This document shows, one piece after another, positions 1 to 64,000 of a DNA stretch of 64,000 nucleotides (the stretch's first letter is position 1; the number at the start of each line of letters is the position of its first letter). Source of the stretch: Martelella mediterranea (lineage in GTDB: Bacteria; Pseudomonadota; Alphaproteobacteria; Rhizobiales; Rhizobiaceae); the NCBI RefSeq assembly GCF_021021415.1, contig NZ_JAINWJ010000016.1, positions 62,001 to 126,000 on the forward strand, in the 5' to 3' direction. The notes beneath the pieces were generated by a model. That model was not told the origin of the DNA, made no database searches, and was given only the letters and a program-made list of their open reading frames with translations. A program made the translations under genes and the position numbers.

Positions 1-2059
1 CGTCCATCCGGATCGAGCGGATATTGACATCGAGCGTGGCGATGGTGGAGGTGATGCGGGCGAGCGTGCCGGGCTCGTTCAGCACGTTGATGCCGATGCG
101 CGCGCGGAACCGCTTGTCATTGGTGGAATCGATATCCCAGCGGATGTCGACCCAGCGGTCCGGCTGATCCTCGTATTGCTGAAGGCCCGGCGACTGGATC
201 GGATAAACCGTGATGCTGCCGTCATCCTCGGTGATGCCGACGATGCGGTCGCCGGGGACTGCGCCCGACGGCGAAAACCGCACGATCGCCGCGCCGTTGA
301 GACCGCGCAGCGGCACGCCCGCCTCGCTCTCGGCATCCGGCAGGCGAAACGCCATGCCCTCGCCCTTCGGCAGGCTCACCCAGCCATCCTCGACGCTGGG
401 CTTGATGGTGACGCGCTCGTCCTTGTGATCCGGGAACACGGCCTTCAGCACATCGACGGAAGAGAGCTCGTTGCGGCCGACGGCGGCGATCACGTCCTCG
501 ACATCGCTCTGGCCTAGACGATGCAGAACCGAGGCCAGCACCTCGCGCGAGAAGGTCTTGCCGGAGCGGGCGAAGGTGCGCTCGAGGATCCGGTAGCCGA
601 GGCCGCTATACTGCTTGCGGATCGCAGCGCGCGTGGCCCTGCGAATTGCCGCGCGCGCCTTGCCGGTGACGACGATGCCTTCCCAGGCCGGCGGCGGCAC
701 CTGCACGCCCGAGCGGATGATCTCCACCTCGTCGCCATTGTTGAGCCGGGTCACCAGCGGCATCATCCGCCCGTTCACCTTGGCGCCGACACAGGTATCG
801 CCGATATTGGTGTGGACCGCATAGGCGAAATCGATTGGCGTCGCGTCCTTCGGCAGCGCGATGAGCTGGCCCTTGGGCGTGAAGCAGAACACCTGGTCCT
901 GAAACAGTTCCAGCTTGGTGTGCTCGAGAAACTCCTCCGGACTGTCGCCTTCGGCCAGCGCCTCGATGGTCTTGCGGAACCAGGAGAAAACATTTGTTTC
1001 GTCGTGCGCCGCGCCGGCAACCTTGCCTTCCTTGTAGAGGGCATGGGCGGCAATGCCGTGTTCGGCGATGTCATGCATTGCGCGGGTGCGGATTTGCAGC
1101 TCGATGCGCTGCCTCAGCGGCCCGACGATGGTGGTGTGCAGCGACTGGTAGCCGTTCTGTTTCGGATTGGAGATGTAGTCCTTGAAACGCTCCGGCACCA
1201 TGCGCCAGCGGGTATGCACGAAGCCGAGCGCCCGGTAGCAGCTTTCAAGCTCGTCGACGATGATCCGGAACCCGTAAAGGTCCGACATCTGCTCGAAGGA
1301 CAACGATTTCGACTGCATCTTGTTGAAGATCGAAAACGGCTTCTTCAGCCGCCCCTTCACCTTGACATCGACGAGACCGTGCTCGGTCAACAGCGCCTTG
1401 AGCTCGTCCTCGATGCTCTTGACCATGGCCTGGTTCTGGCCGGCGAGGTCCTGCAGCTTGTCGCGGATGGTCTGGTAGGCTTCCGGGTTGATATACTGGA
1501 AGGACAGATCCTCCAGTTCCTCGCGCATGTCCTGCATGCCCATGCGGCCGGCGAGCGGCGCATAGATTTCCATCGTCTCCTCGGAAATCCGCCGGCGCTT
1601 GTCGGCGCGCATGTAATAAAGCGTGCGCATGTTGTGCAGCCGGTCGGCGAGCTTGACCAGCAGCACGCGCACATCATCGGCAACCGCAAGAAACAGCTTG
1701 CGCAGGTTTTCGGCCTGCTGCGCCTTGCGGGAGACGAGGTCGAGCCGCTTGATCTTGGTAAGCCCCTCCACCAGCGCGCCGATCTCATCGCCGAAGAACT
1801 GATCGATCTCGTCGCGCGTCGCGGTGGTGTCCTCGATCGTGTCGTGCAGCAGCGCGACCGCGATCGTCGACTCGTCCATGTGCAGGTCGGTCAGGATCGC
1901 GGCGACTTCAAGCGGATGGGAGATATAGGGGTCGCCGCTGGCGCGCTTCTGCCGCCCATGCTTTTGCATGGCGTAGACATAGGCCTTGTTGAGCAGCGCG
2001 ATATCGGCGTCAGGCTTATATTTCTGTACCCGCTCAACGAGTTCGTATTGCCGCATCAT
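1..2059 (-). CDS. rel: RelA/SpoT bifunctional (p)ppGpp synthetase/hydrolase, 3' end outside window
   Basis: This cytosolic enzyme makes and degrades the stringent-response alarmone (p)ppGpp. About 686 residues are visible. The hydrolase HD pair is His71-Asp72 with an upstream His47, so the hydrolase half looks intact. The synthetase domain follows, then a TGS domain (VFCFTPKGQLIALP...), and the frame leaves the window inside the C-terminal ACT domain (NVLNEPGTLARI). Roughly the last 50 residues are missing, judging from the family length of about 740. The ATG at 2059 begins MRQYELVERV, a typical Rhizobiales start. It lies 92 bp downstream of rpoZ in the same direction, the usual rpoZ–rel order, so the two are probably cotranscribed. 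Confidence 0.95.
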   Translation of the reverse strand, partial: MMRQYELVERVQKYKPDADIALLNKAYVYAMQKHGRQKRASGDPYISHPLEVAAILTDLHMDESTIAVALLHDTIEDTTATRDEIDQFFGDEIGALVEGLTKIKRLDLVSRKAQQAENLRKLFLAVADDVRVLLVKLADRLHNMRTLYYMRADKRRRISEETMEIYAPLAGRMGMQDMREELEDLSFQYINPEAYQTIRDKLQDLAGQNQAMVKSIEDELKALLTEHGLVDVKVKGRLKKPFSIFNKMQSKSLSFEQMSDLYGFRIIVDELESCYRALGFVHTRWRMVPERFKDYISNPKQNGYQSLHTTIVGPLRQRIELQIRTRAMHDIAEHGIAAHALYKEGKVAGAAHDETNVFSWFRKTIEALAEGDSPEEFLEHTKLELFQDQVFCFTPKGQLIALPKDATPIDFAYAVHTNIGDTCVGAKVNGRMMPLVTRLNNGDEVEIIRSGVQVPPPAWEGIVVTGKARAAIRRATRAAIRKQYSGLGYRILERTFARSGKTFSREVLASVLHRLGQSDVEDVIAAVGRNELSSVDVLKAVFPDHKDERVTIKPSVEDGWVSLPKGEGMAFRLPDAESEAGVPLRGLNGAAIVRFSPSGAVPGDRIVGITEDDGSITVYPIQSPGLQQYEDQPDRWVDIRWDIDSTNDKRFRARIGINVLNEPGTLARITSTIATLDVNIRSIRMD

Positions 2060-2151
2060 GGCTCAGTGACCGGGCCCGTTACGGGCGCAATGCGGACCTC
2101 AAGTCCGCTGAAATGGTAAGCGGCCGCGGGGTGCGCCCGCAGCCGGCAATA

Positions 2152-2553
2152 TCAGTAGTCGTCGCCTTTTTCCGGCGGAACCAGGCCTTCAATGCCGGAG
2201 CGAAGCTCTTCTTCCGACATCTGGTCGAAGGGGATGGCATCCGGCATGTCCGGGCGTTCCGCGGGCTCGGCGGCGTCCTCGTCGGCCGAAGCGCTGGCCG
2301 AGCTGTCGGCCTCAGGTTCGTCGACCTCGACATGGCGCTGAAGCGAATGGATCAGGTCTTCCTTCAGATCGTCGGGCGAAAGGGTTTCGTCGGCGATCTC
2401 GCGAAGGGCCACGACGGGGTTCTTATCATTGTCGCGGTCGACGGTGATCTGGGCGCCCTGGGAGATGAGACGCGCACGATGTCCTGCGAGCAGAACGAGA
2501 TCGAACCGGTTGTCGACTTTGTCGATACAGTCTTCAACTGTGACACGAGCCAT
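2152..2553 (-). CDS. rpoZ: RNA polymerase omega subunit
   Basis: The 133-residue product begins [20 protein letters not shown], the signature omega N-terminus that wraps the beta' C-terminus and helps RNA polymerase assembly. The C-terminal 60 residues are an acidic tail of the kind seen in alphaproteobacteria. The open frame extends further upstream to 2625, but the ATG at 2553 matches the family start and has an AAAGGA Shine-Dalgarno element just before it. The gene sits upstream of rel on the same strand. Divergent from it, across about 285 bp, is the NYN gene. Confidence 0.96.
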
Positions 2554-2838
2554 TGACTGTCCTTTTAGGAGATTTCTGTGGAAAGGCACCTCATAAAGGA
2601 GCCGCGCCCGGATTTCAAGGCACAATTCAACGCCTCGGAAGACCGCCAGCTGCCGCCTTGCGTGTTTTGGCTGCCGAGCCTGAAACTTGGTGTTGAATTC
2701 CTTTGAACAGATGCTTAAATCTCAAGCGAATTGTAAACTTTCTGGCACAATTTTGATCTCTTGTCGTTTACCCGTATATCGCCGATGCGATCATTTACGA
2801 CCCGGCGGTAAAGTAAATTATATTTGAGGATATGTTTT
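2554..2838. promoter_or_regulatory. Divergent promoter region between rpoZ and NYN gene
   Basis: This 285-bp gap separates two divergent genes and is distinctly AT-richer than its flanks, especially 2690–2835. It must carry the promoters for both rpoZ–rel and the NYN gene. I could not assign specific -35/-10 boxes with confidence and see no convincing small ORF or terminator in it. Confidence 0.5.
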
Positions 2839-3417
2839 ATGTTTGATCCGCGCGAGAAAATTGCGCTCTTCATCGATGGCGCGAACCTTTACGCCGCCTC
2901 CAAGGGCCTCGGTTTCGATATTGATTATCGCAGACTGCTGAAGGTTTTTCAGGGCAAGGCCTACCTGCTGCGCGCCTATTATTATACGGCGCTCATCGAA
3001 GATCAGGAATATTCCTCGATCCGTCCGCTGATCGACTGGCTGGATTACAATGGCTACAAGGTCGTGACCAAGCCCGCCAAGGAATTCACCGATTCCATGG
3101 GACGGCGGAAGATCAAGGGCAATATGGACATCGAACTGGCGATCGACGCGATGGAGCAGTCGGCAACGGTCGATCATCTCGTGATCTTTTCCGGCGACGG
3201 CGACTTCACCACGCTTGTGGAAGCGCTGCAGCGCAAAGGCCGCAAGGTTTCGGTGGTCTCGACCATGGCAACCCAGCCGCCGATGATCGCCGACGATCTG
3301 CGCCGACAGGCCGACCATTTCATCGATCTGGTTTCGCTGAAGCAGGATATCGGACGCGAACCATCGGAACGACCCCAGCGCACGCCCGAAGTGGTGAGCT
3401 CCGACTTCGACGACTGA
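2839..3417 (+). CDS. NYN domain (LabA/DUF88 family) protein, putative RNase
   Basis: The 192-residue product has the PIN-like NYN fold motifs: FIDGANLY near residue 14, NMDIELAIDAM in the middle, and IFSGDGDFTTLVEAL near residue 120, giving the acidic metal-binding cluster of this nuclease superfamily. NYN proteins are thought to cut RNA; the substrate here is unknown. Translation should start at the ATG at 2839, which is preceded by GAGGATA, rather than at the in-frame TTG at 2824. Its place between rpoZ–rel and smpB is common in Rhizobiales. The C-terminal 25 residues are a low-complexity polar tail. Confidence 0.88.
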   Translation: MFDPREKIALFIDGANLYAASKGLGFDIDYRRLLKVFQGKAYLLRAYYYTALIEDQEYSSIRPLIDWLDYNGYKVVTKPAKEFTDSMGRRKIKGNMDIELAIDAMEQSATVDHLVIFSGDGDFTTLVEALQRKGRKVSVVSTMATQPPMIADDLRRQADHFIDLVSLKQDIGREPSERPQRTPEVVSSDFDD

Positions 3418-3455
3418 AGCGACGAGCCGCCCGAAGGCGGCAATCGTCGTTTTGG

Positions 3456-3935
3456 TCAGCCGAGGTTCTTGAGAAGCCTGCTCTTTTCGCGGTTCCAGTC
3501 GCGCTTCTTTGCCGTTTCGCGCTTGTCGTGCAGCTTCTTGCCCTTGCCGAGCGCAAGCTCAAGCTTGGCCCGGCCGCGATCGTTGAAATAGAGCTTCAGC
3601 GGGATCAGCGTCATGCCATCGCGGTTGACCGCGGAGCGCAGGCGATGAATCTCCCGCTTGCCCAAAAGCAGCTTGCGGCGGCGGCGCGGCTCGTGATTGA
3701 AGCGGTTGCCCTGAAGATATTCCGGCAGATAGGAATTGATCAGCCACATTTCGCCATCCTCATCGGAGGCGTAGGATTCGGCGATATTGGCCTTGCCCTC
3801 GCGAAGCGACTTGACCTCGGTTCCGGTCAGCACGAGGCCCGCCTCGAGCGTGTCGAGGATTTCATAATTGAACCGTGCCTTGCGGTTTTCGGCGACGATA
3901 TTGAGCCGACCACCCTTGCTGCCCTTCGGAGCCAT
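3456..3935 (-). CDS. smpB: SsrA-binding protein SmpB
   Basis: The 159-residue product matches SmpB along its length: an [14 protein letters not shown] start, [19 protein letters not shown] in the OB-fold, and the basic tail [19 protein letters not shown] that inserts in the decoding centre. SmpB binds tmRNA and delivers it to stalled ribosomes for trans-translation. It lies 34 bp downstream of dapA on the same strand and converges with the NYN gene, whose stop is 38 bp away. The length is standard for alphaproteobacteria. Confidence 0.97.
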
Positions 3936-3969
3936 GAAAGTCTTCCAGTCTGCTATCTGCCGGACGCGC

Positions 3970-4851
3970 TCAGTTCAGCAATCCGGCATGTTTCAGCGCC
4001 GCGTCGATTTCGGCGGCGGTTCTGTCATCCACCGGCGTCAGCGGCAGACGGACCGCGCCGTCCATACGGCCGATCCTGTTAAGCGCGTATTTAGTGCCGC
4101 AAACGCCCGGTTCAAGAAACAGCGCCCGGTGGAGCGGCATCAGCCGATCCTGGTATTCCAGCGCCCCGGCGAAATCGCCGGCAAGCAGAGCGTTCTGGAA
4201 TTCGGCGCAAAGCTTCGGCGCGACATTGGCGGTGACGGAGATTGCGCCGACGCCGCCCTGCGCGGCAAAGCCGAGCGCCGTGGCATCCTCGCCCGAAAGC
4301 TGGATGAAATCCTTGCCGCAGGTCATGCGCTGCTCGGAAACCCGGTCGAGCTTGGCCGTGGCATCCTTGACGCCGACGATATTGGAATGCGCCTTCACCA
4401 GTGCGCCCATCGTCTCCGGCAGAAGGTCGATGACCGAGCGCGGCGGAATGTTGTAGATGAAGATCGGCAGCTTTGTGGCCTCGGCGATCGCCGAGAAATG
4501 CGCGAACAGACCCTTCTGGGTCGGCTTGTTGTAATAGGGCGTCACGACGAGCAGCGCATCGGCGCCGGCCTTTTCCGCATGGAGCGCCAGTTCGATCGCC
4601 TCGCGGGTATTGTTGGAGCCTGCGCCGGCGATCACCGGAACCCGGCCCGCGACCACTTCCACGCAAAGGTCCACCACCCGTTTGTGCTCGGCGTGGCTCA
4701 GCGTCGGGCTTTCGCCGGTGGTGCCGACAGGCGACACGCCATGGCTGCCCTCACCGATCTGCCAGTCGACATGCGCGGCGAATGCCTGCTCGTCGACCGC
4801 GCCGTCGGCTGTAAAGGGCGTAACAAGGGCGGGTATGGACCCCTTGAACAT
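3970..4851 (-). CDS. dapA: 4-hydroxy-tetrahydrodipicolinate synthase
   Basis: DapA condenses pyruvate with aspartate semialdehyde in the first committed step of lysine and diaminopimelate synthesis. The 293-residue TIM barrel carries the Schiff-base Lys162 (VGVKDATAK), the proton-relay residues Thr45, Tyr107 and Tyr133, and the carboxylate-binding Arg138. The ATG at 4851 gives the family start [13 protein letters not shown]. smpB follows 34 bp downstream on the same strand, and the lytic transglycosylase gene is divergent upstream. DapA feeds the peptidoglycan crosslink residue that neighbouring cell-wall genes later act on, although that proximity is also simply conserved synteny. Confidence 0.97.
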
Positions 4852-5050
4852 GCAGATTCTCCTGACGGCCTTCGTTTTAAAGCCGCATTCTTGTTGTTAA
4901 ATCGCGCGCACCATAATGCCGGACATCAGGTACTGCAAGCATTAGCATTCGAAGCAGCAAACCGCTCGATTGTGTGATAGCTTAAGGCCATATTAACCGC
5001 GATAAACGAGACTGACGGAGCCCGACTGAATTCGACCCCTGGATGATCGA

Positions 5051-7114
5051 ATGAAGAAAACACTTTCCATGCTTTCGCTCGCCGCCGTGATGGCGGCAGC
5101 GGAGATGACTCCCGTTGCCGCGCAGGATTTCCCCTCGATGGCGCCGATTCCCTATGCCCGGCCGGACCGTTCCGCGCTGCCGCCCTCGCTTGAAGTGACG
5201 GGCGCGATCAGCCAGCCGATCGCCAATCCGGCTTCGAGCACGGTGCTGAAACAGGGTCTCGACGCGCTTAAGGACAGCAATGTCCCAGGCGCGATGCAGG
5301 CGCGGGCGCGCCTGCCCGACAACAGCCTGGATCATCAGATTCTGAGCTGGGCGATCGCCGTTTCCGGCGAACCCGGCGTCCCCTCCTCCGAAATTGCCGA
5401 AGCCCAGCAGGAGCTTCGCGGCTGGCCGGGGCTTTCCTCGCTGCGCGCCAATTCCGAACGGGCCTTCGCGCGCGAAAATCCCTCGCCCAACACCGTGCTG
5501 GCCGCCTTCGGCAACACGCTTCCGGAAACCTCGCAAGGCACGATCCTGCTCGCGCGCGCCTATCTGGCGACCGGGCAGAAGCAGAAGGCGCACGATATCA
5601 TCAACCGCGCCTGGACCGGATGGGCGCTCGACACCAGTTCGGAAAACCAGATCCTCAACGAGTTCGGCTCTATTCTCAGCCAGACCGATCACAAGAACCG
5701 GATGATCTACCTGCTTTACCGCGACCGCGCGACCCAGGCCAAGCGGTTCTCCGAACTCGGCAATGCGCAGTCCTTCTACAATGCATGGGCCGCCGTCATT
5801 CGCCGGCAGGACAATGCCGGCAGCCTGATCAACGCCGTGCACTCGTCCTGGCGCAGTGATCCGGGCTTCCTCTACATCCAGATCCGCAATGCCCGTCAAA
5901 CCAACCAGTTTGATACCGCGGCAGCGCTGCTGAAGAAGATGCCGCGCAATCAGGCAGCCCTCGTCAATCCCGACCAGTGGTGGGACGAAAGCCGCATCAT
6001 CGGCCGCCATTACTACGAAGACGGAAAGCCGCGTCAGGCCTATCAGGTGGTCGCCGCGGCGATGCCGGAGGGTCGTCTCGACCGGCTGGATGCCGCCTTC
6101 CACGCCGGCTGGATCGCGCTGCGCGGCCTGAACGATGGCCGGACCGCATCGAAACATTTCGCCGACATCGTCGCGATCTCCTCCACTCCGATCTCGGCAT
6201 CGCGCTCCTATTACTGGCAGGGCCGCGCTGCTGAAGCCGGCGGGCCGGGCAATGCACGTGACTTCTACCGCAAGGCCGGCGCCTACGAGACCACCTTCTA
6301 CGGTCAGCTTGCGCTGCAGAAACTCGGACAGACGCGTTTGAACGTGCCCTATCCGAGCCCGACCGCCGCCGACCGCACGAATTACCAGCGTAATCCCGCG
6401 GTGCAGGCGATCGCCCGGCTTGAGGCCGTCGGCCATGGCTGGCGCGCCGATTCGCTCTATCGCGCGCTCGCCGAACAGCTCACAAGCCCCGGCGAACTTG
6501 CCCTTCTCGCCTATCAGGCGGAAAAGGACCGCAGCCACAGCCTGTCGCTTCAGGTCGGCAAGATCGCCTATGGCCGCGGGCTCGATGTCGCCGCTCTGGC
6601 CTTTCCGATCGGCGTGATCCCGACCAACGCCAATATTTCCGGCTCCGGCATGGCGCTCGCCTATGCGATCGCGCGGCAGGAAAGCGCCTTCAATCCGGGC
6701 GCGGTGTCGCCGGCCGATGCCCGCGGGCTGCTGCAGCTTCTGCCGACCACCGCGCAGCGCGTCGCAAGCCGCCACGGACTTTCCTATTCGGCAAGCCGGC
6801 TGACCGGCGATCCGGCCTATAACGCCACGCTCGGCGCGCATTATCTCGGCGAGCAGATCGACCGGTTCGGCGGCTCCTATATCCTCACCTTCGTCGCCTA
6901 TAATGCGGGACCGGCGCGGGTGCCGCAGTGGATCGAGCGCTTTGGCGATCCGCGCGGCAAGAACCTCGATTTCGTGATCGACTGGATCGAATCGATTCCC
7001 TATCCGGAAACCCGCAACTATGTTCAGCGGATCATGGAGAACTACGAGATCTACAAGGCCCGCCTCAACCAGCCGACCGATATCGCCCGCGACCTGATCT
7101 ACGGCCGGACCTGA
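5051..7114 (+). CDS. Soluble lytic murein transglycosylase (Slt70-like)
   Basis: The 687-residue product has an N-terminal signal peptide of about 24 residues (hydrophobic stretch MLSLAAVMAAA, cleavage near VAAQD), a long alpha-helical superhelical region of roughly 500 residues, and a C-terminal SLT catalytic domain. The catalytic acid is Glu544 in IARQESAFNP, followed by the ARGLLQLLPTTA and FVAYNAGPARV motifs. It should cleave peptidoglycan glycan strands in the periplasm to 1,6-anhydro ends. It is divergent from dapA and 143 bp upstream of murB. No frame damage is seen. Confidence 0.94.
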   Translation: MKKTLSMLSLAAVMAAAEMTPVAAQDFPSMAPIPYARPDRSALPPSLEVTGAISQPIANPASSTVLKQGLDALKDSNVPGAMQARARLPDNSLDHQILSWAIAVSGEPGVPSSEIAEAQQELRGWPGLSSLRANSERAFARENPSPNTVLAAFGNTLPETSQGTILLARAYLATGQKQKAHDIINRAWTGWALDTSSENQILNEFGSILSQTDHKNRMIYLLYRDRATQAKRFSELGNAQSFYNAWAAVIRRQDNAGSLINAVHSSWRSDPGFLYIQIRNARQTNQFDTAAALLKKMPRNQAALVNPDQWWDESRIIGRHYYEDGKPRQAYQVVAAAMPEGRLDRLDAAFHAGWIALRGLNDGRTASKHFADIVAISSTPISASRSYYWQGRAAEAGGPGNARDFYRKAGAYETTFYGQLALQKLGQTRLNVPYPSPTAADRTNYQRNPAVQAIARLEAVGHGWRADSLYRALAEQLTSPGELALLAYQAEKDRSHSLSLQVGKIAYGRGLDVAALAFPIGVIPTNANISGSGMALAYAIARQESAFNPGAVSPADARGLLQLLPTTAQRVASRHGLSYSASRLTGDPAYNATLGAHYLGEQIDRFGGSYILTFVAYNAGPARVPQWIERFGDPRGKNLDFVIDWIESIPYPETRNYVQRIMENYEIYKARLNQPTDIARDLIYGRT

Positions 7115-7257
7115 CGGCGGAGCGCCGGGCGAAAAGTCCATTGCCCCCCCCATGAGCGTCGGCCGGCCTTGCGCCGTGCCGGCGCTTTCGGCTATCTGAC
7201 CGACCATCAGCGCCCGCCCGGCTCGGCCGGACGCCAAACTTCTGGAACCGCCCTCCG

Positions 7258-8244
7258 ATGGACATGATTTCCGATTTCGACCTGACCGGCAGCAACACGT
7301 TTGGCCTGAAATCTTCCGCGCGCCGGGCCGTGATCGTCGATGATCCGGAAATGCTGCCGGAACTTGCCCGCGAAAGCGCCGCCTCCGGCCTGCCGCTGCG
7401 CATTCTCGGCGGCGGCAGCAATGTGGTGCTCAATGAGTGGCTCGAGGCCATCGTCGCGCTGATGCGGATCGGCGGCCGGCAGGTTGTGCGCCGGACGGAG
7501 AGCGAAACCATCGTGACCGCCGGGGCCGGCGAAAACTGGCACGATTTCGTGTCCTGGACCGTCGCGGAGGGCGTTCCGGGACTGGAAAACCTCGCGGGCA
7601 TTCCCGGCACGGTCGGCGCCGCCCCGATCCAGAATATCGGCGCCTATGGCGCGCAACTCTCCGATTTCTTCCTGTCGCTCAACGCCTTCGATCTGCGGGA
7701 CGGCGTTGTCCGCACCTTCGATGCCGAAGCCTGTCGCTTTGCCTATCGCCAGAGCCATTTCAAGGCCGAACCCGGTCGCCATGTCATCCTGTCGGTCACG
7801 CTCGCCCTGCCGACCGCGTGGCAGCCGAAACGCGATTACGCCGGCCTCGACCTGTTGCCCGAGCAGGCCTCGGCGCAAGAGGTACTCGATCACGTCGTCG
7901 CTCTCAGGGCCTCGAAGCTTCCGGACTGGCGGACGCTCGGCAATGCCGGCTCATTCTTCCACAATCCGGTGGTCAGCGCCGAAAAGGCCGCCGAAATCGC
8001 GGGCGCGCCGCGCTATCCCCAGCCCGACGGCACGGTGAAACTCTCCGCCGGCTGGCTGATCGAACAATGCGGCCTCAAGGGATTCCGCCTCGGCCCCGCC
8101 GGCACCTACGCCCGCCACGCCCTCGTCCTCGTCAACCACGGCGGCGCCACAAGCACGGACATCACCGCGCTGGCCAACCATATCCGCGGCAAGGTGCGGG
8201 AGCGGTTCGGCGTGGAACTGGTGCAGGAACCGATCGCGTTTTAA
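7258..8244 (+). CDS. murB: UDP-N-acetylenolpyruvoylglucosamine reductase, type I (E. coli-like) MurB
   Basis: MurB reduces UDP-GlcNAc-enolpyruvate to UDP-MurNAc with NADPH and FAD in the cytoplasm. The 328-residue product carries NTFGLKS, the FAD-binding ENLAGIPGTVGAAPIQNIGAYG region (split here between two motifs), YRQSHFK, catalytic Ser232 in GNAGSFFHNP, KLSAGWLIEQCGLKG, and Glu324 near the C-terminus. The NIGAYG and YRQSHFK motifs belong to the type I form of E. coli, whereas rhizobial dcw clusters usually encode the shorter type II form. It is the last housekeeping gene before the accessory region and its codon use resembles the chromosome. Confidence 0.92.
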   Translation: MDMISDFDLTGSNTFGLKSSARRAVIVDDPEMLPELARESAASGLPLRILGGGSNVVLNEWLEAIVALMRIGGRQVVRRTESETIVTAGAGENWHDFVSWTVAEGVPGLENLAGIPGTVGAAPIQNIGAYGAQLSDFFLSLNAFDLRDGVVRTFDAEACRFAYRQSHFKAEPGRHVILSVTLALPTAWQPKRDYAGLDLLPEQASAQEVLDHVVALRASKLPDWRTLGNAGSFFHNPVVSAEKAAEIAGAPRYPQPDGTVKLSAGWLIEQCGLKGFRLGPAGTYARHALVLVNHGGATSTDITALANHIRGKVRERFGVELVQEPIAF

Positions 8245-8299
8245 AGGGTGGAAGGAGAACGAGCTAGTACGTCGCTCGCGATACCCTATAGACTCACGC

Positions 8300-9085
8300 T
8301 TAATCCGGTCGATCGATAAAGTCATCCAGAAATCGGCGTACGAACCCGCATCTAACGATGTGTAGATGCTCCCTTCCAGCCCGCGTGATTATTCCCGCAA
8401 AGAACGCCTGTGCCTCCCCGTTCACGAATTGTAAAACGAAGGCACCACCACCACTTAGTCCGTCTGGATCGAAAGAAAGCGATTCTATAGGTCGAACTCT
8501 TAAAAGCGCCGCGTCCGAAGGCTGATCGGGTCCATCTGTATGGCAAATCAAAATTCGTATAGCTTGCTCCAAGCGTCTATCGTCAGCCAAGTCATAGTTT
8601 TGATCTGAGTAGGCATATCCTGCCACAATCAAACAAATGATCTGATCGCTAGGAACGTCCAGCGGAAACGCCCTTAGATCGAAAAATCTCTGTTTTAATG
8701 CTGGTCGCTCTAAACACGGCTCAGTGAAATCAAAAGCGACAATATCGTGATAGTCGCTTTCATTAAGGCTTGTAAAGTGACGGACGCCAGCCGAAGTAAT
8801 CGCATATTTCCCGTCCCCTTCGAGCAAACCAAACGCTTCAGGCGTTCGCCCGAGGGCCCGCAACTGATGACGAGTACACAAGACGATATATCTGTCTCGG
8901 TAAAAGGCGGCAAAAGCGGAGCCCGCTAGTGAAAGCGGATACTCGTCGCTATCGTTTATTGCGATTAGCGACTGCGTATAACGTGCCACAGCGCTTTCAA
9001 GAGTATTAATAGGGAACAGAAGACCGTTAATTCGGACGCTTAGGTCGATTAAATTTTCAAGTGTCGTTCGTCTGCCACGTGCCAT
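8300..9085 (-). CDS. Trypsin-like serine protease, stand-alone
   Basis: This 261-residue product is not a known named protein, but a complete chymotrypsin-fold triad is readable: His73 in LCTRHQL after a GSAF strand, Asp114 in YHDIVAFD, and Ser211 in DGLSGGGAF, followed by FAGIITRAG as in trypsin-like folds. There is no signal peptide, transmembrane segment or extra domain, so it should act in the cytosol. The ATG at 9085 has GGAGAG close upstream. Base composition is clearly lower in GC than murB. It lies outside the prophage att repeat and converges with murB. Its substrate is unknown; trypsin-like modules are known as effectors in some anti-phage systems, so a defence role is a guess from fold and place. 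Confidence 0.75.
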   Translation of the reverse strand: MARGRRTTLENLIDLSVRINGLLFPINTLESAVARYTQSLIAINDSDEYPLSLAGSAFAAFYRDRYIVLCTRHQLRALGRTPEAFGLLEGDGKYAITSAGVRHFTSLNESDYHDIVAFDFTEPCLERPALKQRFFDLRAFPLDVPSDQIICLIVAGYAYSDQNYDLADDRRLEQAIRILICHTDGPDQPSDAALLRVRPIESLSFDPDGLSGGGAFVLQFVNGEAQAFFAGIITRAGREHLHIVRCGFVRRFLDDFIDRPD

Positions 9086-9270
9086 GTGCTCTCCGTTCGC
9101 GCGGCTACCGCTGGCAGCGTTTCAATCCCGATGAAAGGCCACAGTACCTGTTTTTCTACCTCCCATCGTCTGTCGACATGGCAAAAAGCGGTCATCACTC
9201 GCGACAAAAAAACTAAAGTAAGCAGGCCGCAGGGCACGATACTGACCTAGAACTATATGATTTTCCGGAA

Positions 9271-9298
9271 AATGGTCGGAGTGGAGAGATTCGAACTC
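9271..9298. repeat. attL: 28-bp copy of the tRNA-Pro 3' end
   Basis: The 28 bases here are identical to 26859–26886. They correspond to the T-arm, acceptor 3' strand and CCA of tRNA-Pro(TGG) on the minus strand plus two flanking bases. The match stops abruptly at 9299 (GT here, CC in the tRNA). This marks the integrase-distal end of the integrated element, while the complete tRNA stays at the other end. Confidence 0.93.
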
Positions 9299-9407
9299 GT
9301 ATACCTCATTGAAAAACAAGGATAATTTCCGACAATTGTAACGGTGTGACGGCCTGCTTTCTGTTCTTAATTCGCGTATATCTACGCCTGCTTTACCCAA
9401 AAGAAAA

Positions 9408-9430
9408 GCCCGCCGAGTTTCTCAGCGGGC
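9408..9430 (-). terminator. Rho-independent terminator at the left end of the element
   Basis: A 10-bp stem with one mismatch (GCCCGC.GAG / CTC.GCGGGC) has a 3-base loop and, read on the minus strand, is followed by TTTTCTTTTG. It sits 14 bp beyond the stop of the 46-residue ORF, so it ends the leftmost minus-strand transcript just before attL. Confidence 0.8.
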
Positions 9431-9443
9431 TTCTTGTAGTCAG

Positions 9444-9584
9444 CTATTTATTGCCTTTTTTTTCGTCCTGAGACAAAACCGATGCGGCCAGCTTTTTCAC
9501 ATCAGACGATGTAGCCTTTTTGCTGCCCGACAAAATCTTGCTAGCAAGACTGGAAGTCGAGGAAGACGATTGTTTCTTCGCCAT
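9444..9584 (-). CDS. Small serine/lysine-rich hypothetical protein, 46 aa
   Basis: The product begins MAKKQSSSSTSSLASKILSG and is composed mainly of Ser, Lys and Ala with two short predicted helices. I know no function for it. Its start codon overlaps the stop of the HTH gene upstream (ATGATG with TGA embedded), and a strong AAGGAGGG lies just before, spaced best for the second ATG at 9584. Overlap and ribosome site suggest translational coupling to the HTH protein. A terminator follows directly, which supports a real two-gene transcript. Confidence 0.7.
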   Translation of the reverse strand: MAKKQSSSSTSSLASKILSGSKKATSSDVKKLAASVLSQDEKKGNK

Positions 9585-9766
9585 CATACCCTCCTTTCCG
9601 GCGCAATATCGCCGAATTTTTTACCAGTCTTGATTTCGCTAACACGCCCCGGATTGATACCGAAACGCGCGGCGATATCGTGCTGCATCATATTTTGTTT
9701 CAAGAGCCGCTTGATATCTGCAGCCATTTCCGCCGTAACACGCGGCGAGCGTCGACTAGTTGACAT
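9584..9766 (-). CDS. Small helix-turn-helix protein
   Basis: The 60-residue product contains a helix-turn-helix: MAADIKRLLKQN, then MQHDIAARFGINPGRVSEI, in which the second helix resembles a DNA-recognition helix. Small proteins of this shape are widespread in alphaproteobacterial genomes and prophages. Its job here may be regulation of the element, as no larger repressor is present. It precedes and overlaps the 46-residue gene. An AAGGAG-like site lies just upstream of its start (reverse of CTCCTT at 9772–9777). Confidence 0.75.
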   Translation of the reverse strand: MSTSRRSPRVTAEMAADIKRLLKQNMMQHDIAARFGINPGRVSEIKTGKKFGDIAPERRV

Positions 9767-10067
9767 AAATTCTCCTTTATGTCGTTCGCTTCGCCTTGTT
9801 CTAGACTCTTAGGTCATATACGTTCCCGACTGTAACGGTGGGAATCAAACCGCTAGAACATCCGCACGGCGAAGCTTGTTTTCGTGTGCGGTCACGCTTG
9901 TGCCCGGATCAATGCTGTTTTGGCGAACAGCTTGGCCGGGGTTCGCGAATCGAGAACGTTCCGCGAACACAATTATTACGGCCCAAGGGTGACCTGTGTC
10001 TAGTCTCGCGCCGGTTCTTGCTTTGATTTCGCCAGTTACCCCCAATATGCACAGCCTAATAAAAAGA
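9767..10067. other. Non-coding gap with two inverted repeats
   Basis: No convincing gene is seen in these 300 bases. There is a hairpin at 9862–9891 (CCGCAC and CGAA paired with TTCG and GTGCGG) and a spaced inverted repeat GTTCGCG/CGCGAAC at about 9943–9970. The promoter for the HTH operon should lie near 9770–9840. Confidence 0.5.
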
Positions 10068-10089
10068 CCCGCCGAGTTTCCCCGGCGGG
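10068..10089 (-). terminator. Rho-independent terminator after the 44-residue gene
   Basis: A perfect 7-bp GC stem (CCCGCCG/CGGCGGG) with an 8-base loop is followed on the minus strand by TCTTTTTATT. It lies 10 bp past the stop of the gene at 10099–10233, closing the operon that starts further right. Confidence 0.85.
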
Positions 10090-10098
10090 CCTGCTTGA

Positions 10099-10233
10099 TC
10101 AGTATTTGACCGATACCGCCTTTACGCGGACGCGGGGCCTGTCCTTTTCCGGCCTGTTCTTATTAGCCGGGCGCGGCTCAAGTTTCGCCTGAGAGCCGCT
10201 TACGAGGGCCTTCAAAGCAGGTGACAGCGCCAT
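10099..10233 (-). CDS. Small basic hypothetical protein, 44 aa
   Basis: The product MALSPALKALVSGSQAK... ends in an Arg/Lys-rich tail and has no recognised domain. Its ATG overlaps the stop of the preceding gene as TAATG, a usual sign of translational reinitiation, and a terminator follows at once. It is likely to be the last gene of the operon 11398→10099. Basic charge would fit nucleic-acid contact, but this is only inference. Confidence 0.6.
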   Translation of the reverse strand: MALSPALKALVSGSQAKLEPRPANKNRPEKDRPRVRVKAVSVKY

Positions 10234-10850
10234 TATGCGGTTTCCCGCGCCAGCTTCGAGGCGTCATAGTGACCGCTGGCAATCAGGTGAACGCTGCCAA
10301 AGTCGATTTCCTTGCGCTTGATGCCCGGCGCGGCATACTTCCAGAAGCGCGCCCGCGTCAGATTATCCATGGGGATACGGTAGCCTGTCATCGGCTTCGA
10401 GATTTCCGCCACCTTCGAAAGGTTTGCTTCGGTCGGGGCATTGCAGAAAGTGTTGATCGCCTTCCGCGTGGATTCCACGATGCCGCTTTCCTTGAAGCGA
10501 CCGACGATAAGGACTTCAATGTTATGCGAAATGCCAAGCGCCATATCGCCCTTCTCTTCGAGCAACGCCAAAGCGTCACCTTCTGAAATGCCTTCATTGA
10601 GGAGGCCGTTAAGATAGCTTGCAGCGCCGTGCTGCAGTTCGATCAAATCGGCGACGCCGTCTTCGACACTGGCAGAGACGCCTTCGGCGAGGTCCGTCTT
10701 GAGATAATCGGCGAGCGTTGAATCCGGGGCGGATTTCGTGATATCCATGTTGTGTCCTTTGACTTCATTGTTAAGGGGTGTGCCAGAAAGCGGCGCGGTG
10801 CGGTCGCCAAACTCAACCGCGCTGCTTTCATTCATTTCATGCTTCGGCAT
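10233..10850 (-). CDS. Hypothetical element protein, 205 aa
   Basis: I do not recognise this protein. It is mostly helical with a C-terminal segment (YRIPMDNLTRARFWKYAAPGIKRKEIDFGSVHLIASGHYDASKLARE) that looks ordered, and no signal peptide or membrane segment. The ATG at 10850 has AGGAG eight bases upstream. An in-frame ATG at 10748 also has AAAGGA before it, so two products are possible. It follows the gene 10862–11398 by 11 bp and overlaps the next gene by TAATG. Confidence 0.7.
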   Translation of the reverse strand: MPKHEMNESSAVEFGDRTAPLSGTPLNNEVKGHNMDITKSAPDSTLADYLKTDLAEGVSASVEDGVADLIELQHGAASYLNGLLNEGISEGDALALLEEKGDMALGISHNIEVLIVGRFKESGIVESTRKAINTFCNAPTEANLSKVAEISKPMTGYRIPMDNLTRARFWKYAAPGIKRKEIDFGSVHLIASGHYDASKLARETA

Positions 10851-10861
10851 ATTCCGTTCTC

Positions 10862-11398
10862 CTAAATGCCTTTGAGTTGATATTCCGGGAAGGCGTGGCG
10901 CGTCTGCTTTTCGAGGCGTTCCAGCATCTTCTGAAGGCGCACAATATCCTTGAGCGCTTGTTTCCGGGTTCCGGGGTCCGTCAGGTCGGACGCTTCAATC
11001 TCTTTTATTCGTTCTGTGATCTGCTCCTTTTTGTATCTGTTGATGACACTGGCGAAACAGTGAGCCGCTCCAATGAGATCGTCGACAAGACGCTCAGCGC
11101 GACCGATGGAACCCTCATATCCGAGGTATAGATTGTCGGCGGGATTATCCTGCCAACCGCGTTCAAACTCCCCGTCAATAGAATGCGGCCCGCTGTCATC
11201 TTCGAATTCCGGCCTCACTAAAGCCGAAAGGTCGAAGTGCTGAAGCCCAGCTTCCCAATCGCCGCCGTCACGCTTTTCCCCGATCCATTCAAAGAACGGC
11301 TGCTTCAGGAAGGGATAGGAGCTATCAAGCAGAAGCTTCAATTCCTGCTCTCTGCGCCGACGCATTTCCCGGCTTCTTTCCGTCGCTGTCTTAGCCAT
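10862..11398 (-). CDS. Hypothetical element protein with basic N-terminal helix, 178 aa
   Basis: The product starts MAKTATERSREMRRRREQEL, a highly basic helix common at the start of phage DNA-associated proteins. It then contains an acidic middle (EFEDDSGPHSIDGEFERG) and a C-terminal coiled-coil-like segment (KEQITERIKEIEASDL...). No known family is assigned. The ATG at 11398 has GGGAG upstream and is preferred to the longer frame reaching 11428. It is followed at 11 bp by the 205-residue gene. Confidence 0.7.
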   Translation of the reverse strand: MAKTATERSREMRRRREQELKLLLDSSYPFLKQPFFEWIGEKRDGGDWEAGLQHFDLSALVRPEFEDDSGPHSIDGEFERGWQDNPADNLYLGYEGSIGRAERLVDDLIGAAHCFASVINRYKKEQITERIKEIEASDLTDPGTRKQALKDIVRLQKMLERLEKQTRHAFPEYQLKGI

Positions 11399-11475
11399 AA
11401 TGAACTCCCGTGTCTGTTGGCGTTGCATCTAATGCCACGGCAACAATCCGCGGTCAAGAGTCCAAAAGAGAAAAA

Positions 11476-11673
11476 TCACGCGGCAAGCGAAATTCCTTCC
11501 TCGCGCACGGTGTCGGGCCAGACGTTCAGGGTCTCGCTGACAGCCTCAATAATCATGGACTGAAGGTCGTCGTGCGCGTCCGGCTCATAGTTCCGGGCGA
11601 TCTTCTTCAGCCGGTCGATGGCCTCAAAATACAGGTGGGCCGGGACATAGGTTTCGGGCTGATTGTCGAGCAT
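11476..11673 (-). CDS. Small hypothetical protein, 65 aa
   Basis: This 65-residue acidic protein (MLDNQPETYVPAHLYFEAID...) has predicted helices and no recognised domain. It stands 77 bp upstream of the gene at 10862–11398 on the same strand and has a GAGGAAAG sequence before its ATG. A palindrome lies about 41 bp further upstream and may control it. Confidence 0.6.
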   Translation of the reverse strand: MLDNQPETYVPAHLYFEAIDRLKKIARNYEPDAHDDLQSMIIEAVSETLNVWPDTVREEGISLAA

Positions 11674-11713
11674 GCTTTCCTCATTGCGTTAGTGCTTCGT
11701 GACGCACAGAGAC

Positions 11714-11732
11714 ATGAATCATTTGGATTCAT
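11714..11732. promoter_or_regulatory. Palindromic operator candidate upstream of 11673
   Basis: ATGAATC and GATTCAT form a perfect 7-bp inverted repeat around a 5-base centre in an AT-rich stretch. It lies just upstream of the first gene of the 11673→10099 operon, so it is placed as a repressor site would be. No binding protein can be assigned. Confidence 0.45.
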
Positions 11733-11839
11733 GGCGCAAGAGAAAATTTCACTAATTATCTGATTTTATTGCATAAAAATCAGTAAGCACTTACTTATCA
11801 CGTTGCGATCGATGGTAGTCCAGCACGGCGCGCGCCGCT

Positions 11840-12553
11840 CTAAAACCGCCCTAGATTTGGGTCTTCCTTCTTCCGGGCGCGCTGCTCTTTACGCTTCCGG
11901 GCCTTATCGAGCCTGATGCGTTCCTGCTCTTCCGGCGACAGGGCAAGAAAATCGGCGCGCTGGCGTGCCCTGTATGCCCGCTTTGCCTTGAGTTTGGTCT
12001 GTGCCCGCTGCTCTTCTGAAATGAAGGTCCGGCGCGTCTGGTAGTCCCGGCCTTCCGCAAGGGCCTCCTGCTGTCGCTTCGTCCGGCGATTGGCGTTGTA
12101 TAGCGCTTTACCGGAAAGGGTCTTGCGGTGTTCGTCTATCGCGTCGAATGCTTGCGCGGTGTGCCCGTGGGCCTTGTTCTTCGCGATCTCATCCGCCTGT
12201 GACTGTCGCCAAGCCTCGATAGCCGGGTTTCGCTTGGCCGGTTCGGGCGCATCTTCATTGACGAAATCGGCAAGCGCCTCATCCAAGGCTTGATTATCCG
12301 ATGCGCGCCCGGCTTCCTGTTCCGCCTCATATCGCTCCAAATCGGCAAGCTGGTCGTCGGTCAGAACTTCAGCCGCAACTTCGGGCGGGGTCTTGGCAGT
12401 GACCGTATAGGCCGCGCGCGCCGCTTCGTCGATGACCGCAAGCACGTCGTCAATTCTGGCGTCCATGCCTGAACCATTTCCTAAAGAAACATCCTCATTT
12501 CCTTGACTTTTAGTCATTTTATTCGTATCGTCATCTTCGTTCAAGAAGAGCAT
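11840..12553 (-). CDS. Hypothetical charged protein with basic C-terminus, 237 aa
   Basis: This protein is not recognised. The N-terminal half is acidic, and the C-terminal 80 residues are rich in Arg, Lys and Gln (RTKRQQEALAEGRDYQ, then RAYRARQRADFL and RKRKEQRARKKED), suggesting a helical nucleic-acid-binding tail. The open frame reaches back to a GTG at 12589, but the ATG at 12553 is preferred because GAGG lies eight bases upstream and the GTG falls inside a stem-loop. It follows the RHH gene. Confidence 0.65.
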   Translation of the reverse strand: MLFLNEDDDTNKMTKSQGNEDVSLGNGSGMDARIDDVLAVIDEAARAAYTVTAKTPPEVAAEVLTDDQLADLERYEAEQEAGRASDNQALDEALADFVNEDAPEPAKRNPAIEAWRQSQADEIAKNKAHGHTAQAFDAIDEHRKTLSGKALYNANRRTKRQQEALAEGRDYQTRRTFISEEQRAQTKLKAKRAYRARQRADFLALSPEEQERIRLDKARKRKEQRARKKEDPNLGRF

Positions 12554-12570
12554 ACTTTGAACCTCGTCTA

Positions 12571-12597
12571 GGCCCCGGTGGTTGCTCACCGGGGCTT
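12571..12597 (+). terminator. GC-rich hairpin with T-run on the plus strand
   Basis: CCCCGGTG and CACCGGGG form an 8-bp stem that is followed on the plus strand by TTTTCTT. On the minus strand, the direction of the flanking genes, there is no T-run. It lies between the RHH gene and the 237-residue gene, so on the minus strand it would be a leader or inter-gene hairpin. No plus-strand gene ending here is seen. Confidence 0.45.
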
Positions 12598-12600
12598 TTC

Positions 12601-13026
12601 TTATGCTACGGCCTGTTCGATCTGGTCGGCGATATCGAGCGCCAAATCACCGGACAGGCTGATACCTTCCCCGGGATCGGGCACGAAGAGCTTGAAGCCC
12701 CTACCGCGTGGTTCAATCGAGTAGCCGCAAGTCGGCCCTACTATCTTTCGTCCAAGTGCCACGCTGTCGCGAATTGCTTCGACAAGGTTCACCGCGCTCT
12801 TGACGCTCATCACCTTCACCGGGCCGTCATCAAGCTGAACGGATACACCCGCATCCGTGCGCTTGATGACGATGCCGGGAATGTTTGCCGGGATCGTGCC
12901 TTCAGCGATTTCCTTACGGATCATATGACCGATGGCGTCAGAGACAGAGGTGTTGCGGGCCGCCGCTATGGCCTTCAACTGGTCAATGCGGCGCGGCGAG
13001 ACGTGAATGGTGTCGGTGGATTTCAT
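12601..13026 (-). CDS. Ribbon-helix-helix (CopG-like) DNA-binding protein
   Basis: Residues 4–42 (TDTIHVSPRRIDQLKAIAAA, followed by TSVSDAIGHMIRKEIAE) match a ribbon-helix-helix fold: a short beta strand, a helix, a turn and a second helix. The remaining 100 residues are an unrecognised alpha/beta domain that could bind a ligand or mediate oligomers. The ATG at 13026, with AGGA upstream, is chosen over the longer frame to 13086 because the fold starts there. Repeated TGTCGCG motifs 90–230 bp upstream would suit autoregulation. The protein is a candidate regulator of the element. Confidence 0.7.
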   Translation of the reverse strand: MKSTDTIHVSPRRIDQLKAIAAARNTSVSDAIGHMIRKEIAEGTIPANIPGIVIKRTDAGVSVQLDDGPVKVMSVKSAVNLVEAIRDSVALGRKIVGPTCGYSIEPRGRGFKLFVPDPGEGISLSGDLALDIADQIEQAVA

Positions 13027-13115
13027 GGGTGGTCCTGCGGTTCCAGTTAATACGATACCATTAACATTCTCCGGAATATAAGTCAATTCTTACGTTTATT
13101 GAGTCGGTGATTTCG

Positions 13116-13257
13116 GAAAAGTGTCGCGGGATACTTATGGCAAAATATATGCTAACCGCACATGTCGCGACCGCTTATTGCACGTATATACATATACACT
13201 CTAAATCAAATACAGATAATGGTAGGGATTTGCCTTAAGTATTCCGCGACACTTTTC
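13116..13257. repeat. 22-bp inverted repeat with 98-bp spacer, upstream of the RHH gene
   Basis: The arm at 13116–13137 and the arm at 13236–13257 are reverse complements with one mismatch in 22. The core TGTCGCG also occurs a third time inside the spacer at about 13164. The spacer is AT-rich and includes ATATACATATACAC. The arrangement looks like a set of operator or iteron sites placed before the RHH gene. Confidence 0.7.
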
Positions 13258-13320
13258 ATCAATCACGATGACACTCGGGCCTGCGGCCCTCCCTGCGCGG
13301 CCTTCGGCCTTGCCCGGTCG

Positions 13321-13530
13321 CTAGCGCGCCCGAACCATGAGCTGAACTTTTGGACCGAGGAAGGTCTCTGTCTCCGGCAAGCGAAGAAACGTGCCGGTTC
13401 CCTGAAACAATCCTCCGGTAGCGGAAGCGTCCCGTATCGTGACATAGAGGCTGTCCCGGCTCCGGTCGCTTCGCGCCCTACGCGGGACGTATCTAGGGCC
13501 GTATCGGGATCGTTCCGGCTTTCCGGCCAT
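13321..13530 (-). CDS. Possible small PilZ-like protein, 69 aa
   Basis: This frame has the strand of all neighbouring element genes. It encodes a basic N-terminus with an RRARSDR motif, then VTIRDASATGGLFQG and a final VQLMV strand. RxxxR followed by D-x-S-x-x-G is the cyclic-di-GMP-binding pattern of PilZ domains, here in a very short form. The ribosome site is weak (GTGAG seven bases upstream). It fills part of an otherwise empty 600-bp stretch downstream of the tape measure gene. The call rests on motif reading only and could be chance. Confidence 0.4.
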   Translation of the reverse strand: MAGKPERSRYGPRYVPRRARSDRSRDSLYVTIRDASATGGLFQGTGTFLRLPETETFLGPKVQLMVRAR

Positions 13531-13626
13531 ACAGACTCACACGCGGGCGTTCAGGGGTGCGGATAGGCAACCCACACCCGAAAACCCTAGAAACGCGTCA
13601 GTGAGTCCCTGTGAGTCAAACAGGGC

Positions 13627-15648
13627 CTATCTGGTCCGGCTATTGAGGTAGTTTCCGGGCCGTGACTGCTTTCGAAGCTCTGAAGCGACAAGCCCGCGAA
13701 CATTCGTCTCCATCTGTCGGGCCATCTGTGCGGCAAGGTCGCGGTTCTGTTCCGGCGTCCCTGCCGAACCTTCGACCGTGATCGGCGCGTTAATCGTGAT
13801 GGACTGTGCCGGGGTCTCGTTCTGGTTCGCGGCCATGCGGGCGCTAGGGGGTCGTGGCAGGCTTGACGCCGACACAAAGCCGCCCGACGCGTAGCCGCGC
13901 AAGGCATTGGACTGCATCGCTTCGAGATTGCGGACGCCAAGACGGCGCGTGGCCTCTTTGGTCATGACGAATTCGCCACGATGGACGATCCCGGCGGGTT
14001 CCAGCTTTCCCCCGTCGCCGGTATAGCCGCCCTTGTCGTAAAGGCCGGTCATCGCGCCTGCTGCGGCGGTTGCATTCGCAATGCCCAACTGCCGGGAACC
14101 GCCGAGGAAGCCCAAGAGCCCGCCGCCTGAAGTCCCGCCGAACAACCCGGCAAGCGGTCCCTTCCCTAGCAAAGCCGCCTGTGCGGTCGCCTGTATCAGG
14201 CTGTTAATCAGGCTATCGAGCGCCGCATTCCCGGTATTGATCGCCGGGACAAGCGCCATGAATCCGTCATAGGCGGTGTCTCTGAAGAATGCGGCTTGCT
14301 CTGCCGCCCGTGCCTGGGCTTCCTCTTCGGTGTGAATGGCGCTGGTCAGCTGCGCAATCTGGTCGCGTTCCCGTGCGGTCGCGGTCTCGCCTGCCCGCCG
14401 TAGGTTATGCACGATCCGCTTTTGCTCTTCGGTCATGCCGAGGGCGTCGTATTCGTCCTTCAGCGCCTGAATGAGCCGTTCAACGCCTTCGCGCTCGCGA
14501 TCGATCGAAGACGAACGCCGACTGCCCCCGCCGCCGCCAGAACCGCCGTCTCCGTTCGTAACAACTTCGAACGACTCCAAATAGGTTGTGTCTGAATCGT
14601 CGTCTTTGGGCTTTAGGCGGTCGTTCAGTATCCGCGTGATTTCCTCATCCTGCTTGTTCTTCTCGTTCAGCTGGCGATTGAGGTTGTTCAGGGTGCGACG
14701 GCGCTGCTGGTCCGTCATTCTCGGATTGTTTTTCGTCTCAAGAATCTGATCTTCAAGAGAGCTCCGCTCGTGGGCAAGTTCCGCCTGCTTGAATTCAAGG
14801 CTTGCGTTGCTGCGGTTCTCGAATTCGCGGAAGGCGTTGATAAACAAGACAAGCGCGTTCGCCGCTTCGACAATCGCCTTTTTCAACGTGGTGCCGACGG
14901 TCGTGGCAACAGTTTGAAACTGTTCATCGAGGTCTTCAGCCTTCCGGATGAGGTCTTCGTCCATGACCACGCCAAGGTCATTCGCGGCCTGAATGGTGTC
15001 GCGAATGCCCTGTTCCCCCTGCCCGATCAGCCGGACAAACTGCTCGCCGCCCGTGCCGCCGAAAATCTCATCGGCGATACGAATCTGCGCCGCCTTATCC
15101 AACTGCTGAAGCCTGCCGATGATCTCGGCAAACAGCGCGGAAGGGTTCTTCAGCTTGATCGCCAGCGTGTCGGCGTCATATCCCAACCGTTTGAAGGCTT
15201 CGGCTGCCGATCCGCTCTTGCCCTTGGAGGTGATAAATTCATCCGCGCGAAGGTTCATTTCCTTCAGGCCGTCCGTCAGGGCGTCAACGCCGATACGGTT
15301 CTGCTCCGCGACATATTTAAGCTCTTGGAAGTCCTTGACCTTCATCGCTGCGGTTTCGGCCTGATCGCCAACTTCGGCAACGCTGCGGGCGTAGCCCGCA
15401 AACGTCCGGGTAATCTGCGCAACGCCCCCGACAGTGAGCGCGCCGATAAGCCCGCCCTTCAGCATAGCGCCGACATTGGAAAGCGCACCGCTCATGGCCT
15501 TATCGATCCGGCTGGCAGACGTTTCTGCCTCTTTGCGCATGGCGCGGAAGTTCTTCGAGGTGGCGCGCTTCGTCCGTTCAAGATCCCGCTCGTATTTGGT
15601 CATGCGGGCTTCGAAGGTGACAAGCAGGCGCTTTTCGTCTGGCGTCAT
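13627..15648 (-). CDS. Phage tail tape measure protein
   Basis: The 673-residue product sets tail length and is ejected with the DNA in siphophages. It has an N-terminal coiled-coil region (residues 1–60), hydrophobic segments (LKGGLIGALTVGGVAQI near 65; PLAGLFGGTSGGGLLGFLGG near 515), a Gly/Ser linker near residue 375, and the typical C-terminal block PAGIVHRGEFVMTKEATRRL at about 551–570. By the common rule of about 0.15 nm per residue it would measure roughly 100 nm of tail. Its ATG overlaps the stop of the 41-residue mini-gene (TAATG). No distal tail gene follows it, which is abnormal. Confidence 0.88.
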   Translation of the reverse strand: MTPDEKRLLVTFEARMTKYERDLERTKRATSKNFRAMRKEAETSASRIDKAMSGALSNVGAMLKGGLIGALTVGGVAQITRTFAGYARSVAEVGDQAETAAMKVKDFQELKYVAEQNRIGVDALTDGLKEMNLRADEFITSKGKSGSAAEAFKRLGYDADTLAIKLKNPSALFAEIIGRLQQLDKAAQIRIADEIFGGTGGEQFVRLIGQGEQGIRDTIQAANDLGVVMDEDLIRKAEDLDEQFQTVATTVGTTLKKAIVEAANALVLFINAFREFENRSNASLEFKQAELAHERSSLEDQILETKNNPRMTDQQRRRTLNNLNRQLNEKNKQDEEITRILNDRLKPKDDDSDTTYLESFEVVTNGDGGSGGGGGSRRSSSIDREREGVERLIQALKDEYDALGMTEEQKRIVHNLRRAGETATARERDQIAQLTSAIHTEEEAQARAAEQAAFFRDTAYDGFMALVPAINTGNAALDSLINSLIQATAQAALLGKGPLAGLFGGTSGGGLLGFLGGSRQLGIANATAAAGAMTGLYDKGGYTGDGGKLEPAGIVHRGEFVMTKEATRRLGVRNLEAMQSNALRGYASGGFVSASSLPRPPSARMAANQNETPAQSITINAPITVEGSAGTPEQNRDLAAQMARQMETNVRGLVASELRKQSRPGNYLNSRTR

Positions 15649-15773
15649 TAGCTGTTCCCCTTCCCCGTCGCATCAGCCATGGCTTGAAGCCCACGGCGCG
15701 CTTTTTCGCCGATGACAAATTCGCCACGGTGAATAACGCCTGCGAGGTCCTGTTTCTTTTCGTTCTGCTTCAT
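15648..15773 (-). CDS. 41-residue stand-alone tape-measure C-terminal motif protein
   Basis: The product consists of a charged leader MKQNEKKQDL, the segment AGVIHRGEFVIGEKARRGLQ and a short tail. The centre copies the conserved C-terminal motif of the adjacent tape measure protein (AGIVHRGEFVMTKEATRRLG). It starts 11 bp after the terL stop with AAGGA eight bases before its ATG, and its stop overlaps the tape measure start as TAATG. This tight fit makes a real gene likely. Possible roles are a decoy or partner in tape measure maturation, or a relic of an older tape measure end; neither is shown by the sequence. Confidence 0.72.
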   Translation of the reverse strand: MKQNEKKQDLAGVIHRGEFVIGEKARRGLQAMADATGKGNS

Positions 15774-15784
15774 TGGTCTTTTCC

Positions 15785-17416
15785 TTACGCGGCGTTCATC
15801 AGCCGGTTAAATTCGTCGTCGTCGAGGTCTAGGATAGAGCGGGCATTGTCGTTGGCCGCTGCCCGGAAGATCGCCAGCGCCGAGGCAATCGCGCCGTCAA
15901 TGTGGTTGCTGTGCCGGGTGCCCTTGTGCATCGAGGTCAGGCCGCTGGCATTGGTCGCCCGCTTCACCACGACGCTTTCGAAGTGGTTGCGAAGGATCGG
16001 GTGACCGCCGTGGCGGATGCGACGGCCATTCACGACACGCTCAAGGTCGCAAATCGGGCCGTGCATGTTCTTCGGGCTTTGCGGGTGCTGAAACACTTCA
16101 ATGCCGTGGTTCATCAGCTTCTTCATGATCGGCCCGGCAAGCGACGGGTCAAAAACGACTTCCTGAACGTTGTAGGTGCCGCAAAGGTCAATGATCTTGT
16201 CGGCAATCGTGTCCGGTTCGATGGTCGGGCCGTCGCAGACGTTCAAAAGCTCTTCGTCCCGGTATCGGGGATAAGGCACCTGCTCAAGACGGGCTTTTTC
16301 GTCCAGCCCTTCGGAAGGCAGATAAAACCACGGGTGAACCGAAATGCGCCCGTCGCTGTGCTTCCACGCCCCGACAATCGCGGTCAGGTCGCCGGAACGG
16401 GAAAGGTCAACGCCAAGCCAACATGGCAGTTTTTCCAGTTCGCCAAGCTCAAAATGCGGATCAAGGCCAGCGTCATAAACGGCCATATCGAAGAGCGGAT
16501 CGCGTGACGCGGCCTGCCATACGTTCAAGCCGAGCTGCTGAAACTCGTAGCGGGTCGGCGGGCTGACTTTCGCCTTCCGCGCCCAATCACGCATTCCCTC
16601 AAGGTCAGGAAAACCATGAGCTAGGCCGGGGTTTGCCTTCGGCCACGTCGCTTCATCCTCCCAATCATCGCCGGGTTCGGCCTGAAACAAGATTGGCAAA
16701 AAAGTCGGGTCGTCATGTTCGCCGGTCGCAACCTTACAAGCATAGTCGTAAAGCTCGAAACCGACGTTATCCTGTCCGCGCCCTGCCGTGGTGCAAATGA
16801 TCATTAGGGGTTCGCTGGTCTTGACCATGCCGGAAGAGAGAGCTTCCCAAAGGTCGCGGCCCTGCCACTTGTGGATTTCATCGACAAGAATGAAGTTAGG
16901 CGTCGTGCCGTGCTGGGCCTTGCCGTCGCTGGAAACTGCTCTCAAGTTCGCCCCGCTGCGAGTGTTCAATATGCGCTTCATCCCGCCAAAGGCATTGTTG
17001 ATTTTCGAAATGGCTTTGAGTGGCCGGGTCTGCCCCACAATACTTGCCACTTCATCGAAGCCGATATTTGCCTGTTGACGGTCACACGCTGCAAATATTA
17101 CCTGCCCCGAAGGAGCGGCTTCCGGCCCATAAAGGTGAAGGGCGGACCACGCTGCGGCGTGACTGGTCTTCCGATTTCCACGGCCAAGCATAAGAAAGAC
17201 GGTCTTGATGATGCGGCGTCCGTCAGGGTGACGCGGGCCATAAATGCGCCGGGTGATCCTTTCGAAAGGGTCATAAAGCTGAAAGGCATTTTTTGGCGCG
17301 TTGCTCTTCGGATGCTTCAGCGCCCGGATGAAATCAACGGCGTCCTGCCCATAGCCAAACGGGTCATCGATCGGGCTGTTATCATAAATCCAGTAGGGGA
17401 ACGCGCTCTTAGCCAT
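15785..17416 (-). CDS. terL: Phage terminase large subunit
   Basis: This 543-residue packaging motor cuts and pumps phage DNA into the prohead. The ATPase half shows a Walker A-like GRGNRKTS at 78–85 and Walker B FILVDEIHKW with Asp179 and Glu180. The nuclease half begins GVDLSRSGDLTAIV with Asp337 and ends with the metal-site region HIDGAIASALAIF. It overlaps terS by 8 bp. In most phages terL leads directly to the portal gene, but here the mini-gene and tape measure follow instead. Confidence 0.93.
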   Translation of the reverse strand: MAKSAFPYWIYDNSPIDDPFGYGQDAVDFIRALKHPKSNAPKNAFQLYDPFERITRRIYGPRHPDGRRIIKTVFLMLGRGNRKTSHAAAWSALHLYGPEAAPSGQVIFAACDRQQANIGFDEVASIVGQTRPLKAISKINNAFGGMKRILNTRSGANLRAVSSDGKAQHGTTPNFILVDEIHKWQGRDLWEALSSGMVKTSEPLMIICTTAGRGQDNVGFELYDYACKVATGEHDDPTFLPILFQAEPGDDWEDEATWPKANPGLAHGFPDLEGMRDWARKAKVSPPTRYEFQQLGLNVWQAASRDPLFDMAVYDAGLDPHFELGELEKLPCWLGVDLSRSGDLTAIVGAWKHSDGRISVHPWFYLPSEGLDEKARLEQVPYPRYRDEELLNVCDGPTIEPDTIADKIIDLCGTYNVQEVVFDPSLAGPIMKKLMNHGIEVFQHPQSPKNMHGPICDLERVVNGRRIRHGGHPILRNHFESVVVKRATNASGLTSMHKGTRHSNHIDGAIASALAIFRAAANDNARSILDLDDDEFNRLMNAA

Positions 17417-17819
17417 TGCGTCGGTTCCTTCCGATGTTCAGAGGGTTCGGGCTGTCGTCGTCATCATCGTTGCCAGTCCCGGCACCGACACGCGCCCGCG
17501 ACGTTGGCGTAAGGCCATATTCAGCCGAAAGCTGCCGTGCCGTTTGTGCCGCGCGGTTCAGCATGCCGAACAGGACCTTGTCCAAGGGGTCGGCCTGCAA
17601 CGCGGCTTCGATTTCGCGGACATGGCCGCGCATGATGCAAAGCTCTTCGATCCCGCCAAGATCGCCCTTTATGATGATGCCGCGCTCAATAAGGCCGGGC
17701 AGGATGCGCTTCCACTCCGCGCGGGCATAAGCAGAAAGATGCTTCGGCGCGGGCGGCGCTTTCTTCAGGGCGTTGCTGTCACGCTGGGCAGGCGGCTTGA
17801 TGCCGCGCAAATGGGTCAT
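17409..17819 (-). CDS. terS: Phage terminase small subunit, P27 family
   Basis: The 136-residue product has the P27-type layout: APKHLSAYARAEWKRILPGLIERGI at the N-terminus, a helical body (EELCIMRGHVREIEAALQ), NRAAQTARQLSAEYGLTPTSRARV, and a charged Asp-rich tail. It recognises the packaging site and hands DNA to TerL. Its stop overlaps the terL start and its own ATG overlaps the stop of the head-closure gene, so the set is translationally coupled. Confidence 0.9.
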   Translation of the reverse strand: MTHLRGIKPPAQRDSNALKKAPPAPKHLSAYARAEWKRILPGLIERGIIIKGDLGGIEELCIMRGHVREIEAALQADPLDKVLFGMLNRAAQTARQLSAEYGLTPTSRARVGAGTGNDDDDDSPNPLNIGRNRRNG

Positions 17820-18133
17820 CGGATCGCAACCCCGCGCAATTCGAGGCCGTCACGCCTTCCAACTTCGTTGATTTCCTTGATGTTGTAAGCCGTCCCGGCA
17901 TAGGTCACGCGGTCGGCGGTCGTGATGCCAGGGCGATATCTGACACGGAAGACGACACTACCGGCTTCAGCCTCACCGAAGCCGGTCAGGAATTCATTCG
18001 CGGACTGCTGAAGCAATTCGGCCCATACCGTGCAAAGCGGTGCCCATGCTTCGGACACGGCGCCGGAAGGCTTCACGGTTTCGGTCTTGCGCTCGATCGT
18101 AATGCGCCGGTTCAGCGCGCCAATGTTCAGCAT
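17816..18133 (-). CDS. Phage head closure (head-tail adaptor) protein
   Basis: The 105-residue product begins MLNIGALNRRITIERKTE and has the family pattern of a beta-barrel stopper that seals the portal before the tail joins (AWAELLQQSANEFLTG, then VVFRVRYRPGITTADRVTYAGTAYNI in two motifs). The ATG at 18133 overlaps the preceding stop as TGATG and is preferred over the upstream start at 18145. It sits between the DUF3168 gene and terS. Confidence 0.85.
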   Translation of the reverse strand: MLNIGALNRRITIERKTETVKPSGAVSEAWAPLCTVWAELLQQSANEFLTGFGEAEAGSVVFRVRYRPGITTADRVTYAGTAYNIKEINEVGRRDGLELRGVAIR

Positions 18134-18555
18134 CAGACAAACCACCTAATCAGCGCTTCGACCGAAATCACCGCGTGTCCATGGTCCGGGTCGGGGTCAG
18201 TGACGAACCGGCAAGCGGTCGCGCGGAAGTGGTCGCAATAGCCGCCTTCGATCTGAAGCTTGCGCTTGTCGAGCGCCCCCAACACCGCGCCCGCGACTTC
18301 TTTCACCGCGTCCTGTTCGGCCTCAAAGGTCCAGACGTGCAAATCCAGATAAGCCCATGCCGTGCGCTGTGCGGTGTAGTCATAGCCGTGCAAGGTAGTC
18401 ATGCCGTTGCTCATGAGAACGCAAGGTTCGCGCTCGCTGTCGGGCCGCGTGGTGCCGGAACGAATGCGGTCAGCCGGGACAAGCGCCGAAACGGCACTGT
18501 TCAGAATGAGGCGTTCGCGGATCGCGGTTTCAAGGGCAAGGGTCGCTTCTATCAT
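18133..18555 (-). CDS. DUF3168 tail completion / terminator protein
   Basis: The 140-residue product has the DUF3168 layout: ALETAIRERLILNSAVSALV at the N-terminus, YLDLHVWTFEAEQDAVKEVAGAV in the centre and a C-terminal strand VISVEALIRWFV. Such proteins cap the tail tube at the neck end. The ATG at 18555 overlaps the TGA of the gp10-like gene (ATGA) and is preferred to the frame start at 18567. A tail completion protein implies that a tail tube is used although none is encoded here. Confidence 0.85.
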   Translation of the reverse strand: MIEATLALETAIRERLILNSAVSALVPADRIRSGTTRPDSEREPCVLMSNGMTTLHGYDYTAQRTAWAYLDLHVWTFEAEQDAVKEVAGAVLGALDKRKLQIEGGYCDHFRATACRFVTDPDPDHGHAVISVEALIRWFV

Positions 18556-18971
18556 CGGTTCTTCCACGCCTTGTCCAGCGCCCGGTTCAGGCGTCGGTGA
18601 TTCCGGGTCTTTGTGAGATTGAACGCCGCGCCAAAGAACGGGTGCGCTTCCGTTTTGCTGGTTCCGTATTCAACAAGGTGCGCATAGCGAACGTCGGTAT
18701 TCCCCGCCGTCACGATAACCTCATGCGGGCCAGCAACGCGGGACGCTCCCGGCTGCGAATGGGGCGGCGTCGTTTCGCCGGGGCCGGTCACCACAACGCT
18801 ATCGGCAAGCGCACCCGTATCCTTTGGTGCGAGGGCTTTAGCTGTGCCCGCGAATTCCTTGGCGGACTTCAGCAAGGCGGAACGCACATACTCACTTCGC
18901 GGAATATCTTTGATGCTGTCCATATCGGCCAGAACGTCGGAAAGCCCGCCGTCGTCCTTCTTACTCGCCAT
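18552..18971 (-). CDS. HK97 gp10-like neck protein
   Basis: The 139-residue product carries the HK97-gp10 pattern: LLKSAKEFAGTAKALAPKDTGALADSV, then a strand-rich region and YAHLVEYGTSKTEAHPFFGAAFN (in two parts), ending in a basic helix. These proteins form the tail-side neck ring. The ATG at 18971 is chosen because MASKKDD fits the family start; the open frame continues upstream over the connector gene. It overlaps the connector by 11 bp and the DUF3168 gene by 4 bp. Confidence 0.85.
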   Translation of the reverse strand: MASKKDDGGLSDVLADMDSIKDIPRSEYVRSALLKSAKEFAGTAKALAPKDTGALADSVVVTGPGETTPPHSQPGASRVAGPHEVIVTAGNTDVRYAHLVEYGTSKTEAHPFFGAAFNLTKTRNHRRLNRALDKAWKNR

Positions 18972-19263
18972 CGAAGACCTGCCCTGCCCGATACGTGTCG
19001 GCAATCGAGGTCACGCTATAGGGCGCGATCTTCATGGCGATGCCGAAGGATACGGCGTTGCGCTGCTCATAGTAGAAGGAAACGAGCATCAGCACAGCGA
19101 GCTTCAGGTCTGCCGGGAATGGGTCAAGTTCGGTCAGCGATTTGCCGATGTAGCCAGCAAGATACTGTTCAGCGCCCGCGATGTAGAGCGCAATAAGCTC
19201 ATCGTCGTCGTTTCCGTCGATCTTCATGTGTGATTTGACAAGCTCAAGGCTTACGGTCGTCAT
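18961..19263 (-). CDS. HK97 gp6-like head-tail connector
   Basis: The 100-residue product (VSLELVKSHMKIDGNDDDELIALYIAGAEQYL) matches the HK97 gp6 / SPP1 gp15 adaptor that docks under the portal. The helices and the acidic NDDDELI turn are characteristic, and FPADLKLAVLMLVSFYYEQRN is the conserved second helix pair. It begins the neck block gp6–gp10–DUF3168–closure, which runs in canonical order. A 71-bp gap separates it from the preceding 117-residue gene. Confidence 0.88.
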   Translation of the reverse strand: MTTVSLELVKSHMKIDGNDDDELIALYIAGAEQYLAGYIGKSLTELDPFPADLKLAVLMLVSFYYEQRNAVSFGIAMKIAPYSVTSIADTYRAGQVFDGE

Positions 19264-19334
19264 GCTTCAAATCCAAAAAAGTTATTTAGGGGTCATTTTT
19301 GTGCGGTGCTCCCCGCGCCGGTCCCTGTTCACCC

Positions 19335-19688
19335 TCAAAAGTTCAAACCTACCCCCGGGGTCTGGCTTCGCGGCTTCGGGCCTGTCTTCTTCCCTGCCCT
19401 TCGTCCCGTCGTCGTCGCCAGCTCTTCGGGCGTCTTCGCGTCCTTCAGCCGGACCTTGATCGCCTCACGCGCTGCCACAGGGTCAACGCCTGCGAGGTAG
19501 CAAACCATGTTGAAATCCTTGTTCGGTCGCGTGACGTAGTCGCGGGCTGCTTGAATGAGCCGCTGGCGTTCGTGCCGGTCACCACGGATAAGTGTGCCAT
19601 CAACGGCTTCGTTGACTGCCTGCGTCAGAACGGAATGCCAGATATCTTGACAGCGCGCGGCATCTTCGAGGTCCGTGTCATCAATCAT
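19335..19688 (-). CDS. Hypothetical phage protein, 117 aa
   Basis: This protein is not recognised. It has helices around DIWHSVLTQAVNEAVDG and RLIQAARDYVTRPNKDFNMVCYLAGV (read as two segments), then a basic, Pro-rich tail. The segment with a Val-Asp-Pro-Val-Ala turn could form a small DNA-binding domain. It overlaps the upstream HTH gene by ATGA, which supports it as a real gene in the packaging operon. Confidence 0.65.
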   Translation of the reverse strand: MIDDTDLEDAARCQDIWHSVLTQAVNEAVDGTLIRGDRHERQRLIQAARDYVTRPNKDFNMVCYLAGVDPVAAREAIKVRLKDAKTPEELATTTGRRAGKKTGPKPRSQTPGVGLNF

Positions 19689-19888
19689 GGCTTGGCATCC
19701 TTCAGGGTATCGAGGTGCGACACGATGCCGGTGCGCCGCTGCTTCGGTGTCGGCGTGGTGACGGACTGTTCCACGGTCCAGCCTCGCGCTAGGCGTTTGC
19801 GGATGGTGGTGGAAGGAACGCCGGTGACTGCTGCCAGTTCAGACAGAAGCCAACGCTGCCCGCTGTAGGTGAAGATGCTGCGGTTCAT
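19685..19888 (-). CDS. Small HTH-domain phage protein
   Basis: The 67-residue product MNRSIFTYSGQRWLLSELAA... contains a helix-turn-helix (LLSELAAVTGVPSTTIRKRL) followed by ARGWTVEQSVTTP, a pattern often found next to or fused with HNH and homing nucleases. The ATG at 19888 overlaps the stop of the HNH gene, and its own stop overlaps the next ATG. It may help the HNH protein or terminase find their site; this is inference from position. Confidence 0.68.
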   Translation of the reverse strand: MNRSIFTYSGQRWLLSELAAVTGVPSTTIRKRLARGWTVEQSVTTPTPKQRRTGIVSHLDTLKDAKP

Positions 19889-20238
19889 CGGGCGCGCTCC
19901 ATCCGCTGCTTGACTGAGTTGTGGCAGGGCTCGCAAAGGGGCTGCCAGTTGGCGCGGTGCCAGAACAAACCCTTGTCGCCACGGTGGGGAATGACATGGT
20001 CAACCACGGTCGCCATGCGGGTGACGCCGTGCTTCGTGCACTCCCGGCAATAGGGGTGCGCTATGAGGAATTCGGCACGGGCCTTGCGCCACTCATGGCC
20101 GTATCCGCGCCGGGCCGCTGTTTCGCGGTTGGCGTCATGGCGCTGATTGCGTTGCTGCTTGGCGGTGCGCTGGCAAGTGCAAAGCTCACCATGGGCCACC
20201 TTCTCATCGCATGGGCAAATACGGGGCGGTTTGATCAT
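19885..20238 (-). CDS. HNH endonuclease
   Basis: The 117-residue product shows an HNH fold: HPYCRECTKHG (zinc Cys pair), the active-site VVDHVIPHRGD, and WQPLCEPCHNSVKQ with the second Cys pair and final His-Asn. An extra N-terminal Cys cluster (CPCDEK...CTC) may bind zinc too. HNH nucleases work with terminase in HK97-type packaging. Normally it precedes terS directly; here the neck genes intervene. It overlaps the upstream gene by 4 bp. Confidence 0.9.
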   Translation of the reverse strand: MIKPPRICPCDEKVAHGELCTCQRTAKQQRNQRHDANRETAARRGYGHEWRKARAEFLIAHPYCRECTKHGVTRMATVVDHVIPHRGDKGLFWHRANWQPLCEPCHNSVKQRMERAR

Positions 20239-20852
20239 TGGCCGCTCGCAATCTTCATCTTGAGGGCGCGCAATCCTTCCCGGTCGAATTCGGGATCAAG
20301 GCCAGCGGCTATATTGCGCTCTGCCTGTTCCGGGTCGGGCTGACGCTCATCTTCGTCAGCAACGCCGTTCAGGGTCTTCAGCTTGGCGAAATAGGTGTTC
20401 AGCGCGCGGTTGATCTCGTTCGGCGTGGCGCTCCAAGCGGCGTCAGGGGTCCATTCAAGCCAGCCGGTCGCATAGTCGAAAAGCTGCTTGTAGAACGCCT
20501 GCAACGTCATGGGCTTGCCGCTGCCGTTCGTCTTCTTGGCCTTCGGGTCTGGTTCCGGGTCAAACATTGCGAGCAATTCGGAAAGCGGGCCGCGCACGGC
20601 GTCGAAGAAAGGGGAAAGCGGCTTTCCTACAATGCGCGAAAGGAAAGCCGCCGCATCCTGCCCGGAAGAGGAAGCCGACAGGATGATTTCGGAAATGATG
20701 GTGAGGTTCTGCCGATCCAGCGCCTTGAACATGGTCGGGCGGCTATAGCGGGCCTCAAGGGTCGCAGCGGCCCGCAAGGTAGGCCGAAGCGACACGGTGC
20801 TTCCACCGTGCGCAATCGTTACCTGTTCGTATGCGGGCCGCTGGTAGGTCAT
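20235..20852 (-). CDS. Phage tail assembly chaperone-like protein
   Basis: The 205-residue product joins two parts. The first (YEQVTIAHGGSTVSLRPTL, RAAATLEARYS) resembles the N-terminal chaperone domain seen in GTA gp10-like proteins. The second (FDYATGWLEWTPDAAWSATP, NEINRAL) has the TAC-domain pattern with a Trp-rich 'GW-x-PD-x-x-W-x-x-TP' core. Such chaperones coat the tape measure during tail tube assembly. A Lys/Gly linker (KAKKTNGSGKP) joins the parts. Family assignment is by motif only. Confidence 0.6.
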   Translation of the reverse strand: MTYQRPAYEQVTIAHGGSTVSLRPTLRAAATLEARYSRPTMFKALDRQNLTIISEIILSASSSGQDAAAFLSRIVGKPLSPFFDAVRGPLSELLAMFDPEPDPKAKKTNGSGKPMTLQAFYKQLFDYATGWLEWTPDAAWSATPNEINRALNTYFAKLKTLNGVADEDERQPDPEQAERNIAAGLDPEFDREGLRALKMKIASGQ

Positions 20853-20855
20853 GAG

Positions 20856-22394
20856 TTACGAGGTCGCCATCTTCAGCTTGCGGAAGACGTCAGGGCGCAC
20901 GACGCCAGCGCCGACACGGCGGCGAGCATGGAACCGGATCATGCCTTCGGTCGCCAGAAGATAGGGGTTCGGGCGAACCTGAAGCTCGATACGGTCGTAG
21001 ATGCGATACCCGGCCTTGAAGTCACCGAACATGATCGGGAAAGCGTTCGCGGCCACATCGGGCATATCGGGAAGCTCGACAACCGGACGGCCAAGAATGG
21101 TTTCCGGCTGACCTGCCTGATAGGACGGCTGCCACAGATAGTTCCCGTTTCCGTCCTTCAGGGTGCGGATGACGGCAAGTGTGGTGCCGTTCATCACCCA
21201 TGTGCCCCGGTTGCGATAGACACCCGGCAACGAATACATGAGCTTGATAAGCTGGTCGGCGTTCAGGTTCGTGGCATGACCGTTCAGGCCGCTGGCAACA
21301 CCTGCTTCAGCCATGAAACCCTTCGGCTCAAGCGCGGCGCTTCCGTTGACAAATGCCAGACCTTCCTTCGCGCCGAAGTCTTCAGCAAGCGCAAGCCGGA
21401 TTTCGGCTTCGATGTCATGGGCGGCGTCTTCCATCAACCAGTTGCCAACATCGACATGCGTGGTCATTTCCTTGACGGAAAGTTCCATCTGGTCGAAAGT
21501 CGGTTCGGACGCTTCAGACGCAACGGCTTCGCCCTTCCATTTCGCGTTGGTCACCGTGAGACGCTTCGGTAGAATGATGGTGTGCGATCCGGTCGAGCGA
21601 ACGTCCGCAATGCCGCGAACCGGCGAAAACTCGACAAGGTTGCGAATGAATTCGCTGCTGGTTTCTTCCGGGGCGAGAACATAGCCGGGAGCATCGTTCG
21701 CAACGGTCAGGGCTTTGCGTTCAACCTCGCCGCCGCGAAGATAGTCGACAAAAGCCTTCACTTCGTTCTGGTTCGCCGGGTCGGGCTGATTGTTGTTGGC
21801 GGCGCGCGGACGGTTCATCTTTGCCTTGATCGTGGCAATTTCGTCCTTCAGCGCTTTGACTTCATCCGCCGAAACAACCGGATCAGACTTGGCCGGATCG
21901 TTCGACACTTCTTCGTTCTCGAGTTCGTTTTTCATGGGGTCTCCTTCAAGGGCTTTCACTTCGGTTGTCCGCGCGTCCGGGTGAACTGGGCGACGGCAAA
22001 GCGAGATTTCGTTGACAACAATATCGGTGAGGATGCGCCCGCCATCCGGGCGGGCCTTGTGTTCGTTGCGGCGGTAGCCAATCGACAAGCCGCCGGTCCT
22101 GCCCGCCTTCAGATTGCGGTAGGTTTCGCGGGCAAGCTGCGAACCTTCGATGAAAAGACGGCCTTTGACTTCAAGCCCCTTGTCTGTGACCGCGCATGAA
22201 TTCCAGACGCCGACAACCTCGCGTTCGCGATGCTCGTTGAACATGGGGACCGACGGCGCGAATTTGAAAGCGGTCGGTTCGATGAGGTCGCCGTAGGTGT
22301 CGGGCTTGCCGAAGGGCCACGCGATGCCGGTCACAGTTCCGGCGTCGTCGGCTGTGACTTCGGCCTTGATTTCGAGATTGCCGGTTTCGGTCAT
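20856..22394 (-). CDS. Fused HK97 prohead protease–major capsid protein
   Basis: Residues 1–150 are an S78-type prohead protease (WPFGKPDTYGDLIEPTAF; His55 in MFNEHRERE; Ser104 in GGLSIGY). After an acidic coiled-coil delta domain (about 155–195), residues 220–512 form an HK97-fold capsid protein (APEETSSEFIRNLVEFSPV, IILPKRLT, QPSYQAGQPETILGRPVV, FGDFKAGYRIYDR). Separate genes are the rule, so the fusion is notable. An in-frame ATG at 21935 (codon 154) has AAGGAG five bases upstream, so capsid protein may also be made without the protease. Confidence 0.92.
   Translation of the reverse strand: MTETGNLEIKAEVTADDAGTVTGIAWPFGKPDTYGDLIEPTAFKFAPSVPMFNEHREREVVGVWNSCAVTDKGLEVKGRLFIEGSQLARETYRNLKAGRTGGLSIGYRRNEHKARPDGGRILTDIVVNEISLCRRPVHPDARTTEVKALEGDPMKNELENEEVSNDPAKSDPVVSADEVKALKDEIATIKAKMNRPRAANNNQPDPANQNEVKAFVDYLRGGEVERKALTVANDAPGYVLAPEETSSEFIRNLVEFSPVRGIADVRSTGSHTIILPKRLTVTNAKWKGEAVASEASEPTFDQMELSVKEMTTHVDVGNWLMEDAAHDIEAEIRLALAEDFGAKEGLAFVNGSAALEPKGFMAEAGVASGLNGHATNLNADQLIKLMYSLPGVYRNRGTWVMNGTTLAVIRTLKDGNGNYLWQPSYQAGQPETILGRPVVELPDMPDVAANAFPIMFGDFKAGYRIYDRIELQVRPNPYLLATEGMIRFHARRRVGAGVVRPDVFRKLKMATS
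21935..21947 (-). promoter_or_regulatory. Internal Shine-Dalgarno and ATG inside the protease–capsid gene
   Basis: On the minus strand GAAGGAGACCCCATG places a strong AAGGAG five bases before Met154, exactly at the boundary between protease and scaffold/capsid parts. It would allow excess capsid (359 residues) over the fused protease, the ratio an HK97-type prohead needs. Confidence 0.6.
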
Positions 22395-22768
22395 GCAGCC
22401 TGCTTCTCTTTGGCCGCTTTTTCAGCGATCAGCTTCATCTCATTGAAATCGTCGGCGTCGAAGTTCTCGCCAAGCAGATAGAGGTGACCGATTAAGCCGG
22501 TGCATTCGTCATAAAGAAACGGCTTTAGAAGAGAGGTGTGGCCGTCATCAAAAGCGCCAGCGTTGAAATAGAACGCAAAGCCTTCAGTCGCGTTGAAGAA
22601 CTGCAAAAGCGCTATCCTCTGAGCGTAATCAAGATCAGCCTTGCTTGCCGGAACAGGCAGAGCGCCAGCGGCAACAGCTGCGGCCCGCGCGACTTGATGC
22701 CGCTCAAGCAGCCGATCCAGCATCATGAAGTTGCGGAGCTTCGAAATTTCTTCGGCGATCTTGCTCAT
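22391..22768 (-). CDS. Hypothetical phage protein, 125 aa
   Basis: The protein is mainly helical (ISKLRNFMMLDRLLERHQVA...) with an aromatic central segment (EGFAFYFNAGAFDDGH) and an acidic then basic tail. No family is recognised. It overlaps the capsid-fusion gene by ATGA and follows the chaperone gene without a gap, so it is an integral member of the morphogenesis operon. Confidence 0.68.
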   Translation of the reverse strand: MSKIAEEISKLRNFMMLDRLLERHQVARAAAVAAGALPVPASKADLDYAQRIALLQFFNATEGFAFYFNAGAFDDGHTSLLKPFLYDECTGLIGHLYLLGENFDADDFNEMKLIAEKAAKEKQAA

Positions 22769-23266
22769 TTAGACTTCCTCGTATGCAGCCCGCATATCGT
22801 CGGCCAATGCGCTGGCGGCTTCTTGCGCCTGTTCCGCGTTCATCCAGACGGCACGGAACGGATGGGGCTCGTCCGCCTGTTCCGGCTCGGACCACATGGC
22901 GCGGAACGAATGGGCTTCGTCCTGGGGGAAATCGAAATCATCTTCCGGGGCCGGTTCTTCCTCTTCAGGGCCGGCGTAAAGTTCCGTGATGATCTGCATC
23001 GCCAGCATGTAGCTTTCGACAAGTGGGCGGGCCGTGGCGTAGGTGCCGACAAGCCGGGCGGCTTCGGCGGGCGTGGTGCCGCCGCCGATCAGTCCAAGCC
23101 GGATAATCTGGTTGGTCTCATCCACGCTGTAGGCATGCTGACGCAACCGGGCGACAAGCTCACCAATGCCGAAGCCGGTCTTGGCTTCGAGTTCCTGAAT
23201 CAGTTCAAGCGTCGGGAAGGCAAACAGCTTTTCGCCGTCGCCAAAGAATGCCTTGATCGGCTTCAT
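22769..23266 (-). CDS. GTA gp10-like tail assembly chaperone
   Basis: The 165-residue product begins with FFGDGEKLFAFPTLELIQEL and EAKTGFGIGELVARL, then DETNQIIRLGLIGGGTTPAEAARLV, the pattern of GTA gp10-family tail assembly chaperones. The C-terminal 70 residues are acidic and contain a near-duplicate motif, HSFRAMWSEPEQA and HPFRAVWMNAEQA. It lies between the portal and capsid genes, away from the tape measure gene it would normally precede. Confidence 0.72.
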   Translation of the reverse strand: MKPIKAFFGDGEKLFAFPTLELIQELEAKTGFGIGELVARLRQHAYSVDETNQIIRLGLIGGGTTPAEAARLVGTYATARPLVESYMLAMQIITELYAGPEEEEPAPEDDFDFPQDEAHSFRAMWSEPEQADEPHPFRAVWMNAEQAQEAASALADDMRAAYEEV

Positions 23267-23454
23267 TCGCTGGTTTCCTCCAGAACGAGGGCCATGACAT
23301 TGAGATAGCCGGACATGACCTTGAGGGCGGTCTTGCGGGTTTCGCTGTCAATGTCGGGTGACGTGGCGATTGACTGTGCCGTCTTGATCAGGCGGGCGGT
23401 TGAATCCATCAGGCGCGTGTTTGCCGCGTCGAAGACGGCGGGTTTCTTCGGCAT
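23263..23454 (-). CDS. Small hypothetical phage protein, 63 aa
   Basis: This helical 63-residue protein (MPKKPAVFDAANTRLMDSTA...) is unassigned. It sits 2 bp after the portal gene and overlaps the chaperone gene by ATGA, with AAGGAATAACC preceding its ATG, so it is very probably translated. Its place after the portal might suggest a portal partner or scaffold. Confidence 0.65.
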   Translation of the reverse strand: MPKKPAVFDAANTRLMDSTARLIKTAQSIATSPDIDSETRKTALKVMSGYLNVMALVLEETSE

Positions 23455-23456
23455 GG

Positions 23457-24674
23457 TTATTCCTTGTCGTCGCCGTTGTTCGGCGTGGGGCGGGTGCTGG
23501 TTGCGTAAGGGTCAAAAGGCTCGTCCCCGCCGGGGCGCGGCGGCTCGTTGAGCTTTTCGAGGGCGCGGTTGGGCGTCAAAAGCCCGTATTTCACCTGTTC
23601 GGTCAGGTTTTTGGTGCGAGCTTCGGCGTCGGTTCGCAGAAGGTCATCAACCACGAATTCAAAATAGTGGTTGTCCTGTTCCTCTTCGGTGAGAAGAACG
23701 GTTTCGTAGGCGTCCTGCCAGCGGTCCAGCCATGTGCGGAGGCAAAGCTGCAGGAAGGACGCGCCCATCTGTTCCGCGTTGCTCCATGTGGCGCGGTTCA
23801 ACTGGAAAAGCAGGTGGGGCGGGACGCCGAAGACGCGCGCAACCTCATCAATCTGGAAAGTGCGATTCTCGAGATACTGCGCATCGGTCGAGGTCATGGC
23901 GGGCTGTTCGAAGTGCCAACCATTATCAAGCATGAACGGCGTATCCGCCGTTTGCTGCCAATTCTTATACCGGCGGAAGATGCTAGCAAGCTGCCCGTCC
24001 CCCGACATGTCGCCCTGCGGTTTCTCGTTCGACAAGATGCCAGCCGGACGCGCGCCGGACTTGAAGAACTGTGCGCCGTGGCGTTCGAGAACAGCAGCAA
24101 GGCCGATTGCCTCTTTGCCGAAGTGGATCGGGGATTTGCCGAGGAATGGTGAAATCTGAAGGATTTCAGTGTAGCCATATTCGCGGATGCCATCGGCTTC
24201 CGAAACGCGATAGAACGGTGCGCCGGTGTATTCATTTCGAAGAACGGTCACCTTTGATGGCTCAAGGCGCTCAAGCGAAAGCGGACGACCGTCTTCAAGT
24301 CGGTCCACACGGGCAAAGCCGCTGCCGTGAATGAGGGCGTCAGCCGTCAGGATTTCGCGAAAGTCACGGGCGCTTGCCCATTCGATCGCACGGCGATGCA
24401 CGATCTTGTAGGCAGGGTGACTCTTGGCTTCCTGTTTGCCCTTATCGCCGTCATCGCGCCAAAGCTTGCACGGCAACGAACCGCACTGTTCTGAAATAAG
24501 ACGCACGGCATGAAACACTGCCGGAACAGAAAGCGCCTTTTCGCCGCTAATGTTTTCGCCGGAATAAGTAGGCCGAATGTCGAACAGCGAAAAAGCTTCG
24601 GGGCTATTCAGCGCGATGCTTTTCCGTTCTTCGTTCGTGTCGGCGCTTTTCCGTGCAATCTTGTCAGCAAGCAT
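23457..24674 (-). CDS. HK97-family phage portal protein
   Basis: The 405-residue product is a standard-length portal of the HK97 family. Visible motifs are SVPAVFHAVRLISEQCGSLP near the N-terminus, the helical stem region (EIGLAAV-like, GLAAVLERHGAQFFKSGARP), and the diagnostic IDEVARVFGVPPHLLFQLNR followed by NAEQMGASFLQLCLRTWL. Twelve copies form the DNA gate of the head. It opens the structural operon, preceded by an AT-rich region with inverted repeats, and is not preceded by terminase genes. Confidence 0.93.
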   Translation of the reverse strand: MLADKIARKSADTNEERKSIALNSPEAFSLFDIRPTYSGENISGEKALSVPAVFHAVRLISEQCGSLPCKLWRDDGDKGKQEAKSHPAYKIVHRRAIEWASARDFREILTADALIHGSGFARVDRLEDGRPLSLERLEPSKVTVLRNEYTGAPFYRVSEADGIREYGYTEILQISPFLGKSPIHFGKEAIGLAAVLERHGAQFFKSGARPAGILSNEKPQGDMSGDGQLASIFRRYKNWQQTADTPFMLDNGWHFEQPAMTSTDAQYLENRTFQIDEVARVFGVPPHLLFQLNRATWSNAEQMGASFLQLCLRTWLDRWQDAYETVLLTEEEQDNHYFEFVVDDLLRTDAEARTKNLTEQVKYGLLTPNRALEKLNEPPRPGGDEPFDPYATSTRPTPNNGDDKE

Positions 24675-24737
24675 CTATCAGCCTCAGTTCAACTTGAGGC
24701 TGATTCTCTCATATCGGCGATTCGTAAGTCAACACTT

Positions 24738-24780
24738 AAATAGGATATTTATCCTATAATGAGGATTATATTCCTATTCC
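24738..24780. promoter_or_regulatory. AT-rich operator cluster upstream of the portal gene
   Basis: TAGGATA and TATCCTA form a 7-bp inverted repeat two bases apart, followed shortly by AGGAT and ATTCCT in the same style. The cluster lies about 70 bp before the portal start in strongly AT-rich DNA. It looks like a promoter with repressor sites for the structural operon. Confidence 0.5.
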
Positions 24781-24792
24781 TTAAAACAGAAA

Positions 24793-24817
24793 AGGGCGGC
24801 AACAAAGTTGCCACCCT
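24793..24817 (-). terminator. Rho-independent terminator after the 29-residue gene
   Basis: An 11-bp stem with one mismatch (AGGGTGGCAAC / GTTGCCGCCCT, minus strand) and a 3-base loop is followed by TTTCTGTTTTAA. It lies 4 bp past the 29-residue ORF stop. Confidence 0.85.
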
Positions 24818-24821
24818 ATCG

Positions 24822-24911
24822 CTAAAACAAGGCGTGAATTATTGCAGCAACGCCGAACAGGCACCCCGCAATGTTCACCTTGATTGTGACGACTATGAAT
24901 AGCTTTTTCAT
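24822..24911 (-). CDS. Tiny membrane peptide, 29 aa
   Basis: The product MKKLFIVVTIKVNIAGCLFG... is almost entirely hydrophobic after a Lys-Lys start, consistent with one transmembrane helix. TGAGGGC lies eight bases before the ATG and a strong terminator follows the stop, so it looks like a separate one-gene transcript between integrase and portal. Small hydrophobic peptides can be toxins, pinholin-like or membrane regulators; no function can be assigned here. Confidence 0.55.
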   Translation of the reverse strand: MKKLFIVVTIKVNIAGCLFGVAAIIHALF

Positions 24912-25202
24912 CGAAAAGCCCTCAGAGCCGCACCGGTGCAGCCCACAAAGGGTTGCTAAACTCCGGGCAAATTAACGGATTAACCGCCGTTCATCACATC
25001 ATCGGTCCGCCTCAGGTGTAAGCTTCCACTTTCAGCGCCTATGTGCCTTCCGAGGTGTTGGCGACCGCTTGGTCGTCGGTCTGAGCGACTGCATGCCAGT
25101 CCCGGCATAGGATAAGACATCACTTCTCAGGTGTTTTGCTTTGGCTTTCAAAGTCCAAAAAGAATGTCCAGCTATCTCTATATACCGATTCGTGTTTTAC
25201 TT
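24912..25202. other. Non-coding 291 bp downstream of integrase with several hairpins
   Basis: No gene is seen. The segment holds short stem-loops: CGACC-GCTT-GGTCG at 25062–25075, ATGCC/GGCAT at 25093–25108, and CCTATG (25038) able to pair with CATAGG (25106). The sequence CTCAGGTGT occurs twice, at about 25012 and 25126. This could be the 3' end of the integrase transcript, a structured RNA, or an origin or packaging site. Confidence 0.4.
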
Positions 25203-26768
25203 CTATATGACGAGGCGAACTTTCTTCATCTGTGCGGCTAGCTCCAACAGCTTCAAGTCGCTGCCGCCGTATCCGTCTGCCGAAGAGCCGGAAGAGCGCC
25301 CGGTGATGTAAAGCGCGGCTTTTTGGCTTACGTCGCTGAAAAGCGCATCTTCGAACAGGTGCCGGAACCCGTGGTTCGGCGGCGGCGCATCCGCTTCACC
25401 CTTCAGCGGCCCGCTGTGCATCCATTCGCGAAGGCGTTGGTCTTGGAAGGTGCCGGGGAAGAGCAAGCCGTCAGGTCGGCTTTGGACGAAAGCAATAAAG
25501 CCCTCATCGACAAGCACTTGATGGACCGGAATCTTCCGGCCTCGCTTCGTCTTTGTCGTGCGTCCCTCACCTACGCGCACGTTGATAAACCAATACCCCT
25601 GTAGTTCGAAGATATCCGCCCGCTCCAACTGCAAAGCCTCGCCGACGCGCATGCCGGTGTAGGCCAGCAACCATGGAACCCAACGGAAATTCGTCCTGTC
25701 TGTCTCCGCGCGGGCCGCGTCCAGCACGGTGCGGGCCTGTTTAAGCGTGTAGGTTCTCGTTGCGCTATCCTTGACTTCGACGTTGGGCAATTCGAGGAAG
25801 TCGAACGGCGTCCCCTTCGGCGTGTCCGGGAACAGCTTACCCCGGTGCTGCTTCTGTCCCCACGTCAGAATTGCCCGGATAGCCGCAAGCTTGTCGCGGA
25901 TGGACTTCCGGGAAATCTTGCCTTCCGCAAGCATGGCGTTGCGCCAAGCCTCGCCTTCCTCAAGGGTCACGGTCGCAGCCCGCTTGCTTCGGCGATGGTG
26001 TTCGAAGTCGTGAATGATGCGCCGGTATTTCTTCAGCGTTGACGCGGACAACTCGTTGCCGCCAAGCCCCATTTTGGTCAGGCGCACTTGTTCGGCAACG
26101 ATCGCCTCAAAGGTCAGTGCGTTGAATTCTGCGGTCGGCGCACTGTCTTCGGCCTCTTCCTCTTCGACCGCCTTTGCCAGTTCCGGGTGTTCAGGCTTGC
26201 CGGTGAAGTCGCCTTCGTCCCGTTCCATCGCGCGGCCAAGGGCTTCAAGTTCGGAGATGCACAAGGCGCGGGCAAGGGTGCGCCATTCAGGTGAACCGAA
26301 GACGACCGTGGTGTTGCCAAGGCGGCGGAAGCGTTCAATCCGCTCGCCAACGAGGGTTTGAAGCGTCTGGTTATCGAGGCGTCCGGCAACGCCTTCACGC
26401 AATAGCTCAACCATGCGGTCATCAATGCTAACTTGCGCATAGGCATCGGTCGCGTTGCGAAGCTCCAAGTCGAAGGCGATGCGCTCGTTGTAGTTCCGAA
26501 GCGCCATTTGATCGGCTGACAGCGGATAGCGCCCCGGCGTGATCGGCGCGCCGCTGGCGATCTGTGCTTTGCGCTCTGCGACGGCAACCCGCCCCTGCAA
26601 TGCAGAAACAGCCGTGGCGAGGCGAGCTATCGCCGTGCGCCGGTCAGGTCCGAGCGGTTCGCGAAGTTCTGATTTGTTTTCGAGGAAAGGTCGAAGAGGC
26701 TTCGGGATCACGATCCGGGCGAAATAGCGCCCGTCGCGATTGAGAAGATAGCGGTGCTTTGAAGACAT
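25203..26768 (-). CDS. int: Tyrosine recombinase / phage integrase
   Basis: The 521-residue product should integrate and excise the element at tRNA-Pro. Its C-terminal catalytic domain shows Arg374 in YTGMRVGEALQL, His466-x-x-Arg469 in NHGFRH, and the nucleophile Tyr500 (SSADGYGG). The second His of the usual LGH box reads TGR here, a tolerated variation. The N-terminal 200 residues form an arm- and core-binding region typical of rhizobial integrases. The ATG at 26768 is used; its GGAAG ribosome site lies in a stem-loop. It is co-directional with tRNA-Pro, 92 bp upstream. Confidence 0.93.
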   Translation of the reverse strand: MSSKHRYLLNRDGRYFARIVIPKPLRPFLENKSELREPLGPDRRTAIARLATAVSALQGRVAVAERKAQIASGAPITPGRYPLSADQMALRNYNERIAFDLELRNATDAYAQVSIDDRMVELLREGVAGRLDNQTLQTLVGERIERFRRLGNTTVVFGSPEWRTLARALCISELEALGRAMERDEGDFTGKPEHPELAKAVEEEEAEDSAPTAEFNALTFEAIVAEQVRLTKMGLGGNELSASTLKKYRRIIHDFEHHRRSKRAATVTLEEGEAWRNAMLAEGKISRKSIRDKLAAIRAILTWGQKQHRGKLFPDTPKGTPFDFLELPNVEVKDSATRTYTLKQARTVLDAARAETDRTNFRWVPWLLAYTGMRVGEALQLERADIFELQGYWFINVRVGEGRTTKTKRGRKIPVHQVLVDEGFIAFVQSRPDGLLFPGTFQDQRLREWMHSGPLKGEADAPPPNHGFRHLFEDALFSDVSQKAALYITGRSSGSSADGYGGSDLKLLELAAQMKKVRLVI

Positions 26769-26770
26769 TC

Positions 26771-26811
26771 CCAACTTCCATTTTGTTACGTGTTTTGTAA
26801 CAGAAAGTTGG
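26771..26811 (-). promoter_or_regulatory. Stem-loop covering the integrase ribosome-binding site
   Basis: Nested inverted repeats CCAACTT/AAGTTGG (26771–26777, 26805–26811) and TGTTAC/GTAACA (26784–26802) lie directly before the integrase ATG. In the mRNA the purine-rich GGAAG is in the 3' strand of the outer stem, so folding would block translation. The inner palindrome could instead be an operator. Confidence 0.5.
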
Positions 26812-26860
26812 CCGTAACCCCAATGAAATCAGTATCTCTAGCGATTTCAGGGCGTTTTAA

Positions 26861-26937
<77 letters not shown>

Positions 26938-26999
26938 CCGATGCGGGTCGGATACACGGTTCGCGGGCCGATCGCAATACTTAAAGCGGCAAGCGGGCG

Positions 27000-27470
27000 T
27001 TATTGCTTGAGCGCGGGGCCGGTGACGGTGTCGCCGGGCTTCAGCCCGTAGGCCTGCGCCTGACCGCCCGCCAACTCGAGCACGTACTTCACCGGCTCGC
27101 GCGAGGCGATCACGCGCTTGGAACCGGGCTCGGCCTCCTCGTAGAAGCCTGCCACCGTGCCGTCCGTGCGGATGAAGACCATGTCGAGCGGGATCAGCGT
27201 GTTCGCCATCCACATCGACGCGGTGCGGGGCTGGCCGAGGTCGAAGATCATCCCGTGATCGGGGGCAAGCTCGGTGCGGTACATCAGGCCGCGCTGGCGC
27301 TGCTGTTCGGTCTCGGCGAGCTCGACGACGATCTCGTGGTCGCCTGTTTCGGTATGCAGCGTCAACCGCGAGGTTTCAAAGGTGATCTCGGTCTGGGCCA
27401 CGGCAAGCCCGCCAAACAGCAGCAGGAAGGCGGCCGCCAGCATTTTCCAATTGCCGAATGTGCGTTTCAT
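27000..27470 (-). CDS. DUF192 family exported protein
   Basis: The 156-residue product has a signal peptide (about residues 1–26, MKRTFGNWKMLAAAFLLLFG...) and a DUF192 domain: FETSRLTLHTETGDHEIVVEL, ERQRGLMYRTEL-type segment (here QRQRGLMYRTELAPDHGMIF), MWMANTLIPLDMVFI and GSKRVIASREPVKYVLEL. DUF192 function is not established; the fold is small and beta-rich. The ATG at 27470 with GAGG six bases upstream is preferred to the longer frame. It lies directly upstream of tRNA-Pro on the same strand. Confidence 0.88.
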   Translation of the reverse strand: MKRTFGNWKMLAAAFLLLFGGLAVAQTEITFETSRLTLHTETGDHEIVVELAETEQQRQRGLMYRTELAPDHGMIFDLGQPRTASMWMANTLIPLDMVFIRTDGTVAGFYEEAEPGSKRVIASREPVKYVLELAGGQAQAYGLKPGDTVTGPALKQ

Positions 27471-27544
27471 GGGGGTCCTCACCTCGAAGCCTGACGGTCT
27501 CGCCGCCGTGGCCGACCTTATGCGGCGTCGGCGCAAAACTCAAC

Positions 27545-28399
27545 GTGAATGCGCCGCGCTGAGGATGCGAATGTTTCGCAATTGTGCCTGCGCTTCGGGA
27601 TATCTCGCCAGACCGGCTATGTCTGGCTGAGGCCTGTCAGGTCTGGTGAGGCGGCGCAGGATCGCTCGCGGCGTGCGCACAGCAGTCCTCGACGCACCGA
27701 TCGGACGGTTGAGCAGGCTGTGCTCAAGGTGCGCGATGTGCATCCGGACCTGGGGCGCCCGCAAGATTGCGCGCCGGCTGGAACGCATCTTTCGTCACCA
27801 TGGGCTGCCAATGGCGATCTATACAGACAATGCCAACCCTTGGGGAATGGGCGTTCCCCAAGGCTGGATACGCTTGCGCGTCTGGCTCCTCAAGCTGGGG
27901 GGCCAGCTCATTCACGCCCGCCCCTACCATCCGCAGGGACGCGGCAAGAACGAACGCTTCCACCGCAGTCTCAAGGCTGAGGTTCTCGCTTTTGCACAGA
28001 TGTCGAACTTCAAACAGGCCCAAAGGACGTTCGATCGCTGGCGCGACCTCTACAACCATCATCGGCCTTATCAGGGCATCGCCATGGCCGTGCCCGCCAG
28101 CCGTTACCGCCCATCGTCGCGCAGCTTTCCCGCCACTGCTCCAGAGCCTGTTTACGATCCGGGCAAGATCGTCAGGCGCGTCAGCAGCACAAAGGCCTAT
28201 GTCGCATTCAACGGCAAGGCATGGCGTATGCCGAAGGCCTTTCAGGGTGAGGCACTCGCCATCAGACCCTTGGAGACCGACGGCCAATACCGCATGTTCT
28301 TCGCAGCAAACCAGATCGCCTTCATCAACCTCAGAAATGGCAACTGACTGTCAGCCATGTCTCCGAACATCTGCCAGGCGTATCTCCGGGCTTTACAAC
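27545..28399 (+). pseudogene. IS481-family transposase remnant
   Basis: Two frames together read as a broken IS481 transposase. From 27549 the HTH start (SQLCLRFGISRQTGYVWL ... RTDRTVEQAVLKVRDVHPDL) lacks its first 20–30 residues. A +1 shift near 27750 leads into the second frame (WGARKIARRLE), which jumps directly into FRHHGLPMAIYTDNANPWG, so about 110 residues with the first catalytic Asp are deleted. The end is intact (ARPYHPQGRGKNERFHR, RRVSSTKAYVAFNGK) up to 28347. A terminal-repeat-like end (CGGGCTTTACAACA) is near 28399. It cannot encode an active transposase. Confidence 0.9.
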
Positions 28400-28577
28400 A
28401 GGACCGAGGATGACGCGGAGAAGGAGGGAGGGCGTCGTCGCAACGCACCCCGTTGCACGGGCGACGTTCGCTAACACACCTACCACAGCCGCACCTCCGG
28501 TCAGGAAACTCGAAGGAACCAACCGCTGCAGAACAGACGTCGGAGTCTACGGACATTTATGCCGTAAAACCAGATTC

Positions 28578-30251
28578 TTAACTGGACTTGTTCACAAACA
28601 CCGTCACCACCGGCTTCTTGCCCCAGCACTCGTTGGCGGCGGCGCGGACGGAGCGGCGGATGGCTTCCTTGACCATGCCGAGGTCCTTGCGGCGCGAGCG
28701 CGGAATGCTTTCGACAGCGCCGAGCACGGCGTCGAACAGCACGTCTTCCATCTTCTCGTCATCATCGTCGAAACCCGGAAGGCCGATCGGCACGACATCG
28801 GGATCGCCTGAAAACTCGAATTTCGAATTCAGCACGACATTGACGGAGACGTGGCCGACGAAGGAGAGCTTGCGGCGATCGCCGATACCCATTTCGTCGA
28901 AATTGCCGATCAGCTTGCCGTCCTTGAACACGCGGCCCGCTTCGACTTGGCCGATCACCTCGGCGGGACCCGGCGCAAGGCGCAGCATGTCGCCGTTTCG
29001 CACACGCGGAACCTGGGGGATGCCGCTCTGCTCGGCCAGTTCCTTCTGCGCGGTCAGGTGCTGGGCCTCGCCGTGGACGGGCACGAGGATCTCGGGCCGG
29101 ATCCATTCATACATCTGCTTCAGTTCGTTGCGGCGCGGATGGCCGGACACATGCACCAGCGCCTCGCCATCAGTCAGAATATGGACGCCCTGCTCGACAA
29201 GACCGTTCTTGATCTCCTGGATCGCCTTCTCGTTGCCGGGAATGGCGCGCGAGGAAAACACCACGAGATCGCCGGCGGCAAGCGCCACATTGCGCATCTC
29301 GTCGCGCGAAAGCTTGGCAAGGGCCGCGCGCGGTTCGCCCTGCGAACCGGTCAGGATCGCGACTACCTTGTCGCGCGGGATATAACCGAACTCGTCCTCG
29401 TCCACGAAGGGCTTCACGCCCTCCATCAGCCCGAGATCGCGGGCGACGGCGACCGCGCGCTTCAGCGAGGAGCCGAGCAGCAACACCTGGCGGCCGGCCT
29501 CGTCCGCGGCCTTCGCGATCGAGCGGATGCGGCCGATATTGGAGGAGAAGGTGGTCAGCGCCACCCGGCCTTCCGCATTCTCGATGACCTTGCGCAGGCT
29601 TGCCGAAACCTCTTCCTCGGAGGGCGATACGCCATCGCGCATGGCATTGGTCGAATCGCACATCAGCGCCAGCACGCCCTCGTCGCCGATGGCGCGGAAA
29701 CGGGCCTCGTCGGTCTTGGGGCCAAGCGTCGGCGCGTGGTCGATCTTCCAGTCGCCGGTGTGGACGATATTGCCGAGCGGCGTGCGGATCGCCAGTGCCA
29801 TCGGCTCGGGGATGGAGTGGTTGACGGGCACGCCCTCGATCGTGAACGGGCCGACATTGATCGTGTCGCCGCCCTTGAAGATCGTCACCGGGATTTCGCG
29901 CATCCAGCTGTCATATTCGCGCTTGGCCTCCAGCAGGCCGGCGGTAAACGGCGAGGCATAGACCGGCACGTTGAGGCCCGGCCACAGCGTCGCGATCGCG
30001 CCGAAATGGTCCTCATGCGCATGGGTGATGATCATCGCCTTCAGATTGTCGCGCTGCTCGCGCACGAATTCGATATCGGGCAGAACCAGGTCGACACCGG
30101 GCAGATCCGGGCCGGGAAAGGTGACCCCGCAATCCACCATGATCCACTCGCGCTTTTTCGCCGGTCCGTAACCGTAAAGCGCCAGGTTCATGCCGATTTC
30201 GCCAAGGCCTCCCAAGGGAAGGAAGACCAGTTCAGCATTATTGTCCGCCAT
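28578..30251 (-). CDS. rnj: Ribonuclease J
   Basis: The 557-residue product combines a metallo-beta-lactamase fold with a beta-CASP domain and acts as an endo- and 5'-3' exoribonuclease in mRNA turnover and rRNA maturation. The zinc site THAHEDHFGA has His77, His79, Asp81 and His82; later motifs include HTGDWKIDH, MCDSTNAM, LTGSQGEPRAAL and HVSGHPRRNEL. The ATG at 30251 follows an upstream TTG and has GGAT before it. It lies 15 bp after birA in the nuo–birA–rnj string. The methylmalonyl epimerase gene that often follows rnj in rhizobia is absent; the IS remnant is there. Confidence 0.95.
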   Translation of the reverse strand: MADNNAELVFLPLGGLGEIGMNLALYGYGPAKKREWIMVDCGVTFPGPDLPGVDLVLPDIEFVREQRDNLKAMIITHAHEDHFGAIATLWPGLNVPVYASPFTAGLLEAKREYDSWMREIPVTIFKGGDTINVGPFTIEGVPVNHSIPEPMALAIRTPLGNIVHTGDWKIDHAPTLGPKTDEARFRAIGDEGVLALMCDSTNAMRDGVSPSEEEVSASLRKVIENAEGRVALTTFSSNIGRIRSIAKAADEAGRQVLLLGSSLKRAVAVARDLGLMEGVKPFVDEDEFGYIPRDKVVAILTGSQGEPRAALAKLSRDEMRNVALAAGDLVVFSSRAIPGNEKAIQEIKNGLVEQGVHILTDGEALVHVSGHPRRNELKQMYEWIRPEILVPVHGEAQHLTAQKELAEQSGIPQVPRVRNGDMLRLAPGPAEVIGQVEAGRVFKDGKLIGNFDEMGIGDRRKLSFVGHVSVNVVLNSKFEFSGDPDVVPIGLPGFDDDDEKMEDVLFDAVLGAVESIPRSRRKDLGMVKEAIRRSVRAAANECWGKKPVVTVFVNKSS

Positions 30252-30266
30252 CAAGCGTTATCCAAT

Positions 30267-31022
30267 TCAATTGTCGAAGAACACGTCGCCCGCGGCAAAG
30301 CTGCGCAGGCCGTCCTTCGTTTCCAGTTTCAGCATGCCGGCATCATCGATACCGACGAAAATCCCCGGGACCTGCTCATGGGCAAGGTTCACGGTAATAC
30401 GTTCATTGATGCCGCAGGCCGCGCTGCGCCAGCGCGCCACCGTTTCGGCAAGGCCCCTGCCCCGATCCCAGATCTGAAGTTCCTGCGCCATGGTTTCGAA
30501 CAGATGCGCAAACAGCGTGACGGGATCGGCGCCGGCGACATAATCGGAAACCCGGGCAACCGGGTAAGGCACGTCATCCGGCCCGGTCGTCACATTGACG
30601 CCCATGCCGATCACGACGGCCAGCCTGCCATCGGCAAGGCGCTCGGCTTCAAGCAGGATACCACAGACCTTGCGGCGGTCGATCAGGATATCGTTCGGCC
30701 ATTTGATCGCGATTTCGTTGTCGTGACCGGCCATGACCCGCGAGATCGCGCCGTGAACGCCAAGCGCCGCCACCAGCGGCAGTGATGCCGTCATCGCCTG
30801 GGGCGCGGGGTCGACAAGCAGAAGCGAGGCATAGAGATTGCCCCGCTCCGAAACCCAGTTGCGTCCGCGCCGCCCCCGGCCGGTTTCCTGCCGTTCAGCC
30901 GTCAGCCACAACAGGCCGGGATCGCCGGCGCGCGCCCGATCCATCGCCTCGCTATTGGTGGAGCCGACGGTATCGAGCGCTTCATGACGGTAGGCGTCTA
31001 CGGCAAAATCTGTTGCCGCCAT
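30267..31022 (-). CDS. birA: Biotin–[acetyl-CoA-carboxylase] ligase
   Basis: This 251-residue enzyme attaches biotin to acetyl-CoA carboxylase via biotinyl-AMP. The signature GRGRRGRNWVSERGNLYASL loop, IKWPNDILID and GILLEAE motifs are present. It has no N-terminal winged helix, so unlike E. coli BirA it should not be a repressor. The ATG at 31022 starts one base past the nuoN stop, showing tight coupling to the complex I operon, as in many Rhizobiales. Confidence 0.93.
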   Translation of the reverse strand: MAATDFAVDAYRHEALDTVGSTNSEAMDRARAGDPGLLWLTAERQETGRGRRGRNWVSERGNLYASLLLVDPAPQAMTASLPLVAALGVHGAISRVMAGHDNEIAIKWPNDILIDRRKVCGILLEAERLADGRLAVVIGMGVNVTTGPDDVPYPVARVSDYVAGADPVTLFAHLFETMAQELQIWDRGRGLAETVARWRSAACGINERITVNLAHEQVPGIFVGIDDAGMLKLETKDGLRSFAAGDVFFDN

Positions 31023-31023
31023 C

Positions 31024-32463
31024 CTAGAAGAGAGCCGCCGCAGCAGCCTCCGCGGCATCGTTCAGCGCACCGCCGAACAGAAGATAACCGATCGCGAACA
31101 AACCACTGATGCCGAAGACGAAGCGAAGCTCGCCGGCGACGCGGGAGAATTCGACGGTCGGCTCATCGAACCACATCACCTTGATCACGCGCAGATAGTA
31201 GAAGCAGGCGACCACGGAGGAGACGATGCCGATGATGGCCAGCGTATAGAGCTTGGCATCGATGGCGGCCAGGAACACGAAATACTTGCCGAAGAACCCG
31301 GCAAGCGGCGGGACGCCGGCAAGCGAGAACATCAGAGCCGTGAGCACGACGGCCATCACCGGCTTGGTGGTCGAAAGGCCGGCGAGATCGTCGATATTCT
31401 CGACATTGCCGCCTTCCTTCAGCCGCATCGCCATGATGATGGCGAAAACGCCGAGCGTGGTGAACAGGTAGATCGCCATATAGAGCGCGACGCCCTTGAC
31501 GCCCGCCTCGCTGTCGGCGGCGAGGCCGACCAGCGCATAGCCCATATGGGTGATCGAGGAATAGGCCATCAGCCGCTTGATGTTGCGCTGGCCTATCGCG
31601 GCGAAAGCGCCGAGCACCATCGAGGCGATCGCGATGAACACCACGACCTGGCGCCACTCATCGGCGGCCGGACCGAAGGCTTCGGTCAGAAGCCGGACGA
31701 TGATCGCCATCGCCGCAACCTTCGGCGCGGAGGCGAAGAAGGCGGTGACCGGCGTCGGCGCGCCTTCATAGACGTCCGGCGTCCACATGTGGAACGGCAC
31801 CGCCGAAATCTTGAAGGTGATGCCGGCGAGCACGAACACCATGCCGAAGATGAAGCCGAGACCGGTTTCGCCGGCCGAGATCGCGGCGGCAACCGGGCCG
31901 AAACCAATATTGCCGGTAAAGCCGTAGACCAGCGAGATGCCATAAAGCAGCATGCCGGAGGACAGCGAGCCGAGCACGAAATACTTCAGACCCGCCTCGG
32001 TGGAACGCAGGCTGTCGCGGTTGATGGCGGCGATCACATAGAGCGGCAGCGACATCAGTTCGAGGCCCATATAGAAGGCGAGCATGTCATTGGCCGAAAC
32101 CATCAGCAGCATGCCGGTGGTCGACAGCAGCATCAGCACCGGAAACTCGAAACGGTCGAGATATTCTGGTTCCTCATGACCGACCGACAGGATCATCGAC
32201 AGCGCCGCGCCGATCAACGCCAGGGCCTGCATGAACAGCGTGAAGTCGTTGAACACCAGCGAGCCGCCGAAGGCCGTGCCCTCGCCCGCCCAGAACAGCG
32301 CGCCGAAGGCCGCGATCAGCAGGAACACGGCAAGGCCCACGATCGTCTGGCCGCTCTTGCGGCCGGCGAATGCGCCGATCATCAGCAGGACCATCGCGCC
32401 GACCGAGAGGATCAGCTCCGGCATGATCAGCTTCAGACTTGAAAGTAGGAGTTCCGATGTCAT
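31024..32463 (-). CDS. nuoN: NADH-quinone oxidoreductase subunit N
   Basis: NuoN is one of three antiporter-like proton-pumping subunits in the membrane arm of complex I. The 479-residue product has about 14 hydrophobic helices and conserved segments [52 protein letters not shown] and [14 protein letters not shown]. The ATG at 32463 is used, with AGGA upstream, rather than the in-frame TTG at 32469. It is the last nuo gene, 17 bp after nuoM and 1 bp before birA. Confidence 0.95.
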
Positions 32464-32480
32464 GTCCAAAAGATCCTGTC

Positions 32481-33992
32481 TCAGTATACCGGCAGCACGA
32501 TATTCTTGGTCTGCTCAAGAACGGCGTCATAATGTTGAACGATCTGCGCGACCGGGCCGTGGATCGCTGCGAAGATGGGCTCCGGATAGACGCCGAAGAA
32601 GATCGTCAGGAAGATCAGCGGATACAGAACGATCTTTTCACGGGTGCTGAGATCCAGCAATGCCTTCAGGCTGTCCTTCTCCAGTGCGCCGAAGATCACC
32701 CGACGGTAGAGCCACAGCGCATAGGCCGCCGAGAGGATAACGCCGGTGGCGGCGAACAGGGCAACCCAGGTGTTGACCTGGAACACGCCGACGACCGTCA
32801 GGAACTCACCGATGAAGCCGGACGTGCCGGGCAGGCCGACATTGGCCATGGTGAAGATCATGAAGGCGACCGCGAATTTCGGCATGTTGTTCACAAGCCC
32901 GCCATAGGCCGCGATCTCGCGGGTGTGCATCCGATCGTAGACGATGCCGACGCAGAAGAACAAGGCGCCGGAGACGATGCCGTGGGAAAGCATCAGGAAG
33001 ATCGCGCCCTCGACGCCCTCGGTGGTGGCCGAGAACATGCCCATGGTGACGAAGCCCATATGGGCGACCGACGAATAGGCGATCAGCTTCTTCATGTCGG
33101 TCTGCATCAGCGCCACCAGCGAGGCGTAAATGATCGCGATGATCGACAGCGCAAAGATGAACGGCGCGAAGTAATAGGAGGCGTCGGGGAACATCGGCAT
33201 CGAATAGCGCAGCACGCCGAACCCGCCGAGCTTCAACAGAACGCCCGCCAGCACGCCCGAGGCGGCGGTCGGCGCCTCCACGTGCGCATCCGGCAGCCAG
33301 GTATGCACCGGCCACATCGGCATCTTCACCGCGAACGAGGCGAAGAAGCCGAGGAACAGCCAGTATTGCATATTGACCGGGAAATCATACTCCAGCAGCA
33401 CCGGCACGCTGGTCGTGCCCGTCACCCAGTACATCGCCATGATCGCCAGCAGCATGAACACCGAGCCGGCGAAGGTGTAGAGGAAGAACTTCAGCGATGC
33501 ATAGACCCGCCGCTCATGCCCCCAGATGCCGATGATCAGATACATCGGGATCAGGCCCGCCTCGAAGAAGATGTAGAACATCACGATATCGAGCGACACG
33601 AACACGCCGATGATCAGCGTTTCGAGGATCAGGAAGGCGATCATATAGGCCTTCACCCGATGAGTGATGGCTTCCCACGAGGCCAGGATGCACAGCGGCA
33701 TCAGCACCGTCGTCAGCAGGATGAACAGCAGCGAAATGCCGTCGATCCCGAGATGATAGGAGATGCCCGTACCGAGCCAGGGATGGTTCTCGATCATCTG
33801 GAAGTTCGGGTTCGACGGATCGAATTTCATCCACACGAACAGCGAGACGATGAAGGTGAACAACGTCGTCAGCAGCGCGACGTTGCGGATGTTCCTGAGC
33901 CCGGTCTCGTTATCGTCGCGGGTGAACAGGATCAGCACCACGCCGATAAGCGGCAGGAAGGTGACTGTTGAGAGAATTGGCCAGTCGCTCAT
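32481..33992 (-). CDS. nuoM: NADH-quinone oxidoreductase subunit M
   Basis: The 503-residue antiporter-like subunit has about 14 membrane helices. Visible motifs are [40 protein letters not shown] with the key Glu in helix 5, [20 protein letters not shown] and [18 protein letters not shown]. The ATG at 33992 overlaps the nuoL stop (TAATG); the longer open frame extending into nuoL is not used. It pumps protons in complex I together with NuoL and NuoN. Confidence 0.96.
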
Positions 33993-36001
33993 TACCGAGC
34001 CCCTCCGAGCATCATCCAGGTTACAAGCGCGGCCACGCCGATCAGCATTGCAAACGCATAGTGGTAAACATATCCGGACTGCAGCTTGACGACGCGGTTG
34101 GTCACGTCGTTGACCCTTGCTGCAATCCCGTTCGGGCCGAAGCGGTCGATCACGCCGATATCGCCCTTCTGCCACAGGAAGTAGCCGATCGCCTTGGTGG
34201 GCCTTACGAACAGGAAGTCGTAAAGCTCATCGAAATACCACTTGTTGAGCAGGAAGGCGTAGAGGCGCGGAAATGTCTTTGCCAGAGCCGGCGCGGAGGA
34301 CGGCTTGATCAGGTACATGTAGATCGCGACCACCGTGCCGAGCACCATGGCGACGAACGGCGACAGCACCACCCACAGCGGCACATGGTGATGCTCGTCG
34401 AGCACCTCGTTGTGCGGACCGGTAAACAGCGCGCCCTTCCAGAACTCGGCGTAATGGTGGCCGAAGAAATAGGGCAGGAAGACAACGCCGGCGAACAGCG
34501 CGCCGATCGACAGCACCACCAGCGGCAGCAGCATGACCCAGGGGCTTTCATGCACGTGGTGCATGACATCGGAAGACGCGCGCGGCTTGCCGAAGAAGGT
34601 CATGAAGATCAGACGCCAGGAGTAGAAGGCGGTGAAGGCGGCCGCGATGACCAGCATCCAGAACGAGAAATTGCCGAGCGGGCTTGCCGAGACATAGGCC
34701 GACTCGATGATCGCGTCCTTGGAGAAGAAGCCGGCCGCGCCGATCGGCGTGCCGGGGATGCCGGCGCCGGTGATGGCGAGCGTGCCAATGATCATCGCCC
34801 AGAAGGTGACCGGGATGTGCTTTCTCAAGCCCCCCATGTGGCGCATGTCCTGCTCGCCGGAGACGGAGTGGATCACCGAACCGGCGCAGAGGAACAGAAG
34901 CGCCTTGAAGAAGGCGTGGGTGAACAGGTGGAACACGCCGGCGCCGAAGGCCCCTGCCCCAAGGGCTGCGAACATGTAGCCGAGCTGCGAGCAGGTGGAA
35001 TAGGCGATCACGCGCTTGATGTCGTTCTGCACCAGACCGATGGTGGCGGCGAAGAAGGCGGTGATCGAACCGATCAGCGTGACGAAGGTGAGCGCCGTCG
35101 GCGACAGTTCGAACAGCGGCGACATGCGGGCGACGAGGAAGACGCCGGCCGTCACCATGGTTGCGGCGTGGATAAGGGCCGAAACCGGCGTCGGACCTTC
35201 CATCGCGTCCGGCAGCCAGGTGTGCAGCAGGAACTGCGCGGATTTACCCATCGCGCCCATGAACAAGAGCAGGCAGACCGTGGTGATCGCGGTCGAAACG
35301 TCCATGCTCATGCCAAGGAAATGCAGAACGGAAACATTGCCCTCAGCCGTCTGCAGCGTGACCTCGCCATTGGCAAGACGCTCGGCCGCCGAGAAGATCG
35401 GGTCGAAATTGATGGTGTGCGCCAGGAAGAACAGGCCGGCAATGCCGAGCAGGAAACCGAAGTCGCCGACGCGGTTGACGATGAAGGCCTTCATCGCGGC
35501 AGCGCTCGCCGACGGCTTCTTGTACCAGAAACCGATCAGCAGATAGGAGGCAAGGCCGACGCCTTCCCAGCCGAAGAACATCTGCAACAGATTGTCGGAG
35601 GTGACCAGCGCCAGCATGGCGAAGGTGAACAGCGACAGATAGGCGAAGAAGCGCGGACGATGTGGATCGTCATGCATATAGCCCACCGAATAGAGGTGGA
35701 CGAGACAGGACACCGTGTTGACCACGACCAGCATTACCGCCGTCAGCGTGTCGACGCGAAGCTGCCACAGGACGTCGATATCGCCGGAGGTGATCCAGCG
35801 CATGACGGGAACCTGGATGACGAAATCTTCCGCGTGGGTGAGGAAGCCGACGGAAATGAACACATACCAGGACAGCACGGCCGCGACCGCCATCAGGGCG
35901 ATCGTCACCCATTCGGTGGCCTTGGCGCCGATGCGGTTTCCGAAGAGGCCGGCGATGAGGAAGCCTACGAGCGGCAGGAAGACGATGAGTTTGTAGATCA
36001 T
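33992..36001 (-). CDS. nuoL: NADH-quinone oxidoreductase subunit L
   Basis: NuoL is the distal and largest antiporter-like subunit, 669 residues with about 16 helices. It includes the long amphipathic C-terminal lateral helix before [16 protein letters not shown]. Motifs include [53 protein letters not shown] and [20 protein letters not shown]. It starts 7 bp after nuoK and shares TAATG with nuoM. Confidence 0.97.
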
Positions 36002-36008
36002 CTGGAAA

Positions 36009-36317
36009 TCAGCCCTTCATCACGTTGACGTCTTCGACTGCGATCGAGCCGCGGTTGCGATAGAACACCACCAGGATCGCCAGACCGATGGCGGCTTCGG
36101 CCGCCGCGACGGTCAGAATGAACAGCGCGAAGACCTGGCCGACCATATCGTTCAGGAACGAGGAGAACGCGACCATGTTGAGGTTGACCGAAAGCAGGAT
36201 CAGCTCGATGGACATGAGAATGATGATGACGTTCTTCCGGTTCAGGAAGATGCCGAAAACGCCAATCGTGAAGAGTATGGCACTGACCGTCAGGTAGTGG
36301 GAAAGTCCGATTTCCAT
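36009..36317 (-). CDS. nuoK: NADH-quinone oxidoreductase subunit K
   Basis: The 102-residue product has three transmembrane helices and the conserved membrane glutamates ([20 protein letters not shown] and [17 protein letters not shown]) of NuoK. It lies at the base of the membrane arm, coupling quinone reduction to proton pumping. It stands 41 bp after nuoJ and 7 bp before nuoL. Confidence 0.97.
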
Positions 36318-36358
36318 TGCGTTGTCCTTAGATCCCGTATCCCTGCAAATTCTCGTTC

Positions 36359-36967
36359 TTATATGCCCTGGCCAGGCTTGACCTTGACGGTCTCGTGCGC
36401 GCTTTCAGGCGTGCGCGCAACCTGCTTGGCAATGTTCTGGCGCTTGACGTCCGGGCGATGCTTCAGCGTCAGCACGATCGCGCCGATCATGGCGACGAGC
36501 AGGATGAGGCCGGCCACCTGGAAGAAATAGGCGTAATGCGTGTAGATCACGTCGCCGATCGCCTTCACGCTCGACGTATCCGCCGGCATCGGCATCGCGG
36601 TATTGGCAGCGATATCAGCCGGAATGAAGGTGCCGCCGACGACCACGATCAGCTCCGCCAGAAGCACAATCCCGATCAGCGCGCCCACCGGCGCATAGTG
36701 CAGAATGCCGGACCTGAGCTCGGCGAAATCGATGTCGAGCATCATCACCACGAACAGGAACAGCACCGCCACCGCGCCGACATAGACCACCAGCAGAAGA
36801 AGGCCGAGATATTCCGCGCCCGCCAGAATGAACAGCGCCGCCGCATTCACGAACACGACGATCAGGAACAGCACCGAATGAACGGGGTTCTTAGCCCAAA
36901 TCACCATGAACGCCGACGCCACGGCGACGAACGCGAAAATATAGAAAAAAAGAGCATGGAGACCCAT
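36359..36967 (-). CDS. nuoJ: NADH-quinone oxidoreductase subunit J
   Basis: The 202-residue product has five membrane helices. The helix with the pi-bulge is visible in [20 protein letters not shown], which closes the proton channel in complex I. The C-terminal tail after [11 protein letters not shown] is polar and cytosolic. A 134-bp gap, with no obvious gene or terminator, separates it from nuoI. Confidence 0.96.
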
Positions 36968-37101
36968 GATGGTGCCTTCTCTTCGTGGTCGCAGCGGCTC
37001 CCGCCACTATCACATTTGCAAAAGCCCCGCCGCCGGATGCGGCAGGCCCTTGATTTCAGGTTTATCGAACCGCCGGGCGAAATCCCCCGCCCGGCCTCTC
37101 C

Positions 37102-37593
37102 TTACCGGTAGGGCGCATCCATCGCGATATTCTTCGCGATCTCGCGTTCCCACCGGTCGCCATTGGCGAGCAGTCGTTCCTTGTCATAGTACAGTTCCTC
37201 GCGCGTCTCGGTGGCGAACTCGAAATTCGGCCCCTCGACGATCGCCTCCACCGGACATGCCTCCTGGCAGAAGCCGCAATAGATGCACTTCACCATATCA
37301 ATATCGTAGCGCACCGTGCGGCGCGTGCCGTCATTGCGGCGCGGGCCGGCCTCGATGGTGATCGCCTGCGCGGGACAGATCGCCTCGCACAATTTGCAGG
37401 CGATGCAGCGTTCCTCGCCGTTCGGATAACGGCGCAGCGCATGCTCGCCGCGAAAGCGCGGGCTCACCGGCCCCTTTTCGAAGGGGTAGTTCACCGTCGA
37501 CTTCGGGCTGAAGAAGTAGCGCATCGTCAGAAAGAACGCACCGACGAACTCCTTCAGAAAGAGCGCGTTGAATGCCTGAGCGACAGAACCCAT
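37102..37593 (-). CDS. nuoI: NADH-quinone oxidoreductase subunit I
   Basis: This 163-residue ferredoxin-like subunit binds two 4Fe-4S clusters (N6a and N6b). The ligands are Cys63, 66, 69 and 73 ([12 protein letters not shown]) and Cys103, 106, 109 and 113 ([12 protein letters not shown]). It passes electrons toward NuoB. The start [16 protein letters not shown] is usual for alphaproteobacteria. nuoH precedes it by 39 bp. Confidence 0.97.
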
Positions 37594-37632
37594 TTCACAA
37601 TCTCCATTGCGGTGTTGCGAAAAACACCTGCA

Positions 37633-38679
37633 TCAGCCGACCCAGCCGGTCAGTTTGACGACGAAAGCGACGATCACGACCATGGCGAGCGACAGCGGAA
37701 GGAAGACCTTCCAGCCGAGACGCATCAGCTGGTCGTAGCGGTAGCGCGGCACGAAGGCCTTGACCAAGGCGAACATGAAGAAGCACAGGCACACCTTGAT
37801 CAGGAACCAGATCACGCCGGGGATCCAGTTCAGAACCGCGACATCCAGGATCGGCAGCCAGCCGCCGAGGAACAGCGTGGTCGTCAGCGCGCACATCAGC
37901 ACGATCGCGGCATATTCGCCGAGCATGAACATCATGTACGGGGTCGAGCCATATTCGACCATGAAGCCGGCGACCAGTTCCGATTCCGCTTCCGGAAGGT
38001 CGAAGGGCGGACGGTTGGTCTCGGCCAGCGCCGAAATGAAGAACACGATGAACATCGGGAACAGCGCCAGCCAGTTCCAGTCGAGGAATGACGGCGGCAG
38101 GCCGAGCATGGTGCCGAGGCCGGTTTCCTGCGCGAATACGATATCCGAAAGGTTCAGCGAGCCGACCGTCAGCAGCACGGTGACGATCACGAGGCCGATC
38201 GAGACTTCGTAGGACACCATCTGCGCCGCGGAGCGCAGCGAGCCGAGGAAGGCATATTTCGAATTCGAGGCCCAGCCGCCCATGATCACGCCGTAAACCT
38301 CAAGCGAGGAAATGGCGAAGATATAGAGAATGCCGATATTGATATTGGCGATCACCCAGCCCTCGGCAACCGGCATCACCGCCCAGGTTGCGAGCGCCAG
38401 CGTCACCGAGATCAGCGGCGCCAGCAGGAACACGACCTTGTCCGAGCTTGCCGGAATGACCGGTTCCTTGAACACGAATTTCAAAAGGTCGGCGAAGGAC
38501 TGCATCAGGCCGAAGGGACCGACGACGTTCGGGCCGCGGCGCATCTGCACCGCCGCCCAGATCTTGCGGTCGGCAAGCAGGATGAAGGCGATGCCGACGA
38601 GCAGCAGAACCAGGAGCAGCAGCGACTGGCCGATCATGATCAGCGCGGGCCAGAGATACGTCGAGAAAAAAGAATCCAT
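37633..38679 (-). CDS. nuoH: NADH-quinone oxidoreductase subunit H
   Basis: NuoH anchors the peripheral arm in the membrane and forms part of the quinone tunnel. The 348-residue product has eight or nine helices with [60 protein letters not shown] and the C-terminal [19 protein letters not shown]. The ATG at 38679, 10 bp after the nuoG stop, is chosen over the longer frame into nuoG. Confidence 0.97.
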
Positions 38680-38689
38680 TGCTCCGTCC

Positions 38690-40765
38690 TTACTCCGCCG
38701 CCGCCTGGAAATTATTGCGCGCCAGCGCCGAGCATTCGGCCATGACGGCAGACGCCCGGGCAATCGGGTTGGTCAGGTAGAAATCGGTGACCGGCGATAC
38801 GAAACCGGAATCACCAAGGTCCCCACCTCTGCCGGCCAGCGTTTCGACGGCGTTGATATCAGCGTCAGCGATCTCGTCAAGCGCGGCGAGGTGCGGAAAT
38901 TCGCCATAAAGGGCTGCGCGCAGCGCGCCAAGCGAGTCGTAGGGCAGCGCCTTGCCGAAAACGCCCGACAGCGCGCGGATGATCGCCCAGTCCTCGCGGG
39001 CGTCGCCCGGGGCGAAGCCTGCGCGGTTGGTCATCTGCACCCGGCCCTCGAGATTGACGTAGGTGCCGGATTTTTCCGTATACGTCGCGGCCGGCAGCAC
39101 GACATCGGCGTTCATTGCGCCGGCATCGCCATGGCTGCCGATATAGACGGTGAAGCCCGCCTTCTTGGCCGAGAAATCCAGTTCGTCAGCGCCGAGCAGG
39201 AACAGCACGTCCATGTCGGAAAGCATCGAAGCGGCGTTGGCAGCGCCCTCGCCCGGCACGAAGCCGATATCGAGACCGCCGACGCGCGAGGCCGCCGTGT
39301 GCAGCACCGCAAAGCCGTTCCACTCAGCCGTGACCGCGCCGATCTCCTTAGCGATCGCCGCCGCCTTGGAGAGAACCGCCGCGCCATCTTCACGCGCCAG
39401 CGCGCCGGGGCCGACCAGCACGATCGGACGCTCGGCCTTCTTGAGCACGTCCATGAAATCACTGGAGGCCAGATCGGCAAGCGAGGACGGGCCCGCGCCG
39501 AGATAGCTCACGGGATAACGCAGATCGGCATTCTCGCCGATCACGCCGATCGGGAAATTGCCCTTGCGAGACCGCTTGCGGATACGGGCGTTCAGAACCG
39601 AAGCCTCGAAGCGCGGATTTGAGCCGATGATCAGCAGCGCATCTGCGTTCTCGATGCCCTCGATGGTCGGATTGAAGACATAGCCCGCGCGGCCAGCGGT
39701 CGGGTCCAGGGCGGCGCCATCCTGGCGACAATCGATATTGGACGAGCCGAGCGAGGCCATCAGGCCCTTCAGCGCATACATTTCCTCAACGGTGGCCAGA
39801 TCACCGGCAATCGCGCCGATCTTCTCGCCCTTGACGCCATCGACCTTGGCCTTGATCGCGGCGAAGGCCTCGGCCCAGCTTGCGGGCTGAAGTCGGCCGC
39901 CCTGGCGGATATAGGGTTTGTCGATGCGCTGGGTGCGCAGACCGTCCCAGATGAACCGGGTCTTGTCGGAAATCCACTCCTCGTTCACCTGCTCATTGAT
40001 GCGCGGCATGATGCGCATCACTTCGCGGCCACGGGTATCGACGCGGATCGCCGAGCCGACAGCATCCATCACGTCGATCGATTCGGTCTTGTTCAGCTCC
40101 CACGGACGCGCCGTGAAGGCAAACGGCTTGGAGGTCAGCGCGCCAACCGGGCAGAGGTCGACGACATTGCCCTGAAGCTCGGACGTCATCGCGCGCTCGA
40201 GATAGGTGGTGATCTCGGCATCCTCGCCGCGGCCGATCAGGCCGAGTTCGGAAATGCCGGCAACCTCGGTGGTGAAACGAACGCAGCGCGTGCAGTGAAT
40301 GCAGCGGTTCATCACGGTCTTGACCAGCGGGCCGATATACTTGTCCTCGACCGCGCGCTTGTCCTCACGGTAGCGCGAACTATCGATGCCGAAGGCCATG
40401 GCCTGGTCCTGCAGATCGCATTCGCCGCCCTGGTCGCAGATCGGGCAATCGAGCGGATGGTTGATGAGCAGGAACTCCATCACCCCTTCGCGCGCCTTCT
40501 TGACCATCGGCGTCTTGGTGAAGATTTCCGGCAGGGAGCCATCCGGCCCGCCGCGAATATCCTTCACGCCCATGGCGCAGGAAGCGGCCGGCTTCGGCGG
40601 TCCGCCCTTTACCTGAATGAGGCACATGCGGCAGTTGCCGGCAATCGACAGCCGCTCGTGAAAGCAGAAGCGCGGGATTTCGGCGCCTGCCTCCTCCGCC
40701 GCCTGCAGCAGCGTGTAGTGGTCGGGAACCTCGATTTCCTTGCCGTCTACAATCAGATTTACCAT
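38690..40765 (-). CDS. nuoG: NADH-quinone oxidoreductase subunit G
   Basis: The 691-residue product carries the N1b 2Fe-2S cluster (Cys34, 45, 48, 63), the N5 cluster with its His ligand (His103, Cys107, 110, 116) and N4 (Cys155, 158, 161, 205), followed by a molybdopterin-oxidoreductase-like domain without cofactor. The E. coli-specific N7 cysteines are not obvious, as in other alphaproteobacterial and mitochondrial homologues. It is 85 bp downstream of the pentapeptide gene. Confidence 0.97.
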
Positions 40766-40850
40766 ATCCGTTTTTCCCGCTTCGCCGATGGTCAGAAAGA
40801 GACCGCCGGCATTTTATTCTCGATTGCGTCCGCCCGCTGCGGGCTCCGCC

Positions 40851-41150
40851 TCAAGCCTTGTGTTCTTTCCACAGCGCCAGCATCGCGCCGACATCGATGC
40901 CGTCGATCGTCATGCCGTGCAACCGGCATTCACTGATCGAAACACCCGAGAGATTGGCATCCGTCACCGTCATGCCGGAAAGGTTTGCGTCCGTGACCAC
41001 CATGCCGGAAAAATTGGCATTGCTCACCTTCCAGCCCGACATGTTCACGTTGTGAAACTTCGAACCGGACAGATCGACATCATCAAAGACCGAGCCCGCC
41101 AGGCAGCTCTTGGTGGCATCGATCTGGTCGACCTGGTCGTGGAATTTCAT
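40851..41150 (-). CDS. Pentapeptide-repeat protein encoded between nuoF and nuoG
   Basis: The 99-residue product is made of A(D/N)LSG-like five-residue repeats: FDDVDLSGSKFHNVNMSG, NANFSGMVVTDANLSGMTVT and DANLSGVSISECRLHG. Such repeats form a right-handed four-sided beta helix. The start MKFHDQVDQIDATKSCLAGS sits 4 bp after nuoF, so it belongs to the nuo transcript. It is not a known complex I subunit. A role in assembly or protection is possible but not demonstrated by sequence. Confidence 0.82.
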   Translation of the reverse strand: MKFHDQVDQIDATKSCLAGSVFDDVDLSGSKFHNVNMSGWKVSNANFSGMVVTDANLSGMTVTDANLSGVSISECRLHGMTIDGIDVGAMLALWKEHKA

Positions 41151-41154
41151 CGGT

Positions 41155-42453
<1,299 letters not shown>

Positions 42454-42462
42454 GCTTCACTC

Positions 42463-43431
42463 CTACCGCGCTGTCCTGCCGAATACTTTTTCGTATTCCT
42501 CAATACCGCCCTTGGCCAGAACGCCGGCCTGACGCACCCACTCGTCGCGTTCGATGCGACCGCCGAGCTTCAGCGAGTCGTTTACCCAGGCGCATTCGCC
42601 GGGCGTCCACGCCGCGATCTGCTCGAACTTGTAAATGCCGATGTCGTTCAGCAGACCGGAAATCTTTGGACCAACGCCGGCCATCAGCGTCAGGTCGTCG
42701 GCGTCATCGGGCTTCTGGTCGACGGCCGGCGGGCGGTCGCCCTTGGCCCCACTGATCGCCTCCTCGGAGCCGGCGCCCTCATCGGTCGCGTCAGTGTCGT
42801 CGGATTCGAGCGCGCCCTCGCCTTCCTCGGTCAGCGCGGTGAAGCCGCCTTCGGGCGCCGACAGCCAGCGATCGATCTGCGGACCGGGCTTGATCTCGGA
42901 ACCGCGACCGGCCTCGAATGCGTCGATGATCTCTTCCATCCGCTCCGGTGTCAGATCTTCGTAGACGTCCTTGAAAATCATCACCATCGGCGCGTTGGCG
43001 CAGGCGCCGAGGCATTCCACCTCTTCCCACGACATCGTGCCGTCGCCATTGGTCTCATGGGCCTTGGCGTTGATCTTCTTCTTGCAGACATTGATCAGGT
43101 CGCCAGCGCCGCGCAGCATGCAGGGCGTGGTGCCGCAGACCTGGATATGGGCGTTGGTGCCGACCGGCTTCAGCTGGAACTGGGTATAGAACGTCGCCAC
43201 TTCGAGCACGCGGATCAGCGGCATGGCCAGCATGTCGGCGACCTTCTCGATCGCGGCGCGGGTGACCCAGCCCTCCTGGTCCTGCGCCCGCATCAGAAGC
43301 GGGATCACGGCGGACTGCTGGCGGCCTTCCGGGTATTTCCGGATCGTGGCTTCGGCCCAGGCCGCGTTCTCGTCTGAAAACGCAAAGGCTGCGGGCTGGA
43401 CATTCTCATCGGCTAATCGACGAACGGACAT
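42463..43431 (-). CDS. nuoE: NADH-quinone oxidoreductase subunit E with C-terminal extension
   Basis: NuoE holds the N1a 2Fe-2S cluster next to NuoF; its ligands here are Cys99, Cys104, Cys140 and Cys144. The product has 322 residues against about 170 for E. coli. Residues 170–245 are acidic and low-complexity. Residues 245–322 form a helix-hairpin-helix-like domain ([20 protein letters not shown] ... [15 protein letters not shown]) seen in several rhizobial NuoE proteins. nuoD is 122 bp upstream. Confidence 0.95.
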
Positions 43432-43553
43432 GCTTTCTTACACCTCTTCGGAGGTTGTCATCACGGCTTCCGCATATCCCACGTTCTGCCGCCGGTCTGC
43501 AACCGGCGCGGGACAGTCGGAAACGAATACTGCATTCTTTACGGCCGTAAAGT

Positions 43554-44744
43554 TCACCGGTCCACCTCGCCGAACACGATGTCGAGCGTACCGATAATGG
43601 CGGTGACGTCGGCGAGCTGGTGGCCCTTGGACATGAAGTCCATGGCCGACAGATGGGCAAAGCCCGGCGCGCGGATCTTGCAGCGATAGGGCCTGTTGGT
43701 GCCATCGGAGACGAGATAAACGCCGAATTCGCCCTTGGGCGCTTCAACTGCCGCGTAAACCTCGCCCTCGGGCACGTGATAGCCCTCGGTATAAAGCTTG
43801 AAGTGGTGGATCAGCGCTTCCATCGAGCGCTTCATCTGCGCGCGCTTGGGCGGCACGACCTTGCCGTCCATCGAGTTGAACGGTCCGGTCTTGGCATCGC
43901 CCAGCAACCGCTCGACGCACTGCTTCATGATCTTGACCGATTCGCGCATCTCGTTGATGCGGACGACCCAGCGGTCGTAGCAATCGCCATTCTTGCCGAT
44001 CACGACATCGAAATCCATGTCGTTGTAGCACTCATAGGGCTGCGCGCGCCTGAGATCCCAGGCCGCGCCCGAGCCGCGCACCATCGGGCCGGAAAAGCCC
44101 CAGGCAAACGCGTCTTCCAGCGTGACATTGCCGATATCGACGTTGCGCTGCTTGAAGATGCGGTTGCCGGCCAGCAGCGCCTCGATATCGTTGAGCTTTG
44201 CCGGGAACTGCTCGCACCACTTGCCGATATCCTCGACCAGTTCGGGCGGCAGGTCCTGGTGCACGCCGCCAGGCCTGAAATAGGCCGCATGCATGCGCGC
44301 GCCGCAGGCCCGCTCATAAAACACCATCAGCTTTTCGCGCTCCTCGAAGCCCCAGAGCGGCGGCGTCAGCGCGCCGACGTCCATGGCGGCGGTGGTGGTG
44401 TTCAGGAGATGGTTGAGAACGCGGCCGATTTCGGAAAACAGCACGCGGATAAGCTGGCCGCGAATCGGGATCTCGACCTCAAGCAGCTTTTCCACGGCAA
44501 GCGCGAAGGCATGCTCCTGGTTCATCGGCGCGACGTAATCGAGCCGGTCGAAATAGGGCACGGCCTGAAGATAGGTCTTGGTCTCGATCAGCTTTTCGGT
44601 ACCGCGGTGAAGCAGGCCGATATGCGGGTCGACGCGCTCCACGATTTCGCCGTCAAGCTCCAGCACCAGTCGCAACACGCCGTGCGCCGAGGGGTGCTCG
44701 GGCCCGAAGTTGATCGTGAAGTTGCGGACATTATGTTCAGTCAT
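43554..44744 (-). CDS. nuoD: NADH-quinone oxidoreductase subunit D
   Basis: The 396-residue 49-kDa-type subunit forms the quinone site with NuoB. It begins [20 protein letters not shown] and includes [47 protein letters not shown] and the final DIVFGEVDR. The ATG at 44744 is used, with AGGA nine bases upstream, rather than the TTG at 44753. NuoC and NuoD are separate, unlike E. coli. A GFA-family gene ends 5 bp before it. Confidence 0.97.
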
Positions 44745-44749
44745 GCCGA

Positions 44750-45175
44750 TCAATCCTGTTGCGACGCAATCGCCGCGAAAAACTCCGCGGACGTCATCTT
44801 CTTGGTATCGTTGGCGAAGGCGTAGTTATCCGGCTTCTCGTCGATGAATATCTCGCTTGCGAAGCGGAAGCTGCCCGGCTCATCGAAAGCCTGGGACGAG
44901 ACGACGGTATCCGAGCCATCCTGCATGCGCCAGAACAGCGTCGAGCCGCAGGTGCTGCAGAAAACCCGCTCGCCATACTCCGAGGATTTATAGACCCCGA
45001 GGGCGGGCTCGCCTTCCACCTCGACGCTCACGCCGCACTCGACGCCAAGGAAACCGGCCCCGCCGGTCCAGCGACGGCAAAGCCCGCAATGGCATGCACC
45101 CATCTCGTGATCCTTCGGAACGGCCGAAAACCGAACCGCGCCACAGATACAGCCGCCCTTCATACGATCAGCCAT
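44750..45175 (-). CDS. GFA/CENP-V family zinc protein inside the nuo operon
   Basis: The 141-residue product has the GFA zinc motifs: Cys9 and Cys11 ([10 protein letters not shown]), Cys28, Cys30 and Cys33 ([10 protein letters not shown]), and Cys73 and Cys76 ([11 protein letters not shown]). The family includes glutathione-dependent formaldehyde-activating enzymes and many proteins of unknown substrate. AGGAG lies six bases before the ATG at 45175. It sits 10 bp after nuoC and 5 bp before nuoD with no promoter space, so it must be cotranscribed with complex I. It has no known part in complex I. Confidence 0.88.
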
Positions 45176-45185
45176 CACTCGCTCC

Positions 45186-45782
45186 TCAGTTCGCCTTTTC
45201 GTCGCCGGGCAGAACGTATTCGGGCCCTTCCCATGGCGACAGGAAATCGAAGCTGCGGTATTCCTGGCGGAGTTCGACGGGTTCGTAGATCACGCGCTTG
45301 GCTTCCTCGTCATAGCGCAGCTCGACGAAACCGGTGGTCGGGAAATCCTTGCGCAGCGGATGCCCCTCGAAACCGTAATCGGTGAGGATCCGGCGCAAGT
45401 CCGGATGGCCACTGAAAGGGATGCCGTACATGTCCCAGGTTTCGCGCTCGAACCAGTCGGCGCCGGGAAAGATCGGCGTGATCGAAGGCACGACCTCATC
45501 CTCGCCGACTTCCAGCTTGATGCGGATGCGGGCGTTCTGGGTCGGCGACAGCAGGTGATAGACCACATCGAAGCGCTTCTCGCGCGTCGGCCAGTCCACG
45601 CCGCAGACATCGACGATGCAGACAAAGGCGCACTGGCCGTCATCGCGCAGGAACTTGGCGACATCGACAATGCCCTCAGGCGTGGTGATCACCGTCAGTT
45701 CGCCATGCGCGAACACGATATCCGAAACGCCCTCGCAGGCTTCGCGGATATGGGCGCCGAGATCGTTCAAAGCTTCGCTCAT
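45186..45782 (-). CDS. nuoC: NADH-quinone oxidoreductase subunit C
   Basis: The 198-residue 30-kDa-type subunit bridges NuoB and NuoD in the peripheral arm. The signature [20 protein letters not shown] and [17 protein letters not shown] is complete, and the C-terminus [20 protein letters not shown] is as in other alphaproteobacteria. It follows nuoB by 15 bp. Confidence 0.97.
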
Positions 45783-45797
45783 AATAGCCTCCCGCCG

Positions 45798-46373
45798 CTA
45801 TCGCTCGATCGTTCCGGTACGCCGGATCTTCTTCTGCAGAAGAAGCACGCCGTAAAGCAGCGCCTCGGCGGTGGGCGGACAGCCCGGCACGTAGATATCG
45901 ACCGGGACGACGCGATCGCAACCGCGCACGACGGAATAGGAATAGTGATAATAGCCGCCGCCATTGGCGCACGAGCCCATCGAGATGACGTAGCGCGGCT
46001 CGGGCATCTGGTCGTAGACCTTGCGCAGAGCGGGCGCCATCTTGTTGGTCAGCGTGCCGGCGACGATCATGACGTCGGACTGGCGCGGCGAGGCGCGCGG
46101 GGCGAAGCCGAAGCGTTCGCAGTCATAGCGCGGCATCGACATCTGCATCATCTCGACGGCGCAGCAGGCGAGGCCGAACTGCATCCACATCAGCGAGCCG
46201 GTGCGCGCCCAGGTGATAAGCTGGGCCGAGGAAGTGACCAGAAAGCCCTTGTCGGCAAGCTCGTTGTTGATCTCGCCGAAGAAGCGATCATCGGCGCCGA
46301 CCGGCTTGTTGGTCATCGGATCGACGACGCCCCGGGGCACGGGGGCGACGAGTGTCTCGTTGCTCACTCCCAT
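45798..46373 (-). CDS. nuoB: NADH-quinone oxidoreductase subunit B
   Basis: NuoB binds cluster N2, the last iron-sulfur centre before quinone. The ligands are the adjacent Cys70 and Cys71 ([12 protein letters not shown]), Cys135 ([15 protein letters not shown]) and Cys165 ([15 protein letters not shown]). The ATG at 46373, with AGGAG seven bases upstream, gives the 191-residue family length. It overlaps the nuoA stop by 10 bp; the longer frame to 46394 is less likely. Confidence 0.96.
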
Positions 46374-46729
46374 TCCAGCGCTCCTTTCTTCCATTCATAG
46401 ATGAAGCCGATGGTCAGCACGGCCAGGAACACCATCATCGACCAGAAACCGAACCAGCCGATATCGCCGAAGGATGCCGCCCACGGAAACAGGAAGGCGA
46501 CCTCGAGATCGAAGATGATGAACAGGATTGCCACGAGATAGAAGCGGATGTCGAACTTCATGCGCGCATCGTCGAAAGCATTGAAGCCGCACTCGTATGC
46601 GGACAGCTTTTCCGCATCGGGCGCCTTGAAGGCCAGCGCGAAGGGCGCGACCATCAGGGCCAGCCCGATGATGAGACAGATGGCGATAAAGATGACGATC
46701 GGAATATAGGAACTGAGGACTTCAGCCAT
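46364..46729 (-). CDS. nuoA: NADH-quinone oxidoreductase subunit A
   Basis: This first gene of the operon encodes 121 residues with three membrane helices. The loop between helices 1 and 2 holds [20 protein letters not shown] with the conserved Cys, followed by [20 protein letters not shown]. NuoA contacts NuoH near the quinone site. The ATG at 46729 is preceded by AAGGGTG; the longer frame adds only three residues. Confidence 0.96.
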
Positions 46730-47075
46730 ATAAAACACCCTTGCCGTTTTGAGGCGCCCGGGTCAGCGCACCCGCAGGATAAACCGCGAGACCGAAAATT
46801 GATAGATGTCGGGGTCGTGACTAGCGCAGCCGGCGCGCTCGCGCAAGACATTCAAATCCTTTTCGTCGCGCTGCAACAAAGTTTCAACCGTCCGCCATGA
46901 TGAGCGGCGGGCCCGGCAGGCAAAGGCTGCGGCAAATTGTTGCGGTTGTCATCCATTATGGAAAGAAGCGCGAAACGCGCAACGCGGTCCGAAAGGAAGA
47001 ATCGCGCGATAGCGAGGCTATGAGGACAAGCCACGCTGTAAGCGCAGATTTCGGACCATCCTAGGAAAAGAAGAA
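46730..47075. promoter_or_regulatory. Leader region upstream of nuoA
   Basis: These 346 bases between tRNA-Asp and nuoA contain no convincing gene. The nuo promoter should lie here. A long-range inverted repeat, GGTCCGAAA at 46986–46994 with TTTCGGACC at 47049–47057, encloses an inner hairpin of AGCG-A-GGCT and AGCC-A-CGCT (47011–47037). Confidence 0.5.
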
Positions 47076-47152
47076 TGGCGCGAGTGACGGGGCTCGAACC
47101 CGCGACCTCCGGCGTGACAGGCCGGCACTCTAACCAGCTGAGCTACACCCGC
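47076..47152 (-). tRNA. tRNA-Asp(GTC)
   Basis: The minus strand gives a 77-nt cloverleaf with acceptor GCGGGTG paired to CACTCGC (one G-T pair), discriminator G and encoded CCA. The anticodon loop CTGTCAC gives GTC for aspartate, and the T-loop reads TTCGAGC. Confidence 0.97.
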
Positions 47153-47454
47153 GCTTTTCACCGTTTCAGTTTCGAACCGCTTGTTTTCGAAGCGCTTCGT
47201 CTGTCGGCGTGAGCGGCTGTTTAAGGGGGTCGCCTGAAAGTGTCAAGCAGCTTGTCACGCATTTCTGATTTTTTTGCGATCGCCGTCCAAGACCTGTGCG
47301 AAACCGCCAAAATGCCGCCTCTCGGCGGGGCCGCCGGACGAACCGGAGCAACAAGAGACGTCGCGGCCGCAGGAGCGAAGCGACGTCGTTTCCAGCAATG
47401 CATCTGCGATCGGTTACTGTGGCAGTTTCGGCTTGGCGCGCGCGAGCGGCGGAA
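47153..47454. other. Intergenic 302 bp without a recognised gene
   Basis: No supported gene is seen between tRNA-Asp and the DUF3788 gene. The tRNA-Asp promoter should occupy the first 60 or so bases. The part from 47300 to 47400 is a GC-rich, rather repetitive sequence (GACGTCG twice) without clear structure. Confidence 0.4.
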
Positions 47455-47910
47455 TCAGAAGACTGATCTCGGTCTGCGCTTGAGGATCAGCAGATCCGTC
47501 ACATCTCTCAACTCGTCGGCCGAGGACACTCCAATTTTGAGCCATTTGCCGTCGCGATAGGTTTCCGTTGAGTCGTAGAGCTTCATAAGTCTGGGGCTAA
47601 GGGCCTCACGCCGAGCTTCCACCTTTTCGCGTTCCGCCGCCCCCAACACGATGACCACTGAAAAAACGCGGTACTCCGGCAGAAAGGTACAGAACGCCCT
47701 GTTCTTCTTGTACCGCAGCGCCCAGCCGTGCTTCTGCCCGCCAAATATCCAGTCCGGCGCAAATACCCCGGGATAGGCCGCGGCAATCCAGTCGCGCAGC
47801 GCGGACCAGTGAGCATATGCGTCCGGCCCGATCCAGCCGCGGATGGCGATGTCATCGGGCGGGGCCGATCTGTCGGTAAGGCGGTCGCCAATGCCGGGAG
47901 ACTGTTTCAT
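47455..47910 (-). CDS. DUF3788 family protein
   Basis: The 151-residue product matches the DUF3788 layout: AYAHWSALRDWIAAAYPGVF, then WIFGGQKHGWALRYKKNRAF, CTFLPEYRVFSVVIVLGAAE and a final SADELRDVTDLLILKRRP. It resembles small YdhG-like folds and has no signal peptide. Biochemical function is unknown. It is a single gene on the minus strand, upstream of tRNA-Asp. Confidence 0.75.
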   Translation of the reverse strand: MKQSPGIGDRLTDRSAPPDDIAIRGWIGPDAYAHWSALRDWIAAAYPGVFAPDWIFGGQKHGWALRYKKNRAFCTFLPEYRVFSVVIVLGAAEREKVEARREALSPRLMKLYDSTETYRDGKWLKIGVSSADELRDVTDLLILKRRPRSVF

Positions 47911-48080
47911 GACGCAATACCCTCTGCAACCACGCTGTTATCGCAGATGCGCGAAGTTCAGGAAAGGCACCTCACCTTGGCCGGCTCCCGGGGCGGGCGG
48001 CGAAGGCGCGGTCAGGCCTGCGGCGCGAATTCATGCAGACTGTTGCAAGCTTTGCGGGCGCGGATGCGAAAAAAATATGT

Positions 48081-48109
48081 AAAACCGCACATTCCCCTCT
48101 TGCGGTTTT
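48081..48109. other. Hairpin upstream of tRNA-Val
   Basis: AAAACCGCA and TGCGGTTTT form a 9-bp stem with an 11-base loop. On the minus strand it is followed by ACATATTTTTTT, so it could end minus-strand transcription coming from the right; on the plus strand it lies just before the tRNA-Val gene. Confidence 0.45.
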
Positions 48110-48147
48110 GCCGCGATCCGCATATTTCACGCCTCACCAACGCGGTC

Positions 48148-48223
48148 GGGCGATTAGCTCAGTTGGTAGAGCGCCTCGTTTACACCGAGGATGTCGGGAG
48201 TTCGAGTCTCTCATCGCCCACCA
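48148..48223 (+). tRNA. tRNA-Val(TAC)
   Basis: The 76-nt cloverleaf begins GGGCGATTAGCTCAGTTGGT and ends with an encoded CCA. Acceptor GGGCGAT pairs with ATCGCCC, and the anticodon loop TTTACAC reads TAC for valine. Confidence 0.97.
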
Positions 48224-48578
48224 TTCTTCTTCCTTCAAATATCGTTTTCGGATTGGCATCGCCGGGCTTGCCTTGCTTCGGTCGACGACTCGGCAGTGTT
48301 TCAATCGCTGTGGAGCGTTTGATTCTTCTACGATTTTGACATTCTGCAAGTCTGCCCTGCGGAACTCCGTCGGAGAATTGGGGCCGACAAGCAAAAATCC
48401 ACGACCCGCTTAACCACCCAAATACACTATAAACGTTTTAAACGATCAGGTCGCCTCGATATTTGACCTTCCGGTTAAAAAATCCAGAAGAATCCTGCGT
48501 TTACCATATCATACTTCCGCGTTTTATATTGCCTATAACAGAAAATTATAATAAACTCCGCCGTGGAGGATCACTATT
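48224..48578. other. Low-GC intergenic region downstream of tRNA-Val
   Basis: No gene is supported in these 355 bases. The right half (48420–48560) is AT-rich and should hold the promoter of the zinc-ribbon gene. A short palindrome AAACGTTTTAAACG lies near 48433. Confidence 0.4.
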
Positions 48579-48806
48579 ATGGCACACTATAAATGCAATG
48601 ATTGCATGATGGTGCAGAACACCGGTCGCGTTTGCCGGCGTTGCGGGAGCTATAGTCTTTCTGCGCTTGAGACCCATGGTGGCGCTGTCACGGAGCGGGA
48701 GCGCAACACCCAGGTGCCAGCTGCAACATCGTCCAACATGCCGGTTTGGCTGTCATTTTTTGGAATTGCGGTTCTGACGTCCTATTTGCTGCTTTTCCAC
48801 GTGTGA
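48579..48806 (+). CDS. Small zinc-ribbon, single-pass membrane protein
   Basis: The 75-residue product starts MAHYKCNDCMMVQNTGRVCR and has two Cys pairs (CNDC and CRRC) forming a zinc ribbon, a polar linker, and a C-terminal hydrophobic helix (MPVWLSFFGIAVLTSYLLLF) that should anchor it in the inner membrane with the ribbon in the cytosol. GGAGG nine bases before the ATG supports translation. It stands alone between tRNA-Val and hlyU in low-GC DNA. Function is unknown. Confidence 0.7.
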   Translation: MAHYKCNDCMMVQNTGRVCRRCGSYSLSALETHGGAVTERERNTQVPAATSSNMPVWLSFFGIAVLTSYLLLFHV

Positions 48807-49166
48807 CGCCCGGCGCACGCCGCATGCCACCTCTGCCGCAGGGAAATCCGGGGCGGAGCGGCAGAGCTTTGTTCGTTTGGTCAGCAGGCTACAGGACCGA
48901 GTCGGAGTGTCGGCGAAAAGTGGGGTCCGGCTTTTCGGTCAAGCTGTGCTTCAGGGGGTCGACGATCCAACCCGCCAGGAGAGGCCATACGCGGCTGCGG
49001 GCCATGGCTGCTGCGTCTGACAATGCCAAGTCTGAGGCAATCGTGATCGGCCGGCACTTCGGCTGCACATAGGCCGCCACGGCCACGCGCTCAATCAAAA
49101 GAGCTTCGAAGCCGGGTCGCGCCCTCAGGCGCCCCGGGGGGAGTGTCGGCGCGTCGGAGCGAGATT
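48807..49166. other. Intergenic 360 bp with inverted repeats
   Basis: No gene is supported. CTCTGCCGC (48831) and GCGGCAGAG (48859) form a 9-bp stem after the zinc-ribbon gene and may end its transcript, although the T-run is weak. At 48914–48938 CGAAAAG and CTTTTCGG flank a GC centre, matching an intergenic palindrome common in Rhizobiales. Confidence 0.4.
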
Positions 49167-49493
49167 TCAGGCCGTGCGGCTCTTCGCGCCGTCGGAAAAC
49201 AGCGAGCGGCCATTCTGGTCGATGATCTGCTTGCCCTTGCGGAAGGTCCACTCGATCGCTTCATCCTGTGAGGAAAACAGGTCTGCGCGGATGAAGGTCC
49301 GGGTCAGCGTCTCGTCGTTCACCTCTTTTTCGATTCGGCCCTGAAGCCGATACTGCGCCCCTTCCTTGACCGGCTCGGCGAAGATGATGCAGTCCTCATG
49401 GACGATCGATTTCACCGCCTGCTCGTTCTCGCGCCCCTCGCCGCCTCCGCCGCCTGAAAACAGTGAGCCGATCCGAGAAAAAAACGATGCCAT
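49167..49493 (-). CDS. hlyU: HlyU family protein
   Basis: The 108-residue product starts MASFFSRIGSLFSGGGGGEG and continues with the HlyU core: YRLQGRIEKEVNDETLTRTF, IRADLFSSQDEAIEWTFRKG and KQIIDQNGRSLF. The Vibrio founder is a virulence-gene regulator, but alphaproteobacterial members have no tested role. The ATG at 49493 has AAGGAG eight bases upstream. It lies 61 bp downstream of the threonine ammonia-lyase gene on the same strand. Confidence 0.85.
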   Translation of the reverse strand: MASFFSRIGSLFSGGGGGEGRENEQAVKSIVHEDCIIFAEPVKEGAQYRLQGRIEKEVNDETLTRTFIRADLFSSQDEAIEWTFRKGKQIIDQNGRSLFSDGAKSRTA

Positions 49494-49554
49494 CTTCAAA
49501 ACTCCTTTTTGGTCTTTTTTAGCCGACCTGCGATTGCCGCGCCAGCGCCGACCG

Positions 49555-50805
49555 TCAGATGATCAGGTTGGCGAGAATCTCGTTTTCAGTAATATCCTGA
49601 TATTTCAAACCATTATTCGCAAGGTTCTCAAACAGGACATGAAAGTTTTCCGGACGCGAGGTTTCGATCCCGATCAGGATCGAGCCGAAATTGCGCGCCG
49701 ATTTCTTGAGATATTCGAACCGCGCGATATCGTCATCCGGCCCGAGCAGGCCGAGGAAATCCTTGAGCGCGCCCGGGCGCTGCGGCAGGCGCAGCACCAG
49801 ATATTTCTTCAACCCCGAATAGCGCATCGCCCGTTCCTTGACGTCCGGCAGCCGGTCGAAATCGAAATTACCGCCGGAGACGAGCACAACGATCTTGCGG
49901 CCGCGCACCTTTTCCGCCGGCAGACGGGAAAGCGCGGTCAGCGCCAGCGCGCCCGCCGGCTCCAGCACCACGCCCTCGACATTCAGCATTTCGGTCATGG
50001 TCACGCACAGCGCGTTTTCCGGCACCGCCATCACCCGATCCGGCGAAAACCGCCTGAGCGCCTCGAAATTGGCGTCGCCAATGCGGGCCACCGCGGCGCC
50101 ATCCACAAAATTGTCGACATCCTCAAGCGTCACGATCTCGCCCGCTTCAAGAGAGCGCTTGAGGCTCGGCGCGCCTTCCGGCTCTGTGAAGAGATAGGCG
50201 TCATCCGGCAGGCGATCCGCGAAATAGCTTGTTATCCCCGCCGACAGGCCACCCCCGCCGACCGGCATCACGATCAGATCGGGCAGACCGCCCCCTTGCG
50301 GCCAGGCATCCTCGATCTCGCTCGCCACCGTCGCCTGTCCCTCGATGATATCGGGGTCGTCGAAGGGCGGCACCATGATCCCTTCATTGTCTGCGGCAAA
50401 CTTGCGGGCGGCCGAATAGCAGACATCGAAGATATCGCCGACTAATTCGATGCGGATAAAGCCTTCGCCGAAGGTACGGGTCTTGTCGATCTTCTGCTGC
50501 GGCGTGGTGACCGGCATGAAGACGACGCCCTGAACACCGAAATGCCGGCATGAGAAGGCGAAACCCTGGGCATGATTGCCAGCGGAGGCGCAGACGAATA
50601 CTTTCGAGGCCCCGTCGCCGGCCATCCGCTTGCGCATGAAATTGAAGGCGCCGCGCAGCTTGTAGGAGCGCACCGGCGACAGGTCCTCGCGCTTCAGATA
50701 GATATCCGCGTCGAACTTGGCGCTGAGATGGGCGTTGCGCTGCAATGGCGTCGCTTCGAAAAGATCTCTCAGCGCCGTTTTGGCCACTATTACATTGTCG
50801 CGCAT
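49555..50805 (-). CDS. ilvA: Threonine ammonia-lyase (threonine dehydratase)
   Basis: This PLP enzyme turns threonine into 2-oxobutanoate and ammonia. The PLP Lys49 is in VRSYKLRGAF; other motifs are CASAGNHAQGFAFSC, VMPVGGGGLSAGI and VVLVSGGNFDFDRL. A C-terminal ACT-like domain (YLVLRLPQRPGALKDFLGLL...) makes it the short one-ACT form of 416 residues. The ATG at 50805, with GGAAG upstream, is preferred to the GTG at 50838. trkH is divergent upstream. Confidence 0.93.
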   Translation of the reverse strand: MRDNVIVAKTALRDLFEATPLQRNAHLSAKFDADIYLKREDLSPVRSYKLRGAFNFMRKRMAGDGASKVFVCASAGNHAQGFAFSCRHFGVQGVVFMPVTTPQQKIDKTRTFGEGFIRIELVGDIFDVCYSAARKFAADNEGIMVPPFDDPDIIEGQATVASEIEDAWPQGGGLPDLIVMPVGGGGLSAGITSYFADRLPDDAYLFTEPEGAPSLKRSLEAGEIVTLEDVDNFVDGAAVARIGDANFEALRRFSPDRVMAVPENALCVTMTEMLNVEGVVLEPAGALALTALSRLPAEKVRGRKIVVLVSGGNFDFDRLPDVKERAMRYSGLKKYLVLRLPQRPGALKDFLGLLGPDDDIARFEYLKKSARNFGSILIGIETSRPENFHVLFENLANNGLKYQDITENEILANLII

Positions 50806-50908
50806 TTCCCGCTTCCCATTGAGTTTGTCCTGTGACACCGCTATGGCATAGAAACCGGGTCACGAAAAAGCCCGTATCTGACAAGAGAGTATGACAGGGA
50901 ACTGACCC

Positions 50909-52363
50909 TTGAACGCCACGCTTCTGCGGTCTGCCTTCTATATCGCGGCGATTTGCGGCATTTATCTCGCAGCCGCGATGTTCGTTCCGGCCATGGTGGA
51001 CCTCTATTACGCGAATGCCGACTGGCAGGTATTCGCCCTTTGCGGCTTCATGGTCGGCGGCACAAGCGCGGTCACCGCGGTCGCCATGCGCGGCAATCCG
51101 CCGCCCTTCAGCCGGCGCCTGGGCTTCTTTCTGGTCAACCTGCTGTGGATGACCTTCGCCCTTATCGGCGCAATCCCGATCTACCTGGCAAGCGGCGAAC
51201 TGACCTTCGCCCAGTCGCTGTTCGAATCGGTTTCCGCGATCACGACAACCGGCTCCACGGTTCTCACCGGGCTCGACGACGCCGCGCCCGGCCTGCTTCT
51301 GTGGCGCTCGCTGCTGCAGTGGATGGGCGGCATCGGCATTGTCGCGCTTGGCCTGTTCATCCTGCCGTTTCTGAGAATCGGCGGGATGGCGTTTTTCAAG
51401 ATGGAATCCTCGGATACCGGCGACAAGCCTTTTGCCCGCATGGCGAGCTTCACGCGGGCGTTTCTGGCGATTTATCTCGGCATCACGCTTTTATGCGCGA
51501 TCTGCTACGGCTTTGCCGGCATGTCGCAGTTCGATGCCTTCAACCACGCGCTGACGACGGTGGCAACCGGCGGCTTTTCCACCCATGACGCCTCCTTCGG
51601 CTATTTCGACAGCCCGGCCCTGCTGTGGATATCAGCCTTTTTCATGACGGTATGCAGCCTGCCATTTTCGATCCTGATCCTGTTCGTCGTGCGCGGCCGG
51701 CTCGATTCACTGCGCGATCCGCAGATCATGCTGTTCCTGACCTATCTGTTGGTAGCGGTGTTCCTGCTCTCGCTCTATATCAGCCTCAACGACCAGATGG
51801 ACTTCGTTACGGCGCTGACGCAATCGGCATTCAACGTATCGTCTATCCTGTCGACCACGGGCTACGCCAGCACCGACTATTCGCAGTGGGGTGCTTTCGC
51901 GGTGGTGCTGGTGTTCTTCCTCACCTTTATGGGCGGCTGCTCGGGCTCGACGGCGGGCGGAATAAAATCCTATCGCTTCCTGATTCTGTTCAACATGCTG
52001 AGGACCGGCATGAAGAAGCTGATCTATCCGAACGCAGTCTATTCGATCCGCTATGGTCGGCTGAGCGTCGATTCGGAAACCCAGCGCGCCGTGTCGATGT
52101 TCTTCACCGCCTTTATACTGCTCTGGGCCTTCGGCAGTCTGGCAATGTCGCTGCTCGGCTACGACCTGATCACCTCGACCACCGCCGTGCTCACCGCGTT
52201 ATCGAATGTCGGCCCCGGTCTTGGCGATATCATCGGGCCCGCGGGCAATTTCTCGACCTTTGCCGATCCCGAGCTGTGCCTGCTGGCGATCCTGATGCTG
52301 CTCGGCCGCCTCGAAATCCTGACCGTCGTCGTGGTGCTGATGCCGATGTACTGGCGCGGCTGA
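50909..52363 (+). CDS. trkH: TrkH-type potassium uptake protein
   Basis: The 484-residue membrane protein has about ten helices and four selectivity-filter regions: ITTTGSTVLTG, TTVATGGFSTHDA, SSILSTTGYASTDY and LSNVGPGLGDI. The C-terminal MYWRG ends are typical. It forms the channel of the Trk system and needs a TrkA partner, not present in this window. The start is a TTG at 50909 with AGGGA eight bases upstream. It diverges from ilvA. Confidence 0.94.
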   Translation: MNATLLRSAFYIAAICGIYLAAAMFVPAMVDLYYANADWQVFALCGFMVGGTSAVTAVAMRGNPPPFSRRLGFFLVNLLWMTFALIGAIPIYLASGELTFAQSLFESVSAITTTGSTVLTGLDDAAPGLLLWRSLLQWMGGIGIVALGLFILPFLRIGGMAFFKMESSDTGDKPFARMASFTRAFLAIYLGITLLCAICYGFAGMSQFDAFNHALTTVATGGFSTHDASFGYFDSPALLWISAFFMTVCSLPFSILILFVVRGRLDSLRDPQIMLFLTYLLVAVFLLSLYISLNDQMDFVTALTQSAFNVSSILSTTGYASTDYSQWGAFAVVLVFFLTFMGGCSGSTAGGIKSYRFLILFNMLRTGMKKLIYPNAVYSIRYGRLSVDSETQRAVSMFFTAFILLWAFGSLAMSLLGYDLITSTTAVLTALSNVGPGLGDIIGPAGNFSTFADPELCLLAILMLLGRLEILTVVVVLMPMYWRG

Positions 52364-52470
52364 CGCACCGGCCGGCAAGGAAAAACCGAAAAACCATGTC
52401 GCCTCGCGTTGCAACATCGTTTATGGAACCGAACAATGTCTGAAAAACCAAAGCGGGATGCGCACGTCTC

Positions 52471-54705
52471 ATGACCCTTTCGAACAGCCAGGTCATCACC
52501 CCGGAACTGATCGCGGCCCACGGGCTGAAGCCTGATGAATACGAGCGGATATTGTCGCTGATCGGCCGCGAGCCGAGCTTTACCGAACTCGGCATTTTCT
52601 CGGCGATGTGGAACGAGCACTGCTCCTACAAATCCTCCAAGCGCTGGCTGCGCACCCTGCCGACCACCGGCCGCCGCGTGATCCAGGGACCGGGCGAAAA
52701 TGCCGGCGTCGTCGATATCGATGACGGCGATTGCGTGGTGTTCAAGATGGAGAGCCACAACCACCCCTCCTATATCGAGCCCTATCAGGGCGCGGCCACC
52801 GGCGTCGGCGGCATTCTGCGCGACATTTTCACCATGGGCGCGCGCCCCGTCGCCGCCATGAATGCGCTGCGCTTCGGCGAACCTGATCACCCGAAAACGC
52901 GCCACCTCGTCTCCGGCGTCGTCGCCGGCGTCGGCGGCTACGGTAATTCCTTCGGCGTGCCCACCGTTGGCGGCGAGGTCGAGTTCGACGCCCGCTATAA
53001 TGGCAACAATCTCGTCAACGCCTTTGCGGCCGGCATCGCAAAGTCCGATTCGATCTTCTATTCCGAGGCCAAGGGCGTCGGCCTGCCGGTTGTCTATCTC
53101 GGGGCCAAGACTGGGCGCGACGGCGTCGGCGGCGCGACGATGGCGTCCGCCGAATTCGACGAGGACATCGAGGAAAAGCGCCCGACCGTGCAGGTCGGCG
53201 ACCCCTTCACCGAGAAATGCCTGCTCGAGGCCTGCATGGAGCTGATGAAGACCGGCGCGGTGATCGCGATCCAGGACATGGGCGCTGCCGGCCTCACCTG
53301 CTCGGCCGTCGAAATGGGCGCCAAGGGCGATCTCGGCATCGAACTCGATCTCAACCGCGTGCCGGTGCGCGAGGAGAACATGACGGCCTACGAGATGATG
53401 CTCTCGGAAAGCCAGGAGCGCATGCTGATGGTGCTCGACCCCGAAAAGGAAGAGGTCGCCGAGGCGATCTTCCGTAAATGGGGCCTCGATTTCGCGATCG
53501 TCGGCAAGACCACGGACGATCTGCGCTTCCGCGTGTTCCACAACAACGAGGAAGTCGCCGACCTGCCGATCAAGGATCTCGGCGACGAGGCGCCGGAATA
53601 TGACCGCCCCTGGCGCGAGCCCGATACCCGCGGCACCCTGCCCGCCCATCTGGTCGAGGCGCCCGCCGATTACAACGAAGCGCTTCTGAAGATCGTCGGC
53701 GGCCCGAACCAATCGAGCCGACGCTGGGTCTATGAGCAGTATGACACGCTGATCCAGGGCAATTCGCTGCAGCTTCCCGGCGGCGATGCCGGCGTGATCC
53801 GCGTCGATGGCCATCCGACCAAGGCGCTGGCGTTTTCGTGCGACGTGACCCCGCATTATGTCGAGGCCGATCCGTTCGAGGGCGGCAAGCAGGCGGTCGC
53901 CGAGTGCTGGCGCAACATCACCGCGACCGGCGCGGAGCCGCTGGCTTCGACCGACAATCTCAATTTCGGCAATCCCGAAAAGCCGGAGATCATGGGCCAG
54001 CTCGTCAAGGCGATCGAGGGCATCGGCGAGGCCTGCCGCGCGCTCGATTTCCCGATCGTTTCCGGCAATGTCTCGCTCTACAACGAGACCAATGGCGAGG
54101 CGATCCTGCCGACGCCGACCATCGGCGGCGTCGGCCTCCTTGCCGACTGGCGCAAGATGGCGCGGATCGGCTCGTTTTCCGAGGGCGACCACGTGATTCT
54201 CATCGGCAATGACGGCGAGCATCTCGGCGCGTCGGCCTATATGCGCGACGTGCTCGGCCTCGTCGACGGCCCTGCGCCCACGGTCGATCTCCATCTCGAG
54301 CGCCGCACCGGCGATTTCGTGCGCTCGGCGATCAACAACGGTCAGGTCACCGCCTGCCACGATATTTCGGCGGGCGGCCTTGCCGTGGCGCTTGCGGAAA
54401 TGTGCATGGCCGCCGGCAAGGGCATGGAAATCAGCATCGCCCAGGCGCGTGGTCAGGCCCATGCCCTGCTCTTTGGCGAGGATCAGGCGCGCTACGTCAT
54501 CACCGTGCCGGCGGAATACGGCAATTTCGTCTGCGCCTCGGCGGAGGGCAGCGCCATCGCGTTCCGCAGGCTCGGAACCGTCAAGGGCGATGCGCTCGTG
54601 ATCGACGATCTTGTCTCCATGCCCGTCGAGGAGTTGCGCACCGCCCACGAAATGTGGTTCCCTCGCTTCATGGCCGCTCCGGGCGGCGACAACCAGTCGG
54701 CATAA
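52471..54705 (+). CDS. purL: Phosphoribosylformylglycinamidine synthase subunit PurL
   Basis: PurL uses ATP and glutamine-derived ammonia to make FGAM in purine synthesis, working with PurS and PurQ, which are not in this window. The 744-residue small form shows [53 protein letters not shown] and the C-terminal [17 protein letters not shown]. bolA and grxD follow on the same strand, as is usual in Rhizobiales. Confidence 0.97.
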
Positions 54706-54745
54706 GATCGGCAGTCGGCACAAGATCGGCAGCCGGCATAAGAAC
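54702..54745 (+). repeat. 18-bp tandem repeat between purL and bolA
   Basis: A unit of the form GGCAYAAGATCGGCAGYC occurs twice in direct succession and starts a third time (GGCATAAGAACG). It spans the purL stop codon and the leader of bolA. Confidence 0.75.
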
Positions 54746-54769
54746 GACATCCATCGAGGAGCATTCAAA

Positions 54770-55003
54770 ATGGCGATGAGCGCGGGCGAAATCGAAGACA
54801 TGATCAAGGCCGCCCTTCCCGACGCCAGCGTCACGATCAGGGACCTGGCCGGCGACGGCGACCATTTCGCGGCCGAAGTCGTATCGGAAAGCTTTCGGGG
54901 CAAGACAAGGGTGCAGCAGCACCAGATGGTCTATGACGCCCTGAAGGGCAATATGGGCGGCGTTCTGCACGCGCTGGCGCTACAGACCTCCGCGCCGCAA
55001 TAG
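54770..55003 (+). CDS. bolA: BolA/IbaG family protein
   Basis: The 77-residue protein has the BolA fold with IEDMIKAALPDASVTIRDLA, DHFAAEVVSESFRGKTRVQQ and HQMVYDALKGNMGGVLHALAL; the conserved His in RVQQHQMVY is the iron-sulfur ligand shared with monothiol glutaredoxins. GAGGAG lies eight bases before the ATG. grxD follows 129 bp downstream, matching the known BolA–Grx partnership in iron homeostasis. Confidence 0.94.
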   Translation: MAMSAGEIEDMIKAALPDASVTIRDLAGDGDHFAAEVVSESFRGKTRVQQHQMVYDALKGNMGGVLHALALQTSAPQ

Positions 55004-55132
55004 GAGCGCGGAAACCATTCGGCTTTCGCTCAATTCCGCCCGTGGCGGGGTTGGCGAAAGTCAATCGATCGATTATATGCTGAAAGCAAATAAACGCTAC
55101 GGACCTTGAACCCGTATGTGAAAGGATTGCAC

Positions 55133-55468
55133 ATGACTGACATTCAGACTGCCATCAAAAGTGAAGTCGACAGCAATGATGTGGTGCTGTTCATGAAGGG
55201 AACGCCGCAGTTTCCGCAGTGTGGCTTCTCCGGACAGGTCGTCCAGATTCTCGATTATCTCGGCGTCGATTACAAGGGCGTCAACGTGCTGGCTGACGGC
55301 GATCTGCGCCAGGGCATCAAGGACTTTTCCAACTGGCCGACGATCCCGCAGCTTTACGTCAAGGGCGAGTTCCTCGGCGGCTGCGACATCGTCAGGGAAA
55401 TGTTCCAGGCCGGAGAGCTGCAGGAACATCTTTCCTCCAAGGGCGTGGCCGTTCGCGGCGCCGCCTGA
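55133..55468 (+). CDS. grxD: Monothiol glutaredoxin, CGFS type
   Basis: The 111-residue product has the monothiol active site Cys30-Gly-Phe-Ser ([14 protein letters not shown]), the [20 protein letters not shown] glutathione-binding segment and the usual C-terminus. It carries or transfers 2Fe-2S clusters with BolA partners. The ATG at 55133 has AAAGGA upstream; the longer frame from 55106 is not needed. Confidence 0.96.
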
Positions 55469-55546
55469 GGCGATCCCGGCACACATAGCGGTTTACGGGC
55501 GCGTTCTTTTCGGCGCGCCCGCTCTGTGACCTCACAGAATTGACCG

Positions 55547-55573
55547 GGCGCCGCTATCGCGGCGCCTTCTTTT
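55547..55573 (+). terminator. Rho-independent terminator after grxD
   Basis: A perfect 8-bp stem GGCGCCGC/GCGGCGCC with loop TATC is followed by TTCTTTT. It ends the purL–bolA–grxD transcript and lies only 20 bp before the exporter start codon, so the exporter promoter must overlap it or reading through must occur. Confidence 0.85.
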
Positions 55574-55592
55574 GCTTTCAGGAATAGTTGTT

Positions 55593-56843
55593 GTGACAGA
55601 AACATTAAAGACACCGGCTGAGATCGCCCGCAAGGCGCCCGGCAAGTGGGAACTCGTCGCCATGATGGCGGGACTGATGGCGCTCAACGCGCTTGCCATC
55701 GACATCATGCTCCCCGGATTGAAAGAGATCGGCGCCAGCCTGGGCGTCACCTCCGACAATGAGCATCAGTTCATCATCACCTCCTATGTGCTCGGTTTCG
55801 GCATTGCCCAGCTTGCCTATGGCCCGATTGCCGACCGCTTCGGCCGCAAGAAGCCGCTGCTCGTCGGGCTCGTCATCTATTTCATCGGCGCGGTGCTCTG
55901 CGCCTTCGTGCCGAGCTTTACCCTGATGCTGCTGGTCCGGTTCTGTCAGGGGCTTGGGGCCGCTGCCACCCGCGTCATTTCCGTGGCGGTGGTGCGCGAC
56001 CTTCATGGCGGCCGCGCCATGGCCGAGATCATGTCGCTGATCATGATGGTGTTCATGCTCATCCCGATCCTCGCCCCCTCGATCGGCCAGACGATCATGC
56101 TGTTCGGCGACTGGCATCTGGTGTTCGTGTTCCTGGCGCTGGCGGCGTTCGGCAATTTTCTCTGGGTCACCTTCCGCCTGCCGGAAACCCAGCACCCCGA
56201 AGACGTCGTCGAGCTGACGCCGAAGGCGGTCATCCACAGCGCCAAGACCGTGCTGACCAACCGCGTCGCCCTGTTCTACACGCTCGGCACGACCTTCATC
56301 ATGGCCTGTATTTTCGGCTTCGTGAATTCGGCGCAGCAGGTCTATGTCGAGATTTACGGTCTTGGCACGCTGTTTCCGGTTGCCTTCGCCGGCATCGGCA
56401 TCGTGATGGCGGCATCCTCGCTGATCAACTCCCGCATCGTGGGCAAGATCGGCATGCGCAGGCTGTCCCATGGCGCGATGATCGGCTTCACGGTGACCAA
56501 CGGCGTCTGGCTGCTGATCGATCTGATGTATGCGGGGGCGATGCCGTTCTGGCTGTTTTATGCCCTGTTCATGCTGGCATGGTTCCAGTTCGGCTGGATC
56601 GGACCCAACTTCAATGCGCTCGCCATGGAGCCGCTCGGCCATGTGGCCGGCGCCGCCTCATCGATCCTCGGCTTCGCCAGCACCGCGTTTTCCGCGCTGC
56701 TCGGCGCGGCGATAGGCTACGCCTATAACGGCACGACCACGCCGATGATCGCCGGCTTCTTCGTCTTCGCCGCGGTCGCGCTCGGCTTCACGCTGATCGC
56801 GGAAAAGGGCAAGCTGTTCCAGCCCCACAACCCGGAAATCTGA
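55593..56843 (+). CDS. Bcr/CflA-type MFS drug exporter
   Basis: The 416-residue product has 12 transmembrane helices with MALNALAIDIMLPGLKEIGA in helix 1, the GPIADRFGRKKPLL loop and RFCQGLGAAATRVISVAVVR, both diagnostic for the Bcr/CflA multidrug family. Substrates cannot be deduced. The GTG at 55593 has AGGA nine bases upstream; a TTG at 55572 would overlap the terminator. A terminator follows the gene. Confidence 0.9.
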   Translation: MTETLKTPAEIARKAPGKWELVAMMAGLMALNALAIDIMLPGLKEIGASLGVTSDNEHQFIITSYVLGFGIAQLAYGPIADRFGRKKPLLVGLVIYFIGAVLCAFVPSFTLMLLVRFCQGLGAAATRVISVAVVRDLHGGRAMAEIMSLIMMVFMLIPILAPSIGQTIMLFGDWHLVFVFLALAAFGNFLWVTFRLPETQHPEDVVELTPKAVIHSAKTVLTNRVALFYTLGTTFIMACIFGFVNSAQQVYVEIYGLGTLFPVAFAGIGIVMAASSLINSRIVGKIGMRRLSHGAMIGFTVTNGVWLLIDLMYAGAMPFWLFYALFMLAWFQFGWIGPNFNALAMEPLGHVAGAASSILGFASTAFSALLGAAIGYAYNGTTTPMIAGFFVFAAVALGFTLIAEKGKLFQPHNPEI

Positions 56844-56865
56844 CGCAGACGATACTTCACGGACA

Positions 56866-56891
56866 AAGGGTGCCCCAGCGGCGCCCTTTTT
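56866..56891 (+). terminator. Rho-independent terminator after the MFS gene
   Basis: A 9-bp stem AAGGGTGCC/GGCGCCCTT (one G-T pair) with a 5-base loop runs into TTTTT. Confidence 0.85.
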
Positions 56892-56918
56892 CGTGGCCGC
56901 TTTTCCCGTGAAATCCTC

Positions 56919-57635
56919 CTACCAGGGTATCCGGCCGTCGGTATCAAAGAAGCCGCCGTTCTCTTCTCCCTCCAGAGAGAAACGGACTGGAATTTCCGCC
57001 CCTTCCTCGGGCGTCAGGTAGCCTGCGCCGCCATTGAGGTCTGTGTCCACGTATCCGGGGCTGACGGAATTGACGACGATATTCGTGTCACGCAGTTCCT
57101 CACGCAACTGCACGGTCAGCATGTTCAGCGCCGCCTTTGAGGCGTTGTAGCCGATGAACTGCGCCTTGTAATACATCCAATCCGGAGTGCCATTGAGCGT
57201 CAGCGAGCCGAGCGGACTCGACAGATTGACGATCCGGCCCTCGGGCGCTTTTCTCAACAAGGGCAGCATCGCCTGCGTGACCGCCAGGGTTCCAAAGAAG
57301 TTGACCTCCATTGTCCGCCGCGCGGCGTCAAACGAGGCCGAGGACGGCGGAGCATCCGAGAAATCGAAGATGGCGGCATTGTTGACGAGAATGTCGAGGC
57401 GTCCGTATGTGGCATCAATCTCGGCACCAGCGCGCGCGATGCTGGGGTGATCGGTCAGGTCGAGTTGAATGGGCGTCACCGCGCCTTCCGTGATATTCCG
57501 CGCAGCCTTCTCGCCGCGTTCAGGGTTCCGCGATCCGAGGATAACCCGAACGCCGGCGCTGGCGAGCTGGCGGGCGATCTCGAACCCGATCCCCTTATTG
57601 GCGCCTGTGACAAGCGCGATCCGTTGAGTGTCCAT
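56919..57635 (-). CDS. Short-chain dehydrogenase/reductase
   Basis: The 238-residue SDR has the cofactor loop TGANKGIGFEIA (Gly11, Gly15, Gly17), LVNNAAIF, Ser139/140, and the catalytic Tyr163-x3-Lys167 in YNASKAAL. It resembles carbonyl-reductase-like members that use NADPH. The substrate is unknown. The ATG at 57635 starts MDTQRIALVTGA. It diverges from the TetR gene across 71 bp and is a likely target of it. Confidence 0.9.
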   Translation of the reverse strand: MDTQRIALVTGANKGIGFEIARQLASAGVRVILGSRNPERGEKAARNITEGAVTPIQLDLTDHPSIARAGAEIDATYGRLDILVNNAAIFDFSDAPPSSASFDAARRTMEVNFFGTLAVTQAMLPLLRKAPEGRIVNLSSPLGSLTLNGTPDWMYYKAQFIGYNASKAALNMLTVQLREELRDTNIVVNSVSPGYVDTDLNGGAGYLTPEEGAEIPVRFSLEGEENGGFFDTDGRIPW

Positions 57636-57706
57636 ATGCAAATCCTTTCTTGCCTGGTCTGGCCGAGGCAAATATATGAAGGATTATTCAGTTTGAGGAT
57701 TCGCAT
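57636..57706. promoter_or_regulatory. Shared promoter between SDR and TetR genes
   Basis: These 71 bases contain both divergent promoters, with GAAGGATTATTC and GAGGATTC near the TetR start. TetR-family genes commonly bind such shared regions to control themselves and the divergent enzyme gene. No clean palindrome was found. Confidence 0.5.
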
Positions 57707-58348
57707 TTGCCCGAAGCCACCCCACCATCGCTCAAGCCCCGGAAAAAGCCGCGTCAGGCGCGCGCCGCCGTCACGCTCGATGCCGTCTACGAGGCAAGCA
57801 TTCAGCTTTTGGTGAGCGGCGGCGTGGCGCGGCTGACCACCACCCGCGTCGCAGAGCGCGCCGGCGTTTCGGTCGGCACCATGTATCAGTATTTTCCGCA
57901 CAAGCAGGCACTGATCTATGCGCTCAATGAACGCTATCTGGAAGCCTTGGCGATGCGTCTCGAAGCCGTTTGCGAAGGCCACCATGGCAGCCGCCTCGGG
58001 GATATGTGCGAAGCGCTGATCGAGACCTACTTCCAGGCAAAGACAGAGCGCGCCGACGTGACCCGCGCGCTCTATGCCTCGGTCGTGGAGCTCGACAACG
58101 CGGCCCTGGTCGCCAATTTCGCCGACCGTGCCGATGCTTGTACCAAGGCCATGCTCGCAAGTGCGTCAGACGCCACGATCCCCGATCTGGAAACCGTCAA
58201 CCTAGCCCTTCTCACGACAATCTTCGGCGCGGTCCGCAATGCTTTCGAGCGAAACCTCGATGCCGGCGAGATCGCCGCCCTGAAGCGGCAGGTTATCGTG
58301 ATGTGCCGCGCCTATCTTGAGGCCGTCGCCGACGCGCCTAAAGGGTAA
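57707..58348 (+). CDS. TetR family transcriptional regulator
   Basis: The 213-residue product has an N-terminal TetR HTH (ARAAVTLDAVYEASIQLLVS, TTTRVAERAGVSVGTMYQYF and PHKQALIYAL) and a helical ligand-binding C-terminal domain. Translation seems to start at TTG (57707), with GAGGA just upstream. Its stop overlaps the converging inositol monophosphatase gene by 11 bp. It probably represses the divergent SDR gene. Confidence 0.9.
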   Translation: MPEATPPSLKPRKKPRQARAAVTLDAVYEASIQLLVSGGVARLTTTRVAERAGVSVGTMYQYFPHKQALIYALNERYLEALAMRLEAVCEGHHGSRLGDMCEALIETYFQAKTERADVTRALYASVVELDNAALVANFADRADACTKAMLASASDATIPDLETVNLALLTTIFGAVRNAFERNLDAGEIAALKRQVIVMCRAYLEAVADAPKG

Positions 58349-59165
58349 AGACCTTGGCCCGCAGTTCCTCCCAGCTATCCCTGTCGGACGCGCCGAGCAG
58401 GCCGCCGTCGAGGTGTTTCGGCAGGTAGGGCGAGCCGTCATAGCGGGCGATATGGCCGCCGGCCTCCTGGCCGATCAGAACGCCGGCCAGATGGTCCCAG
58501 GGCATCAGCTTGAAATAGGTGAAGAAATGCAGCCCGCCGCCGGCAAAGGCGCGGTATTCCACCGCGGCACAGCGATAGCTCGCCGCATAGCGGACCTTTG
58601 CCGTATTAGCCAGCAGCCCGGCGCGGCTGTCCTTCGGCATGAAGGCGATGGACGCCGTGCCGAGCATCTGTTCAAGGGGAACGGGTGCGGCAACCGACAT
58701 CTTGCGCGACGAGCCATCGGCCCGCTTCAGCCAGGCCCCGCCACCCTTCTCCGCGATCATGAAATCGTCGCCCATCGGATCATAGATCAGCCCGGCGACG
58801 GTTTCGCCGTTGACCACGACCGCCGCCATGACGCCGAAGGCGGAAATGCCATGGGCGAAATTGAACGTGCCGTCGATCGGGTCGACCACCACCGCCACAT
58901 CGGCGTCCTTCAGCTTTGTCAGCAGGTCAGGATCGGCGGCCACGCCCTCCTCGCCAATGAACAGCGCCTCGGGCAGGATTTCGGCGATGCCGGCCTTGAT
59001 CACGCGTTCCGCGCCGGTATCGGCGATCGTCACCAGATCGCTTGCCTCGGTCTTCGCGGCGACGTCGCTTTCGCCAAGAGCGCGGAAACGGGGCAGGATT
59101 TCCTGCTTGGCGGCACGGCGCATCAGCCCGGCGATGGCGTCGAGCGTTTCGGAGGTGATCGGCAT
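58338..59165 (-). CDS. Inositol monophosphatase family protein
   Basis: The 275-residue product has the metal-binding motifs of the family: Gly-Glu-Glu at 71–73, DPIDGT at 95–100 and the C-terminal PWDHLAGVLIGQEAGG. Members hydrolyse inositol phosphate, 3'-phosphoadenosine phosphate or related phosphates; the exact substrate is open. The ATG at 59165 has AGGA nine bases upstream and is preferred to the ATG at 59174. It converges with the TetR gene. Confidence 0.9.
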   Translation of the reverse strand: MPITSETLDAIAGLMRRAAKQEILPRFRALGESDVAAKTEASDLVTIADTGAERVIKAGIAEILPEALFIGEEGVAADPDLLTKLKDADVAVVVDPIDGTFNFAHGISAFGVMAAVVVNGETVAGLIYDPMGDDFMIAEKGGGAWLKRADGSSRKMSVAAPVPLEQMLGTASIAFMPKDSRAGLLANTAKVRYAASYRCAAVEYRAFAGGGLHFFTYFKLMPWDHLAGVLIGQEAGGHIARYDGSPYLPKHLDGGLLGASDRDSWEELRAKVFTL

Positions 59166-59440
59166 TGTGGTCATTCCTGGCTGGGAGGGTTGTTGCACCC
59201 GGTTAAACCATGCCGCCCATGCAGGAGTCCATGCCGCAGGCGTTGACTTTCAGGCAAAAGCCGACTATCAGCGCGCCAACACTGAATTGATCGGTGTTCT
59301 AACCGACATGTCCCGTGGTTTTCCGGGCGCTTTTTTCCGCGAAAACCTGTCAGGCCCTTCGAAAGAGGGCGCCAAAGGAGGGCGTGTTTCCTTGGGTCCC
59401 GGCCATGCCGGTCCCGCTATGTTGAGATTAAGGAAATACG

Positions 59441-60058
59441 ATGAGCAAGCGCGAATCGTCCAAGCATAAAATTGACCGCCGTATGGGCGAAAACATCTGG
59501 GGCCGTCCGAAGTCCCCGGTCAACCGCCGCGAATACGGCCCCGGCCAGCACGGCCAGCGCCGCAAGGGCAAGCTCTCCGACTTCGGCGTACAGCTGCGCG
59601 CCAAGCAGAAGCTGAAAGGTTACTACGGCGAACTGCGCGAAAAGCAGTTCCTCGCGATCTTCGAGGAAGCCAACCGCCGCAAGGGCGACACCGGTGAAAA
59701 CCTGGTGGGCCTGCTGGAAAGCCGTCTCGATGCCATCGTCTACCGCGCCAAGTTCGTGCCGACCGTGTTTGCCGCCCGTCAGTTCGTCAACCACGGCCAT
59801 GTCACCGTCAATGGCGTCAAGGTCAATGTCGGCTCCTATCGCTGCAAGCCCGGCGATGTGATCGAAGTGCGCGAGCGCTCCAAGCAGCTCGCAAGCGTCA
59901 TCGAAGCCACCCAGCTCGCCGAGCGCGACGTTCCGGACTACATCGATGCCGATCACCACAAGATGACGGCGACCTTCGTACGGGTTCCCGCACTCGCCGA
60001 TATCCCCTACGCGGTCATCATGGAACCGAACCTCGTGGTCGAGTTCTACTCGCGTTAA
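59441..60058 (+). CDS. rpsD: 30S ribosomal protein S4
   Basis: The 205-residue product starts [20 protein letters not shown] and has the S4 RNA-binding domain ([35 protein letters not shown]). It nucleates 30S assembly by binding 16S rRNA. It is a lone gene, as in other Rhizobiales, rather than part of the alpha operon. A ribosome site AAGGAAATACG precedes the ATG and a strong terminator follows. Confidence 0.98.
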
Positions 60059-60081
60059 TTTCCGCGACATCCAATGCGAAA

Positions 60082-60108
60082 AAGCCGCCTTTCGGGGCGG
60101 CTTTTTTA
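60082..60108 (+). terminator. Rho-independent terminator after rpsD
   Basis: AGCCGCC and GGCGGCT form a 7-bp stem, extended by A-T pairs, with loop TTTCGG-like, followed by TTTTTTATT. Confidence 0.9.
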
Positions 60109-60167
60109 TTGTCTGACAAAGCTGCGGTTACAGAGTTTTCGTTCCTCGCTCACCTCCCCCGGGTGTC

Positions 60168-60273
60168 ATGCTCGGGCTTGACCCGAGCATCCATACTGCA
60201 CAAGCCATTGGACAGAAGAGTACTTCTTAAGGCTGTGCGCGCCTGCCTGGATCCTCGGGTCAAGCCCGAGGAT
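60168..60273. repeat. Pair of inverted REP-like palindromes
   Basis: The first unit (60168–60190) has a 9-bp stem ATGCTCGGG/CCCGAGCAT and the second (60251–60273) ATCCTCGGG/CCCGAGGAT. They are oriented head to head with GTCAT outer ends, so the whole block is itself an inverted repeat. Sequences of the type 'CTCGGGCTTGACCCGAG' are dispersed repeats in many alphaproteobacteria. No gene is supported between rpsD and ald. Confidence 0.8.
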
Positions 60274-60361
60274 GACGCCCGGAAAAGGGGATAGGTTTGC
60301 CAGCAGACTGAGCCACCTTTCGCGGCGGCATTTTTTTATTGGCGAGATCGGCCGACGCCAC

Positions 60362-61480
60362 TCAAGCGACCTTGAGGACCGCCTCCGGCGCTGCAAGCTC
60401 GTAGCCGAGTGCTGCGGCAACGGCGGCGTTGGTGACGCGGCCGCGATGGACGTTGAGGCCGTTGCGCAGATGGCGATCCTCGGAAACGGCGGCGAGCCCC
60501 TTGTCGGCAAGCATCAGTCCGTAATGCAGCGTCGCGTTGTTCAGCGCGGCCGCCGAGGTGGCCGGCACCGCGCCCGGCATGTTAGCGACGCAGTAATGCA
60601 CCACGCCATCGACCACGAAGGTCGGATCGGAATGGGTGGTGGCGTGCGAGGTTTCGAAACAGCCGCCCTGGTCGATCGCGACATCGACCATGACCGCGCC
60701 GGCCTTCATGCCCGGCAGCATTTCGCGGGTGACGAGCTTGGGGGCGGCCGCCCCCGGCACCAGCACCGCACCAATCACCAGATCGGCGGCGAAGATCTCG
60801 TTTTCGAGCGCCTCGGTGGTCGAGTAGAGCGTCTTGACCCGACCGCGAAACAGTTCGTCGAGCGTGCGCAGGCGCGGCAGCGCGCGGTCGAGGATCGTGA
60901 CCTCCGCGCCAAGGCCGGTCGCCATCAGCGCCGCATGCAGGCCGACGACGCCGCCGCCGATCACCACCACCTTGCCGGGGGCGACGCCCGGAACGCCGCC
61001 GAGCAGCACGCCGAGCCCGCCATTGGCCTTCTGCAGCGCGGTCGCGCCGGCCTGGATCGAAAGCCTGCCGGCCACCTCCGACATCGGCGCCAGAAGCGGC
61101 AGCCCGCCGCGCTCGTCGGTCACCGTCTCATAGGCGATCGCCGTGACTCCTGAGGCGAGAAGGCCCTCAGTCTGCGCCGGATCGGGCGCGAGATGCAGAT
61201 AGGTATAGAGCAACTGCCCTTCCCTGAGCTGCGCCCATTCGGAGGGTTGCGGTTCCTTGACCTTGACGATCATATCCGCTCTGGCGAACACAGTGGCGGC
61301 ATCAGGCACAACCGTCGCGCCCGCAGCGCGGTAGGCGTCGTCGCCTGCGCCAACGCCTTCGCCCGCGCCGGTCTCGATGATGACCTGATGGCCATGCGCC
61401 ACATACTCGCGCACCGATGCCGGGGTCAGACCGACACGGTATTCATGATTCTTGATTTCCCTGGGACAGCCGACAAGCAT
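60362..61480 (-). CDS. ald: Alanine dehydrogenase
   Basis: Ald interconverts alanine and pyruvate plus ammonia with NAD. The 372-residue product begins [20 protein letters not shown]. Catalytic Lys75 (IVKVKEP) and His96 (YTYLHLAPD) are present, and the NAD fold shows [19 protein letters not shown]. Length matches the family. It diverges from the Lrp-type regulator, the usual ald–aldR pair in rhizobia, and should be induced by alanine through it. Confidence 0.96.
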
Positions 61481-61626
61481 TTCGATCTCCTCGCTCCAAT
61501 CGATACAACCTGACCGGGATTAAAACGCGAAATCGCGGCAATGTCCTTGCAAAGTTATCCTTGATTTTTCACTTTTTTCGTTTAATTTTCGAAAAAGAAC
61601 AATAAAAATCGAAGGGTATTCGAACG
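61481..61626. promoter_or_regulatory. ald / Lrp-regulator intergenic control region
   Basis: These 146 bases become very AT-rich from 61555 to 61620, with TTTTTCG and CGAAAAA forming a spaced inverted repeat near 61575–61597. Lrp-type regulators bind such AT-rich repeats, so the ald operator is probably here. Confidence 0.55.
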
Positions 61627-62088
61627 ATGGATATCGACGACATTGATCGTGCGATCTTGAAGGCGTTGCAGAAGAACGGTCGCATCACCAATGCGGACCT
61701 TGCGGAAACCGTCGGCCTGTCGCCATCCGCCTGTTCCAGACGGCTCGATATATTGGAAAAAAGCGGCGTGATCGAGGGTTATACCGCGAGAATCTCACCC
61801 GAGGCGCTTGGCTACAAGATGGTGGCGATCGTGCAGATCTCGCTCTCCGGCCAGTTCGCCCGCACGCTTGCCGAGTTCGAGGAGGCGGTCAAACGCTGCC
61901 CGAACATCATCGTCTGCTACATGGTCTCGGGCGTCTATGACTATACGCTGCGGGTGGCGGCCAAGGACCTGAAGGACTACGAGCGCATCCACCGCGACTG
62001 GCTGTCGGCGCTGCCGCATGTGGTGCAGATCAACTCGTCCTTCGCGCTCAGGCCGATCATCGAACGGATCAATGTCGGCATCGATTAA
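61627..62088 (+). CDS. aldR: Lrp/AsnC family regulator (AldR-like)
   Basis: The 153-residue product has the Lrp HTH (DDIDRAILKALQKNGRITNA, LAETVGLSPSACSRRLDILE) and a C-terminal RAM ligand-binding domain (VAIVQISLSGQFARTLAEFE, SGVYDYTLRVAAKDLKDY). Placement divergent to ald indicates an alanine-responsive activator of ald. Its stop overlaps the stop of the converging GNAT gene by 4 bp. Confidence 0.92.
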   Translation: MDIDDIDRAILKALQKNGRITNADLAETVGLSPSACSRRLDILEKSGVIEGYTARISPEALGYKMVAIVQISLSGQFARTLAEFEEAVKRCPNIIVCYMVSGVYDYTLRVAAKDLKDYERIHRDWLSALPHVVQINSSFALRPIIERINVGID

Positions 62089-62666
62089 GCTTTCGACGGC
62101 TTTGCCAGCAGCAGCCAGTTCTCGCCCTCGGCCTTCCAGTCGTCGGCGGTGACGATCGCTTCCCGGGCGGCTTCGCGAAAGCCGAGCTGATCGTAGAACC
62201 GGCGCGCCGGTGCATTGCCGTCGGAGACGATCAGGGCGAGATCGCGGCCGCCTGCCATCCGGGCAGCCCGCTCCATCAGCAATTTCCCGAGCCCGCGCCG
62301 GCGGTACTCCGCGTAAGCCGCGAGCACGTGAATGTAGTAGCTGCCCACCGCCTCCGCCTTCAGCGCCTTCAGCGGTTCAAACACCGGATGATCGGCCTCG
62401 CCGGTCGGCGTATCGCGCTCCAGCGGATAGGCCAGCAACAGGGCCACGATGTCGGAGCCCAGCGTCGCGACCGTGCCATTCTTCCAGTTGACGACCTGGT
62501 CTTCGCGCCGGACGCTGTCACGCCCGGCCTGCCAGGGATCGCCCTCGCCGCCCTCAAGCCGACCCCAGCGCCACAGCGGCAGGCCGTGATCGGCGATATT
62601 GATGAGCCGCACCATGTCCGGCGCATCCTCCGCCGTCGCTGACCTGATCGTGAAACTTGAAACCAA
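62085..62666 (-). CDS. GNAT family N-acetyltransferase
   Basis: The 193-residue product begins FTIRSATAEDAPDMVRLINI and has the acetyl-CoA pyrophosphate loop RRRGLGKLLMERA followed by NAPARRFYDQLGFRE, typical of GNAT enzymes. Substrate is unknown. The best start is a TTG at 62666, five bases after GGGAGGA; the frame itself stays open to 62690. It converges with the Lrp-type gene. Confidence 0.88.
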   Translation of the reverse strand: MVSSFTIRSATAEDAPDMVRLINIADHGLPLWRWGRLEGGEGDPWQAGRDSVRREDQVVNWKNGTVATLGSDIVALLLAYPLERDTPTGEADHPVFEPLKALKAEAVGSYYIHVLAAYAEYRRRGLGKLLMERAARMAGGRDLALIVSDGNAPARRFYDQLGFREAAREAIVTADDWKAEGENWLLLAKPSKA

Positions 62667-62805
62667 TCCATTCCTCCCCAGTTGACCCAAAGCCGGCTGC
62701 GCGCCTAGCCTGTCATTAAGCTTTCACAGACTTGCAATTCATTCCATGATCATTGTCAACCGCCGACGGCGCGAAGCCCGCGCCACAACACATACGGAGC
62801 CGCCG

Positions 62806-64000
<1,195 letters not shown>

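Follow-up and report, generated by a model that had tools for sequence, protein, structure and literature searches.

A 17.6-kb integrated element of Martelella mediterranea with its own head, packaging and tape measure genes: a candidate phage satellite

Gene content and boundaries of the element

The analysed window is a stretch of 64,000 nucleotides from Martelella mediterranea. Within it, an element of 17.6 kb lies between two 28-bp direct repeats. Its annotation comes from a PHROGs scan of 23 window proteins and a Pfam scan of 21.

26859-26886, no strand: attR, 28-bp repeat in the 3' end of tRNA-Pro(TGG); tRNA at 26861-26937
25203-26774, minus: tyrosine integrase, adjoining tRNA-Pro (phrog_1, E 1.5e-29)
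23457-24674, minus: portal (PF04860, E 8e-79)
23263-23454, minus: 63-aa protein (p63), no Pfam or PHROGs family at E < 0.1
22769-23266, minus: tail assembly chaperone 1, GTA gp10 type (PF11836, E 5.5e-18)
22391-22768, minus: 125-aa protein (p125), no Pfam or PHROGs family at E < 0.1
20856-22394, minus: prohead protease-major capsid fusion, S78 protease-HK97 capsid (PF04586 and PF05065)
20235-20852, minus: tail assembly chaperone 2, TAC_6-like, fused (PF09550, E 0.004, below the Pfam cut-off)
19885-20238, minus: HNH endonuclease (PF01844, phrog_2323)
19685-19936, minus: 83-aa HTH-like protein (phrog_3377, E 1e-6)
19335-19688, minus: 117-aa protein (p117) in the slot between HNH and gp6, all-helical model (pLDDT 61, 3 rows)
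18961-19263, minus: gp6-like head-tail connector (PF05135)
18552-19004, minus: HK97-gp10-like tail completion/neck protein (PF04883, phrog_5)
18133-18567, minus: gp17-like tail terminator (PF11367, E 2e-15; phrog_176)
17816-18145, minus: head completion/closure protein (PF05521)
17409-17819, minus: small terminase TerS (PF05119)
15785-17416, minus: large terminase TerL (PF20441, PF03354; phrog_9, E 1e-117)
13627-15648, minus: tape measure protein (TMP), 673 aa (phrog_10574, E 4e-155)
13627-14037, minus: C-terminal cassette of the TMP, from the GGYTG motif, about residues 538-673 (cassette alignment)
12601-13086, minus: 161-aa ribbon-helix-helix (RHH)-like putative regulator, weak RHH match below cut-off, homologs in relatives
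11840-12589, minus: 249-aa protein (p249), homologs in L148, L156 and L164
11476-11673, minus: 65-aa protein, found in relatives
10862-11428, minus: 188-aa protein, found in relatives
10233-10850, minus: 205-aa protein (p205), no family, one 29% homolog (L157)
9584-9766, minus: 60-aa HTH protein (phrog_1468, E 3e-6)
9271-9298, no strand: attL, 28-bp repeat, perfect copy of attR

A first-pass annotation of this DNA had described perfect 28-bp att sites around a 17.6-kb block, and the repeats at both ends bear it out. A 17-bp core of the repeat finds three matches in the window at no more than three mismatches (0.15 expected); the two perfect ones are the att repeats. In a sister species (G003) the site is empty: the gene at the left flank of the window, which we take to be murB, is followed after ~20 bp by the same tRNA-Pro. 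Over 2-kb windows, the GC content ranges from 0.52 to 0.60 within the element and from 0.57 to 0.66 outside it. All element genes with assigned families lie on the minus strand, and short overlaps between them are common.

The portal, protease-capsid, neck, terminase, HNH, chaperone and TMP genes claimed earlier were recovered by Pfam and PHROGs together. Neither resource matched any tube, tip, lysis or replication family among the scanned window proteins, so that the tube, tip and lysis set of a complete temperate siphophage was not found there. As read from its sequence, the element encodes a head, a motor, a neck, a terminator, two chaperones and a TMP, and nothing recognisable that would supply a tube, a tip, lysis or replication. 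Chaperone 2 also matches phrog_7493 (function unknown, E 2e-16) and is conserved in relatives. The regulation and replication module of PICIs consists of an AlpA-type regulator and a primase; neither was matched among the scanned window proteins, where HTH- and RHH-like proteins are the only ones of this kind. PADLOC (E <= 0.01) matched no defence gene among 10 proteins.

Search for a tail tube

The element could be a complete small phage whose own tube escapes recognition. Four of its proteins (p63, p125, p249 and p205) have no family, and tubes are diverse, so that the reach of profiles is limited: of 13 control prophages, 6 went unmatched by our tube references. We nevertheless consider this reading improbable. 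No tube-sized unmatched gene common to the clade of the window was seen on inspection by eye, and the window showed no recognisable gene for a tip or for lysis. Among 90 unknown ORFs of TMP-bearing elements, one major-tail-protein match appeared among the matches listed (25 of 50 families). The slot between HNH and gp6 holds a tube gene in tube-bearing Martelella relatives and p117 in the window, and p117 is modelled as helical, at low confidence. Tube or baseplate domains in the unknown genes, on whose absence the first-pass annotation had made its reading depend, did not appear, p117 being the one of these genes with a predicted structure.

Proteins of the PF11836 type are labelled 'tail tube' in both Pfam and PHROGs. 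The PF11836 protein of the element was considered as the missing tube and ruled out, because its AlphaFold2 model is helical (pLDDT 84, 27 rows) and because the accessible text of PMC11409702 names RcGTA g10 (pfam11836) tail chaperone 1. A fold search of the model against the PDB gave nothing at E < 0.001. In BFVD, two matches reached E <= 0.001, neither with a name that tells its function; the highest-ranking entry with one is a tail assembly chaperone (E 0.0019), and further down the list some entries are called tube (E 0.18 and 0.30). The fold searches lend mild support to a chaperone identity. Profile searches of solved structures returned no tail protein.

Relatives and their graded share of tail genes

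We found 41 relatives in IMG/VR, some of them on partial contigs, with TerL 68-86% identical to that of the window. All 41 carry gp10 and gp17, and the TMP is present in 33; the remaining eight contigs end no more than 2.5 kb past TerL and are therefore too short for the usual TMP length of the clade. The tube profile, limited in reach, matched none of the 41, and no direct repeats of at least 20 bp were found at their contig ends.

Related elements span a series from head-only through head and ruler to head, ruler and tube. Among 44 elements, nine are head-only and lack the TMP, 35 carry it, and 13 of the 44 add a tube. The terminator gp17 occurs in 29 of the 35 TMP-bearing elements versus none of the nine others; for gp10 the counts are 31/35 and 0/9. 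An independent-pairs test of TMP versus terminator, with four pairs on starred branches, gave a median p of 0.5. The TerL of the window falls within starred clades of TMP-only elements. In a scan of selected ORFs from six of the nine head-only elements, a primase/helicase (L112) and a DnaB-like helicase (L130) were seen, both upstream of the portal.

The series bears on a rival reading, in which the element makes heads, adopts complete tails from its helper and uses its TMP and chaperones to poison helper tail assembly. Head-only relatives exist (9/44), and satellite interference with tail assembly is known from Rta of PLE11, going by the accessible part of PMC12987554. This reading appears unlikely to us, since the TMP co-occurs with the terminator and gp10 (31/35 versus 0/9) and since the tube added by 13 of the 44 elements suits building more than poisoning.

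A decaying, defective prophage with its tube, tip and lysis genes deleted would also lack what is missing here, and the full phage phi2LM21, a temperate siphophage, has a related TMP (core about 41% identical). However, phi2LM21 has a 46.6-kb genome with annotated tube, tip, fibre, holin and chitinase genes, its capsid gene is a major capsid protein E, and its gene order differs: in the element, unlike phi2LM21, the TMP directly follows TerL. The same reduced set recurs across the 41 contigs from IMG/VR, some of which are partial, and also in a supported clade that covers several genera and, through a Roseovarius record, probably two orders. A search of other Rhizobiales genomes, suggested as a check by the first-pass annotation, showed that gene set and order recur, the order being the same even in distant relatives. 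Moreover, the frames are open and the genes are under purifying selection (pN/pS 0.14-0.69 between the window and three relatives; dN/dS 0.02-0.10 for seven genes compared in two Martelella elements that carry a tube), in keeping with the earlier view of one-way, overlapping genes that are maintained and not eroded. Loci were read at 29 of the 35 non-window places (six were left out), and none of them proved to be a full phage carrying this set of genes, or a relative whose tail and lysis module is complete, the case that had been named as pointing to a simple deletion. On this comparative evidence, the reduced gene set is no chance deletion, and we hold a defective prophage to be quite improbable.

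The PF11836 chaperone, being of the GTA gp10 type, might suggest a domesticated gene-transfer-agent-like particle. A GTA is a fixed host locus without an integrase, whereas the Martelella element has an integrase and att repeats, and its site is empty in the sister species. In addition, on C52 of the same genome another HK97 capsid sits near matches to a terminase and a tail tip, a cluster that would fit the genome's own GTA. A GTA origin is thus extremely improbable.

Tape measure ends, known satellites and the proposed biology

The C-terminal cassette of the TMP differs between elements. In the window TMP, 157 majority columns are missing after residues 309-396, counting runs of at least eight, while both ends are kept. 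We compared TMP ends in 12 genomes holding a TMP-bearing satellite and another TMP, and a strong, specific co-resident match was found in two of them. In these Rhizobiaceae genomes (G029 and G030), the last 120-133 residues of the satellite TMP match the TMP of a co-resident full prophage. The G030 ends agree in 399 of 400 columns with one single-base gap, and the match runs 3-4 bp beyond the stop codons; the G029 ends are 85.7% identical over 364 bp, and the match stops 4 bp before the TMP end. Satellite residues 31-330 match these prophages poorly (25%, E 0.36 and 23%, E 0.003). An end common to satellite and prophage, with a first half that is not, points to a tip-docking cassette carried by a ruler of the satellite's own. 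G001 and G008 have a resident phage of matching type, with same-type phages elsewhere within a few bits; the match in G040 spans both TMP halves and misses the last 60 aa; and no close TMP-end match to a co-resident phage was found in G000, G003, G005, G010, G135, G206 and G393.

The last 60 aa of the window TMP had no match among 17 other panel TMPs (best E 0.17). A look for helper prophages elsewhere in the genome had been suggested as a check. A T1 prophage is resident and matches only part of the last 150 aa of the window TMP (44%, panel rank 3), but it is not the best of the panel and the similarity gives out short of the last ~40 residues. T1 is therefore no more than a candidate helper.

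Like the cf-PICIs described in the accessible text of PMC10690885, the element has its own capsid, protease, portal, connectors, TerS, TerL, HNH and integrase with att sites, and it would likewise need helper tail parts. It differs in adding a terminator, gp10, two chaperones and a TMP, so that the absence of own tail genes that marks cf-PICIs does not hold for it, and in having no recognised primase or helicase, while the head-only relatives L112 and L130 have one. MulchRoom and MiniFlayer of Streptomyces, compared by their description in the same text, also have their own heads and packaging genes, with no primase found; nowhere does that paper use the term tape measure.

The first-pass suggestion of an undescribed kind of satellite is not supported on comparison with PLE11 of V. 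cholerae, which, according to the accessible part of PMC12987554, brings its own TMP and chaperone into chimeric tails. As in PLEs, the Martelella element has a satellite TMP and TAC with no recognised tube; a satellite ruler combined with helper tube and tip, shown for PLE11, would apply here as well. However, PLE11 particles contain the helper capsid protein and the contractile tails of a lytic helper, whereas the Martelella element encodes its own capsid fusion and hence its own heads. The figure legend and methods of that paper also mention cf-PICIs with putative tmp genes. Within the accessible text of the papers covered, a scope outside which most subscription papers and bioRxiv fall, a satellite TMP appears in PMC12987554 alone and not in PMC10690885, PMC11409702, PMC10783043 or PMC12846349. 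A satellite with its own TMP is thus already known in principle, and the Martelella element differs by its own heads.

Overall, we think it likely that the element is an integrated capsid-forming phage satellite that builds a chimeric tail with helper parts on its own TMP, and its family probably finishes its tails with the parts of another phage. With a helper siphophage growing in the same cell, the satellite would fill heads of its own making with its 17.6 kb. The satellite TMP would dock on the helper tail-tip complex through the C-terminal cassette, its chaperones would load helper tube protein around its own ruler, and its terminator would cap the tube; the resulting chimeric tail would attach to the satellite head. 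Tail length would then follow from TMP length, and at 0.15 nm per residue the 673 aa of this TMP would give about 100 nm. The earlier idea that the satellite sets the length of a stolen tail is plausible and is backed by the TMP ends shared in G029 and G030, but the end of the window TMP has no such partner. Related elements vary in the tail genes they bring, from none up to ruler and tube. More tentatively, and this broader proposal may well fail, they could form a large alphaproteobacterial satellite class with a graded tail share that copies the last ~120-135 residues of a helper TMP as its tip-docking cassette. If so, the cassette would pick the tip and the ruler would set the length, and helper choice and tail length would thus be set separately.

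How PLEs manipulate tail assembly is described as enigmatic in the accessible part of PMC12987554. For the question of how a satellite fits itself to a helper tail, this family gives a natural series of tail self-sufficiency. In G029 and G030, the satellites appear to have captured the TMP end of a resident phage; if these are captures, the ruler and tip-docking roles would become separately and directly testable in such strains.

Gene content and integration site

The window corresponds to C15:62001-126000 of genome G000. The candidate satellite within it spans 17.6 kb and is flanked on both sides by a perfect 28-bp repeat, the right copy of which lies inside the 3′ end of tRNA-Pro(TGG). An empty counterpart of this integration site is found in genome G003. 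Leftward from the integrase, the minus-strand genes of the element are ordered as follows:

integrase, portal, 63-aa protein, PF11836 chaperone, 125-aa protein, protease-capsid fusion
then TAC_6-like chaperone, HNH, 83-aa protein, 117-aa protein, gp6 connector, HK97-gp10-like neck protein (gp10)
then gp17 tail terminator, head completion protein, small terminase (TerS), large terminase (TerL), tape measure protein (TMP) and six small genes

Tube, tip, lysis and replication families had no match among the window proteins scanned with Pfam and PHROGs, the sole exception by name being the PF11836-type protein, which both collections label 'tail tube'. The model of this protein (pLDDT 84 from 27 rows) consists of helices and a short hairpin. 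Its two top-ranking BFVD matches are unnamed or uncharacterised, and the first one with a name, at E 0.0019, is a tail assembly chaperone. PMC11409702 designates RcGTA g10 (pfam11836) as tail chaperone 1. For the 117-aa protein, which occupies the slot between HNH and gp6, the model is helical (pLDDT 61 from 3 rows).

Two features were observed to the left of attL in the window:

8245-9255, about 1 kb separating the left-flank gene from attL, absent from the empty site of G003
8300-9085, minus strand, a 261-aa ORF within this 1 kb

At the same spot G005 has about 0.9 kb of different DNA, partly resembling the integrase end of the window element. In G011, locus L138 contains, at about 16.8 kb, a 160-aa ORF that equals the window integrase at 100% across the aligned part, and 237 bp adjoining tRNA-Pro are 96% like the window element, so the site has been used by another element. 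The IMG/VR relative L166 has tRNA-Pro(TGG) at 1480-1556, directly adjoining its integrase, a site of the same kind as that of the window element.

Distribution and gene sets of relatives

Matches to the window TerL were found in 32 of 397 genomes of the order (E ≤ 1e–60) and in 6 of 385 genomes of the class (E ≤ 1e–100), the window's own genome counted in both. Outside the window, the order-level search gave 35 places, 29 of which entered the comparison. With other relatives, these make 44 TerL-bearing elements, a total that excludes L004, which nearly duplicates L003, as well as L032, which has no TerL: 22 carry a TMP without a tube match, 13 carry a TMP with a tube match (one of which, in L108, rests on an odd 390-aa ORF), and 9 have no TMP match (two, L136 and L137, are cut upstream). 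The gp17 terminator is present in 29 of 35 TMP-bearing elements versus 0 of 9 TMP-less ones, and gp10 in 31 of 35 versus 0 of 9; these are raw counts uncorrected for relatedness, and an independent-pairs test had very few pairs to use.

In the TerL tree the window element falls into starred clades with L106, L043, L007 (a Roseovarius record) and L008, then L111 and L124, all of which are TMP-only. L043, from another genus of the same family, keeps the gene order (TerL 72%, HCP 73%, HNH 71%) and has a longer TMP of 866 aa. TMPs of the window clade measure 673–911 aa, with 29 of 39 at 866–911 aa and the window TMP the shortest; among these 39, L043 and L161 are apparently one element, and the ends of L106, L154 and L185 are possibly misread. 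An alignment that took in 35 of the 39 TMPs shows 157 majority columns to be missing from the window TMP, in runs of at least 8, after residues 309–396; both of its ends are retained.

IMG/VR yielded 48 relatives, 41 of them with TerL identity of 68–86% to the window, a few seemingly copies of each other or of L043. A TMP is present in 33 of the 41; the other eight contigs stop at most 2.5 kb past TerL, leaving less room than most clade TMPs need. Both gp10 and gp17 occur in 41/41, the PF11836 chaperone in 35/41 and the second chaperone in 37/41, and the tube profile matched 0/41. Contig size is at most 20.4 kb in 39 of the 41 and about 27 kb in two. Against three relatives at high divergence, pN/pS ranged from 0.14 (TerL, L148) to 0.69 (gp10, L155); for a pair of close tube-bearing Martelella elements, dN/dS was 0.02–0.10 in seven genes (TMP 0.08).

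By blast, tip references matched 5 of the 46 satellites from genomes and 4 of the 41 contigs from IMG/VR. Of the nine matches, seven are ORFs of 44–107 aa (E 6e–5 to 1e–3); the remaining two, in L159 and L160, are a 216-aa ORF 39% like a protein of unknown role from T2-type prophages. In control prophages, tip references matched 13 of 13 and tube references missed 6 of 13, so the evidence for the absence of tubes comes chiefly from scanning with Pfam and PHROGs. We also scanned 90 unknown ORFs from TMP-bearing elements, a set that includes some neighbouring host genes. Among 25 listed of 50 families, PHROGs returned one major tail protein, no tip and no lysin. Pfam, with 17 families, returned no tip, one lytic-transglycosylase-type DPBB_1 match and two replication-protein matches (PF23343), by which some TMP-bearing elements may have a replication gene.

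Several relatives show peculiarities of their own:

L030 (element of G001), 8580-9808, two ORFs between tube and gp6 that by eye look like an IS3-type transposase pair; its gp6 looks cut
L116 (no TMP match), 10830-12515, a 561-aa gene after TerL, the TMP slot (phrog_14159, function unknown), which could be an unrecognised ruler
L112, 16762-19305, and L130, 17216-18622 (both head-only), a replication gene lying upstream of the portal (a primase/helicase in L112, a DnaB-like helicase in L130), an arrangement known from classical satellites, whereas no replication gene was recognised in the window element

G009 and G007 each contain two of the head-only elements L134–L137, which the TerL tree shows to be close kin of the Martelella elements that carry a tube. 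A TMP of 908 or 915 aa lies upstream of the portal, not after TerL, in L126 and L133. L031 and L005 each have a tandem pair of tube-like genes, the second judged by eye and by the L031–L005 match. The L008 record, titled an Exiguobacterium profundum MAG, contains a copy of the alphaproteobacterial satellite with several frame breaks, and the record's label may be wrong.

The tape measure end and the proposed use of helper tails

Residues 31–480 of the TMPs of seven Martelella satellites are 22–45% identical to phi2LM21 and T2 prophages; the ends differ between satellites. Over the last 150 aa, identity to five T2 prophages is 66–70% for L030, L003 and L004, 59–60% for L038 and 65–67% for L037. 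T2 prophages are present in G001 (which holds L030) and G008 (which holds L003), and none was found in G009, host of L004. T2 phages from other genomes give matches of roughly the same quality as those from the resident T2 phages.

In G030, the TMP ends of satellite L033 and prophage L202 share 399 of 400 alignment columns and differ by a single-base gap in the remaining one; the identity block stops 3–4 bp beyond the stop codons. Identity between element L032 and prophage L200 of G029 is 85.7% over 364 bp, stopping 4 bp short of the TMP end, and a weaker similarity continues upstream for about 100 residues more. Neither TerL nor portal was matched in L032, which is thus a different or reduced element. 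The high-identity block starts at a GGYTG..GK motif. Residues 31–330 match the same prophages poorly (25%, E 0.36 in G030; 23%, E 0.003 in G029). Both prophages have tip genes.

Among 12 genomes compared, a strong and specific co-resident match of the TMP end was found in G029 and G030, and G001 and G008 have a resident phage of the matching type. The co-resident match in G040 spans both TMP halves and not the last 60 aa. G000, G003, G005, G010, G135, G206 and G393 show no close co-resident match at the TMP end; for the last three, the comparison was with another TMP of the same genome, taken as a TMP rather than a full phage. This pattern counts against a general rule of co-resident matching.

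The last 150 aa of the window TMP match TMPs of T1-type prophages at 44%, the resident T1 prophage L027 ranking third, and the last 60 aa have no match in the TMP panel. This end is of the type retained in its clade, and enteric lambda-like phages match it at 33–40% (among 40 listed of 818 phage records). L027 (G000:C15 20001-40000), some 33–42 kb from the window element, is siphophage-like, with a 1374-aa TMP, a distal tail protein and a J-like tip; contig C51 holds a J piece 96% alike to that tip.

Capsid-forming PICIs (cf-PICIs) need a helper for tails only, according to PMC10690885, and a figure legend in PMC12987554 presents sampled cf-PICIs that have putative tmp genes. The window element is classed here as neither a cf-PICI nor a PLE, the Vibrio cholerae satellite. 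Compared with these two, it seems to combine a head of the cf-PICI kind with a tail strategy resembling that of PLEs: once induced, as it presumably can be, the element would take up a helper's tube and tip, a chimeric tail would form on its particles, and the element itself would control tail length.
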